Assembly: GCA_015832175.1 (NCBI GenBank)
Contig: WJXW01000001.1
Location: 5,084,001 to 5,148,000 of the forward strand
Direction of reading: 5' to 3'
Source: Paraphaeosphaeria minitans
Taxonomy: Eukaryota > Ascomycota > Dothideomycetes > Pleosporales > Didymosphaeriaceae
Length of the DNA: 64,000 bases
This document shows positions 1-64,000 of the stretch, one piece after another. The position numbers were made by a program, and so were the translations under genes. The notes beneath the pieces were generated by a model that made no database searches, was not told where the DNA came from, and saw only the letters and a program-made list of their open reading frames with translations. Numbering within the stretch: the stretch's first letter is position 1; the number at the start of each line of letters is the position of its first letter.

Positions 1-126
1 AAGAGGCTCGTTTCTTTTGTATATAGTCTGCCCTTTTAGCATCCTTTCCTACAATCAGCTCTTTGTATTCTTTACAACTCTACTCCTAAATATCCTATAA
101 TAGTTTGAGCCCTTTTTACTACAACA
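1..126 (+). repeat. 5' LTR of the copia element, 3' part only
   Basis: The first 126 bases match the right-hand 126 bases of the 3' LTR (about 7125-7250) with only RIP-type C/T and G/A differences. Both end in ACAACA. By comparison with the 195-bp 3' LTR, about 69 bases lie outside the window. Confidence 0.85.
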
Positions 127-144
127 GTTATAAGCCTAGCGCTT
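127..144 (+). other. Probable copia primer-binding region
   Basis: The sequence immediately after the LTR end begins GTTATAAGCC, where the tRNA-derived primer site is expected. The tRNA was not identified. Confidence 0.4.
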
Positions 145-289
145 AGAACGTAAGACAATTCTCCCTACCTACTTAGCAACGCTCAAATTATTATATAACA
201 CTCTATTTAGAACCTCTCTATAATACAACCCCTCTATTTCTAATCACAAAAATTGTTAAAATAGCAGAAGTACAGCTTGTTAATCGCGC

Positions 290-1205
290 TAGCTAGCCCT
301 ACTAGTTTATCCAGCTTTAATTCTAAGTAAACTTAAAAGGAATCTAGAACTAAATTAACCTAAAGGCGATTAACGCTCTAGCAATTAATTACGTAAAGCC
401 AGAACAACCTCCGCTCCTACAGAAACTATTACTAATTGCGGATACAGCCTCTATAGCGAGTATTTAATTATACAAAGCAGAGCTTACTAAGTATAAAATA
501 GATAAGGAGAGCTTTCCTTTATAAATAGCAGAATATAGAGCAGCAGTTTTAGACTAGCAAGCAGACTATACTAAGATACAGAATCTCTAGACTTAGGTAA
601 ACGCTATAGTGTCGCCTAATCTACTTACTCCTGCCATAATCACTCTAGTTAATACACGCTAAACTACGCTTTAGTCCCTAATTTAACTCTTAAAGGAAGA
701 TCTCGCACTAAATAAAAAAGCTACACAGAATAATATTTAAGCTTTATACTACGCTTATCTTAAGAAGGCCAAGTAGGTAAGACAAAGTCCTAAGACCTAG
801 TTTAAAGAGTAGCAGCTCCTCTATTAAAAAGCAAAGACCTACTTAATTAGCAAAATTAGCAGACCACTTACTACCTAAGATTTCTTAGATGTAATCGCCG
901 CGCGTATAGCACTAGATTAGGCCTAATTAATAAACTAACAGCTAATCTAGAATAAGACGCTAGGACAGAATTAGATCACGCTAGATAATCTAGGGAAGGT
1001 ATTTTTAGCGCTTGTCTAGGAGCATTCAATCTAATCCAGTTCCAATAAAACAAGTGGGGTATTCGCCACTTTTAATAGATTATTAAGACAATCTACTAAC
1101 TCTAATAGTTCTAGTTCGTCTAATCAGACAAAGAAACAACCAAACTGTCCCTATAAGCCCTATGCTTATAGGTGAAAACTAATAAAGTGCTAAAGACTTT
1201 AAACC
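290..1205 (+). pseudogene. Copia gag-like pseudogene
   Basis: One + frame reads as a helical capsid-type protein once stops are taken as mutated Gln/Trp, with a Ser/Asn-rich stretch near 1075-1130. It ends in a Cys/Pro-rich segment (CPYKPYAYR, about 1147-1173) where a gag zinc knuckle would be, with most of its expected Cys/His ligands no longer recognisable. It would form the virus-like particle shell of the retrotransposon in the cytoplasm. Many in-frame stops make it non-functional. Start and end are approximate. Confidence 0.6.
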
Positions 1206-1299
1206 GCGATAGCTAGATTACCCTAGAATAGAACATTGTTATTTAATCTCACTAATAAAGAAAAATTAGAGATTCTTAATTAACTTAAGTAGCCTAAGT

Positions 1300-4200
1300 G
1301 GTTAAACCTTCATAATGTAATCACAAAGGCAGGATAGAACAAGAAACAATCCTCCACTAAGACTATTAAGTATCCTAGTAGTATTACTACTACTCTACTA
1401 AACCTATTTAATCTGCCTACAGACAATAGAGCATTGGGTGTCTACTCTACTCTACATTCTAACGCTCATCCTCTGTTAGAATATATAATACTAGACAGTA
1501 CTACAGCAGTTCACCTAGTTAACAATTGCAAAAGACTTATTCCTAGAACGTTTTAATTATTAAATAAGAGTGTAGAGGTAAGTACACAAAGCCTCCTAAT
1601 CTTAGGAATTAGTAATAGACTAATTAAGAACGCTTTGCATAGGAAAAATAAAAGATTTACAGAAAATCTGCTACTCTAAAGAGTAAGAGTAGTAGAAGGC
1701 TTTTATGTAAATATTATATTAGAAGCTCTTTTAAAGAAAGCAAAGATTTAGTACCTTAGTTTAGATTACACTTTTAGGATTAGAAGCCTAGAACAAAGCG
1801 TTATTTTAGTAGACCTAAGATGCGAGCATAACCTTACTTTCCTATAATATAAGCTAATCTGCTCTTGTCTAATTATTATAAGTGTGACCACTAAAGGATC
1901 ATCCTAGGTTAATATTAAGAGATTAGATTCTAAGGACCTCTAGCACCTTTAAGTAGGGCATATAGGAAGTAGAGCCCTATAAGCTCTAGTAACTACAGCC
2001 TAAGGTGTAAAGATCACTAGAATGTTAAGGAAGGATTGCGAGCACTATACTACTACACACGCAACCTAGGTAATCTCTAGGAGACTTAGAGAATAATTAC
2101 CTAGGCCATTTTACTTATTATCCTAGAATCTATTTAATATGCCCACTGCTTAAAATAGAGAAAACTGGGTTTTGCTAATTAAAGAAGATTTTAGTAAAAA
2201 ACCTTACGTTTTTAATCTTAGAACAAAGTCGCTTTCTAAGATAATAAGAGTGTGGCAGGATTTCTTAGCTCTTGTTAATACAAAATACGAGCTTTAAATT
2301 ACAAAAATCCACCAGGACAATAATACAGCAACACTTCTATAGAGAGGGAAATCCTAGTACAAATTTTAGGCTAATTAGAAAGGGATAACAATTAGTAAAC
2401 TACCGCCCTATACGCATAAGCCTAATAGCGCTGCAAAAAGAGTAGGCTAGGAGCTTATAACAAAAGTAATTAAAATACAAATAAGCGCAAATCTGCTATT
2501 AAATCTCTAGCCTAAAATTATATAAGCAGCATACTGGCTCTAAGGAATAATTCCTAGCCTAGTATTAGGCTATTAATTACCTAATAAAACGTTAGATGCT
2601 TAGTTTAGATAATATTTTTATTATTTTAAACTAGTAAAAACACAATATAGGACAGCCAATCTTCGTCTAAACTAGAGTGCTGTCTACGCCTATGGCTACT
2701 AAGCTTACTCTTTAGATCGGGAGCGTGCAGCTAGGTAAGACAGAAAAGGATTTAAAGTGAATCCTAGAGGCTATATTAGATACCTAGTAGGCTACAAAGC
2801 TTCTAATATCTACTAAATATAGATTCCCTACCTTAATTAGGTAATTACTACACGAAACGTAAGGTTTAATAAGTCCTTGTTCTATAAAGGATTAGAGGAA
2901 CAATCTATTCTAAAGATAGAAGTATTAAAAATAGTAGAAAGCCTCTAAGAAGGAGAGCTAAATAATCTAGGAGAAGCGTATAAAGACGCGCTTAACATTC
3001 TTTCTAAAATAAACAAGCATACAAGAACTGCTACTAGACTTATAGGTAACCCTTAGGTAATTAAAAGCGAAGCAGGCTAGCTAAGTAATTAGGAACCTAA
3101 GGTACCTACTACTAAGCGAGCTATAGGCTTAGCTAGCTAGCAGCTAAGAATTCGCTTAAGTAGGAAAGAAAGCACAGGACTTATAACCCCTAATTAGACA
3201 CTAGAGCCAGGTAATCTTAGGGGTAATCTGTTAAGCGATTAAAAGATATCTAGCAGCTACTAGAACACTACTAGGAGAGCTAGCCCGCTAGAATCTAGGG
3301 ATTTAATACCCTATTTATTAGTAGAAACTAATTAGGTTACTAATTAACCTAGCGCAGATAACTTAATCACGCTAAATAAAGCAGATAACCTACTAGCGCG
3401 CTAAAGGCGAAGGCAGATCTATTTAGAGGTAAGTAGAATAAGTAGGCGAAATTATAGTAAAGCACTAGAAATTAACTAACTAATAAATCGCTATCTGCTA
3501 TTGCAAAGATTAAAAAAGTAAAATAATTAGAATAATTAGCTAGAGGGTAGGTGGAAGCTAGGTGCTTATACACTAATTACTAATTATCTTTAAAGTAATT
3601 TTAATGTAATATTAGAGTACACATTTATACTAAGAGTAGTAGAGGCCTAGTCTAAGTAAGAAGAATATATTACACTAAATGCAATAGTATTTGCTTCTAT
3701 ACTTAGAAAGGCGCCTAGAGCGTTTTATGCAGCTTAGACTTACAGAGACAAGTTTACACTAGAGCTAACCCTATAGAAACACCTTTACAATTATCTATAT
3801 AGGAAGCTATTCCTTCTTACTGCTTATAAGGAGATCTTAACTTTGCAAGATAAAGATACCTAGACAGAGATTAAATAATTAGAGGTGTTAGAGTAACTGC
3901 TCCCTTTAAAGTGGGTCTTTACCTATAAGTTTAATTAAAATAAATACTTTAAAAAGTGCAAAGCTTAAATTGTTATAAGAGGAGATTTTTAGAAAAAGAA
4001 TACTCTCCACTCCACCTATACTACTACCCTAGCAGCAAGATCTTTTTAATTAGCTATAGCTCTAGTAGCAGAATTTAATCTAGAAATCTTACAATTTAAT
4101 ATAGTAGGAGCGTTTCTAAATACTCTTATTACAGCCGCCAATCTAGTAACTTATAAATTACCTAATAGTTTTAAAAAGCTAGGAAAGTGTATAAGATTAA

Positions 4201-5300
4201 ATTAAGCTTTGTATAGCTTAAGAGATTCACCACTTCTTTAGTATAAGGAATTTACAGGATTACTTTAATCTTATAGACTCTTAGCTTCGCTAGAAGAGCC
4301 ATGCCTTTTCTTTAATAGTAATTAAAGTATTATTATTCTATTTTATGTTAACAACATTCTTCTTCTCTATCACAAAAGTAAAGAGAAAGAAGCCCTAGAT
4401 TTTTAAAAGAAGATTGCGAACAAATACAAGATTAAATTAAAAGGACTAGTAGAGTGGTTCCTAGGTGTTTGAGTAATTAGGGACAGAGAAGCAAGATTGA
4501 TTTCTCTAGTCTATAATACCTATATTAATAAGATTATAAAAAAGTTTAACCTTTTAAACTCTAGGAGCTTCCCTCCTACACTTCTATTAGCAGAAGATTT
4601 TGTTCCAAGCACAGGAGAAGCCACTCCTTAACAAATAAAGCTCTTTTAAGAAGAGGTGGGATTAGCTCTCTATACAGCAATTATGCTACGCCTAGATATA
4701 GCCTTTGTAGTGTTAAAGCTATTACACTTTCTAATAAATCTAAGTAAAGAACACTTTACTACTATTAATTGTGTGATCCTTTACCTCTATTAAACTAGAT
4801 AGTAGGCTATAGTTTTTAGTGGCTACAATAGACCTAATCTACTAATATGTGGAGATGCCTTATTCGCTAATAATCTAATATCACGGCAATCTTCCTATAG
4901 ATATATTATCCTATTGTTTAGAGGAGCTATCCTATAGAAAGCAGCTTAATAGAACATAATTACCACTTTAACCACAGAAGCAGAGCTTCTAGCGCTTAAA
5001 TATATAAGTAAAGAAGCTATAGTAATTAAGAGATTCTTTACTAAGCTTACTCTAGATCTAGGACTTTTATAGAAGGTCTATTGCGACAATCTTTAAACTA
5101 TTCGTTTAGTAATTAGAAAGAACAAAAGAATCACTACTTAACTGCGCTATATAGATATTTAGAACATGTGGTTGCGGTAAGAGCATGTAAAAGGATTGTT
5201 TTAAGTGGAATATCTTCTAACTAGTAAAATGCTAGCAGATAGCCTCACAAAGGCTCTCACTTATTAGCAGTTTAATAGATTCAAAAGGCTATTAAATCTA
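1300..5300 (+). pseudogene. Copia pol pseudogene (protease, integrase, RT, RNase H)
   Basis: Recognisable blocks occur in order. A protease-like segment is seen near 1480-1560. An integrase core spans about 1700-2640. The integrase C-terminal motif (GYKASNIY) lies near 2790. RT begins with PLKWVFTYKF near 3900, has a GAFLN block near 4110 and the catalytic-site segment FYVNNILLLYH near 4340-4373. RNase H begins with LICGDALFANN near 4850 and ends with LADSLTKAL near 5232-5260. The RT active-site YVDD reads YVNN, so both catalytic aspartates are Asn, as G-to-A mutation would produce. Dozens of TAG/TAA interrupt the frame. Copia identity is secure; precise domain edges are not. Confidence 0.8.
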
Positions 5301-5389
5301 TAAGATGTAAGCACAACAATCACAGAATAAGAGTAGGTAAGTAGAGAAACAATCTGTTAACTACCTAGAATTATTAATTTAGAGCTAGG

Positions 5390-7040
5390 AAACAAGAAAA
5401 GAAAAAGAAAAGAAAGAAAAAATTAGAGGGAGAATAGGAATTAGAGGAAAAAGAGATTAAAGAGCTTATCTATAAGCATGTAGACCCTCTTCCTCCTCTA
5501 CTTAATTGTAGGGGTGCGAGAATCTCCCCTATAATAAGTAGTAGGAGATTCTCTCTATCCTCCTCCTCTTCTCCTCTCTGTAGTAGGTGATTCTTTACCC
5601 TATCTACCTCCTCTACCTCTCTTTTAATTAGCAGTAGGTAATAGCTTACCCTAGCCTCTCCTCCTTTAATTAGTAGAAGGAGAAGCACTTACCTAGCTTC
5701 TACCCTACTTTAGAGCTAATAGGCTACTTATCTAGTTATTTTAATTAGGGTATTAGCTGCGACCGCGCTACTCCTTAATAGGTAGGGTAAGAGGGTAATT
5801 ACCCTATCCTCTACTAAGGATTAGCTAGAAGGGAGAGAGTAGGACAATAACTACGTACTAAGCTTACTCCTCCTAACTACTAGTAGAAGGAGGAGCTTAT
5901 AAGGCCACTTTAACCCTCTTACATAGCTTAGTAATTAGCCTCTCTTATAAAAAGTATTAGCTAAACCTAGAAAGAATCTTAGAATAAAAGCTTATATTAG
6001 CACCCTCTAATAGTTAATAGCGGATAAAATCTATAGCTAGAGTCTAAATATACAGCTAGCTACAGAAATAATTAGCAGAATTAGCTAAAGTAATAGAACA
6101 ACCCTATATATAGTAGTGTAAGAGTAGGTAAAGTAGGCATAGCAGCGCCTACCTAAGCTTAAAGTGTTATTATAGCAGCGCCTATTACTCTTTCCTACTA
6201 GAGCTCCCTTTAAGTAGCCTAAGCAGCTTACTTGTCTAAGAGCACTAAGTAATTACTAGAGGCCTAGAGCTAGGGTAAGAGGAGCTAGTAGAGTAGGAGG
6301 ATCTTATTAGGAGAATTAGGAGCTTTATTTAGTAGCTTTTGCAGCCTTTACTATACGTGCTTTAGCTAGGTTATTAGACATCTAAAAGAGTTAGCAAAGC
6401 TCTAAACAATAGAAAGAGCGTAAGGAAATAATTAGAAGAAGAGAACCTACTATAAGGTAGTAGGATTTAAAGGCTTAAACTAGTAGGCTTAAATTAAATA
6501 GGAGGTTAAAGTATTAAAAGTAAAGGATTAAAGAAAGAAGATTAAGCGCTAGTAAAGGGCTTATATACTCTACCGCCTATCTAATTATTAAGCGCTAAAT
6601 ACACTCCTTCCTTACTACTTATTTCTCTTACTACTACTCCTTCCTAATTAAAACGCGCCTACCTATTGTACTTACTAGCTAGTAAGAGCGGGGAAATTAC
6701 TTTATAGTTAATAGGAAGTAAGTAAAAAGAGCAGTAGAACAAAAGCGTTTACGCTCTAGGCCTTTATACCACGCTTATGAGCTTCCAACCCACTAGAAGA
6801 AGAGATTCTAGACACGATTCACGATAGGATTCGTAATTTAAAAGATAAACAGTGATTGTTTTACTATTACAATAAGTAGGGGGTGATAGAATTGCTGTTC
6901 TTAAGATAAGGAGATTTAGAAGAATAATTCTTAATAGTTTTTTAATCTTTAAACAGCCTTTAGACAGTTTTTTAAAAATCTTTAGAAAGGATTCAGACAA
7001 TTACAGATTACTTCTTAGAATAGGTAATCCGCTTTAAGCG
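5390..7040 (+). other. Extra 1.7-kb segment between copia RNase H and 3' LTR
   Basis: Copia elements normally reach the polypurine tract soon after RNase H, but here about 1.7 kb intervenes. It begins with a Lys/Glu-rich reading frame (5400-5470), passes into pyrimidine-rich tandem repeats (5510-5710), and continues as TAG/CTA-rich sequence with no recognisable protein. The last 300 bases (6760-7055) are less RIPped. It could be an additional retrotransposon ORF, a captured fragment or a nested insertion. No LTR or terminal inverted repeat was found at its edges. Confidence 0.4.
5535..5700 (+). repeat. Imperfect 40-50 bp tandem repeat, pyrimidine-rich
   Basis: About four degenerate copies begin with TAGTAGGAGATTCTCT-like sequence (near 5540, 5580, 5631 and 5682), each followed by a CT-rich stretch and often TTTAATTAG. 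It is inside the extra copia 3' segment. The short open frame it creates on the minus strand is compositional. Confidence 0.5.
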
Positions 7041-7055
7041 ATCACCTAGGGGGTA
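7041..7055 (+). other. Polypurine tract of the copia element
   Basis: ATCACCTAGGGGGTA directly precedes the TGTTA that opens the 3' LTR. A short G-run next to TG is the usual plus-strand priming site in copia elements. Confidence 0.6.
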
Positions 7056-7250
7056 TGTTAAAGTAAAACACTCACTTCCGTGATTCTTTCTAGATCCACT
7101 AATTCAGATTACAGGATTCTTGCCAAGAGGCTTGTTTCTTTTATATATAGTCTGCCCTTTCAGCATCCTTTCCTACAATCAGCTCTTTGTATTCTTTACA
7201 ACTCTGCTCCTGAATATCCTGTAATAGTTCGAGCCCTTTTTACCACAACA
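7056..7250 (+). repeat. 3' LTR of the copia element, 195 bp
   Basis: It starts TGTTA and ends ACAACA, giving TG...CA termini. Its right-hand part matches the 5' LTR remnant at 1-126. The following bases ATAAT are the likely 5-bp target duplication, since uninterrupted spacer copies read ...TTTATAATAATTTAGG at the same place. It keeps more CA/TG than the body of the element. The short + strand open frame inside it (7080-7262) is not a gene. Confidence 0.85.
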
Positions 7251-10248
7251 ATAATAATTTAGGCAAGGTGGTGGGGTGCAAATCTCTAAGATACAGTACT
7301 ATAAAGCGCTAATCTGTGTACTTACATTAGACTAACTATTTAAACTATATATAAATTGTGTCTAGTTTAAATAGTTATTTATAAGTAAGTGTACTTTCTC
7401 TTATATTAAGCGCAGCTACCTAGCGTAGCATATAAGAAAAAAAGTATATAAACGCGGAGCTAGGCGTATCTCTAAAACATACTACTATGTTTATTAACTT
7501 ATAGCTAGCTCCCTACTAACCTGTATAGCTAAAGCTAGCATAGATAGGACTAATATACACAAACTAATGCGAATTAACGCGAATTAATAGAAAGCAGCGT
7601 GGATTAGCACTAATTCTATAGCAATTACATAGAAGGTAAGGACCTAGATAGGCTGCTTATAACTTCCTAGAACTTATAGGCATACCCTATAGATAGAAAG
7701 GATTTAGATAAGCTACTTATTCCTTAACTTAATAGTAATTAACGCTAATTACTAAGAAGTAGCGCAAATTGCCACTGTATAGACTTATAGATGTAAATAA
7801 GCTGCTGCTTCACTATACTATATTATATAAGAAAGAGGGCTTTGTAAGTAAAGGTCCTAGTAACGTGAATTAATGTAAATTAACGTAAATTAACGCTAAT
7901 TAACGCGAATTAATAGGAAGTAGCGTAAATTACCACTATGTTAACTTATAAATTATAAGGATCTGTATAGAAGTATTAAAACTATTCTACCTAGAGACTA
8001 CGCTTTAGATTATAGATAAGGAAGACATAGATAAGTATCTCGCACTTAGGTAAATAGACTATTTTAACACAAATTTACGCGAACTAATATAAAGTAGGGT
8101 ATATTAGCACTAAGTTAGTACTAACCCTAATATATAGTAAGCACCTAGATAAGCCGCCTATTCTTTATTAGAGGACTTGCAGGCATACCCTATAGATAAA
8201 AAAAATATAGATAAGCTGCTTATTCCTTAAATTAACACGAATTAACGCGAATTGATAAGAAGTAGCGTAAATTAGCACTAAGTCTATACTAACCCTAATA
8301 CATAGTAAGCACCTAGATAAGCCACCTATTCTTTATTAGAGAACTTATAGGCATGCCCTACAAATAGTAAAGATCTAGATATGCCGCTTATTTCTTATTT
8401 AAGGATGTTTAGCTATGCCCTACAGACAGGAAGTTATTGTCCACAGGATAAGAATGTAGTATAGCTGTAGGGGCTATATTATAATGTAATTAATAGAGCT
8501 AGTATAGGTAGTAAGACCTCCTAATTATATAAATTAGGGACATTAACGCTAGTTTATACAAATTAACGCTAATAAAGAGGAAATAGTGTAAATTACTACT
8601 ATATTAACTTATAAATAGTAAGGATGTGAATATACTACTGCTTTACTATACAGGATTAAGTAAAAAAGAGGGCTATATAAGCAAAGGCCTAGATTAACGT
8701 AAACTAGCGCTATGTGTAGTAAATTAAAAGAGAATAGTTTACGTAGAGCTCTCTAGGGCTGGCAGCTTAAATTTTAGAGCCTATAGGGAACACCTATACA
8801 CGTGCCTATAAGAACCTTAATACTATACCTGCTCTACCTTACGCACTATTATAGTTAGCCTATAAGTAGAATAGAGTCTTTTATAGCCTCCTGTAATAAG
8901 TACCCTTAAGAAAGTAAGTCTATATAATAGATTTAAAGCTTAGCGTGCTTAGTTTTTTTTAGAGGCTAGATCTACTACTCTAGACATTAAAAAAATAACT
9001 ATATAGTAAAACGTTACAAAAGGATAATGCCTATACTTAGAAATCTATAAAAGAGTATAGTTTTATTCCTTACGTACCACCTGTTTATTAGCAAGGCGGT
9101 AGAAGCGGACTAGATAGAGTGTAACACCCTAAGAGTAGGCGTAAGCATAGGCTATTTTCTGTGTAATTAGAATATCTTATTAAGGTATATACCTCCTACT
9201 ACTACTATGCTTATCTACACTAGAGACGTTATATCTAGTAAGGGCCTAAAGGATATAGAAGTAGGGCAGTTGCTCTATAAAGCTAAATATAAAGTAATCT
9301 CTTATTAACTTTAATATAAGGCGCTCTACTAGGCTAAGTAAGGAGAAATAAGTAAATTAACGTAGAGTAACAAAAGACAGCGTAAATTAGCACTAGGTAA
9401 TAGTAATATATAATAATTTGGGCGAGGTAGTAAGGGTAATATATAGGAAATATAGTCTAGCGAAGCGCTAATATGTATACTTATATTAGAGTAACCTTTT
9501 TACACTTTAATATTAACTAGTTTATATAGGTTTTAATTACTAAGCGTGCTTTAGCTAGAACTAGCTAGCCTATATAGATTAAAAAGGAGCGTAGTAGTAG
9601 AGTTAAAAAGTAGAGTAAGAGCTTCTAAGGCTAGTGCGCCTAAACCCTAGATATAGCTATAAGCGCTATACCTAGGATTTAGTAAACTACGATATAAGGG
9701 GTAATAGCGTGAATATAAATAGTAATCTATAATAATTTAGGCGAGGCCAGGCCTAGTAATATAATAAAAAAACTTAGCGTATAACTACGCTTCTATAGTT
9801 AACTAGCGTAGATACTACTTAAGTTCTTTTATTAATGTTTCTTAGCAGTAATACGGGCTAAGTACTCTTATTAATAATAAATAAATAAGAGGTAAAGCTG
9901 CGTGTTACGTGTGTAGAAACTAGCTTTTTAGCCTACCTTATAATTTATAAAGTGCGCTAATATACCCTCTTATAATATTTATAATATTAGAGATGCCTTA
10001 AACTAGTCTAGTAAGTATTATATTATATTTACACCTTATAGTAGCTGCAATAACACACTGTGTATAGTATATAGTTAATATTCTTAATAAAGTCTCCTTA
10101 CGCCCTACCTGCCGCCTATTAATAATCTTACGCCTACTACCTACTATAGAAGAAAAGGGCGTGCGGCTCTTTAGTATCTCCCTACTCTATAGTAATAATA
10201 ATAAGTTTAACTTCTTTACCTTCTCTAGCCCTAAGCTCTAGCCCTAGA
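7251..10248 (+). repeat. Spacer copy A of the large repeat unit (noncoding)
   Basis: About 3 kb is nearly colinear with 26727-29724 and 49289-52290. It holds degenerate modules, not genes: TTAACGCGAATTAA-type motifs followed by GAAGTAGCG, blocks of about 165 bp containing CCTAGATAAGCCGC and GGCATGCCCTA, and three versions of ATAATTTAGGCGAGG (near 7254, 9411 and 9728). The last 100 bases are the start of the Cys-rich/AT-hook gene seen whole in copies B and C. The left edge carries the copia insertion and the right edge the gypsy insertion. Confidence 0.85.
7334..7376 (+). repeat. Conserved palindrome, spacer copy A
   Basis: Perfect 12-bp arms AACTATTTAAAC and GTTTAAATAGTT flank a 19-bp loop. 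The same structure stands in spacers B and C. Confidence 0.75.
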
Positions 10249-10599
10249 TGTTACGTACCAGATAACAACGTGGGACTCGGGCGCTTATAAAGGTGTGATA
10301 AAGCGACAACAGGGTTACGAACGTAACAAAGAGACGCCAAGTAACTTAGATTAGGTTACGTAATGTGCTTAGTTGCTTAGCGGCACTAAGTAATAGAGCT
10401 GGTTACGTAAAGTGCTTAGTTACTTAGTGGCACTAAGTAATAGAGCTGGTTACGTAAAGTGCTTAGTTACTTAGTGGCACTAAGCAGCAGAGCAGCCTTA
10501 GTATATAGGAACGTAAGGATAGGCTCTCTATACTCGTGTTTAATCTGTTTATTAATCTATTATTTAGATTCTAGTAGACTAAATTGTTAACTTATTACA
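10249..10599 (+). repeat. Putative 5' LTR of the gypsy element
   Basis: It begins TGTTACG exactly where homology to the repeat unit stops, and TTATTACA is a plausible end. The right edge is inferred only from TG...CA and the start of gag-like sequence, because no second LTR is present to compare. Confidence 0.5.
10354..10494 (+). repeat. Three 47-bp tandem repeats inside the gypsy LTR
   Basis: Units start with GGTTACGTAA at 10354, 10401 and 10448 and differ by a few bases. Each contains the self-complementary pair CTTAGT/ACTAAG and AGTGC/GCACT. Such repeats in the U3 region of an LTR often affect transcription; that role is inferred. Confidence 0.85.
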
Positions 10600-10689
10600 C
10601 TTCGCAAGATACTATTGTATTAATAAGACTTTCCACCTTCTGTAAGTACTCCTGCCTAAGAACTAACCTTAACCCTTTAGGACTAGCTA

Positions 10690-11680
10690 CCCTCTTAGAT
10701 TTAACATCTTAAACACCCTTAACATAAGTACTTTATAAACTTCTACCTCTTCTACAGCTTTAGGTGCCGCCAAGATTACTCCTATAAAGGATAGCAGTAA
10801 GGCGCATAAACCTAATCTCTACTTTAGTAAACAATCTTAAACTAACATCTAGATTCTCTAGTTAGACCTCTACTTCTTTAACTTAGATAAACCCCTTAAA
10901 GATAAAAAGAAAGTTATCTTTACAGTAATATATATGCAAAGAGATATAGGATTATAGATCTATCCCTATCTTAAAAAGTACCTAGGAATAGACCACAATA
11001 ATAATAACGATAATTACGCAAATAAACACGCTAATATAGTTAACATTATTAAAAATTATAATAACTTTAAGAAATGCCTTAAACAACTCTTTAGGATCGC
11101 TAATAAGGACTCTATTATAAAAGTAAAGATTTAGACTATAACTTAGAAATAATTAGCAGCTAAGTATATAGCTAAGTTTTGTAGATACGCTGTGCAACTT
11201 AACTAGAATAATAAATCTCTTTAGGACATATATAAATAAGGACTTAAATAGAAACTACGTAAAGAACTCTTATGTAGTAGTGCACGAATTATTAACCTTA
11301 AAGAACTGTACAAAGAAACTATTAGAATTAATAGAGAGTAGTTCTTACTGCAATAGGAGCTCTACTAAAACCCTAGGGCGATAAGCTTTAGATAACTAGT
11401 AAAAGTGGTTTATAAGAACCCTATTAGAATTGTCTAAAAGCAACAGCTAAGGAACTACTAGAGATATAAACTAATAAAAGATGTCTAGTTTAACTACATA
11501 GGTAAAAGAAAAGGAGGAAAGATAGGCCTTAAGCAGCCTAACAAACGCGTCTCTAATAGAAGTTAACAACTAATAACTAAGACCTATAAATGCTTTACAT
11601 ATAGTAAACTAGGCCACATAGCTAGGAACTACAGATTAAAGAACAAAGTCTATTAAACTAAGTTAAATATACTAACTATT
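10690..11680 (+). pseudogene. Gypsy gag pseudogene with CCHC zinc knuckle
   Basis: A capsid-like region spans about 10850-11450, followed by a zinc knuckle near 11588-11640 reading KCFTYSKLGHIARNYR. The first Cys, the His and the spacing remain, and two Cys have become Tyr, the expected G-to-A change on TGT/TGC. It would coat the element's RNA in cytoplasmic particles. Multiple TAA/TAG interrupt it. Confidence 0.75.
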
Positions 11681-12600
11681 AAGGACTAAGAACCTAATAA
11701 GGAATAGGAAGTTGTTATAACGCTATTTAGTTACTAACGCGTTACACTAGAACAAAGTAAGCGATTAGATTTACCTAACTTACAATTATACAAAGATCTA
11801 GAAGACAACTCTAACATATACTATAATGTAAAAGATGTAGAAGAGATACTAAGATCTCCTACTCCTTACCTACAAAGTAGGTAGGAAGAAGACAGCCCTA
11901 TATTACCTAAGTATAAACCAAATGTTTAGGACTATATAGAACCCTACTAGGCACTAAAAGAGATGCGACCCTACAAAAATAAGGAATTAGACTACGTACT
12001 AAAGTACTACCTAGACTACTAAAATCCTACACACTAATTCTGTATGTGGACGTATTACGAAGAACTAACATACATATAATATAAGGCGGAAAAAGAGGAG
12101 AATAAGAAATAACCTAGAAGGAAACTGCGCTGCAGATAGATATAGATAGACTACCTTATCGCAGCTTATAACGAACACCTCTAGGATAAATAATAAGTAA
12201 AATACTTTCCTTACCTTACGCTAAAAGGTAATAAATACTGTAATAAACTTATTAATAGAGACTGTATACAACTATACTAGTACACGTGTCTAAACTAAAA
12301 CTGCGAATACTACTATATAGCTAAATGTTTAGACAGCTTTGTAAACTGCCCTACGTAAGAAGTAATAATAGAGCTACTAATTTAACTAGTATATAGGAAT
12401 AGTAAAGACTGTAGGAGGAAAAACAGAAGAATATCTTTATAGGAAGAAGAAGAAGACGATCTATATAAGCTATATACTTAAGAATAATAACAGAAGCGGA
12501 TGCTTAGAAACGTATACTAGGCACTAGAACTTAACTATAACCTACACAAACAGATGTCTTTTTTAGGCCTAAACTTAGACAAGAAGACGCCTTTATTAAA
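11681..12600 (+). pseudogene. Gypsy gag-pol linker region, Cys- and Tyr-rich, degraded
   Basis: This continues in the same frame between gag and protease. It is acidic and tyrosine-rich with scattered cysteines (near 12190-12370). It probably corresponds to the variable segment of fungal gypsy polyproteins between zinc knuckle and protease. No specific domain was recognised. Confidence 0.4.
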
Positions 12601-14540
12601 TTAAATGCTATAGTAAGCATAGTATTAGTTAAGCTACTAGTATAGTTTAAAGGAATATAGGCTTAAGCTCTTGTGGACTTAGGAGTAGGAAGGAACTTTA
12701 TATCTTATTAGATAGCAAGATAAGCAGGACTTATAATATTAGAGAAAAAAGTACCCTATATTATCTATATTACAAATGAATCCCTAATGCCTAAGACACC
12801 TTAGATATACTAGGAGGTCACTACTATAATAATAGTCTAAGGATATAGAGAGAAACTTACCTTAGATGTTTTACTAGGATCTAAGCATAAGTTAGTCTTA
12901 GGATTATCTTAGTTAATAATACACAACCCGTAGATTAACTAGGGTACAAAGAAAATATTGTTTAAACGCTATAATTATACATTATAAGTAAAGCCTACGC
13001 ATTAACTAAAAATAATAGTAGATAAGGGAGTTATTAACAATATAATACTATAATAGATAGTTAAAAAACAGAAGCACACCTTAGCAGACGCTAGTAGGAA
13101 CTACTAGGTTAAGAAGCGTAAGAAGAAGGACAACAGTACACCCCTTACCTTACTAAGAGAGTACAGGAAATGGACACACATGTTTACAGAGAAGGAAGGA
13201 AAAGTAAACCTACTAGAATATTAACCCTAGGATCTTATAATAGACCTAGAAGAAGGGAAAACGCCATCCTTTAGACCACTATATAGTAAGATAGGAGAAG
13301 AACTCCTTAAAGAACGTAATTTTATTAAGATAAACCTTAAGAAAGGATATATATAACTATTAAAGTTACTAGCAGTAAGCCCTTTTATGTTTGTTAAGAA
13401 AAAGGATAGATTAGACAGACTATGCGTTAACTACTAACAACTTAATAATATAATAATAAAGAACCAATATCTACTACTAAACATTGCAGAGTTACAAGAT
13501 TAACTATCTTAAGCTAAGATATTCACAATAATAGATCTAAGAGACAGTTACTACCTTATATAAATTAAGAAAGGTGAAGAATAGAAAATAGCGTTTTAAT
13601 TACGCTATAGACTATTTAAATATAAGGTTATGCCTTTTAGACTTACAAATGCACTAGCAGCTTTTATAGCACTTATTAATAACGTACTCTATAAACATCT
13701 AGACATATTTATTATTGCGTATATAGACGATATCCTCGTCTTTTCTAAAAACGAATCAGACCACACTAAGCATGTATAGATAGTACTAAAAGCACTAGAC
13801 AGAGTATACCTTTATATTAAACTTAAGAAATGTAAGTTTAACGTTAAATAACTTAAATTCCTAGGACACATTATTACTATAGAAGGAATTAAGATGGCAC
13901 TAAGTAAAGTTAAATGTATTAAGAACTAGCTAATACTAAAGATAGCTAAGAATATCTAAGAATTCTTAGGATTCTATAGATTTAATTAACAATTTATCCA
14001 AGATTACGTAAAGGTTACAATACCCTTAATAGATTTTACAAAGAAGGACGTACCCTTTAAATAGATAAATAAGTGTAGAATGTTATTCTAACTCCTTAAG
14101 ATAGCATATATTATAGAACCTATCCTTATTTATTTTAGAAGCAATGAACCACTGCGCTTTAAAATAGACGCTAGCGATCTTGCGCTAGGCGCCTGCGCTA
14201 AATAAAAACGTAATAGTAAATAGTACCTAATTGCCTATTACTTATGCAAATTCAATGACGCTAAAACACAATATAACGTATATAATAAAGAACTCTACGC
14301 TATTGTTAAAGCCTTAAAGCACTAGAGGATTTACGCGCTTAGTTACTTAACACTAGAAATCTATATAGATTATAAGAACCTTCTAAGGTTTACGACGACG
14401 AAAGAACTTACGCTACAATAATAAAGATAGTTATAAACTATAGGGTAGTATAAGTTTAAAATTATCTATATAGCTGGAAAAGAAAATGGCAGAGCAGATA
14501 CTCTTAGCTAACAAAGTAATCTAGTAGGAGAGTAGTATAC
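12601..14540 (+). pseudogene. Gypsy pol pseudogene: protease, RT, RNase H
   Basis: The aspartic protease block is near 12660-12720 (ALVDLGVGRNFIS; the DSGA-type site reads DLGV). RT starts near 13320. The catalytic motif YIDDILVFSK is fully preserved at 13720-13749, and LKFLGHIIT lies near 13851-13878. RNase H has the DASDLALGACA block near 14168-14200 and ends with ENGRADTLS near 14481-14507. Integrase is absent. Stops throughout make it inactive despite the intact RT site. Family assignment is firm. Confidence 0.85.
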
Positions 14541-14658
14541 GTTACGGCCTTGGTCTTACTCGTAACTTAGCTTAATATAGAGAAAATAGGGGTCTTTAAG
14601 CCCCTTGTTACCTATAATAAACAGGCTGCTGCAATAGCGGCATTTATACTAATATTTG
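14541..14658 (+). other. Short unassigned segment at the gypsy break
   Basis: This 118-base stretch links the broken gypsy RNase H to the minisatellite. CGTTACGGCC and CTCGTAACTT faintly echo the LTR repeats, but not enough to call an LTR fragment. Confidence 0.3.
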
Positions 14659-15208
14659 GCTGGCCACTTAGAGCTATAGGGCTTATAGGGCTATTAATTT
14701 CCTAGACAGCACAGACAGGCGCTGGCCACTTAGAGCTATAGGGCTTATAGGGCTACTAATTTCTAAGGACGCACAGACAGACGCTAGCCACTTAGAGCTA
14801 TAGGGCTTATAAGGCTACCTATTTTATAGATAGCGCTACTAGGCGCTGGCCACTTAGAGCTATAGGGCTTATAGGGCTACCCATTTTATAGATAGCGCCA
14901 CTAGGCGCTGGCTACTTAGAGCTATAGGGCTTATAGGGCTGCCTATTTTATAAATAGCACTACTAGGCGCTGGCCACTTAGAGCTATAAAGCTTATAAGG
15001 CTACCTATTTTATAGATAGCGCTACTAGGCGCTGGCCACTTAGAGCTATAGGGCTTATAGGGCTGCCTATTTTACAGATAGCGCCACTAGGCGCTAGCCA
15101 CTTAGAGCTATAGGGCTTATAGGGCTGCCTATTTCTAAGGACGCACAGATAGATACTGGCCACTTAGAGCTATAGGGCTTATAGGGCTGCTATTTTATAG
15201 ATAGCACC
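14659..15208 (+). repeat. 62-bp minisatellite, about 8.9 copies
   Basis: Units begin GCTGGCCACTTAGAGCTATA and recur every 62 bases exactly (14659, 14721, 14783, 14845, 14907, 14969, 15031, 15093, 15155). The first 37 bases are nearly invariant. The remainder comes in two versions, an ATTTTATAGATAGCGC type and a TTCTAAGGACGCACAGACAG type, interspersed along the array. The last unit is partial. The constant period argues for recent amplification after or during RIP. Confidence 0.97.
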
Positions 15209-15310
15209 TACTCTAAATTTTTGCCTATCTCTACGCACTAGCTTCTCTCTATATACCTTTATCCTTATTCTTTACAATATCCCTAACTAGGGTATTATGC
15301 CACTAACACT

Positions 15311-18300
15311 ATGCCACTAAAACTTAACCTTACACTAGAAGAGCGACTAGCTTAGTAAAAGGCGTTAAAGGCGAAGTTAAATAAAGCCTATAAGGCCTTC
15401 TAGGCCTTTAATAGCACCTTAAACATTAGGATAAAATAAGCTATTTATCTCTATTTACTAAACTATCTTAAAACTAATATTTATTAGTAAGGCATCGCAT
15501 TCCACACTTAGTAGCAATAAAACCCTCCTAATTATATACCTATTCCTAGCAACCACCTCTTAAGTTACACCTTAGCTAAAGACTTAGCTAATTATACTAA
15601 GTTTAACGCAATAATTACCTACACCTATACCTCTACCTATACCTACTATAAGCACAGTAGCACGACTAACATTAACTAATAGGGCGTGAACTTAGGATAT
15701 TAAGCATTGCTTAGTACACCTTTAATATAATAAACTAGAGACTGGCTTACTAGCCACACAGTATGCTACTTATGGGCAGCCAATAATGTTTCCTAGAGTT
15801 GTCCTAGTATTAGAACGACTAAACGAAAACCTACTAATACTAGATATTAATGGACTAGCCCTTACTAATCTAGATAACCTTACAGTAGATCTTAAGCATC
15901 TCTTTAGCGATACCCGCTCTAGTACTATAAATGAATACCTTACAGGATATTTAGATCCTCTATCTAGTGTTTCTAGTCTAGTAGTTATAGCTTCCTCTAT
16001 AGGAGTCACTATACAAGACTCACTACTAATAGATTTAGTTAATTTCTCGCTATAGATTAACTCAGACATTAATTTATTATTAGCAGAACTCTGCCTAAAT
16101 AATAACAATATCACGCTTATAGACACATTACCTAGGCCCTTAATCTACGCCTCTAATAACAGATTAGATAAAAACCACTCTTATAATTATAAGAGTGCAA
16201 CACTAGATACGCTAACTTAACCTATTAATATTATAGAGGCTAGGGGCTAGAGAACCCCCCTAAGGGTCTTTAGTCCCCTTCCCTTTCTCCCCTACTAATC
16301 TAAACAGTACCTAACAGTAATTATAGTATATTCGTCGCTAAGCCTAAGCGAGTCCTATTGTCTACTATTAAATACTGTCTAGAACTACATTAGTACACTG
16401 TATAACTATACTATGCCACCTTAATTAAGCGGCTCGCGACTCTATACCTAGACATAGTGGATAAACAAATACATACTAGCTTTTATTCCTACTATCTCTT
16501 CTTATCCGCAGCTGTTAATGCTACTAAAGGCATTAGCCTACTATCTACGTAATAATACCTAAAACTTTTGTGCCTAGGCGGAACTACTTATAGGTGTTCC
16601 TAATCTAAACCTATATAATATTCTATTACTAAGTATAGATCGCACAGAAGCGCACTTTCTATTATAATAAAATAGGGTACATTATCTTGTTTAATAATTT
16701 AATTATAATAGTATTTTTTTCTCTTTAACTAGTCTTAGTATCTTCTAGTATAACCTATTCTTCTCCTTCTTGCTTAGCTTTACTAAGGGTTTTACTAGTA
16801 ATTAATATATGTCCTTCTCACCTATAAATCTTTTACAACACAAGAATATTCTTCTTAGACTATGTAATAGGTTTAAGTGTTATATATTCTAGCCACATTT
16901 TCCTCTACAGTTTACCTTAGCTAAAGGGAAGGCTATCACTAGACAAACCTAACACCTTCTAGACCATGTCTTAGCTTAATAGCTAGAGTATATTATTCTC
17001 CTTACTCTGCGCAGTGTATGCGATCTAAGTAGTGCTAGGTATTATTCTATTAGCTATACACAGCTAAAAGCGAACTCTAAAGTGCGTCTTAAATAAAGTT
17101 ATATACAAACACTAGGTAATTATTATGTTAACACTTAATAGGATATCCTAAAATAAATTCTTAAATCTTTTTAGGATACTATTGTGAATTTAGCACAAAA
17201 TGTCACTTTCCTAGACTACAATATTCCTAATAACGCCTTTAGTGATCCTGTACTTATTATATCTTATCACAACCTTAAACTGTCTAAACTTAGTAGTTAT
17301 TCTTCCTTGTCTACCTATTAAACATCTTTAGAAGAATTTATTCAGTCTTACTAGAACACAAACTTTCTAGACCCACATCGCTTCTATTAGGATCTTGGCA
17401 TTTAAACTGAATTAAATGTTACTAGCACAACTATATTGCGAAAATCCTATTACCTTAAATAATAGATATCCTTCTTTAATTATAGTGAGCGAGGATCACG
17501 TTTAAAGCCGCGTTTCTATACCTTTACTAGTACTAATACTAGATCTACTAAATTAGAGCTTTGCTATAGCAACAAATTTTACTAAGCCAGAATTTAACAT
17601 ATAAAAGTCTACAACACTATTAAGGAGACCACATATACACCTATTCGTAGGTATAGTTTATTTTTAATCCTAATCTAGAAGTTATTAGTGCCACTTAGGA
17701 ATTCTTAAACAAGACAAAATTTAGTAACACTAGACGTAATAAGTAGAGTATTATTTAAGTTAAGTAACTCCTAAATTAAATTAAGCTCTATAAGGCCTAT
17801 ATACGCGTAATTCTATCACCTAAGTCCTACTAGATATTCTATTTTAATCGCTAAGAACTTCGCATACAGCTGCACTAGTCTAGAACCGTGTTAGCGCCTC
17901 TTAATATTAACAACACAGAGTATATACACTAGGTAGATACTAATACTTATTATAGATTCTAGATTCTGCTAATATATAAAGTTAATCACTTCTGTGCAGT
18001 AGAATATAATTATTAGCTAGTAGCTCTAGAATTAATTGCTACTATAGCTTACTATTTTAACCTACTAACTAAAGATTAAGAACTTAACTATATAGCTACA
18101 ACCACATTTGCTTACACTCTTCACTTTATATTAAACTATAAAGATTTAAGTAGTCTTCCTTCCCTTAGCTCTAGTAAAGAGTACTAAAGACCCTATGTTT
18201 TTAAATACTAGAAACCCTTACTAGGTGGTACTATTATACCAAAACACATGTGGAGATGTAAGCCTAAGCAACGCCAAGGCCTTAAATATGCTAAATCTAT

Positions 18301-21092
18301 AAAGCAATTTAGCATTATTTAGATTCCCTTTCGCTTAGGCATATAGAACAAACTTATACTAAAATTCTAACTTAGTAAATATCCCTATCTAGATATCTAC
18401 TACTATATTCTACAAAAGTTGAAGCGCCGCCTCTACCTCTATAGGATGTGAACCTTAAAGTCCTATTAGTTTAAATTCATTTGCCACTTAATAGAATCTA
18501 CTCTTTTAATTAGTTAAGGTGCAACTAATTTAAAAGTATAGTAGAAGCTATTCTTTTTACTATTTATACAGGCAATAAGAGCATACAATCTCTTTATATA
18601 GGAAATTATAGGGCAACGCTGGCTAACCTATAATAAAGTTAGCAATTAGAAAATCCTAGAAGCTTTCTTCTAGTAAGCCCACATAAAGCACCTAGTAAAC
18701 AGGGGAACAGATATACTTTCTTTCTCTAGTGTTTCTAAGATTATTAGAGCACAACTTAGACTAAGCCACCTAGAAATTGCGAAGTAACACAACCATAAGA
18801 CCACCCTTTTCCTAACCTTTAGTTATAGGACATAGTAGGGCAGGGTAGCTCCCTTATTCATATTAAATAATAATAACCCTCCCTAGCTAAAAAAAGCGCC
18901 ATAGATGCAAGTAATACTATTACACCTAGAAGCCTTTAAAACAGTACTACTAGGATATACTATAGACGAAATATGCGCTTTATATAAAACGTACATTTTA
19001 CAAATTACTTATATTTATATTTAGGGGATCCTTTTATACTCTAGGAAAATAGTATCTATGCTAGGTAGCAACAGTAAGTCTATTAGGCAATTAAATACAA
19101 CAATTTAACACTAACTGCTAAGTAACTTAGAGCGGACAAAATAGATATTTCTACATATTACACCTAAGGACTAATTAACATTTTATTATATCTACACTAC
19201 TTAACAACAGTTATTAGCATCTAAAGTTAGAGAGGTTCTTAAGCGATGTCACATTTTCACTTTCCATAATAAAGGAGATGTCTCAGAACACCTATACCTG
19301 CTAGGTAGTTTAGACAAAATAGAGTCTTTACTAACCCTATTTAGTTATATTAACAAGTTTAACACCAAATTTAGTGAATAGCAGGATAACCTAAGTGAAA
19401 ATAAAGATAAGAATAGTAACTAGCCAGCTTAACCTGTGCACACAGCTACTAGTAGATTTATTATATTAGAAAGTAAAGAGGTAAGCGATCTATCTAATCT
19501 TAAGAGTCTATAAACAGGTAGCAACAGCATATTAGTTATGTACTATTAATATATATTTAAAGGTTTCTCTAGTAATCTTTTCTCCATCTTACCACATCTT
19601 CTCTACTTATTAAAAAATAAACACAGAAAATATAAACCCTATTTCCCGCTCTTATCTATATGCTTAGATATAGTTAATTGTAGGTAATCCATAGATTAAA
19701 TTATAGACATATAAGTACAGATATACGCTTTTAAATTTAATCCTCTTATATTTCTATATTAGGCTGCGTAGCTACTAAGGAATACTTACTAATTAGTTAC
19801 AATCAAGTTGCGTCTTTCCTTACCCCATAACACTAGGTATAGTTCTATTAACCTAACACCCATATCTATTAAACCAATAAACATGTCACTACGATTATCT
19901 AATAGCAGCCAAGTTAGAAAGCCTAAATTTAAACCTTAGATAAGGAAGGTCACTAAAACTAAGCGCCACAAACTATTACTAGCCACACTAATAAATACGT
20001 ATAGAGAACCCTTATTCCCATTAAGCAAGTATTTAATTAATACATTTCTAGACACCCACCATTGTGTAGGTATATTTAAAAAGTAAGCAAATGCCAAATA
20101 GATATTATAGGATAGAGACCTTCCTAATAAAGAAGATAATGTGTAAGCAATTTACTATTTATAATCACACAAAACTAAGAGCTTAGAATAATTCCTAAAT
20201 TACTAGTAAAGCCTACGCCCCTACCATCACTAAATTATAATCTAAGCCCTTCACAAAATATCTCTGCGCACTTTCCTTACACTATAAAATAAGTAAGTTA
20301 ACAGGTATTAGCTAAAACTACCTAACACAATTATGTAATAACACTAGACAGAGTAAACATATCTACTCTATAAGCGCTATCTATTTCTTTAACTAGCAGT
20401 TGCACACATACCCCTATAAGTAGTTATACTATAGGCTCCGCTTACTGCCTACTAAGTGTTAAACCTAAAGAATAATTACCTAGCTTTGCTAAATAACAAT
20501 AGTAACTAGATGCTAAGGTAGAACTAAAAAGTAACCTACTAGCTATAACTGCTCTAAAATCTATATTACCTACGCTATAAGCAAGACGTAGTAGACATAG
20601 GAAGTGTATAATCGCGCGTTCTATTAATTTGGCAGAGGTAACTTCTAAGTTAATAGAATATATAATTATACGCTAGAATAGTAAGGCTATAGAACAATAT
20701 ATATTTAAATATAATATAGATATAATAATATAAGGTTTAACCCGCGCTAGTAAGTTACGCACACTATAGGGACTAAAGGAAATATAAGAACTACTAACCC
20801 TATATATAGCGCATAGGGCACATAAGTAACTATTCGCCAGAATAAGACTTACTAATAGACAAGGAGGGAAAATTATATAGAAGAATAGTTATAGTAATGT
20901 AGATATTAAAGACAAAATGTAAATAGAAGTAAAGCGTATATACAGGTTAGTAACACATCCTTTATAATAGCAAAGCTTACTACTCTAGACTAGCCACAAA
21001 ACCTATATATTTAACATTTCTCTTAGCTATTAGCAAGCGAGACAAAGCACAACTATATAAGATAGGGTATATAAAATAGAATAGTAAGGCTA
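15311..21092 (+). pseudogene. Unrecognised long pseudogene with a TLH-like 3' end
   Basis: The first ATG in a sensible context gives MPLKLNLTLEERLA followed by a Lys-rich helical stretch. One + frame is then readable from about 16320 to 21092 if TAG/TAA are taken as Gln or Trp, which would give a protein of over 1,500 residues. The middle (18100-19500) is rich in Leu, Lys and Tyr. The C-terminus has GLTRASKLRTL and GLKEIQELL (about 20732-20800), then Arg/Lys-rich sequence. The spacing resembles the TLH C-terminus (GLKWVTYTIGLRETQDF near 47067-47110), and the DNA just downstream is also shared. I recognise no catalytic motif. It could be a TLH-array companion gene or a divergent helicase relative. 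Confidence 0.4.
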
Positions 21093-21257
21093 ACTAAATT
21101 AGGAAGAAAGGTTGTCTTACAAATAGATTAGGGTTCAAAACAGAATAGAAGATGTAGGGGAGAAGGGGCGCGATAACCCCTATATATATAATACTAAGGA
21201 ATAATAATTATGCTAAGTCTCTCCTTATATAATATACCTATCGCTAAGATCCTTAAG
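21093..21257 (+). other. TLH-like 3' flank
   Basis: The stretch GTCTTACAAATAGATTAGGG and the following AAAACAGAATAGAAG match sequence downstream of the TLH genes near 24610-24645 and 47160-47195. The rest, up to the start of unit B, is AT-rich with nothing else recognisable. Confidence 0.5.
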
Positions 21258-22530
21258 GAGCCTTTAACTACTTACTAGTTAAAATCCTGTAACTAAATCA
21301 CAATCCGCCAGGTCCTTATTAGAAAGTATCTCTAGGAATAAGGGCTCTAGTAACTCTAGATCTAATATATACGCCTTATACGTTTCTACCACAGCTATTA
21401 CGCTGTTAAAGATAGTATTATTATATTATGTAACTATGTCTATCCACTATTAGAGCTGCGTAACTGTTATACCTTATTTAATATAGGTATTAGATATAGA
21501 GTTCTATAGTAGTATTGCAAATACGCCTACACTAAATCTTACCTTAAGTAGACACTATTTTCTTCCTATATTTAGGCACCAACTAAATTCCCTCTACGCT
21601 GTAGAATGTAGTCCCTTGCTTAGTTCTTCCTCTTCTATTATTCTAAATTCTTAAGCAAATAGAAGCTTTTTTACTATAGATGCGTATCCTTTCCCTCTTC
21701 TACTAGATAGCATCTTCCTTTTCTGTACTAGGGCCTCTAATAATTTAAACTCTAACTAAAGTACTACCTATATCTAGCACTACCGCATCTTACTTACTAT
21801 ACTAACTACCTATCCCTACCTTACGCTCTTATATAGCGAATAGAACCTCTTTGTCTTAAATTGTATAAAACTATTTTCTATGAAACTATTTTCTGTGAAA
21901 CTAGCACTAGAGCTTTGCGATAATACTATACTGCTCTTAGGTATAGTGTCGTGTCTAGTACTATTAACTATGTCTAGGAGTCTTTCTACCTTTTTCCTAA
22001 ACAACTATAGGCCCTATGTGTGTTTTATCCTCTAGACCTACAACACTATCTTCTAATCTTATAGATACTTAGCTACACCTATAGTAATTACTTAGCTTAT
22101 TATCCCTTTTACAATATTAACACCTACCCCTAGTAGTTTGTATATAAATATATAATAACGTTCCTCTTCTCTATTATCTTGCAATAACCCCGCGTTTATG
22201 TCTTATATACATAGCATAACCTCTACTATTGTGTTTACTAGCCAACACTTTAGGTCTTAATTTCTATTCTTTACTAAATAACTAGTTATATTTAATGTTC
22301 GTTTTTGTTTTAGAGGCAGTTTTATAGTAGTTACCCTAGTATCTTCCTCTTTATCTAACTCTTCTTTACTATTACTTTGTTACACTTAGTCCCTATAGAC
22401 AGAGTGCAAGAAGCGTAAAAATTCTCCCTTTTCTACTTATTTATATATTTATTACACTATAGACTCTAGTAAGCTGCTTATAAATGCCTTAGCGGGACAA
22501 CCTATTATCTACAGAATAGAACACTACAAA
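21258..22530 (-). pseudogene. Coiled-coil hypothetical protein, copy B
   Basis: This is the minus-strand counterpart of the gene at 40542-41810. It is best seen at 21816-22004, where an open stretch contains KKVERLLDIVNS and QFKTKRFYSLYKSVR. The same stretch carries a short in-frame duplication (SFIENSFI) absent from copy C. It is charged and helical with no enzymatic motif. It is divergent from the adjacent TLH gene and may share a promoter region with it. More stops than copy C. Confidence 0.5.
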
Positions 22531-22770
22531 GGCTTCTAATTATAAACCCGCTTATGTGCGTCTTGTATAAGGGAGGGAATTAGACTACTATTATCCTAAA
22601 GCACCTTAGCCTATAAGATTAAAGAATAGTAGGCTATAGCGTAGTGTAGTGTAAATGCGACCTAGGATAATAAATATTACCTAGCGTTTATCCTCTTTTA
22701 TTAGCACTAAAGTTTAGTCGCGTTATTTAAACTATAGATGTAGATTAAAATCTTTTATACTACCGCTAAC
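22531..22770. other. Divergent intergenic region, copy B
   Basis: This short region separates the minus-strand hypothetical from the + strand TLH gene and should contain both promoters. No defined site is visible. Confidence 0.35.
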
Positions 22771-24640
22771 TATAGAGACTCCTAAACACATCTACTATAA
22801 TAAGACCTATTACTTTATTACTTACATACTATATAGATATGTAATACTCCTAAGTAAGGTGTTTTCTTAGTTTAATAAGGAGTATAAACAAGAGATAACT
22901 AGTAAAGAGAGGCGTATTATCTAAAAAAGTGTTAATAAGCTTAGAAACCTTTACCTACTACTATAAGAGAAATATAAAGAATTTATAGTCTCTAAAACCT
23001 TAGTACTAGCCTTCCCTAGCCTACGTGTTATCCCTAACACTTATTACTATTATCGCTGTACCTACGTTACTACTAGGTCCTTTATAAGCCATAACATGCA
23101 CTAACACCTACGCTAAGAACATAAACTCTATATTACAAACATAGGCGAAGAATTAAGGACGCGCTGTTATAGTAAGTAAGTAAAGGGTGTAGATTACTAA
23201 TAGCTTTTCCTCTCTATGCCACTTATATTCTAAAACCTTTATCTTACTTATAAATTCATAGTTAAACTATCTACTAACTTACATAGCTCTAAAGCTACTA
23301 CTAAAAGAGTTAAGATTACAGCTAAATCTAGTATAAACCCTATACCTATGTCTGCTCCTACTAGTAGCAGATTTGCAGATTAACTCTAGGAAGCGTTATA
23401 ATAGGCTAAGAAAGTAAAGTAGGAGTAATTAGCAGCTATAGCTAGCGCACCCTCTATCTCTATAAATCTCTAGATTGCCTATACAGGTATCCTATAAGTG
23501 TTTAGCAACACGTCTACATAGGTAAAGGCTTTACGCTATATAGCTATACTAACTGCTATAGGTAATCTAAAGTTGCATTATCTCTATGTAACTATAAAGA
23601 GCATGGCTAGAATATAGTAGAATATTACTAGTAAAGCCTCCCACTACGCCTATAGGAGAGTAATATAGAAGTATAAGACTAATATTCCCCTTACTCTACT
23701 AGAGCTATACTAGGACCCTCGCCTCCGCTACGCAGGACTACTTTAGAAGATTTTTATCTTCTTCTACCACGTGTTAGTTAATAATATAGAGAAGCTACTA
23801 ACGCTTTATTTACAGCCTTACTAGGAGTAGACCTAGTAGGATATTATAGAGTACTTGGCTTTAATAGATAATATCCCAGAAGTCTAAGAGAACCACACTA
23901 GAACTTAATTCACACTATTTAAAGAGCACTACTATCGCTTTTAGCTATTCCTTATAGAATAAATAAGTTAAATAGAGTATTTTAGGATTAATGTGCTATT
24001 ATTACTAGATAAAAGACAACCTATGTAGGGAACACTATTATGTCCTATTACGTTTAGATAGGAAACAAATAGGGTAAAAGTAACTACTAGTCCTACCTTC
24101 TCCCTACTAATTACTACCCTAGGTGGATAATACTAGTATCTAACTAGGTTAGAACTAGACTATCAAAAGACGCTTTATATATTAACAAATTCGCTATTTA
24201 AGATACGTAGGTAATCCTGTAGAATAAGTGCCCAAAGGCGAAAGAGCTATAGAGTCATAACATTAAAGTAATTAAAGGTAAGGACTAGAATTCTAAGAGT
24301 ACTAATATATTCTAGCAACACTTTATTAGTGTTATTAATTTTAGTAATAACTACAAGGCAGAAAGAATTATTCTTAGCCTTAACTAGCTAACGTGGACCT
24401 ACTATATATCTAAGCGCTATATAGAGTTATAGTAGGACTGCCCTAGTTAGGGAGCTAGTGGAACCCCTTCTACAATACTAATTCAAATGTAATATAAACA
24501 TAATAATAGAAGGTTTAAAGTAGGTAACGTATACTATAAGACTAAAGGAAATATAAGAATCTATATCTATTATATAGGGTATAAGTAAGATAAATTAGGG
24601 GGAGAGGCTGTCTTGTAAATATATTAGGGTTTAAAATAGA
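22771..24640 (+). pseudogene. TLH RecQ-like helicase, copy B, motor domain deleted
   Basis: The N-terminus matches copy C, with the zinc-finger-like block VLAFPSLRVIP (from 23011) and HNMHXHLRXEH at about 23093-23125, typical of OrsD-like domains in fungal telomere-linked helicases. At about 23984/23985 the sequence jumps to the copy C position 46537. The whole central region and RecQ ATPase are missing (3,271 bases, not a multiple of three). The C-terminal domain (MSYYV, near 24038) follows directly. Since TLH proteins normally have the helicase here, B is a deletion, not C an insertion. Confidence 0.75.
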
Positions 24641-24753
24641 ATAGAAGAGCGTTAGGTACACGTCTAGTGTAAGCAGGAGTGTATTTATAACCCCTAGTAA
24701 TAGTAATTAAATACGTTATAAAAGGAAGTAATACTAAGCTAAAAAGACTACTC

Positions 24754-26560
24754 TTAAGGTGTAAATATATCCACTAGGCTTAGCTGTAGTAAGTAAGCTA
24801 GTATAAGCTTAGTGTCGCCTTTACCCTTATTATCTCTACTATTCTCGCCTTTCTTACCCTTGCCCTTACCTTTACCTTCCTTACCCTCCTTACCCTCCTC
24901 GCCCTCCTTACCCTCCTTACTCTCCTCTTCGCTATTAGTAGCCTCCTCTATCTTCGTAGGCAGCGTAGGTGCGACTACCTTAATAAGCAGCGTATCTTTA
25001 TTACTAATAGGCTTGCCTACTAACCTATCTACACCTAACTACGCACTTAGCCTCTAGCTTACCTAGTACACCTCTAGATTAACCTTTTTTACTACCTCTA
25101 GCTAGAGGTTCTACTCCCTAACACGCAGCGTCTACTCTACCTACTTATAAATAACGTTGCTAGGGATTAGGCATAAAAAGCCCTAGTTAAGGGTTTAGCA
25201 GCATTATACTACTAAGTAGCTTAGTTTAGGCGCAGCTTCTATGCATTCTACGCTAATATAAGCAGCTTATAGCTAAAAGGCATAACTATTTAAATAAGCG
25301 TAGTAATAGCCTTACTATTATATTACTTAGGTAGTACCCCCTCTACTACTAGCTTAGCTATCTTATTAGCGTAGGCACGCCTATAGAAGGCTATTACCTA
25401 GTAGTACTTAATGTGTATAGCTACTATACAGCACTTATAGTACTTAACTAAATAGTGCGTAGTAGCAAAAGTTTTATCTACTACACTTCTAGGTGCGTAG
25501 GACATAGCCTACGTTACCTATATAGTACCTACTTTACCTACTAGTAATACCCCTAGCTAGCTAGAGATAGGGAAGAGGCTACTATAAAAGCGCTAGACAA
25601 AGAGGAAAGTAGTAGCGTATTACTATATAGTCTTATTACTAAGTAACTATACGTAATTTAGCATGTAAGTAGCAGTTATATAGGGGCTAGTAGCTATAGT
25701 TATTAAGTTATACCTTTTACTCTTATTATTTTCCTTCCTAATGTTTTGCTTAAAGATCTAGGCAATATTAGGCTTATTTTCTAGCGTAATACTATTATAG
25801 GTATTAACTTCTGCCTAGCTAGCGTTTAGGGGAGGGTAAAGTAGACCTAGCTTAACTATCTTCCTGCGCTACTAGTAGGCTGCCTACCTATATTAGTAGT
25901 CCTGTTCTACGCAGTAGTTATTATAGGTTATTACCCTAACGTAGGTAGGCAACGCCTAGGACACAGGGCTCTATATAGAAGAGAGATAGAATAGTAGTTA
26001 GAAGTGAACCTACTTAGTGGGTAGAAAAGTAGAAGCAGAAATAGAGGGCTACTATATACACTTTAAAAAGGGCTCCTAGGCTAAAGAAGGCACTCTACTT
26101 AAGTCTTTAACATTATTATTATTAGTATCCTAACAGTTAGGATCTATAGCAAGTTACTAGGCAGTAGTAATAAGATATTACTACGCGTTATTAGGCAGCG
26201 TATTAGGGGGGAGTATCTAGCAAATTAGACTAATAGTAGATAGGAGTAACAGAGCAATTAGGACTAGCTTATAGTAGCTAGTGTTGTTAGGAAGCAACTA
26301 TCTAGCGCTATAATAAAGAGTTTATAAGCTTTATAAGTATAGTAAAATAGTAAGCTAGCGTGTAAAGAGCTATTTATACACTTTATTAGGGGGGTTATAA
26401 CTAAAGTTATAAAGAACACAACCTTTAGCAGCTAAAAGAAAGCTATAGGGGCCACTATTATAGTAAGTGGTAGTATCCTTAAGGACAGCTATCTAATATA
26501 TGTTTAAGTAGGAAGCAGCAGGTAAGATAGAAAAAGGTAGAATAAAAAGTAGTAGGTAGG
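24754..26560 (-). pseudogene. Hypothetical protein with Lys/Glu/Gly-rich C-terminus, copy B
   Basis: Minus-strand counterpart of 47306-49126. The CT-rich tract at 24836-24940 is the antisense of a Lys/Glu/Gly-rich tail. The plus-strand open frame over the same tract (24812-25057) is an artefact of this composition. It is more heavily interrupted than copy C. Function not recognised. Confidence 0.45.
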
Positions 26561-26599
26561 GAAAATATAGTAACGCGCTAAGCACCTATACTTATACTC

Positions 26600-29544
26600 T
26601 ACTGTACATTTATAACCTACGCGCTAGTGTAATTAACACTTATAACACTACTAAAGTATTTAAACTAATAGTAAACACGTAAACTAAGGTAAATTAACTT
26701 AACGCAAGCTAGTATTAAGTAATAGTAATTTATAATAATTTAGGTAAGGTAGTAGGGTGTAAATCTCTAAAATATAGTACTATAAAGCGCTAATCTATAT
26801 ACTTATATTAGACTAACTATTTAAACCACACACAAATTGTGTCTAGTTTAAATAATTATTTATAAGTAAGTATACTTCCTCTTATATTAAGCGCAGCTAC
26901 CTAGCGTAGCACATAAGAAAAAAAGTATATAAACGCAGAGCTAGGCGTATCTCTAAAATACACTACCACGTTTATTAACTTACAGCTAGCTCCCTACTAA
27001 CCTATATAGCTAAAGCCAGCACAGATAGGACTAACATACACAAACTAATGCAAATTAACACGAATTAATAGGAAGTAGCGTAGATTAGCACTAATTCTAT
27101 AGCGATTACATAGAAGGTAAGGACCTAGATAGGCCGCTTATAACTCACCAGGACTTATAGGCATGCCCCACAGATAGAAAGAATCTAGATAAGCCACTTA
27201 TTCCTTAACTTAATAGCAATTAACGCTAATTACTAAGAAGTAGTGTAAATTACTACTATGTGGACTTATAGATGCAAATGAGCTACTACTTCACTATACT
27301 ATATTATATAAGAAAGAGGGCTTTGTAAGCAAAGGTCCTAGTAACGCGAATTAACGCGAATTAATGTAAATTAACGCCAATTAACGCAAATTAACAGAAA
27401 GTAGCGTAAATTGCCACTATATTAACTTACAAATTATAAGGATCTATACAAAAGTATTAAAACTATTCTATCTAGAGACTATGCTTTAGATTATAGATAA
27501 GGAAGACATAGATAAGCATCTCGCACTTAGGCAAATAGGCTATCTTAACGCGAATTCACGTAAACTAACGCAAAGCAGGGTGCATTAGCACTAAGTTAGT
27601 ACTAACCCTAATATATAGCAAGCACCTAGATAAGCTGCCTGTTCTTTATTAGAGGACTTATAGGCATGCCCTATAGATAGAAAAGATATAGATAAGCCGC
27701 TTATTTCTTAAATTAACGTAAATTAACGCGAATTAATAAAAAGTAGCGTAAATTGGCACTAAGTCTATACTAACCCTAATATATAGTAAGTACCTAAATA
27801 AGCCGCCTATTCTTTATTAGAGGACTTATAGGCATGCCCTATAGATAGTAAAGATCTAGATATACCGCTTATTTCTTATCTAAGGACATTTAGCCATGCC
27901 CTATAGACAGGAAGTCGTTGTCTATAGGATAAGAATGCGGTATAGCTGTAGGGGCTATATTATAATATAATTAATAGAGCAAGTATAAGTAGTAAGACCT
28001 CCTAATTATATAAATTAGAGACATTAACGCCAGTTTATACAAATTAACGCTAATAAAGAGGAAGTAGCGCAAATTACTACTATATTAACTTATAAATAGT
28101 AAGGATGTAAACACACTACTACTTTACTATATAAGATTAGGTAAAAAAGAGGGCTATGTGAGTAAAGGCCTAGATTAACGTAAACTAGCGCTATATATAG
28201 CAAATTAAGAGGGAATAGTTTACGTAGAGCTCTTTAGGGCTAGTAGCTTAAACTTTAGAGCCTATAAAGAACACCTATACACGTGCCTATAAGAACCTTA
28301 ATACTATACCTGCTCTGCCTTACGCACTATTATAGTTAGCCTATAAGTAGAATAGAGTCTTCTATAGCCTTCTATAATAAGTACCCTTAAGAAAGTAAAT
28401 TTATATAATAGATTTAAAGCTTAGCGTGCTTAGTTTTTTTTAGAGGCCAGATCCACTACTCTAGACGTTAAAAAAATAACCACACAGTAAGACGTTACAA
28501 AAGGACAATGCCTATACTTAGAAATCTATAAAAGAGTATAGTTCTATTCCTTACGTACCACTTATTTATTAGTAAGGCAGTAGAAGTAGACTAAATAGAG
28601 TATAATACCCTAAGAGTAGGCGTAAGCATAGGCTATTTTCCGTGTAATTAAAACATCTTATTAAGGTATACACCTCCTACTACTACTACGCTTATCTACA
28701 CTAGAGACGTTATATCCAGTAAGGGTCTAAAGGATACAGAAGTAGGGCAGTTGCCCTATAGAGCTAAATATAAAGTAATCTCTTATTAACTTTAACAGAA
28801 GGCGCTTTACTAGGCTAAATAAGGAGAAATAAATAAATTAACGCAAAGTAATAAAAGACAGCGCGAATTAGCACTAGGTGACAGTAATATATAATAATTT
28901 AGGCGAGGTGGTAAGAGTAATATATAGGAAATATAGTCTAGCAAAGTACTAACATATATACTTATATTAGAATAACCTTTTTACGCTTTAATATTAACTA
29001 GTTTACATAGGTTTTAATTACTAAGCGTGCTTTAGCTAGGACTAGCTAGCCTATATAGATTAAAAAGAAGCGTAGTAGTAGAGTTAAAAAGTAGAGTAAG
29101 AGCTTCTAAGGCTAGTGTGCCTAAACCCTAGATATAGCTATAAGCGCTATGCCTAGGATTTAGTAGACTGCGATGTAAGGGGTAACAGCGCGAATATAGA
29201 TAGTAATTCACAATAATTTAGGCGAGGCTAGGCCTAGTAATATAATAAAAAAACTTAGTGTATAACTATGCCTCTATAGTTAACTAGTGTAGATACTACC
29301 TAAGTTCTTTTATTAATATTCCTTAGCGCTAATACAGGCTAAGTACTCTTATTAATAATAAATAAACAGGAGGTAAAGGTGCGTATTATGTATATAGAAA
29401 CTAGCTCTTTAGCCCACCTTACAATTTATAAAGTGCGCTAATATACCCTCTTATAACATTTATAATATTAGAGATACCTTAAACTAGTCTAGTAAGTATT
29501 ATATTATATCTACACCTTATAGTAGCTATAACAACGCGCCGCGT
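26600..29544 (+). repeat. Spacer copy B (noncoding modules)
   Basis: Colinear with spacers A and C. It contains the same TTAACGCGAA modules, the 165-bp GGCATGCCCTA modules and three ATAATTTAGG motifs (near 26728, 28892 and 29210). No protein-coding frame survives RIP correction, and no RNA gene was recognised. Confidence 0.8.
26815..26857 (+). repeat. Conserved palindrome, spacer copy B
   Basis: Arms AACTATTTAAAC and GTTTAAATAATT with a 19-bp loop. One base has changed from G to A relative to copies A and C, consistent with RIP. Confidence 0.7.
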
Positions 29545-31015
29545 GTAGTATATAGTTAACATTCTTAATAAAGTCCCCTTACGCCCTACCTACCACCTAT
29601 TAACAATCTTACGCCCACTACCTATTATAGAAAAAAAGGGCGTGCAGCTCTTTAGCATCTCCCTACCCTATAGTAATAATAATAAGTTTAACTTCTCTGC
29701 CTTCTCTAGCCCTAAGCTCTAGCCCTAGAGTCCTATAATAAGGGATGTCTCTAAGGAAGCTAAGGAGCCTAGGGTAATATTATAATAGCTAACGCCTATA
29801 GTCTCTAAGGTTAAGGAGCGCTTTCTATACCTATATAGGTCTTACTACACTAGTAAGACTAACGTGCCTAATAACCCTTTAGTAGAAAGCTCTGTGCCTA
29901 TTACGCGCATAGACACTAAAGACTAAAGTAAGGGTAATAATAGGGCTATCTTACCTATCTATACTACTGCCACCACCGCTACCGCTAAGGTAGTAGAAGA
30001 GGAGAAAGAAGGAGAAGGAGAAAAAGAGGTTAAAAAGGAGAAGGGAGGAGAAGAAGAAAAAGAGAAAAAGAACGCTAGTCTATAGACTTATTCCCCTATT
30101 AGAGCAGAAATATATACAGAGCTGTTATTACGTAAGCGTTAGAAGGTAAACATATTAGCCCTAGCTAGTACTCCTACTAAAAGTAATATCTACTATACTT
30201 CTAACTAGTAGTATATACTGCTAGAGTCTTATACACATTACGCCTACGTAGAGCTTATTATTAGCATATAGAGTAAGGATGTAAAGGATATAGAAGATCT
30301 AATAGTGTATAATTATTACGCAGGAAGTACTATTATAAACGCTATTAGACCTTATAGGGTATACTATACAGATCTCTATACAGCGTACTTATAAAAGCTT
30401 AGTTTCTAATATACAAGATATTAGCTAAGTAGTAGAAATTATAGTATTATAGATTAGCGTAAGGCTCTAGTAATAACGCCCTTATGTAAAGCGCAGGGCC
30501 TGTCTAGATACACACCTAGCAGCTATATAGGCAAAGGGGGGCGCCCTAGATCTACGCTAGAGGAGAAAGTGGCAGCGTATAAGCGTAATAAGCGTAAGGT
30601 AAGAAAGGCACATATATAGCGCTAGGCTGTAAAGAAGCAGTAGATAGAGTAGTAGTGTAATATACAACCCTATATAAAGTCTTAACCTAGTATGCGCAGT
30701 AAGTAAACAAACTACTATAATATAGCTATTTTTAAAATTTAAAAGCTAGACGTAATACTATATATTAAAAAGTTACAGTAATAACTACTATACATAGATA
30801 GCGTCTTAAGTATTATATCTACTAGCGTAGGTAGCGTTCTAAGTATTATTATTAACAACAGCTATAGGAGTTGCGGGCAGCCATATACTAAGTAGTTAGT
30901 ACCTAACCTTATTAAGCTTTGTAGGAACGCTATAGTACTATAAGTACACATTATTACAAGCTAGAATTATAAGAGTAATCTTTTATATAGAGGTTAAGTT
31001 TTAGATTACACATAA
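29545..31015 (+). pseudogene. Cys-rich protein with AT-hook and basic region, copy B
   Basis: Same gene as 52110-53591 in copy C. An acidic Glu/Lys-rich low-complexity stretch (about 29990-30075) is followed by a Cys-containing domain, of which several Cys have become Tyr (ESYTHYAYVEL where C has ESCTRCAHAEL), then GKGGRPRSTLEEKVA near 30534. Loss of the Cys pairs would destroy metal binding even without the stops. Start approximate. Confidence 0.5.
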
Positions 31016-31651
31016 GAATAGCACCTCTAAGCTAGGGCAAGTAGACACTAACACAAGTTAATAGGAAGCAGCGTAAACTAACACTAAGTAGTAGCTGTTT
31101 ATAATAGTTTAGTAATAGGTTAGCTTTAGGGGGACCTATTAACAAACGCATCCCTAGTTACCTATAGGAAAGTTATAAGTTGTAAGCTTAGCAAAGTCTA
31201 GGTTAAATTAGAAGATAACTAAGGCGTAATTAGGACCCTACTATTATTAAGGTCGTACTTAGTCTAGAAGGGCAAGGCAATCTATTAATATAGAGCTAAG
31301 GGCGTATCTCTAAGATATAGTATTACGCGCATTAACTTAAAGCCAGCTTACTACCTACTAGTGTAGTAGAGGCTAGTATTAATTATAGGGTTATTAGTGC
31401 ACTAAAACTAACCAAGAACACGCAAATAGATACAAACTAATAGAAAATAGTGTAAATTAACGTTAAGTGGCGCCAAATCGCATACAAAGGAAGACTCTTA
31501 TTTAGACAGGTTAAGGGAAAGTATCCTAGCGGCAAAGGGAATAAAGGTAGAAAGTGCGCTTATAGGCTTATAACTTATACTCGCTCTAGAAAGAGTAGTA
31601 TTAGGATTACTTATAGTTACAGTAGTAATACTGCAAACAGCTACACATATA
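31016..31651 (+). other. Intergenic region, convergent gene ends, copy B
   Basis: It lies between the ends of the + strand AT-hook gene and the minus-strand SNF2 gene. It carries isolated spacer-type modules (AGTTAATAGGAAGCAGCG near 31057 and a related one near 31438), as well as AGGGCGTATCTCTAAGATAT near 31288, which is also seen in the 3-kb spacer. No gene seen. Confidence 0.5.
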
Positions 31652-34600
31652 TTAGAAAAGGTAACTTTTTATTTATAAACTACTTTAGTTATTCTAATTA
31701 GAAATTCTACCTATAGCCTAGCGTATTAACGTTTAACCTATTACAGGTACCTTAGGTATTTTAACCTTAATTTACTTAAACTAGTTCTTCCAACTACTAT
31801 TATATTACCGCTAGATCTCCTCGTCCACGTTATACGTCCTATTCTATAGATCTACACCCTCCTCTATTATATCCCTAAGGTTAGTAGCTATCTATATCTA
31901 CTTTACCTTCTACTTTTTAATATAAAACGCATTATTAATAAGCGTGATTACGTAGCACTTTAATTTAGTTTAGCTATAACAGTAAACCCGTAAAAAGAAC
32001 TAGGCCGTTATTAATAGATTTATATAAGGCTTAAACAGTATTACTATATTTACGCGCTATAGATTTAATCCCACGCTAGCTGTCTATAGCGTTACTACTA
32101 TAATCCACGCCTTATTAATTTTGTTTACATCTATAAACTTACGTAAGTTAGTCTTATAGTTTTTAGCTTTTATACTTATAGTGTAATTAAGGACATTTCC
32201 ATCCCTGTAGGTGTAGCATAGTATAGCAATTAGAATTCTGGCATAGTTAGGCTATACTATTCTAATTACCACCTTTTAGCGCGTCTATTTATCCTCGCGT
32301 AGTGTTTCTTAGATAGGGTCTAGTATCCTCTTTAGCGTTAACTACTTTACGTATAACGTAAACATCTATAACCTTATTACTAAATAACTGTAGGTAGTAG
32401 TATTACGTAGGAATTCTAGATACTAGAGTAGAGCATAATCCTTAGTAAACTCCCTAGTTTTATTGTCTTACTTCTTCCACTTATTAAAAGCCTACACAAC
32501 TAGCGCTACGCTTACTATAGCTAGGGCTATTATATATCTATGTGCCTTATTAGCTAACCCTTTTTTAGGCTTTTAGCTTAGAGGTGCTTCGCGCTTCTAC
32601 CACTCTACTAGGGCTTTATTATACTTACAGTTCATCTCTACCTATAGCTTATTTTCTACGTCTTAGATCTACTTCTCCTCTCTTTTATTAGGTTTTATAT
32701 ATACAGAGCGCCTTACTAGCTCACTAGTTATAGGAATAATAATATAGTTATTAAACTAATACGTGTTTAGCGTCTAGGCTATAATAAATAATAGCGTAGC
32801 TTCTTATACCATATTATTAAAGTTCTTATAGAATACTATCTTACAAAAGGACTTATTAGTTACACTAGATGCGCTAATACTTTTGGTTATATAGCGGCGT
32901 AGGTTGTTAAGGTTATTTATCTTATTACTACCGTAAAGACGCTAAAGCCCTTTAAAGGTATCTATAGTAGTAGCCTAGAACAGCTGTTAGAGCGCAGCAG
33001 CACAGAAAATATAACTATTAACTAGGTTATTCCCCTCTAGCGTACTAGATGCACCCCAGACGATTAGGTAGCGTTAATAGGCGTTCTAGAGGGATGTATA
33101 GGCGTATTCTATTACAGTCTACATTTTAGACCCATTCACAGCTTAGTAGCACTTATTATATAATACGCACTTAACTACTAGGAGATCTACTTTACACACG
33201 TAGGTTATTAGAGTCCCTTAAAACTTCCTATCCATACTACGCTTCTTCCCTATTACAATAAGGCTAAACTTAAACTTATTAAAGACGTTTCTAATATAGT
33301 AAGGAGTTAATAAGATAATAAGATCCAAGGCCCTAGTTAGTATATGTGGGTAAGGGGAAAGGACGTCTAAACTATTTAATATAAATATATTAATCTAGGA
33401 GCTCTACTCTATAGGTAGAACATTCCCCTATTTATTTTTCTACGTTCTGTTACTATTAACAATACCCTAATTAGAACTTATGTCCTTAATGTTAACCCTC
33501 TTACTATATTTAGCAACCTCTATTATAGAGAGAGGTAGGTGGTTCCACAAAGCACCCTAGTTCTTACCCTCTTTAAAGGCAAAGCAAAAACCAGGGTATA
33601 TTTTAAAAAAAGTGCTACCCTTAAGTATCTTCTATATATTATGTTAGAAACTAGTTAGAGCAGCACATAGGGTAATAATAAAAGTACTACTAGACTTAGG
33701 CTCTTAGTTAAGAAAGAGTTTCTTACAATTAGATAGTAAGCACTAGTAGGTAATAAGGTTATAAAAATAGGAGGGGTAATTACTATTAATCACATTCTGT
33801 AGTAAGTGCTTTATTATGTTCCCTTACTTCTATACTACCTAAACCTCTACGTAGTTCGCCTTATAGTACCTAGTTATAATCACCTTAAGCAAGAGCTAGA
33901 TTATTTTACCTACGCCCTACTTATCACCTAGGATACTACTGCCTGTAATTATGCGCTCTATTAGGAAGCCCTCTATAACTAATATAATCTAGTAGGGCTT
34001 AATGTAGATACCATCTTTTAGCCCCTAACGTTAGAATGGGATGCCTTAGGTCTACATTATCGCATTTTAATTTAGCTAAGGGATTACCTTTACTACCTAG
34101 TTTAAGGCTCTGGCACTTATATATACGCATTTAACCCTTATTAACTTATCTGGCTATAGATTAATAGGCTATACATCTTAACCATCCTTAAGCTATAGAT
34201 TATATTCCTCGTTACTATTATTATTATTATTAACGTTGTTGCTTTTATAGTTATTATTACTTTTATTATTATTATTACTTTTATTATTATTGTCGCTTTT
34301 GTTATTATTATTATTATTAATTTTAATAAGCGTCTTCGCAGGACCAATCGTACAAAATAAAGGCAGGACTCTATTGCCCTAGTCCTACTTAGTGGTCTGC
34401 CTATAGACACTAACGTGGCTAGGCTAGGCAATCTAGCTTTTAGTGGCGGATTTATTATCGCTAGTATATACATAAGGAGGGTGTTTATCTTTACTCTTAC
34501 TCTACGTAGCGCTAGTAGTGCTTAGTTTACTAATAGTAGTAGTAAGTAAGAGCGCATCACTATTACTCTAAATAGGCATAGTAGTGCTTAGTTTACTAAT

Positions 34601-36245
34601 AGTAGTAGTAGGTAGGAGTGTATTACTATTACTCTAGACAGGCGCCTAGGACTTTACTCCTCTAACGTTATTATTAGTGTTTCTACGCTTAGGGCTAAGC
34701 TCGCTTATATTATTCTTATTATTACTACTACTAATCCTATAGCGTTTACTATATTAGGATTCGCTTCTATAGCGTCTAGCTAGATGTTTATATTGTTCTA
34801 ATCCACTACTATTAGTATAACTACAACTTAAGGCTAGGCGGGGAGTAGTCGTAATAATAGTAGTGTGTACCCTATTAGATATAATATCCTAGAGTGCAGT
34901 CTATAGGCCTACACGTGTCCTAATCTATATGTGGCCTTTAACATAATCTGGCAGGTACACAATACCTAACTAGGCTAACCTAAAGAGATCTATTACCTTA
35001 TCTAGGAAGTTATTCTACTAAACACGTCTAGAACTATTATATATAGTAGAGGTGTTCACTTCACCAAGTATAGTCTTATCGCCTATTACTAAGTATTCTA
35101 TAAAGTAGAGATTAATATGGTCCAAATACAGTTTAGGTAGGTAAGTGACAAGTCCCTAGCCTTATACTAACATAGATTATTTAAAGGAAGAAGTAAAATG
35201 CTATACATCCTAGTTTTTAATTATATTGTAGACAGTAGTTCCTAATAACTTAGTATTAACATCTAGCATTAGCAATAGCTTAGGCTTACATACTAGCGTA
35301 GGTAATAGCTTAGACTTACGTGCTAGCGCTTTATCCTTTAATTAACGCCTACTATACCTATTTAGTATCGCGTAGAGGGCGCTTACCTTCTATACTTTAT
35401 TAGCAATATTAACATCTAGCTTAGGGATCTTCTTAACAATCTACGCCGCGTATAACTCCTTTAGAATAAAGTAGTTGCCTTTATAATATTAGTTTTCTAG
35501 GTTTACAATTAGCAATATTATTTTTAACTACTTTTTAATGCGGCTAAAGCCTATTAGGTCTAGGCTAAACGCTTCTATGTATTTATTATTACTAAGTAAG
35601 GATATTACTATAGATTTTAACACCTTTAAAAACAACTATAGTAGAGCTATTACAGATCTAGTGTGCGCGCTATCCTACGCCATATAAGAAAGGTTTATTA
35701 GTTATAGGCGTACGCTAGGGGTAAGATAGGTATAGTTATAAGTTTGTATTAATTCGCGAAGACTTATAGGGTGTAGAGTTAAAGTTATAAATTAACATTA
35801 AGTAGCAGTAAACAGAAAGATTACGTATTTATTATTACCTAGGTAAATATAAATAGTAAACTACGTTAGCAACAAGAACGCGTGTAGGCTGTAACTATTA
35901 TAATAAGAAAGTGTAAGGGGACTACCTAGAAGCGTAATAAGAAGTCCAGTTAAAACTAGAAAGACTAGTAGGCGTTATATTATCGCGCAGAGGAGCAGAA
36001 GAGAAGGGGACTACCTAGTCTAGCTAGATAAACTAATGTCCTAGCTATAATCTGTTAGCGTACTATAGACAGTAGATAATATATTCTACTAAGTAGAAAC
36101 TTACCTTATTACTAGACTCACGCGTAAAGCGTTAAGCTATTATTAAGTCTATTACGCGTAGGAGCGTCTTTAATACGCCTTATATATACGCTTACAGCTT
36201 TACCTTATAAACTATAATAAGTAGGGCAAATAGCTAATCGCGTAC
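31652..36245 (-). pseudogene. SNF2-family helicase, copy B
   Basis: The reading on the minus strand matches copy C. The Walker A segment (antisense of about 33899-33950) reads GVGKI instead of GVGKT, because ACG has become ATA, so ATP binding would be lost. The C-terminal helicase half is antisense of about 31812-32280. An Asn-rich microsatellite sits between the N-terminal region and the ATPase. Many stops. The minus-strand open frame 34141-34473 is a shadow in another frame over this microsatellite. Confidence 0.7.
34203..34325 (-). repeat. ATT/AAT trinucleotide microsatellite in SNF2 gene, copy B
   Basis: Runs of TTATTATTATT with interspersed GTCGCTTTT or TTACTTTT. On the minus strand it encodes Asn runs broken by Lys-Ser. 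Its length and interruptions differ from copy C. Confidence 0.85.
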
Positions 36246-36602
36246 CTTCCTATTATAGCTTACTTAGGCTAAACAAAACCTTCGCTATCGCTTACTCCTC
36301 TTACTATAGTTACCTAGATAGTCCCCTACTTCTTCTCTTCTACTCCTAACTTTGCCTAGTATCTAGCCCTCTTAACTCTTGTTCTTTCTACTACTCTTAT
36401 ACTATACTACTGCGTTAAGTTAGGCGCGTTAAGTGGTTACTATTACCCTACTTACTATTACCCTATTAACGCTAACGCGCACCTCTACGTATAAGTACAC
36501 CTTTATAAGCGCCTTTCCTAAACGCTTTCGCCTACGCCTATAAATATTAGAAACTATCTTATAGATACTTACATTAAGGTATAGTTTCTATATATAAGTA
36601 TA
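36246..36602. promoter_or_regulatory. Divergent promoter region of SNF2 and SF1 helicase genes, copy B
   Basis: The two helicase genes are transcribed away from each other, so both promoters should lie here. The sequence includes GTTAGGCGCGTTAAGTGG and a near-repeat TACTATTACCCTA/TACTATTACCCTA (about 36429-36466), also found in copy C. No consensus element is certain. Confidence 0.4.
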
Positions 36603-39600
36603 CCTAGTTTTAGTGCTAACTACTATACCTAGTCTAGCTATTATTATAGACGCTTAGGCAAAGCACTTTACTACCTATAACACTAGCTACCTAAAGCCTA
36701 AGCCTAAGTTCTCTAAAGGCGTCGTAGTCTTTAACATCACGTATAAGGATACTACAAACCTAGGTCCTAGGCATATCTCTATAGGCCATATTTTTGTAAA
36801 AAAGTAGCTATTTACTACGTTAGATAACTAGATTAGTAATAGCTAGGTAACATCTTAGTAGCTTTGCAATAAGTATAAATAACTAGGCCACCTTTAAGCT
36901 AGATGCCCTAGCTAACTCTACTATAAGTGCGGTAACCCTAGCCATCTAGTATTAGGTTACTAACTTTAAAACACCTACTATACCTATAGTAACGTAGGAC
37001 ATAAGCGCAAAGACTATTAGAACGTTTACCCTTACTACCTAATAGAGGGCCATACTATTACTAACTACTACGTAATTAACTATATACCTACACTTACTTA
37101 AGCTAGTTAAACTGTAGCCACCTCTACTAAAAGCGTAGCCCCTGCTAAAAATAAGGCTACACCTATAGGTTTTATAGCTATACCTACTAAAGTATTAGGC
37201 ATCCTTACTAACACTACTATTACGCCTATAGCTAGCGAAGCTTCTACTAACTTAGAACTAGTAGAAGATTATAGTCCACCTCTTAGTTAGTTTAAGGCCC
37301 TAGAATTAGACAAGATAAAAGTTAAGCTATATACTATAACTATAGAGTACTATTTATTATCTATCTAGCTACGCCTATTAGTCTTATATATAAGCAAAAA
37401 CACAGTAAGCGGCTAGTTTACTAAGGAAGCTATCCTCTAGACCTCTACTTTTAACGCTGTTAGCCTAATTAAGACTTATAAGATATTAGTTAATTCGCCT
37501 ATAGAATCTAATTAGCGTAATCTTAACTATCTTAGTGCCTATAGCTATAAAAAGCTAATATAGCTTATCTCTAAAGATAGCGCCACAGCCTATCTACTCT
37601 ATATATCCTAGGAGATTAAGGCAGATACTAGCCTAAATAGATAGCCCTAAAATCTCCTAGTGCTTACGCTATTCTCTAATAGCACCTATAGCCTATACAT
37701 AGCTATAATACACACGCTTTAAGACGCGCTGTAGAAATACTACTATATATAAGTTTACTTCTATACTACAGCTAGCTTATAGTTTAAGGATACTATAAAT
37801 AAGGTTTCTAAATTAATCTAAACGTAGGTAAAAGTTAACACTATAGCTACCTAGTATCTACGCTAGGCTATTAACATCTAGCTAGAAATACAGCTTCTAC
37901 TAAATAAGTAACCTAAGTACTCTATCCCAGCACGTAAATAGTTTAACTGTTATAAGGAATATTTTATAGTGTATTTCTATTTAGCTATTATAAAGTATAA
38001 AGCTATCCCTAACACTGTGTTTATGCCTATAAAGGTGCGCCTAGTTAAAATAGGTAGTAACCTAGACTAGCGCGCCTACTTTACGCTTATTATAATAAAC
38101 AAAAATATAAACCTTTGCGTTAACGCCCTATTTAACATCTAGTTCCTTAGTAACAACGTAAGTAATAGCATAGTATAGAGAGGGCGCGTAGTGCTACTAG
38201 TAGGTATTACTAATAGCCTTAAGCACTCTACCTTCATCCAGCGACCCTATAATAGTAGGTCTAGTTTCTAGTAGGACCCTAAGTTCTCTAAGGACCACGT
38301 TGTTAAGGCTAATAACTTTAATAATATTAACTAGCTGTAGGCTGCGCTAGATAACTACTTAGGTATTAAAGTCTATATTTACGTTAAGCAACCCTAGAAC
38401 TAGATTAAGTAGGAAATTAATACACTACGTATACTATTCTAGTAGTAGAATAAGTATAAACTAAAGCTTAACTTATTACTTAATAATAATATGCTTAATC
38501 TCCCTAATTATAGCTACTTTAAGCAGTATATTTTAGCGTTTAGACTTAATACTGTGTAAGCTGCTATTACTAAAGCTACTAAGCTTACTAGGCTAAAGAA
38601 TAAATAGTAAGATTTCTTCTCTTTCCTTAAGCGCTTACGCGCCAGCGTTAGCCTTATTTAAGGCCCTAGTAGTATAGGTAAATTAAAGTTAATTTTAGCT
38701 ATTATCCTTTACTACTATAAGCTATTCGCGCGTGGCAGTAACACTAGTTAGCTCTAAGTTACATCACCTATTAACGCGCAGTTAAACAACCTATGCCTAT
38801 AAGTATATAACTAGCTAATAGCTTAGTACACTGTGCTTAGTACCTAATCTACTAACACAACTATTTCTTACCCTATTATTATTCGCCAGCACATATAGGA
38901 GATAGAGAAAAAGGTCTAGTAAAAAAATACACTTACTTTACGCTAGGCACATAATATTAACACTAGCCCTAATTATACGCCTAACATTGGCGGTGCCTCT
39001 ACTAGCAAGAATAAAGATAATAATACTATTCTAGAAAACCTATCTATTAAGTACCTCCTACGTACCGCGTTTAACCAGCACAGTAAAAGTCTTAGTAATA
39101 ATTAGCTTAAGTAGGTTAGTATTATAAAAGGATAGTAGATACTGCACCTTATTAGTATACCTATAGAAGGTAGGCAGCTCTACCCTATTACTAACCTAAA
39201 CCCTAGGAAGTACTTACAGTTCTGCGACCTAATAGAGTAGTATATAAGTAGCCACGTTATAATAGTAGAGGACATAAGGTTACTTTAAGCCGCTATAAAC
39301 ACACTAGCAGCTAATCTAGCTTTACTTACACACGCTATTTTTATAACACTATATACGCTATCTAAGTACTACACCTACTCTAAGAGTAAAGTATTTGCTA
39401 CACTTTAGAATAAGGCTAGTAAGACTACTAAGCGCGCTACCCTCTACTTCTTTATCTAGTTATAGCTAGACGCCTTCCACGTCCTATTTAGGGACACGTT
39501 CTAGCCTACTCTAGTAGTAGAACTAGCCAGGCCTATAGAGACCTATTACTTTTATAAGTAGACTAAGATATTACTCTTCTTCTACTTTGTCTTTAGTAGC

Positions 39601-39826
39601 GCCTCTTAGCACTAGTTAGATCTCTAGTATTAGTTTATTTTAGATATAGCAGCTATAGTAAACGTAATTCTACTAGGCGAGAAGCTGTAGACTAACCCTA
39701 GGGTTACTAATCTACCTAATTTTAACTATGCTTACTAGTTCTTCTATAATAAGCTTAGCGTTCCCTAGACTATCTGCTTCTTATAGGTGTAAAGCTAGAC
39801 TAGCTTAAATATAGTTATAAAGTCTA
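36603..39826 (+). pseudogene. CCHC-SF1 (UPF1-like) helicase, copy B, C-terminus missing
   Basis: Zinc-knuckle region around 36860-37030, then a long linker, then the P-loop GPSSIGKLKLIL near 38662-38697 (GPSGIGKL in C). The frame ends abruptly where homology to C stops, which removes the final helicase motifs (the STIDGLQG and arginine-finger blocks) that C still shows at 62614-62790. It is doubly inactive: truncated and RIPped. Confidence 0.7.
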
Positions 39827-39914
39827 ATATTATTAGGACTAAGGATTTGGACCCAGTATCGTCCGTGCGCTGGTACGTGCGCACTGGCGCTAGTCTGTAA
39901 ATGGCTAGCCCACT

Positions 39915-40099
39915 AACGCGCTATCTCGCGCATTAACGCACTATCTTAACGCACTATCCTGCGCACCAACGCACTATCTTAACGCACTATCCCACGCACC
40001 AACGCACTATCTTAACGCGCTATCCCACGCACTAACGCACTATCTTAACGCGCTATCCTACACACCAACGCACTATCTTGGCGTACTATTGTGCGCATT
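39915..40099 (+). repeat. 33-bp minisatellite, about 5.6 copies
   Basis: Units AACGCACTATCTT plus AACGCACTATCCCACGCACC start at 39935, 39968, 40001, 40034 and 40067, after a partial unit at 39915. Each unit is itself a near-duplication of AACGCACTATC. Confidence 0.95.
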
Positions 40100-40261
40100 A
40101 ATTTACAATTCACCATCTTAACCTTACACCCCTATCTATCTAGTAAGTGCAATTTCTAGCTAACTATCCTAACCGCAACTTTTAACTACACAACTGCACG
40201 ACTTTACCTATAAACCACAAGCCTACCCTTTTACCTATATAGGGGACCTTTACGCGTGTAG

Positions 40262-40282
40262 GCTGCGAGGACTCCTCGCAGC
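40262..40282 (+). repeat. Perfect 10-bp hairpin with 1-base centre
   Basis: GCTGCGAGGA and TCCTCGCAGC flank a single C. It is GC-rich in an AT-rich landscape and free of RIP changes. Role unknown. Confidence 0.85.
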
Positions 40283-40541
40283 ACTACTAGGGGGTAGTTA
40301 CAAAAGTTTATAGCACTATTATTATTAGGGCGAAAACTTTATTAAGAAGCCCTAAGAAATCGCACTATCTGCAGGTTATGCTAAGCTACTAAACGATTTC
40401 AACCCTATACTAGGACTGAAATTAGCACAACGCAGAATTATAGATTACGCAAACCTTTCTTAAGTACCCCTAATTAGTAAATACAACCCTCTTAAGTGTC
40501 ACCTAGCCATCGTACGAATTGTTAACATCCCCCAGGAGCCG

Positions 40542-41810
40542 CTAACTACTTGCCGGTTAGAAACCTATAATTAAATCATAATACGCTAGATTCTTGTCTA
40601 AAAGTATCTCTAGGAGCAAGGGCTCCAGCAGCTCTAGATCTAATATACACGCCTTATATATTTCTGCCATAGCTGTCGCGCTTTTAAAGACAGTATTATT
40701 ACATTACGTAACTATGTCTATTCATTACTAGAGCTGCGCAACTGTTATGCCTTATTTAATATAGGTGTTAGACATAGAGTTCCTTGGTAGTATTATAAAC
40801 ACGCCTACACTAAATCTTGCCTTAAGTAGACACTATTATCTCCCTACATCTAAGCACTAACTAAATTCTCTCTACGCTATAGGATACGTTTCCTTAGTTA
40901 GTTCCTCTTCTTCTATTGTACTAAATTCTTAAGTAAATAAAAGTTTTTTTATAATAGACGCGTATCCTTTTTCTCTTCTACTAGATAGCATCTTTCTTTT
41001 TCGTACTAGGCCCTCTAATAATTTAAACTCTAACTATAGCGCTGCCTATATCTAGCGCTACTGCATTTTACTTATAATACTAACTGCCTATCCCTATCTT
41101 ACGCTCTTATACAGTAAATAGAACCTCTTAGTCTTAAACTGTGTAAAACTATATTCTGTGAAACTAGCACTAGAGCGTTACGATAATACTATGCTACTCT
41201 CTAGTATAGTATTAGCTATAGTACTATTACCCTCTTTATATTTAACTATATCTAGTAGTCTCTCTACCTTTTCTCTAAATAACTGTAGGCCCTATGTGTG
41301 CTTTGTCCTCTATACCTATAACACTATTTTCTAATCACGTAGACACTTAGCTGCACCTATAGTAACTACTTAGCTTATTATCCCTTCTTTAATAGTAGCG
41401 CCCACTCTTAGTAGTTTTTTTGCGAATATATAGTAATATGCCTCTTCTCTATTATCTTCTAATAACTTCGCCTCCTCTATATATTATGTACATGGCACAA
41501 CTTCTATCGTCGTGTTCACTAGCTGACGCTTTGGCTTTTAATTTCCATCCTCTACTAAACGGCCAGTCGCTTTCAACGTGCGATTTTGTTTTAGAGGCGC
41601 TTTTAGGGCCTCCACTTAAGTGTCTTCCTCCTCACCCAACTCTTCCTTACCATCACTTCGGCGCGCTTGGTCCCTATAGACAGAGTGCAAGAAGTGAAAA
41701 AATTCTTCCTTTTTTACTTATTTACATATCCATTGCACTACGGACTTAGGTAAGCTGCACAGAAATACCTTAGCGGGAGGACCTCTTCTCTGCGGAACTA
41801 AACACTACAT
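40542..41810 (-). pseudogene. Coiled-coil hypothetical protein next to TLH, copy C
   Basis: The minus-strand frame can be followed for about 420 residues with stops only where Gln/Trp codons would mutate. Readable pieces include KKEEFFHFLHSVYRDQARRS near the N-terminus, LFREKVERLLDIVKYKEG in the middle, and LELLEPLLLEILLDKNLAYY near the C-terminus. It is charged, helical and probably coiled coil, without catalytic motif. An ATG reads from 41810, but the frame stays open further up. Divergent to TLH in both copies, suggesting a linked pair. The + strand open frame 41420-41749 is its shadow. Confidence 0.5.
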
Positions 41811-42049
41811 AGGCTTCTAATCGTAAACTTGTTCATATGCGTCTTATATAAGGGAGGGAATTAGACTGCTGTTATCCTAAAGCACCTTAGCTAGCAAGAT
41901 TAAAGAATAGTAGGCTATAGTGTAATATAGTGTTTATATAACCTAAGATAATAAACGTTGTCTAGTGTTTCTTATCTCCCCTTAGCACTGAAGTTTAGCT
42001 AACTTATTTTAACCACAAACGTGGATTGAAATTAATTGCACCACCGCCA
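41811..42049. promoter_or_regulatory. Divergent intergenic region between hypothetical and TLH, copy C
   Basis: About 240 bases between two oppositely transcribed genes. They should include both 5' regions. No site can be named. Confidence 0.35.
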
Positions 42050-45000
42050 ACTATAGAGACTCCTAAACACATTTACCACAATAAAACCTATTACTTCATC
42101 ACCTATATACTGCATAAATATGTAATACTCCTAAGCAAGGTGTTTTCCTATTTTAATGAGGAATATAGACAAGAGATAACTAGTAAAGAGAGGCGCGTTA
42201 TCTAAGAATGTGTTAACAAGCTTAGGAACCTTCACCCACCACTATAAGAGAAATACAAAGAATTTATAGTTCCTAACACTTTAGTACTAGCCTTCCCTAG
42301 CCTACGTGTTATCCCTAACAGTTATTACTATTATTACTATACTTATATTGCCACTAGGATTTCCGCAAGGCATAACATGCAAGAACACCTACGCTAGGAA
42401 CATAAACTCTATATTCTAAATGTAGCTAAAGAAAGAAGGCAGCTCTAGTATAGTAAGTAAGTAAAGGGCGTAGATTACTAATAGTTTTTCCCCTCTATGC
42501 TACCCCTATTCTAAAACCTTTATCTTACTTGCAAATTTATAGTTAAACTATCTATAAACTTATATAGCTCTAAAGCCACTACTAATAGTATTAAAAACCT
42601 AACTAAACCCAGCGCAGTCCCTATACCTATTTCTACCCCTACTAGTAGCAAATTTGCAGATTAGCTCTAGGAAGCGTTATAATAGGCTAAGAAAGTAAAG
42701 TAGAAGTAGTTGGCAGCTATACCTAGCACACCCTCTATCTCTACAAATCCTTGGGTTGCCTATATAGGTGTCCTGTAAGTGTTTAGTAACACGTCTACAT
42801 AGGCAGAGGCTTTATAATATGTGGCTGTACTAACTGCTGTAGGTAATCTAAAGCTACATTATTTCTACGTAACTATAAAGAGCATAGCTAGAACTTGGCA
42901 GAATGTTACTAGTAAAGCCTCCTGCTACGCCCACATAAGAGTAATATAGGAACACAAGACTAATGTTCCCCTTACTCTACTAGAGTTATACTAGGACCCT
43001 CGCCTTCGCCACGTAGGACTGCTCTAGAAGATATTTGTCTTCTTCTACTATGTATTAGTTAACAATATAGAGAAGCCACTAACACTTTATTTACAGCCTT
43101 ACTAGAAGTAGACCTAGCAGGACATTATAGAGTACTTAGATTTAATAGATAACATCCTAGAAGTCTAAGAGCACTACACTAGAACTTAATTCACATTATT
43201 TAAAGAGCACTACTATTGCTTTTAGCTATCCCTTATTAAATAAACTAGTTAAACTAAGCATTTTAAACTTACCCTGCTAACACCTATGGCGTTTCTAACA
43301 CTCTCCCATAACAGAAAGGGTTTTTAAGAGGCGTACAACTTCGCAATAGATATATTAGCTATAAAGAAGTTCTGCTGTTTTATAGGCCTTTAGAAACTAC
43401 AGGACAACCTTGTCCATTTAAATAACGTCTAGCCCTAGGCTACTATAAATAGCATATAGACTACTGTTTCGCTTAATAAGGCTTTCCTTCTTATTACTAA
43501 GTAAGATAGCAACATGTCTATAGAGGTAGAGAACTGTAATCTCGCAGACACGTTTAAGGCGTGGGTATATAACTACCTTACTACAGAGTATCCTACAAGC
43601 ATGAGCTAGCTTATAAACACGGCACAGTTTATTAGCAAGTTCTAATACAGTGAGAACCTAGATGCCTTCGTGCACTGGAATGGGGATATGGTTACCATGC
43701 GTAACATAAGAACAACCCTAGCCTTGTTTGCAATAATAGCTAGGAATAAGTATAAGGAGACCTTAAAGATCCTGTGCTAGCTAACCTTTGTGTCTGCTTG
43801 TTTAGACCTTCTAAATATTTTATAGAAACTTCTAGTGGAGGAACCGAAAAATGTCACACTAGACTTCTCTGTGTTTAGCCCTAATAATAGTAACCTTATG
43901 CACAGAGCTGACTTCGTTATTAAAAACCTAATAAAGGGGGTAGGTTAAGAAAGTTTTTTAACTACCCCCCTTACAAACCTACATAACTTCACCCAGGTGC
44001 AGTAATACTGTAACCTGGTATAGAAATTTCTGAAGTATCTTCTTTGCCTAATTCACTTTACTAGCGGCTAATCTAGCTATAGAACAGAAGTGCTTAGCGT
44101 TTAACTTAAGAATAGTTATGCTACAGGTATACGTAATATCTTCCTATATAATAGTCTTATTGTAGTGGTCCCATAATACCATAAAGGGTACAACCGCGAC
44201 AAGACTGTAAAGACCATATATAGATTCCTCCCAGCGAAGGTAGGCAGTCTCTTAGTGTGGTATATTTAGCTAGTCTAACTATTCTATCTAGTTGTCTAAG
44301 GACAAATAGGGACAGACCTTTGCAACTACTATTATAAGCAGGTGCAAAGTGTGCTCCTATAGCTAAACGTAGTAGGAAAACAATACACTATATTATATGT
44401 CCTTAGTTTAGCTATTTAGAGTGCTAGTCTTTATTGGATTAGGCAGGAGATTAATATTAGCACCTTACGTTACTTTATAATTGCTTTTGCCTACTAGTTT
44501 ACTAGCTCTAAGATGCTTGTTTAGGAACTTACTAAAGAGGATGTGGATAATATTACAAACAAGGTAGAGGCTAAAGCATAAGAAATGTAGGCTAGGCACC
44601 TACCTAAAACAGCCCACGCAGTATACGCACTTAATATATTAAAGATATTTACCCACTTATTTAATAATGCAGAGGCACACTTTAAAACGTTGTAGAAATA
44701 GCATCGCGCTATTTATTTTAGCTTAGTGGAAGCGTAGCTAAGTCTTAACTATCGCAAGAGTATTATAGCTACCACTTAACAGCAGAATACTAAAAGAAGC
44801 AACATTAATCTCCTATAACTATTACAAGAGAACTTTAGATACAACGCCTAATTTAGAGGTATATAGAAGGCCGCCCTATTAGCCATCCTTATAGGCGAAA
44901 GTGTAGTAGTGTATATTATAAGTACTAGAGCTAGTAAAAGTCTCCTCTTTATGCTACTAGCCTACTGTCTAGGCTATAGGCAGAGTTTTGTGATAGTGCC

Positions 45001-47160
45001 ACTCGCAGCCTTATATATAGACATACTTTAACGCTGTGTAACCCTACGTATACATGCTACAGTGTAGAAGCAGGGCTTATGCGATAAGCAGGCAGCTATT
45101 ATACTTGCAACTCTAGAGAATATAGCCAGCAATAGTTTCTAGGCTTACGTACGTAGGCAGAAGTTGTTAAGCGTACTAGAGCGAATAGTAGTAGACGAAT
45201 TTCACTATATTATTCTCCCTAACATAGCATACCGCCCTCATCTCCGCAACCTATATTAGTTAACACAGTATAAAGTCCCTCTAACTTTACTCACCACAAC
45301 CCTACCTTTAAACAATTAGCACTAAGCGTTTTAATTACTAGGCCTCCCCACAGACATAAACCCTTACAGGGAATTTACACCTTGCAGTAATATCTAATAT
45401 AAGGTCTACAGCGTCCCACTCTTAATAAGCACTATAATAATAGACATAGTAGAGTATATACAACAGGCTCTATAAAAATTTAAGAAAGTTCTTATCTATA
45501 TTAACCTCATTTCAACAGTAGATACCTTAGCCTAGGGCCTAGACTGCTTAAGATACCACAGCTAAATAGAAGAGGGCAAGAAGGGAACAAGCTTAGACCT
45601 ATTCCTACAATAATTAGAAGGCGCCATAATTGCGACTAGCGCATTAACAGAAGGCCTCTATGTCCTAGACATCTAGGCAGTTATTAGGTTCGCTCTACTA
45701 GCTAGTCTAATTAGCCTTATACAAGAATTTGGCAGGGTTGCCCAGGACTAGAAACCAGGCACTATACGCCTGGTGCTTAGCGAGTAAGTCCCAAATACAC
45801 ACTTTAACAAAGCCAGTTAGGATGCTTAGCTGGCTGTGCTAGCCTATGTATAGGACCCTACCCACTAACTAGTCTGCTATTGTAGCATTATTAATTGTTA
45901 TCTTAATAGTAATAAGATAAGGAAGATATACAAAGTATCTAAGCAGGCTTATAATATATGCTTAGACTTAATTTACTTCCTATCTAATTTACCCTACGTG
46001 CAAAGTTTATTAATTACACTAGGAAGACTCTAAGGTGTAGTAAGGGGGCTACTATAAAACGTGCCTTTAACGCCTGTTTAGGCCAGATACGATGCAAACT
46101 TCTTACTAGCCTATATAATAGGTACCTAGAGTAGTAACTATTATGTTCCATTATCTAGAAAACGCCCACTATCTCTAACACCTAGTTAATTAACTGGGCT
46201 AGCCAGCCTGTAGACAGATCCAGGTCTCCTCCTAACACATATAGGAACCACGTTAGGTTCCCCTACCAAACGTTTATTTACCCCTAGTTAGTTTTTCTCC
46301 AGCTCCCTAGTTACTATGCTAATTGTATACACAGCAAACCCACATTAGAAGGCATTAGCCACGCCTTTTAGAGCAGCCTACTAAGAGAGGGAGCTGGACT
46401 TCTTTTAATATAGGACAGAAGAGGCTAGGAAGAGAAGAGGTAGGATTTTTAAGGAAGAGATACTAGCTTGTCTTAAATACTAGAGACTTTACTATATAGC
46501 TTACTTTGTTAAACAGAAGCCCTTTAACTATAGCCAGGATTAATGTGCTATTATTACTAGACAAAAGATAACCTACTTAGGGAACACTGTTATGTCCTAT
46601 TGCGTTCAGATAGGAAACAAATAGGGCAAAGGTAACTGCTGGGCCTGCCTTTTCCTAGCAAATTACTGCCCTAGGTGGCTTATACTAGGATCTAACCAGG
46701 TTTAAATGGGACTATTAAAAGACGCTTTATGTATTAACAAATTTACTATTTAAAATACGTAGGCGATCCTGTAAGACAAGTGCCTAAAGGCGAAAGAGCT
46801 GTAGAGTTATAACATTAAAGCGATTAAGGGTAAAGACTAGGATCCTAAGAGTACTAATATATTCTAGTAACACTTTATTAGTGTTGTTAATTTTAGTAAC
46901 AACTATAAGGCGGGAAGGATTATTCTTAGCCTTAACTAGCTAACGTAGACCTACTATATGTCTAAGCGCCATGTAGAGTTATGGTAGGACTACCCTAGCC
47001 AGGGAGCTGGTGGAACCCCTTCTGTAATACTAATTTAAATATAATGTGAACATAATAACAGAAGGTTTAAAGTGGGTAACGTATACTATAGGACTAAGGG
47101 AAACACAAGACTTTATATCTATTACATAGGGCACAAGTAAAGTAAATTAGGGGGAGAGGC
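42050..47160 (+). pseudogene. Telomere-linked RecQ-type helicase (TLH), copy C
   Basis: N-terminal OrsD-like zinc-finger region: VLAFPSLRVIP near 42280, then HNMQEHLRQEH near 42373-42405. The middle part resembles fungal TLH proteins (LIHFTSG near 44053, then FLPAKVGSLLVWYI near 44225). RecQ motor: degenerate Walker A STRASKSLLF near 44920-44950, DEFH box at about 45193-45204, LLTTTLPL near 45283-45306, motif V-like ATSALTEGLYV near 45634-45666, and the arginine motif QEFGRVAQD at 45721-45747. The C-terminal domain with MSYYV (about 46588) follows. RecQ helicases unwind DNA 3'-5'; TLH genes are typical of fungal subtelomeres. In-frame stops and a damaged P-loop make it inactive. Family call is firm; ends are approximate. 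Confidence 0.8.
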
Positions 47161-47305
47161 TGTCTTGCAAACATATTAGGGTTTAAAACAGAATAGAAGA
47201 GCGTTAGGTACGCGTCTGGCGTAAGTAGGAGTGTATTTACAACCCCTAGTAATAGTAATTAAATGCGTTACAAAAGGAAGTAATACTAAGCTAGAAAAAC
47301 TACTC

Positions 47306-49126
47306 TTAAGGTGTAAACATGTCCACTAGGCTCAGCTATAGCGAGCAAGCTGGTATAAGCTTAGTGTTACCTTTACTCTTATTATCCCTACTATCCTTAC
47401 CCTCCTCGCCCTTACCCTTACCTTCGCCTTTCTTGCCCTCCTTACCCTCCTCGCCCTTCTTACCCTTCTTACTCTCCTCTTTGCTATTAGCGGCCTCCTC
47501 TATCTACATAGGCAGTGTAGGTGCGACCGCCTTAATAAGTAGCGTATTCTTGTTACTAATAGGCTTGCCCACTAACCTATTTACGCCTAACTACGCACTT
47601 AGCCTCTAGCTTGCCTAGTACACCTCTAGGTTAACCTTCTTTACTACCTCTAGCTAGAGGTTTTACTTCCTAACGCGCAGCGTCTGCTCCACCTACTTAT
47701 AGGCAACATTACTAGGGATTAGGTATAGGAAGCCCTAGTTAAGGGTTTTGGCGGCATTATACTACTAAGTGGCTTAGTTTAGGCGCAGCTTCTACGCGTT
47801 CTACGCTAATATAAGCAGCTTATAGCTAAAAGGTATAACTATTTAGATAAGCGTAGTAATAGCCTTACTATTATATTACTTAGGTAGCACCCCCTCTACT
47901 ACTAGCTTAGCTATCTTGTTAGCGTAGGCACGCCTATAGAAGGCTATTGCCTAGCAGTACTTAATGTGCATAGCTGCTACGTAGCACTTATAGTGCTTAA
48001 CTAGATAGTGTGTAGTAGTAAAGGTTTTATCCACTACACTCCTAGGTGCGTAGGACACAGCCTACGTTACCTACACAGTACCTGCTTTGCCTACTAGTAA
48101 TGCCCCCAGCTAGCCAGAGATAGGGAAGGGGCTACTGTAAGAGCGCTAGGCGAAGAGGAAAGCGGCAGCGTATTACTATATAGTCTTATTACTAAGCGAC
48201 CGTGCGTAATTTAGCATGTGGGTGGTAGTTACGTAGGGGCTAGTAGCTATAGTTATTAGGTTATACCTCTCGCCCTTATTATCTTCCTTCCTAATGTTTT
48301 GCTTAAGGATCTAGGCAACGTTAGGCTTATTTTCTAGCGCGATACTGTTATAGGCATTAACTTCTACCTAGCTAGCGTTTAGGGAAGGGCGAAGTAGACC
48401 TAGCTTAACTACCTTCCTACGCTACTAGCGGGCTACCTACCTATATTGGCGGTCCTGTTCTGCGCAGTGGTTGTTGTAGGTTATTACCCTAATGTAGGCG
48501 GGCAATACCTAGGACGCCTAGCTCTATATAGAAGAGAGATGGGATAGTAGTTAGAAGCGGACCTACTTAGTAGGTAGAGAGGTAGAAGTAGAGATAGAGG
48601 GCTACTACGTACGCCTTAAAGAGGGCTCCTAGGCTAAAGGAGGCACCCTACTTAGGTCTTTAACGTTGTTGTTATTAGTATCCTAACAGTTAGGATCTAC
48701 AGTAAGTTGCTAAGCAGTAGCGATAAAACATTACTACGTATTATTAGGCAGCGTATTAGAGGGGAGCATCTAGCGAATTAGACTAATAGTAGATAGGAGC
48801 GACAGAGTAATTAGGACTAGCTTACAGTGGCTGGCGTTGTTAGGAAGTAACTATCTAGCGCTGTAACAAGGGGTTTGCGAGCTTTGCTAATATGGTGGGA
48901 CAGTAAGCTGGCGTGCGAAGAGCTGTTTATACGCTTTGTTAGAGGGGTCGTAACTAAAGTTGTGAAGGACGCGACCTTCAGCGGCTAGAGGAAAGCTGTG
49001 GGGGCCACTGTTATGGCGAGTGGTAGTATCCTTAAGGACAGCTATCCAATGCATGTTTAAGCAGGAAGTAGTAGGTAAGATAGAAAGAGGTAGGATAGAA
49101 AGTAGTAGGTAGGGAAGATATAGCAA
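47306..49126 (-). pseudogene. Hypothetical protein with Lys/Glu/Gly-rich C-terminus, copy C
   Basis: One minus-strand frame runs about 600 residues with stops explained by RIP. A clean N-terminal stretch at 48887-49126 contains NFSYDPSNKAYKQLFARQ. The central part has TFTTTHYLVKHYKCYVAAMH and FYRRAYANKIAKLVVEG. The end is low-complexity (KEGEEGKEGKKGEGKG, antisense of 47395-47480). The frame terminates at a TAA at 47306-47308. I do not recognise the family. The Lys-rich helices allow a nucleic-acid-binding role, but that is a guess. Convergent with the TLH gene. Confidence 0.5.
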
Positions 49127-49139
49127 CGCGCTAAGTACC

Positions 49140-52109
49140 TATACTTGTGCTCTACTACACATTTGTAACCCACGCGCTGTTGCAATTAACACTTATAATA
49201 CTACCAAAGTATTTAAACTAATAGCAAACACATAAACTAAGGTAAATTAACTTAATATAAGCTAGTATTAAGTGATGGCAATTTACAATAATTTAGGCAA
49301 GGTGGTAGGGTGCGAATCTCTAAGATATAGTACTGTAAAGCGCCAATCTGTGTACTTACATTAGACCAACTATTTAAACCACACACAAATTGTGTCTAGT
49401 TTAAATAGTTATTTATAAGTAAGTGTACTTTCTCTTACATTAAGCGCAGCTACCTAGTGTAGTACACAAGAAAAGAAGTATGTAAACGCGGAGCTAGGCG
49501 TATCTCTAAAACACACTACCACGTTTATTAACTTACAGCCAGCTCCCCGCCAACCTGTGTGGCTAAAGCCAGCACAGATAGGACTAACATACACGAACTA
49601 ATGCGAATTAACGCGAATTAATAGAAAGCAGCGTGGATTGGCACCAATTCTATAGTAATTATATAGAAGGTAAGGACCTAGATAGGCTGCTTGTAACTTA
49701 CTAGGACTTACAGGCATGCCCTATAAATAGAAAGGATCTAGATGAGCCACTTATTCCTTAACTTAACAGCAATTAACGCCAATTGCCAAGAAGTAGCGTA
49801 AATTGCCAAGAAGCAGCGCAAATTGCCACCATGTGGACTTATAGATGTAAATAAGCTGCTACTTTACTATACTGTATTGTATAAGAAAGAGGGCTTTATA
49901 AGCAAAGGTTCTAGTAACGCGAATTAACGCGAATTAACGTAAATTAACGCCAATTAACGCAAATTAATAGGAAGTAGCGTAAATTACCACTATATTAACT
50001 TGCAAATTGTAAGGATCTATATAGAAGTATTAAAACTATTCTACCTAGAGACTACGCTTTAGATTATAGATAAGGAAGACATAGACGAGCATCTCACACT
50101 TAGGTAAATAGGCTATCTTAACGCGAGTTTACGCGAACTAATGCGAAGTAGGGTGCATTGGCACTAAGTTAGTACTAACCCTAATACATAGTAAGCACCT
50201 AAATAAGCCGCCTGTTCTTTATTAGAGGACTTGCAGGCATGCCCTATAGATAGAAAAGATATAGATAAGCTGCTTATTCCTTAAATTAACGCGAATTAAC
50301 GCGAATTAATAAGAAGTAGCGTGAATTGGCACCAAGTCTGTACTAACCCTAATATATAGCAAGCACCTAGATAAGCTGCCTATTCTTTATTAGAGGACTT
50401 GTAGGCATGCCCTATAGATGGCAAAGATCTGGATGTGCCGCTTATTTCTTATCCAAGGACGTTTAGCCATGCCCTATAGACGGGAAGTTGTTGTTCACAG
50501 GATAAGGATGCAGTATAGCTGTAGGGGCTGTATTACAATGCAATTAATAGAGCTAGTATAAGTAGTAAGACCTCCTAATTATGCAAATTAGGGACATTAA
50601 CGCTAGTTTATGCGAATTAACGCTAATAAAGAGGAAGTAGCGCAAATTACCACTATATTAACTTACAGATAGTAAGGATGTGAATATACTACTACTTTAC
50701 TATACAGGATTAGGTAAAAAAAAGGGCTATGTGAGTAAAGGCCTAGATTAACGCGAACTAGCGCTATATGTGGCAAATTAAGAGGAAACAGTTTACGTAG
50801 AGCTCTTTAGGGCTGGCAGCTTAAACTTTAGAGCCTATAGGGAACACCTATACACGTGCCTATAAAAACCTTAACACTATACCTACTCCGCCTTACGCAC
50901 TGTTATAGTTAGCCTATAAGTAGAATAGAGTCTTCTATAGCCTCCTGTAATAAGTACCCTTAAGAAAGTAAGTCTATATAATAGATTTAAAGCTTAGCGT
51001 GCTTGGTTTTTTTTAGAGGCTAGATCTACTACTCTAGACGTTAAAAAAATAACCACACAGTAAGACGTTACAAAAGGATAATACCTATACTTGGAAATTT
51101 ATAAAAGAGTATAGTTCTATCCCTTACGTACCACCTATTTATTAGTAAGGTGGTAGAAGCGGACTAGATAGAGTGTAACACCCTAAGAGTAGGCGTAAGC
51201 ATAGGCCATTTTCTGTGTAATTAGAATATCTTATTAAGGTATACACCTCCTACTACTACTACGCTTATCTACACTAGAGACGTTATATCTAGCAAGGGTC
51301 TAAAGGATATAGAAGTAGGGCAGTTGCCCTATAGAGCCAAATGTAAAGTAATCTCTTATTAACTTCAATATAAGGCGCTCTGCCAGGCTAAGTAAGGAGA
51401 AATAAGTAAATTAACACAGAGTAACAAAAGACAGCGCGAATTAGCACTAGGTGACAGTAATGTACAATAATTTAGGCGAGGCGGTAAGGGTAATATATAG
51501 GAAATATAGTCTAGCAAAGCGCTAACACGTATACTTATATTAGAGTAACCTCCTTACGCTTTAATATTAACTAGTTTGCGTGGGTTTTAATCACTAAGCG
51601 TGCTTTAGCTAAGACTAGCTAGCCTATGTAGATTAAGGAGGAGCGTAGTAGTAGAGTTAAAAAGTAGGGTAAGAGCTTCTAAGGCTAGTGCGCCTAAACC
51701 CTAAATATGGCCATGAGCGCTATGCCTGGGATTTGGCAGACCGCGATGTGAGGGGTAACAGCGCGAATATAGACAATAATCTATAACAATTTAGGCAAGG
51801 CTAGACTTAGTAATATAATAAAAAAACTTAGTATATAACTGCGCCTCTATAGTTAACTAGCGTAGATACTGCCTAAGTTCTTTTGTTAATGTTCCTTAGC
51901 GCCAATATGGGCTAAGTACTCTTGTTAATAACAAATAAACAAAAGGTGAAGCTGCGCGTCGCGTGTGTAGAAACTGGCTCTTTAGCCCACCTCGCAATTT
52001 ATAAAGTGCGCCAACATGCCCTCTCACAATATTTACAATGTTAGAGATGCCTTAAACCAGTCTAGTAAGTATTATATTATATCTACACCTTATAGCAGCT
52101 GCGACAACG
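49140..52109 (+). repeat. Spacer copy C (noncoding modules), least mutated
   Basis: This is the best-preserved spacer. The motif ATTAACGCGAATTAACGCG occurs near 49606, 49918 and 50286, with variants near 49765, 50595 and 50745. Blocks of about 165 bp with AAGCACCTAGATAAGC and GGCATGCCCTATAG recur (near 50190, 50365). Two versions of a GAGGGCT...AAAGG...TAACGCG module occur near 49888 and 50715. The spacer therefore grew from internal duplication of a few short modules. No coding frame. Confidence 0.8.
49368..49410 (+). repeat. Conserved palindrome, spacer copy C
   Basis: Arms AACTATTTAAAC (49368-49379) and GTTTAAATAGTT (49399-49410) around a 19-bp loop that is itself partly palindromic (CACAAATTGTG). 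Outside the arms, GTACTTAC (49352-49359) pairs imperfectly with GTAAGTGTAC (49419-49428), extending the potential stem. Confidence 0.8.
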
Positions 52110-53591
52110 CGCCGCGTGTAGTATATAGTTAATATTCTTAATAAAGTCCCCTCGCGCCCTACCTACTGCCTATTAACAATCTTACGCCTACTACCTACTA
52201 TAGAAAAAGAGGGCGTGCAGCTCTTTAGCATCTCCCTACCCTATAGTAATAATAACAAGTTTAACTTCTCCGCCTTCTCTAGCCCTAAGCTCTAGCCCTA
52301 GAGTCCTACAACAAGGGATGTCTCTAAGAAAGCTAAGGAGCCTAGGGTAATATTATAACAGCTAACGCCTATAGTCTCTAAGGTTAAAGAGTGCCCTCTA
52401 CACCTACGTAGGTCTTACCACACTAGTGAGACTAACGTGCTTAATAACCCTTTAGTAGAAGACTCTGTGCCTATTACGCGCGCAGACACTAAAGACTAAG
52501 GCAAAGGTAACAATAGGGCTATCTTACCTATCTACACCGCTGCTGCTGCCGCCGCCGCCGCCAAGGTGGTAGAAGAGAAGGAAGAAGGAGAAGGAGAAGA
52601 GGAGGTTAAGAAAGAGGAGGGAGGAGAAGAAGGAGAAGAGGAGAAGGACGCTAGTCTGTAGACTTATTCCCCTATTAGAGCAGAAATACGTGCGGGGCTA
52701 TTATTACGTAAGCGTTAGGAGGTAGACATATTAGCCCTAGCTAGTACTCCTACTAAGGGCGATATCTACTATACTCCTAACTAGCGGTATATGCTGCTAG
52801 AGTCTTGTACACGTTGTGCCCACGCGGAGCTTATTATTAGTATGTGGGGTAAGGATGTAGAGGATATAGAGGATCTAATAGTGTGTAATCATTGCGTAGG
52901 AAGCACTATTACAGACGCCATTAGACCTTGTAAGGTATACTGTGCGGATCTCTGTGCAGCGTACCTATAAAAGCTTAGTTTCTAATATACAAGATGTTAG
53001 CTAAGTGGTAGGGATTATAGCATTGTAGATTAGCGTAAGGCTTTAGTAACGACGCCCTCGCGCAAAGCGCAGGGCCTGTCTAGATACACACCTAGTAGCT
53101 GTGTAGGCAAAGGGGGGCGCCCTAGATCTACGCTAGAGGAGAAGGTGGCAGCGCATAAGCGTAATAAGCGTAAGGCGAGAGAGGCGTATGCGCGGCGCTA
53201 GGCTGTAAAGAAGTAGTAGATAGAGTAGCAGTACAATATACAACCCTATATAAAGTCCTAACCTAGTATGCGCAGTAAGTAGACAAACCACTATAACGTA
53301 GCTGTTTTTAAAATTTAAAAGCTAGACGTAATACTATATATTAAAAAGTTATAGTAATAACTGCTATACGCAGATAGCGTTTTAAGTATTATGTCTACTA
53401 GCGTAGGTAGCGTTTTAAGTATTATTGTTAATAACAGCTGTAGGAGTTATAGGCAGCTATATACTAAGTAGTTAGCACCTAATCTTGTTAAGCTTTACAG
53501 GAACACTATAGTACTATAAGTACACATTATTGTAAGCCAGAATCACAAGAGTAATCTTTTATACAGAGGTTAAGCTTTAGATTACGCATAA
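52110..53591 (+). pseudogene. Cys-rich protein with AT-hook and basic region, copy C
   Basis: The frame reads about 490 residues with few stops. An N-terminal Ser/Pro/Asn-rich part leads to an Ala run (about 52535-52565) and a Glu/Lys/Gly tract (to 52650). Then comes a Cys domain: ESCTRCAHAEL near 52800, IVCNHCVGS near 52882 and PCKVYCADLCAAY near 52926-52965. Next is GKGGRPRSTLEEKVAAHKRN near 53110-53165 and a basic stretch to 53220. The GRPR core is AT-hook-like and the CxxC pairs suggest a metal-binding fold. A nuclear DNA-binding or regulatory role is inferred. Ends at TAA 53589-53591. A start codon could not be fixed. Confidence 0.55.
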
Positions 53592-54227
53592 AGATAGTAC
53601 CTCTAAGCTAGGGTAAGCGGACACTAACGTAAGTTAATAGGAAGTAGTATAAACTAACACTAAGCGGCGGCTGTTTATAATAGTTTAGTAATAGGTTAGC
53701 TTTAAGGGGACCTATTAACAAACGTATCCCTAGTTACCTATAGGAAAGTTGTAAGTTGTGAGCTTGGCGAAGTTTAGGTTAAATTAGAAGACAACTAAGG
53801 CGCAATTAGGACCTTACTGTTGTTGAGGTTATGCTTAGTCCAGAAGGGTAAGGCGATCTGTTAACGTAAAGCTAAGGGCGTATCTCTAAGATATAGTGTT
53901 ACGCGCATTAACTTAAAGCTGGCTTACTACCTACTAGTGTAGCAAAGGCCAGTATTAATTGTAGGGTTGTTAGCGCACTAAAACTAACTAAGAACACGCA
54001 AACAGATACAAACTAATAGGAAATAGTGTAAATTAACATTAAGTGGCGCTAAATCGCATGTAAAGGAAGACTCTTATTTAGATAAGTTAAGGGAAAGTAT
54101 TCTAGCGGCAAAGGGAATAAAGGTGGAAAGTGCACTTATAGGCTTGCAACCTACACTCGCTCTGGAAAGAGTGGTATTAGGATTATTTATAGTTATAGTG
54201 GTAATGCTGCAAACAGCTGCACATGTA
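53592..54227 (+). other. Intergenic region, convergent gene ends, copy C
   Basis: Counterpart of 31016-31651. It contains stray spacer modules (AGTTAATAGGAAGTAGTA near 53633, GGGCGTATCTCTAAGATATA near 53877). No gene seen. Confidence 0.5.
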
Positions 54228-57200
54228 TTAGGAAGGGTAACTTTTCATTTATAAACTGCTTTGGTTGTCCTAATTAGAAATTCTACCTATAGCCCAGCGT
54301 GTTAACGTTTAACCTACTATAGGTATCTTAGGTATTTTAACCTTAATTTGCTTAAACTAGTCCTTTTAACTGCTATTACGTTGCCGCTAGATCTCCTCGT
54401 CCACGTTATACGTCCTATCCTATAGATCTACGCCCTCCTCTATTATATCCCTAAGGTTGGTAGCTATCTATATCTGCTTTGTCTTCTGCTTTTTAATATG
54501 AGACGCGTTGTTAATAAGCGTGATTACGTAGCACTTTAATTTAGTTTGGCCACAACAGTAAACCCGCGAGAAGAACTGGGCTGTTGTTAATAGATTTATG
54601 TAAGGCTTAAACAGTATTACTGTGTTTGCGCGCTGCAGATTTAATCCTACGCTAGCTGTCTATAGCGTTACTACTATAATTCACGCCTTATTAATTTTGT
54701 TTGCATCCGTAAACTTGCGTAAGTTGGTTTTATGGTTTTTAGCTTTTGTACTTGTAGTGTAATTAAGGACATTTCTATCCCTATAGGTGTGGTATAGTAT
54801 GGCGATTAGGATTCTGGCATGGTTAGGCTATGCTATCCTAATTACTACTTTTTGGCGCGTCTGTTTATCCTTGCGCAGCGTTTCTTAGATAGGGTCTAGT
54901 ATCCCTTTTAGCGTTAACTACTTTGCGTATAACGTGGACATCTGCAATCTTATTACTAGATAACTCTGGGTAGTGGTGTTGCGTAGGAATTCTAGATACT
55001 AGAGTAGAGCGTAATTCTTAGTAAACTCCCTAGTCTTATTATCTTGCTTCTTCTACTTATTAAAAGCCTATACGACTAGCGCCACACTTACTATGGCTAG
55101 GGCTATTATATATCTGTGTGCCTTATTAGCTAACCCTTTTTTAGGCTTCTAGCTTAGAGGTGCTTCGCGCTCCTGCCACTCTGCTAGGGCTTTATTATAC
55201 TTATAATTTATCTCTGCCTATAGCTTGTCTTCTATGTCTTAGATCCACTTCTCCTCTCTTTTATTAGGTTTTATATATATGGAGCGCCTTACCAGCTCAC
55301 TAGTTATAGGAACGATAACGCAGTTATTAAACCAATATGTGTTTAGCGTCTGGGCTATAATAAATAATGGCGCAGCTTCTTGTGCTATATTATTAAAGTT
55401 TTTATAGAATGCTGTCTTATAAAAGGACTTATTGGTTACACTAGATGCGCCAATACTTTTGGTTATACAGTAGTGTAGGTTGTTAAGGTTGTTTATCTCG
55501 TCGCTGCCGTAAAGACACTAAAGCCCTTTGAAAGTATCTATAGTAGTAGTCTAGAATGGCTGTTAGAGCGCAGTAGTATAGAAAATGTAACTATTAACTA
55601 GGTTGTTCCCCTCTGGCGTACCAGATGCGCCCTAGATAATTAGGTAGCGTTAATAGGCGTTCCAGAGGGATGTGTAGGTGTATTCTATTGCAGTCTGCAT
55701 TTTAGACCTGTTTACAGCTTAGTGGCACTTATTGTATAACACGCACTTAACCACTAGGAGATCTGCTTTACGCACGTAGGTTATTAGAGTCCCTTAAAAC
55801 TTTCCATCTATGCTACGCTTCTTCCCTATTGTAATAAGGCTAAACTTAAACTTATTAAAGACGTTTCTAATATAGTAAGGAGTTAATAAGACAATAAGAT
55901 CTAAGGCCCTAGTTAGCACATATAGGTGAGGGGAAAGGACGTTTAAACTATTTAATATAAATGTATTAATCCAGGAGCTCCACTCCACAGGTAGAATATT
56001 CCCCTATTTATCTTTTCACATTCTGTTACTATTGACGATGCCCTAATTAGAACTTATGTCCTTAATATTAACCCTCTTACTGTATTTAGTAACCTCTATT
56101 GTAGAGAGAGGTAGGTGGTTCTGTAAAGCACTCTAGTTCTTACCCTCTTTAAAGGTGAAGCGAAAACTAGGGTACATTTTAAAAAAGGTGCCACCCTTAA
56201 GTATCTTCTATATATTATTTTAGAAACTGGTTAGAGCAGCACGCAAGGTAATAATAAGAGTGCTGCTAGGCTTAGGCTCTTAGTTAAGGAAGAGTTTCTT
56301 GTAATTAGATAGTAAGCACTAGCAGGTAATAAGGTTATAAGAATAGGAGGGGCAATTGCTATTAATTGCATTCTGTAGCAAGTACTTTATTATATTCCTT
56401 TACTTCTATACTGCCCAAACCTCTGCGTAGTTTGCCTTGTGGTACCTGGTTATAATTACCTTAAGTAAGAGCTAGATCGTTTTACCTACGCCCTACTTAT
56501 TACCTAGGATGCCACCGCCTGTGATCGTGCGCTCTATTAGGAAGCCCTCTATAACTAATATAATCTGGTAGGGCTTAATGCAGATGCCGTCTTTCAGCCC
56601 CTAACATTAGAATGGGATGCCTTGGGTCTATATTATCGCATTCTAATTTAGCTAAGGGATTACCTTTACTACCTAGCTTAAGGCTCCAGCACTTATATGT
56701 ACGCATTTAACCCTTATTAACTTATCTAGCTATAGATTAATAGGCTATACATCTTAACTGTCCTTAAGCTATAGATTGTATTCCTTGTTACTATTATTAT
56801 TATTATTAACGTTGTCGCTTTTATAGTTATTGTCGCTTTTATTATTGTTGTTGCTTTTATTGTTGTTATCGCTTTTATTATTATTATTATTGTTAATTTT
56901 AATAAGCGTCTTCGTAGGACCAATTATATAAAACAAAGGTAGAACTCTATTACCCTAGTCCTACTTAGTAGTCTGCCTGTGGACACTAACGTGGCTAGGC
57001 TAGGCGATCTGGCTTTTAGTGGCAGATTTGTTATCGCCAGTATATACGCAAGGAGGGTATTTGTCTTTACCCTTACCCTACGTAGCGCTGGTGGTACTTA
57101 GTCTACTAATAGTAGTAGTAGGTAGAAGCGCATTGCTGTTACTCTAAATAGGCGTAGTAGTGCTTAGTCTACTAATGGTGGTAGTAGGTAGGAGCGTATT

Positions 57201-58813
57201 ACTATTACTCTAGATAGGCGCCTAGGACCTTACTCCTCTAACGTTATTATTAGCGTTTCTACACTTAGGGCTAAGCTCGCTCGTATTGTCCTTATTATTG
57301 CTACTGCCAATCCTACAGCGTTTACCATATTAGGATTTGCTTCTATAGTGTCTAGCTAGACGTTTGTATTGTTTTAATCTACCACTATTAGCATAACTAC
57401 AACTTGAGGCTAGGTGGGGAGCGGTTGTAACAACAGTGGTATATACCCTATTAGACATAATATCCTAGAGTGTAGTCTATAGGCCTATGCGTGTCCTAAT
57501 CTGTATGTGGCCTTTAACACGATCTAGTAGGTACACAACACCTAACCAGGCCAACCTAAAGAGATCTATTGCCTTGTCTAGGAAGTTATCCCACTAAACA
57601 CGTCTAGAACTGTCGCATATAGTAGAGGTGTTTACTTTACCAAGTATAGTCTTATTGCCTGTTACTAAGTATTCTATAAAGCAGAGATTAATATGGTCTA
57701 AATGCGGTTTAGGCGGGCGAGTGACAAGTCCCTGGCCTTACACTAATATAGATTGTTTAAAGGAAGAAGTAAGATACTATACGTCCTAGTTTTTAATTAT
57801 ATTGTGGATAGTAGTTCCTAATAACTTGGTATTAACATCTAGTATTAGCGATAGCTTAGGCTTACGTGCTGGCGTAGGTAATAGCTTAGACTTACGTACT
57901 AGCGCTTTATTCTTTAATTAACGCCTACTATACCTATTTAGCATCGCGTAGAGGGCGCTCACCTTCTATACTTTATTAGTAATGTTAACATCCAGCTTAG
58001 GGATCTTCTTAACAATCTACGCTGTGTGTGACTCCTTTAGGACGAGGTAGTTGCCTTTGTAATGTTAGTTTTCTAGGTTTACAATTAGTAATATTGTTTT
58101 TAACTACTCTTTAATATGGCTGAAGCCTATTAGGTCTAGGCTGAACGCTTCTATATATTTGTTATTACTAAGTAAGGACATTACTGTAAATTTTAACGCC
58201 TTTAAGGATAACTATGGTAGAGCCATTACAGATCCAGTGCGCGCGCTGTCCTGCGCTAGGTAAGAAAGGTTTATTAGTTATAGGTGTACGCTAGGGGTAG
58301 GATAGGTATAGTTATAAGTTTATGTTAATTCGCGAAGACTTATAGGGTGTAGAGTTAAGGTTATAAATTAACGTTAAGTGGTAGTAAATAGAAAGATTGC
58401 GTATTTGTTGTTGCCTAGGTGAATGTGAATAGTGAACTATGTTAGTGACAAGAACGCGTATAGGCCGCAACTATTACAATAAGAAGGTGTAAGGGGACTA
58501 CTTAGAAGCGTAATAAGAAGTCCAGTTAAGACTAGGGAGACTGGCAGGCGTTATATTATCGCGTAGAGGAGTAGAAGAGAAGGGGACTACCTAGTCTAGC
58601 CAGGCGAACCAATGTCCTGGCCATGATCCATTAGCGTACTGCAGACAGTAGACAATATGTCCTACCAAGTAGAAACTTACCTTGTTGCCAGGCTCGCGCG
58701 CAGAGCGTTAAGCTGTTATTAAGTCTATTGTGCGCGGGAGCGTCTTTAATACGCCTTGTATATACGCTTGTAGCTTTACCTCGCGAACTGTAATAAGTAG
58801 GGTAAATAGCCAA
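54228..58813 (-). pseudogene. SNF2-family helicase with Asn-rich insert, copy C
   Basis: The minus-strand frame is followed for about 1,370 residues, from near 58350 down to a TAA at 54228-54230. The N-terminal region has LTQTYNYTYPTPSV and SLKALKFTVMSLLSNNKY. An Asn/Lys-Ser microsatellite follows. The Walker A segment GGILGNKXGVGKTI (antisense of about 56480-56520) still has GVGKT. The second lobe has ASVGLNLQRANTVILFKPY (antisense of about 54600-54660) and SRVYCCGQTK (about 54540-54575), the SNF2 motif V and VI arrangement. SNF2 proteins use ATP to move along DNA and remodel chromatin in the nucleus. A separate open frame at 58631-58813 (QQGKFLLGRTYCLLSAVR) may be an upstream exon. Open part 55794-55988 is in frame. 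Confidence 0.75.
56775..56900 (-). repeat. AAT/ATT microsatellite in SNF2 gene, copy C
   Basis: ATT repeats with GTCGCTTTT interruptions. On the minus strand it gives repeated Asn runs separated by Lys-Ser-(Asp). The minus-strand open frame 56726-56923, rich in Ile, is the same repeat in another frame and is not a gene. Confidence 0.85.
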
Positions 58814-59175
58814 TCGCGTACCTTCCTATTACAGCTTACCTAGGCCAAACAAAACCTTCGCTGTTGCCCGCTCCTCTTACTATAGTTGCCTAGGTAGTCC
58901 CCTACTTCTTCTCTTTTACTCCTAACTTTGTCTAGTATCTAGCCCTTTTAACTCTTGTTCCTTCTGCTACTCTTGTACTATACTGCCGCATTAAGTTAGG
59001 CGCGTTAAGTGGTTACTATTACCCCGCTCACTATTACCCTATTAATACTAACGCGCGCCTCTACGTATAAGTACACCTTTATAAGCGCCTTTCTTAAACG
59101 CTTTTGCCTACGCCTACAAATATTAGAAACTGTCTTATAGATACTTATATTAAGGTATACTTTCTGTGCATAAGT
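58814..59175. promoter_or_regulatory. Divergent promoter region of SNF2 and SF1 helicase genes, copy C
   Basis: This is the only space for promoters of two divergent helicase genes. TTAAGTTAGGCGCGTTAAGTGG and the TACTATTACCC near-repeat are conserved with copy B. Their role is inferred from position. Confidence 0.4.
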
Positions 59176-62100
59176 ATGCCTAGTTTTAGTGCTAACTACT
59201 ATACCTAGTCTAGCTGTTATTATAGACGCCTAGGTAAAGCACTTTACTACTTATAACACTAGCTACCTAAAGCCTAAGCCTAAGTTCTCTAAAGGCGTCG
59301 CAGTCTTTAATATTACGTACAAGAATACTGCGAATCTAGGTTCTAGGCGCATCTCTATAGGCCACATTTTTATAAAAGAGTAGCTGTTCGCCATGTTAGA
59401 CAACTAGGCTAGCGATAGCTAGACAATATCTTAGTAGCTTTATAATAAGTACGGACAGCTAGGCCACCTTTAAGCTAGATGCCCTAGCTAACTCTACTAT
59501 AAGTGTAGTAACCCTGGCTATCTAGCGTTAGGTTGCCAACTTTAAAACACCTACTATGCCTACAGTAACACAGGACATAAGCGTAAAGACTATTAGAACG
59601 TTTACCCTTACTACCTAACAGAGGGCTATACTACTGCTAACTACTACGTAATTAACTGTGTACCTACACCTACTTAAGCTAGTTAAGCTGTAGCCACCTC
59701 TACTAAGAGCGTAGTCCCTGCTAAAGACAAGACTACACCTATAGGTTTTATAGCTACACCTACTAAAGTATTAGGTGTTCCTACTAACACTACTATTGCG
59801 CCCACAGCTGGCAAAGCTTCTACTAACTTAGAACTGGCAAAAGATTATAGTCCGCCTCTTGGTTAGTTTAAGGCCCTAGAATCGGACGAGATAGAAGTTA
59901 AGCTATATACTATAACTATAGAGCACTATTTGTTATCTATCTAGCTGCGCCTGTTAGTCTTGTACGTGAGCGAAAACACGGTAAGCGGCCAGTTTACTAA
60001 GGAAGCTATCCTTTAGACCTCTGCCTTTAATGCTGTTAGCCTAATTAAGACTTATAAGATATTAGTTAATTTGCCTATAGAATCTAACTAGTGTAATTTT
60101 AACTATCTTAGTGCCTATAGTCGCAAAAAGCTAATACAGCTTATCTCTAGAGATGGCGCCACAGCCTGTCTACTCTACGTATCCTAGGAGATTAAGACAG
60201 ATACTAGCCTAAATAAATAGTCCTAAAATCTCCTAGGGCTTACGCTATTCTCTAATAGCACCTATAGCCTATACACAGCTATAATACACGCGCTTTAAGA
60301 CGCGCTGTAGGGATGCTACTATATATAGGTTCACTTCTACACTATAGCCAGCTCGTAGTTTAAGGATGCCATGAATAAGGTTTCCAAATTAATCCAAATG
60401 CAGGTGAAAGTTAACACTATAACTATCTAGTATCTGCGTTAGGCTATTAACATCTAGCTAGGGATACAGCTTTTGCTAAATAAGTGACCTAAGTACTCTA
60501 TCCCAGCACGTAAGCAGTTTAACTGTTATAAGGAGTATTTCACAGTGTATTTCTATTTAGCTATTATAGAGTACAAGGCTATCCCTAATGCTATGTTTAT
60601 GCCTATAAAGGTGCGCCTAGTTAAGATAGGTAGTAATCTAGACTAGCGCGCCTACTTTGCGCTTATTATAATAGACAAAAATATAAACCTTCGCGTTAAC
60701 GCCCTATTTAATATCTAGTTCCTTAGTAACAACGTAAGCAATAGTATAGTATGGAGAGGGTGCGTGGTGCTGCTAGTAGGTATTGCTAATGGCCTTAAGC
60801 ACTCTACCTTTATCTAGCGACTCTATAATAGTAGGTCTAGTTTCTAGTAGGACCCTAAGTTCTCTAAGGACCACGTTATTAAGGCTAATAACTTTAATAA
60901 TATTAACTAGCTATGGGCTGCGCTGGATAACCACCTAGGCATTAAAGTCTATATTCGCGTTAAGCAACCCTAGAACTAAATTAAGCAGGAAATTAATACG
61001 CTGTGTATACTATTCTAGTAGTAGAATAAGTATAAACTAAAGCTTAACTTATTACTTAATAATAACATACTTAATCTCCCTAATTATAGCTACTTTAAGC
61101 AGCACATTTTAGCGTTTGGACTTAATACTGTGTAAGCTACTATCGCCAAGGCCACTAAGCTTACTAGGCTAAAGGATAAGTAGCGAGGTTTCTTCTCTTT
61201 CCTTAAGCGCTTACGCGCCAGCGTTGGCCTTGTTTAGGGCCCTAGTGGTATAGGTAAATTAAGGTTAATCTTAGCTGTTATCCTCTACTACTATAAGCTG
61301 TTCGCGCGTGGTAGTAACGCCAGTTAGCTCTAGGTTACGTTACCTATTAACGCGCAGTTGGACAACCTGTGCCTATAAGTGTATAACCAGCTAATGGCTT
61401 GGTACACTATGCTTAGTACCTAATCTACTAACACAACTATCCCTTACCCTATTATTATTCGCCGGCATATATAGGAGATAGAGAAAAAGGTCTGGTAAAA
61501 AGATACACTTACCTTACGCCAGGCGCATAATATTAACACTAGCCCTAATTATACGCCTAATGTTAGTGGTGCCTCTACTAGCGAGAATAAGGATAATAAT
61601 ACTATCCTAGAAAACCTATTTATTAAGTACCTTCTACGCACTGCGTTTAATTGGCATAGTAAGAGTCTTAGTAATAATTGGCTTAAGTAGGTTAGTATTG
61701 TAGAAGGACAGTAGATGCTACACCTTACTAGTATACCTATAGAAGGCAGGCAGCTCTACCCTATTGCTAACTTAAACCCTAGGAAGTACTCATAGTTCTG
61801 CGACCTAATAGAGTAGTATATAAGCGGCTATATTATAGTAGTAAAGGATATAGGGTCGCTTTAAGCTACTGTAAACGCGCTAGTAGCTAATCTAGCTCTA
61901 CTTATACACGCTATCTTTATAACACTGTATACGCTATCTAAGTACTACACCCACTCTAAGAGTAAAGCATTTACCACACTCTAGAATAAGGCTAGTAAGA
62001 CTACTAAGCGCGCTACCCTCTACTCCTTTGTCTAGTTACAGCTGGACGCCTTCTACGTCCTATTTAGGGACACGTTCTAGCCTACTCTAGTAGTAGGACT

Positions 62101-63283
62101 GGCTAGGCCTATAGAGACCTATTACTTTTATAAGTAGACTAAGATGTCGCTCTTCTCCTGCTTTGTCCTTAGTGGCGCCTCTTAGCACTAGTTAGATTTC
62201 TAGTATTAGTTTGTTCTAGACATAGTGGCTATAGTGAACGCAATCCTACTAGGCGAGAAGCTATGGACTAACCCTAGGGTTACTAATCTACCTAATTTTA
62301 ACTGCGCTTACTAGTTCTTCTGCGATAAGCTTGGCGTTCCCTAGACTATCTGCTTCCTGTAGGTGTAAGGCTAGACTAGCTTAAACATGGTTATAAAGTC
62401 TACGTACAACGTTTCCTTTGCAACGCGCTGTATTACTATTATACTCTGGCTTCTCTACTAAGGGTTTAAGGGCGAAGATATAGGCATTGTTGTTCCCTAT
62501 ACAGCGCAACGCGACCTGTACATTATAGGCGTCTATACAGTTGCTAACCACCTTTAGGCTATAGATAAGTAGGACACTAATTTAAAGAAGCGTATCGCCA
62601 AGAAGCTCTTAAAAGTTACTATCTCTACTATAGATGGCCTTTAGGGTGCGTAGAGGGATGTAATACTACTAGACACTATAGTTACTAGTAAGCTTAGATT
62701 TATGTAAGACACTAGCTGTATCCTCTTAGCTATTTCTTGTCCTTACGTTAGTCTTATTATTATTAGAGACAGCAGCGCCTACTACAACAAAGCCTATAAT
62801 AAAAAGGCGCACTAGAAGACTGCTTACTATAAAATAGTGCATTATTGCTAAGAGTAAAAATACTTTATTAACATTAACAGCTTAAGGCATAAGGAGCGCT
62901 AGATAAAGATTACCCTACTAATTAGACTAGATGAGAAGCTTACTAGCATTTACGCAATAAATAGTGCTAATAACTAGCCCTACACCTTTAGAGATACTAA
63001 GGATAATAGTTTACTAGTTTTAGACTTTATTAAGGAGCTACATGGATTAGATAGTAGTAGTGTAGACGTTGGCTTTAGTAATAACGATAATAGTATATCC
63101 ATTGGCAGGGGATCCAACAGCGGCCAGGCTAATACTAAGTGGGAGGTTTCTGGTAGAGCGGGAGATAGCTAGTAGTAATACCTAGGAGAATCCTAGTAAT
63201 AATATCTAACAGACTCCTATAATATATGGTAGACTCCTTATAGGTAGTGTTATAGGGCGGCATAGTAGTAAGCTAGCCCCTAA
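59176..63283 (+). pseudogene. CCHC-SF1 (UPF1-like) helicase, copy C, full length
   Basis: Domains in order: a short N-terminus, then tandem zinc knuckles around 59440-59610 (NKYGQLGHLXARCP, YKCSNPGYLALGC, YSNTGHKRKDY, with some ligands mutated). A long linker and helical region follow. P-loop GPSGIGKLRLIL sits at about 61238-61274, and the Ia-like INAQLDNLCL near 61340. C-terminal lobe: IGIVVPYTAQRDLY near 62480, VTISTIDGLQGAQRDVILL near 62614-62676, and LLAISCPYVSLIIIRDSSAY near 62716-62780. This is the SF1B/UPF1-like order of an ATP-dependent RNA or DNA helicase. The tail has a repeated DS/ES-QQQYL block. The frame ends at TAA 63281-63283. RIP stops are fewer in the last 800 bases. Start uncertain. 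Confidence 0.8.
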
Positions 63284-63690
63284 ACACTACTAACTAACTT
63301 GTATAGTTAGGATTCTAAATAAGGATTATATTCTATCTTCTCTCTCCCTATAGTGCATATATTCTTTGTGTTTATATATAAGATAAATAGCTATATATAT
63401 AAGATATAGATGTAAATAGGATCTATCTATATATATAATTATAATAAGTAATATATACTTATAATTACTATTCTAGCCTACTTTACTATTTTACTCTAGT
63501 ATAGAGGCCTATTAAGTATTCTCTTTAATTAGGTAGTAATATAAAGTAGAAAGCCTTACTTATCTATACTATAGGTATATTACGCCTCTATTAAGTACTA
63601 CTAGATTTTCTACTATAAAAGATTAAAGTAGAGCTACTATTTATATAGGGAACTAGCTTTATAGTAATTACTATTAATACTATCTATCTA
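63284..63690 (+). other. AT-rich region beyond the repeat array
   Basis: No gene seen. It contains a TATATA-rich low-complexity patch (about 63378-63470) and continues the CTA/TAG-rich texture of the array. Confidence 0.6.
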
Positions 63691-64000
63691 CCTACCCAAG
63701 AGGAAGAGGCGTCGGTGGTCACAGACGCGCTAAGATTGGCTTAGCGTTAGGGTTAGAGTTAACGAATTAGGTAGGATTTGATACCAGAAACGCGTTAGAC
63801 TAGGGGCAGAAACAATCCTATTCCCCAGCTATTTCTATTTCTTTCTCATTCTAATTCATCTCAACGTAACCTCTTATACTAATCTACCATCTCTTATTCA
63901 CAAAATAGGATGGTGGTGGCGCAGGGTTTAGCCATTACTTTTTACTACTAATTCGCGATGGAGTTCTGCTGGGACGCTCGAGCTTCCGCGTCAAGCCCAG
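63691..64000 (+). other. Start of ordinary, non-RIPped sequence; possible gene or element 5' end
   Basis: GC content and CA/TG frequency rise abruptly. A CT-rich stretch (about 63815-63900) precedes an ATG at 63958-63960 that opens MEFCWDARASASS and runs off the window, so a gene may start here. TTGATACCAGA near 63778 resembles a retrotransposon primer-binding site, which is an alternative explanation. Neither can be confirmed. Confidence 0.35.

Follow-up and report, generated by a model that had tools for sequence, protein, structure and literature searches.

The 64,000-nucleotide stretch analysed here (the window) reaches to within 6 kb of a telomere in the 47-Mb genome of Paraphaeosphaeria minitans, and its long repeats, bearing three types of helicase gene, raise the question of whether such a block is a mobile element, a subtelomeric amplicon or the product of several events. 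The initial annotation had described an amplified block of six genes and left open which of the first two it was. The block is indeed subtelomeric and multi-copy, but instead of one six-gene unit duplicated in tandem it is a series of elements with fixed left ends, stacked by end captures that happened separately. On balance, we favour the reading that it belongs to several families of elements that attach to chromosome ends and spread by capturing them.

Composition of the window

RIP mutation extends over nearly the whole window, with extreme RIP indices throughout. No gene is intact and the longest stop-free stretch measures 126 aa, the last 43 bases aside, which are the start of an intact TLH ORF. 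The features are as follows.

1..7257, + strand: copia-type LTR retrotransposon, about 7.3 kb (RVT_2 E 4.5e-24, frame 135)
7253..10248, + strand: third long-family unit, spacer piece only (89.6% over 3.0 kb to 49287-52302)
10249..14530, + strand: gypsy-like LTR retrotransposon (RVT_1 E 1.8e-19)
14531..39826, + strand: short-family chromosome-end element (left end identical in 4/4 junctions read)
14659..15207, + strand: 62-bp minisatellite just inside the short-family left end (TRF score 724)
23429..24750, + strand: RecQ/TLH-like frame, middle deleted (tblastn; residues 4-193 adjoin 1280-1534)
31580..35440, - strand: SNF2-type helicase pseudogene, short-family copy
36505..39825, + strand: CCHC / AAA_12 (SF1) helicase pseudogene, cut short at residue 1107 (full length 1420)
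39824..63694, + strand: chromosome-end element of the long family, of which 23.9 kb remain (25/25 junctions read share the left-end base)
39914..40079, + strand: 33-bp minisatellite inside the long-family left end (TRF)
42704..47302, + strand: RecQ helicase pseudogene, distant TLH paralogue (Pfam, hhalign)
54153..58016, - strand: SNF2-type helicase pseudogene, long-family copy (Helicase_C)
59081..63340, + strand: CCHC zinc-knuckle and AAA_12 (SF1) helicase pseudogene (AAA_12 E 2.6e-08)
63691..64000, + strand: terminal TLH element, left end (a further 6.06 kb of it lie between the window and the telomere at C1:5154056)

The long direct repeats of the initial annotation were recovered (23984-39826 against 46536-62402, 88.9% identical over 15.9 kb, with 7251-10248 repeated at 26732-29729 and 49287-52302), but its bounds were wrong, as the units start at 39824 (long) and 14531 (short), and the right boundary placed at 63283 is no end, the unit continuing to 63694. 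Position 63694 was itself rejected as the right end of the long unit: it is the point where the TLH element joins and cuts it, and in four other chromosome ends the long unit runs past it for about 700 bp, followed by an AT-rich tail. The short-family element corresponds to the first of the two annotated copies, extended leftward; its right part is missing from the point at which the long unit joined, and its right end matches long-unit position 62402. Between two full copies we counted 2,382 transitions and 6 transversions, and this dominance of transitions points to a recent spread followed by RIP.

The supposed remnant at 7251-10248 is a piece of a long unit as proposed, but of one that starts at C1:5074500, 9.5 kb left of the window, and was split by the 7.3-kb copia-type element and cut by the gypsy-like element. 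The copia-type element, with terminal repeats of about 200 bp (93.5% identical over 200 bp; the left repeat begins some 66 bases outside the window), was inserted in this older unit, which resumes on either side, and is no part of a chromosome-end element. The gypsy-like element had its right part cut off by the short-family left end; a copy in C3 measures 6.58 kb and has TGTTACG..AACA as its ends and a 5-bp duplication, TAAGC. A tRNA-Ala call at 14128-14208 was rejected, having no Rfam support.

Helicase genes of the long and short elements

The three helicase types previously proposed were confirmed in Pfam and tblastn, as were their constant order and orientation (RecQ-type +, SNF2-type -, AAA_12 +), and the RecQ, SNF2-like and AAA_12 (SF1) frames are supported; a test of stops common to all copies backed the helicase frames only. 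The other half of the six-gene block is not supported: the AT-hook/Cys-rich, coiled-coil and second hypothetical genes had no Pfam match in the frames scanned (a selection of frames across the stretches), and comparison of copies gave no clear open frame for them. Both copies said to share one gene order contain SNF2 and SF1 genes, but in the short-family copy the RecQ frame is reduced to residues 4-193 and 1280-1534 and has no RecQ motor, so that all three helicases occur in only one of the two window copies. The same deletion of the RecQ middle recurs in C2 and C3.

In the long-unit RecQ, Pfam detected DEAD at 44868-45317 (E 3.9e-05, just below the curated cut-off) and Helicase_C at 45456-45743 (E 6.5e-07), and hhalign against the TLH profile gave 99.9% over 749 columns, the helicase motor included. 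A tyrosine-recombinase-like motif set precedes the motor in five copies, RIP changes being present, and all five broken copies have Tyr at the putative catalytic position. An AF2 model of the middle of this protein (pLDDT 50) was left out of the argument.

The SNF2 and SF1 genes of the long unit are not TLHs. All six copies of the SNF2-type gene scanned with Pfam contain Helicase_C and none matched SNF2_N; GGILGDE-x-GIGKT is legible in copy L028, and the nearest PDB entries, all weak matches, name RAD5, ATRX and Ino80. For the SF1 helicase, which we take to be UPF1-like, AAA_12 was found in four of six copies (E 2.6e-08), stops occur in 25/25 genome matches listed, and the CCHC knuckle previously assigned to it is legible in copy L029 (CNKC..GHL.ARC). 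SNF2 directly adjoins SF1 in all 21 SF1 matches listed, bearing out the suggestion that the two travel together. Profiles of the RIPped SNF2 and SF1, searched against 5.8 billion proteins, found no homologue at E 0.001, and there was no match among PDB profiles; these empty results do not show absence, because RIP damage and N-rich stretches probably hid the homologues. The unit frames scanned gave no transposase match and no match to Rep, as in the Rep/Hel protein of Helitrons.

Element ends, acceptor sites and competing explanations

All three element families are built alike: the centromere-side end is fixed to the nucleotide and, in complete elements, an AT-rich tail and telomere follow. 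Among the junctions read, the exact left end was present in 25/25 for the long family, 28/29 for TLH and 4/4 for the short family, whereas right ends vary. Random variation of block boundaries, which had been offered as a sign of chance local duplication, is therefore found on the right side and contradicted on the left. The left ends begin CC, CT and AG rather than with the 5' TC of Helitrons; the idea that they are telomere-like (CCTACCC, CTAA..TTAGG) was set aside, the sequences being too short.

The acceptors are truncated and differ between junctions, being distinct in at least 21 of 29 TLH and 24 of 25 long junctions, and they share the first bases of the element, CTA for the long unit and CC(TA) for TLH. 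This sharing was matched by none of 20,000 random sets, a test run on 20 TLH and 22 long junctions after merging those with the same acceptor, and leaving out the four of the short family. Of 57 junctions compared, four (L042, L046, L057 and L072) had no reference continuation and were dropped, and a TLH junction at C3 16535, one base short, was not entered. We listed 38 genome copies with the long-unit left end (from 41 rows, of which two show no more than an older unit's tail and another two represent a single copy). None is more than 122 kb from a contig end, in agreement with a subtelomeric location, and 36 of the 38 share one orientation (C25 scored by the side of its TLH).

Under end capture, an element would join the chromosome at a subtelomeric site with the same 2-4 bases as its own start, and all sequence distal to that site would be lost. 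Repeated captures would stack elements into an apparent tandem array, with older ones truncated at differing points. The long element would have carried a TLH-like RecQ with recombinase-like motifs, an SNF2-like and a CCHC-SF1 helicase, and RIP would later have killed every copy found.

Ordinary subtelomeric amplification would instead have eroded ends repaired by break-induced replication from other ends (the Y'-like or TAIR model), with the helicases as passengers and no contribution from the element itself. Yeast Y' elements are likewise subtelomeric, helicase-bearing, tandem and amplified at ends, and chromosome-end copying does happen here, since some junctions are common to two or three ends. 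However, homology-driven copying should not start at one donor nucleotide in 53/54 long and TLH junctions, least of all with acceptors so varied, nor would it be expected to need the donor's first 2-4 bases. Unlike in Y', unrelated acceptors meet the element at one fixed base, no telomere tracts separate units in the stretches read, and no TTAGGG pair was found inside these stretches and 40 junction pieces. Although comparable end capture is described for Magnaporthe telomeres (PMC8381367, PMC7367193), we consider this explanation rather unlikely.

The microhomology at a fixed end is also what would be predicted if ends were copied off an RNA or nicked DNA template whose 3' end is defined, with the broken chromosome end priming through 2-4 bases as in endonuclease-lacking telomeric retroelements. 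MoTeR, FoTeR and Penelope-like retroelements live at chromosome ends, truncate and stack, as do the elements here (PMC8381367, PMC12857005), but the joints read here lie outside telomere repeats. The absence of a reverse transcriptase match (Pfam) in TLH or the unit frames scanned, the length of the long element (over 23 kb) and the 32 full-length TLH ORFs among the matches listed make such copying improbable.

A classical two-ended transposon that inserted near telomeres and later lost its right ends by truncation would explain why the left end is defined and the target core short, for example in a Crypton-like manner. Cryptons and Starships are tyrosine-recombinase elements, and they share with the elements here a recombinase-like fold, a short target core and no visible target duplication; unlike them, these elements have no second end, and the catalytic Tyr is replaced in TLH. 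Two-ended insertions were not seen, the acceptor did not resume on the right in the six end stretches read (most junctions were read as short pieces), target duplications, raised initially as a boundary feature, were not seen at junctions, and the intact TLH elements of C1, C2 and C3 end in telomere. We regard this origin as very improbable.

The terminal TLH element and its possible part in end capture

With end capture as the preferred reading, the smaller TLH element would be the capturer that is currently intact. Its ORF (ATG at 63958, 1473 aa) matches DEAD (2.9e-15) and Helicase_C (1.2e-12), with PDB matches to RecQ, RECQ5 and BLM, and TLH lies next to telomere repeats at many ends. The protein has a predicted recombinase-like fold of the tyrosine-recombinase type; Phe replaces the catalytic tyrosine in all 58 TLHs at the position located by spacing, and Pfam gave no Crypton or captain match. 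The rank-40 fold match was a chain of the Zincore (SEPHS1:QRICH1) entry; QRICH1 is presumably Crypton-derived. We infer that an element-encoded TLH-family protein, combining zinc finger, recombinase-like fold and RecQ, would make the defined end or the joint. More tentatively, and with the odds against it, these may be a new class of mobile DNA, single-defined-end chromosome-end transposons, in which zinc-finger/tyrosine-recombinase/RecQ fusions of the TLH family attach the element by its left end at any short CTA or CC(TA) site, in place of the remaining chromosome end.

Other fungal TLHs (TLHcr of Fusarium oxysporum, the M. oryzae TLH and the U. maydis RecQ-like gene) are found beside other telomeric elements (PMC12857005). 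They share with those here the RecQ motor, a near-identical telomere-adjacent gene at many ends and truncated copies; unlike TLH systems so far, the present one has a fixed left end, a target core and a protein with a predicted recombinase-like fold, and its larger relatives carry SNF2 and SF1 helicases. Helicase-bearing mobile DNA also includes transposons with SNF2 (Inton/Enton) or RecQ (Academ) (PMC3627910), whereas here three helicase types occur together on chromosome ends.

These elements add a multi-helicase family to the known inhabitants of telomeres. TLH genes have reportedly been noted at fungal chromosome ends since 1998-2002, and the fixed end, short target core and recombinase-like domain now make their spread testable, by asking whether TLH cuts or binds its own left end. 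Under the more tentative reading as single-ended transposons, TLH genes would serve to mobilise selfish telomere caps, while the SNF2 and SF1 helicases would belong to a larger machine of that class. End capture would also account for the swapping and truncation of whole fungal chromosome ends.

Units in the window and their decay

The genome comprises 47.45 Mb in 30 contigs, and contig C1 (5,154,056 bases) closes in 16 TTAGGG repeats, so the window (C1:5084001-5148000) ends 6 kb before the chromosome end. By comparing six chromosome-end stretches (C1, C2, C3, C8, C9 and C12), we set the following boundaries:

39824 to 63694: long unit, cut at 63694, where a terminal telomere-linked helicase (TLH) element is joined
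14531 to 39826: short-family element

At the C3, C8, C9 and C12 ends, the long unit continues into about 700 bp followed by an AT-rich tail. The initial annotation described two copies of one unit; the copy at 39824 does belong to the long family, but the other, from 14531, represents a separate short family. Over the initial 2.7 kb that they share, the two families are separated by about 36 transversions per kb, against 1.5–5.6 per kb past it (three ends), and the RecQ motor is missing from the short family through an identical internal deletion in C1, C2 and C3. The proposed remnant of a third copy is indeed long-unit sequence, from another unit. A copia-type element, with terminal repeats of about 200 bp, interrupts this other unit, and a gypsy-like element cuts it. 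Within the gypsy-like element, ARAGORN predicted a tRNA-Ala (AGC) at 14128-14208 that had no Rfam match.

All three helicases claimed earlier were borne out by domain matches or readable motifs: a RecQ-type gene (Helicase_C and DEAD, + strand), an SNF2-type gene (− strand) with Helicase_C in 6/6 copies and a readable motif I, and an SF1 gene with CCHC and AAA_12 domains (+ strand, 4/6 copies). SNF2_N had no match in the six copies of the SNF2-type gene, and the coiled-coil, AT-hook/Cys-rich and second hypothetical genes found no support. Among the 21 SF1 matches listed, SNF2 directly adjoins SF1 in every one, the left of the query is missing in none and the right is incomplete in nine; truncation of element copies is one-sided, on the right. 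A long 63-base tandem array at C11:187069-188070 is weakly similar to the SNF2 region (73%), a similarity that is probably low-complexity.

Apart from the opening codons of the terminal TLH, every gene in the window is broken; the longest stop-free stretch is 126 aa, and base-composition indices are as after RIP (in 2-kb windows, TpA/ApT 1.66–2.51 and (CpA+TpG)/(ApC+GpT) 0.28–0.73). Between the window long unit and that of C8, we counted 2,382 transitions and 6 transversions over 23,846 aligned bases, most frequently in CpA context, so the copies were nearly identical at the time of RIP. Stops are present in 25/25 SF1 and 24/24 SNF2 genome matches listed, with TAG and TAA far exceeding TGA. 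Since the 1,420-residue SF1 frame runs uninterrupted in 12 copies among the matches listed, the reading frames point to genes destroyed by RIP, not chance frames. The final 0.4 kb of the long unit (63300-63694) is 99–100% identical between ends, compared with about 90% for the remainder; it holds 15 CA+TG per kb vs 75 per kb in the unit, which leaves RIP few bases to alter.

Fixed left ends and their acceptors

The long-unit left end occurs in at least 38 copies genome-wide (41 rows; best 40 of 57 candidates scored), and the 38 listed are spread over 24 ends belonging to 17 contigs, C18 and C25 among them, with no copy farther than 122 kb from its contig end. Excluding the window, BLAST matches of the listed copies start at the exact base (124/125 of query) in 27 and at most 18 bases off in the remaining 10. 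Where this end was read base by base (25 of the 38), all 25 share the same start base, 24 beginning with CTAATATTATTAG and one with CTAATATTGTTAG. The TLH start is CCTACCC or its RIPped form in 28 of 29 junctions read (one starts a base later), and the short-family left end is fixed in 4/4. Two long-unit copies, C3:121554-122187 (+) and C18:30639-38116 (+), face away from the nearest contig end, possibly through inversion, internal insertion or an assembly joint.

The DNA to the left of the elements varies, comprising points all along the long unit, the inside of TLH, AT-rich tail and retroelements. Distinct acceptors number at least 21 for the 29 TLH and at least 24 for the 25 long-unit junctions; the remaining ones are one event carried at several ends. 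In the six chromosome-end stretches, we saw no acceptor resuming to the right of an element and no TTAGGG pair besides terminal tracts, nor was there such a pair in 40 junction pieces.

L009, the terminal 6 kb of C1 (C1:5148001-5154056), is 100% identical (rounded) at the best 10 ends scored among 121 candidates, and the terminal 6 kb of C2 has 99.7% identity. Inner copies, unlike the terminal 6 kb, are RIPped (about 90%), and the C12 telomere bears a RIPped TLH (86.7%). Tandem TLH genes occur at C1:1680-16027, C4:4197583-4206943, C6:1677-11037 and C19:579780-595390, and in many cases the repeat period is exactly 4987 bases; in the C4 tandem, the following copy is joined to the previous one at 68677. 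Named sources of TLH relatives include Neocucurbitaria (by taxonomy look-up, a Dothideomycete), a Watsoniomyces MAG (likewise, a Lichinomycete), and Didymella, Parastagonospora, Hortaea and Aureobasidium, which we take to be Dothideomycetes. The fungus that carries the window probably belongs to the Dothideomycetes as well.

Target core and joining

For 53 of 57 junctions, the uncut acceptor sequence could be read in another copy. Uncut acceptors carry on with the first bases of the joining element itself: long-unit acceptors (n = 22) have C in 20, T in 22 and A in 18, and TLH acceptors (n = 20) have CC in 16 and full CCTA in 8. The mean shared length was 2.77 bases for long and 2.70 for TLH elements, versus 0.32 and 0.24 at random places, and no set among 20,000 drawn at random matched either observed mean. 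Shifted comparisons gave 0–0.8 shared bases; swapping the long and TLH elements gave 1.25 and 0.91, because both begin with C. Microhomology repair without a defined end predicts shared bases anywhere in the element, whereas these are observed solely at its terminus.

Earlier work has described TLH genes at chromosome ends, full and truncated TLH regions, subtelomeric repeats mutated by RIP, and the capture of ends once telomeres fail (PMC12857005, PMC8381367, PMC7367193, PMC4522978), as well as transposons carrying helicases (PMC3627910). In the titles and abstract openings searched, which are not proof of novelty, we found no account of TLH containing a recombinase domain, of a fixed left end or of SNF2 and SF1 genes forming a block with TLH.

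Elements that have a single fixed end join short matching sites near chromosome ends, with loss of the distal part, and captures in succession stack the elements. We propose that a TLH-family protein defines the end or makes the joint. If the left end and a CTA site were exchanged reciprocally, this whole outcome would follow in one step and a second end would be unnecessary; the main alternative is that the joint is made by copying from a nicked left end.
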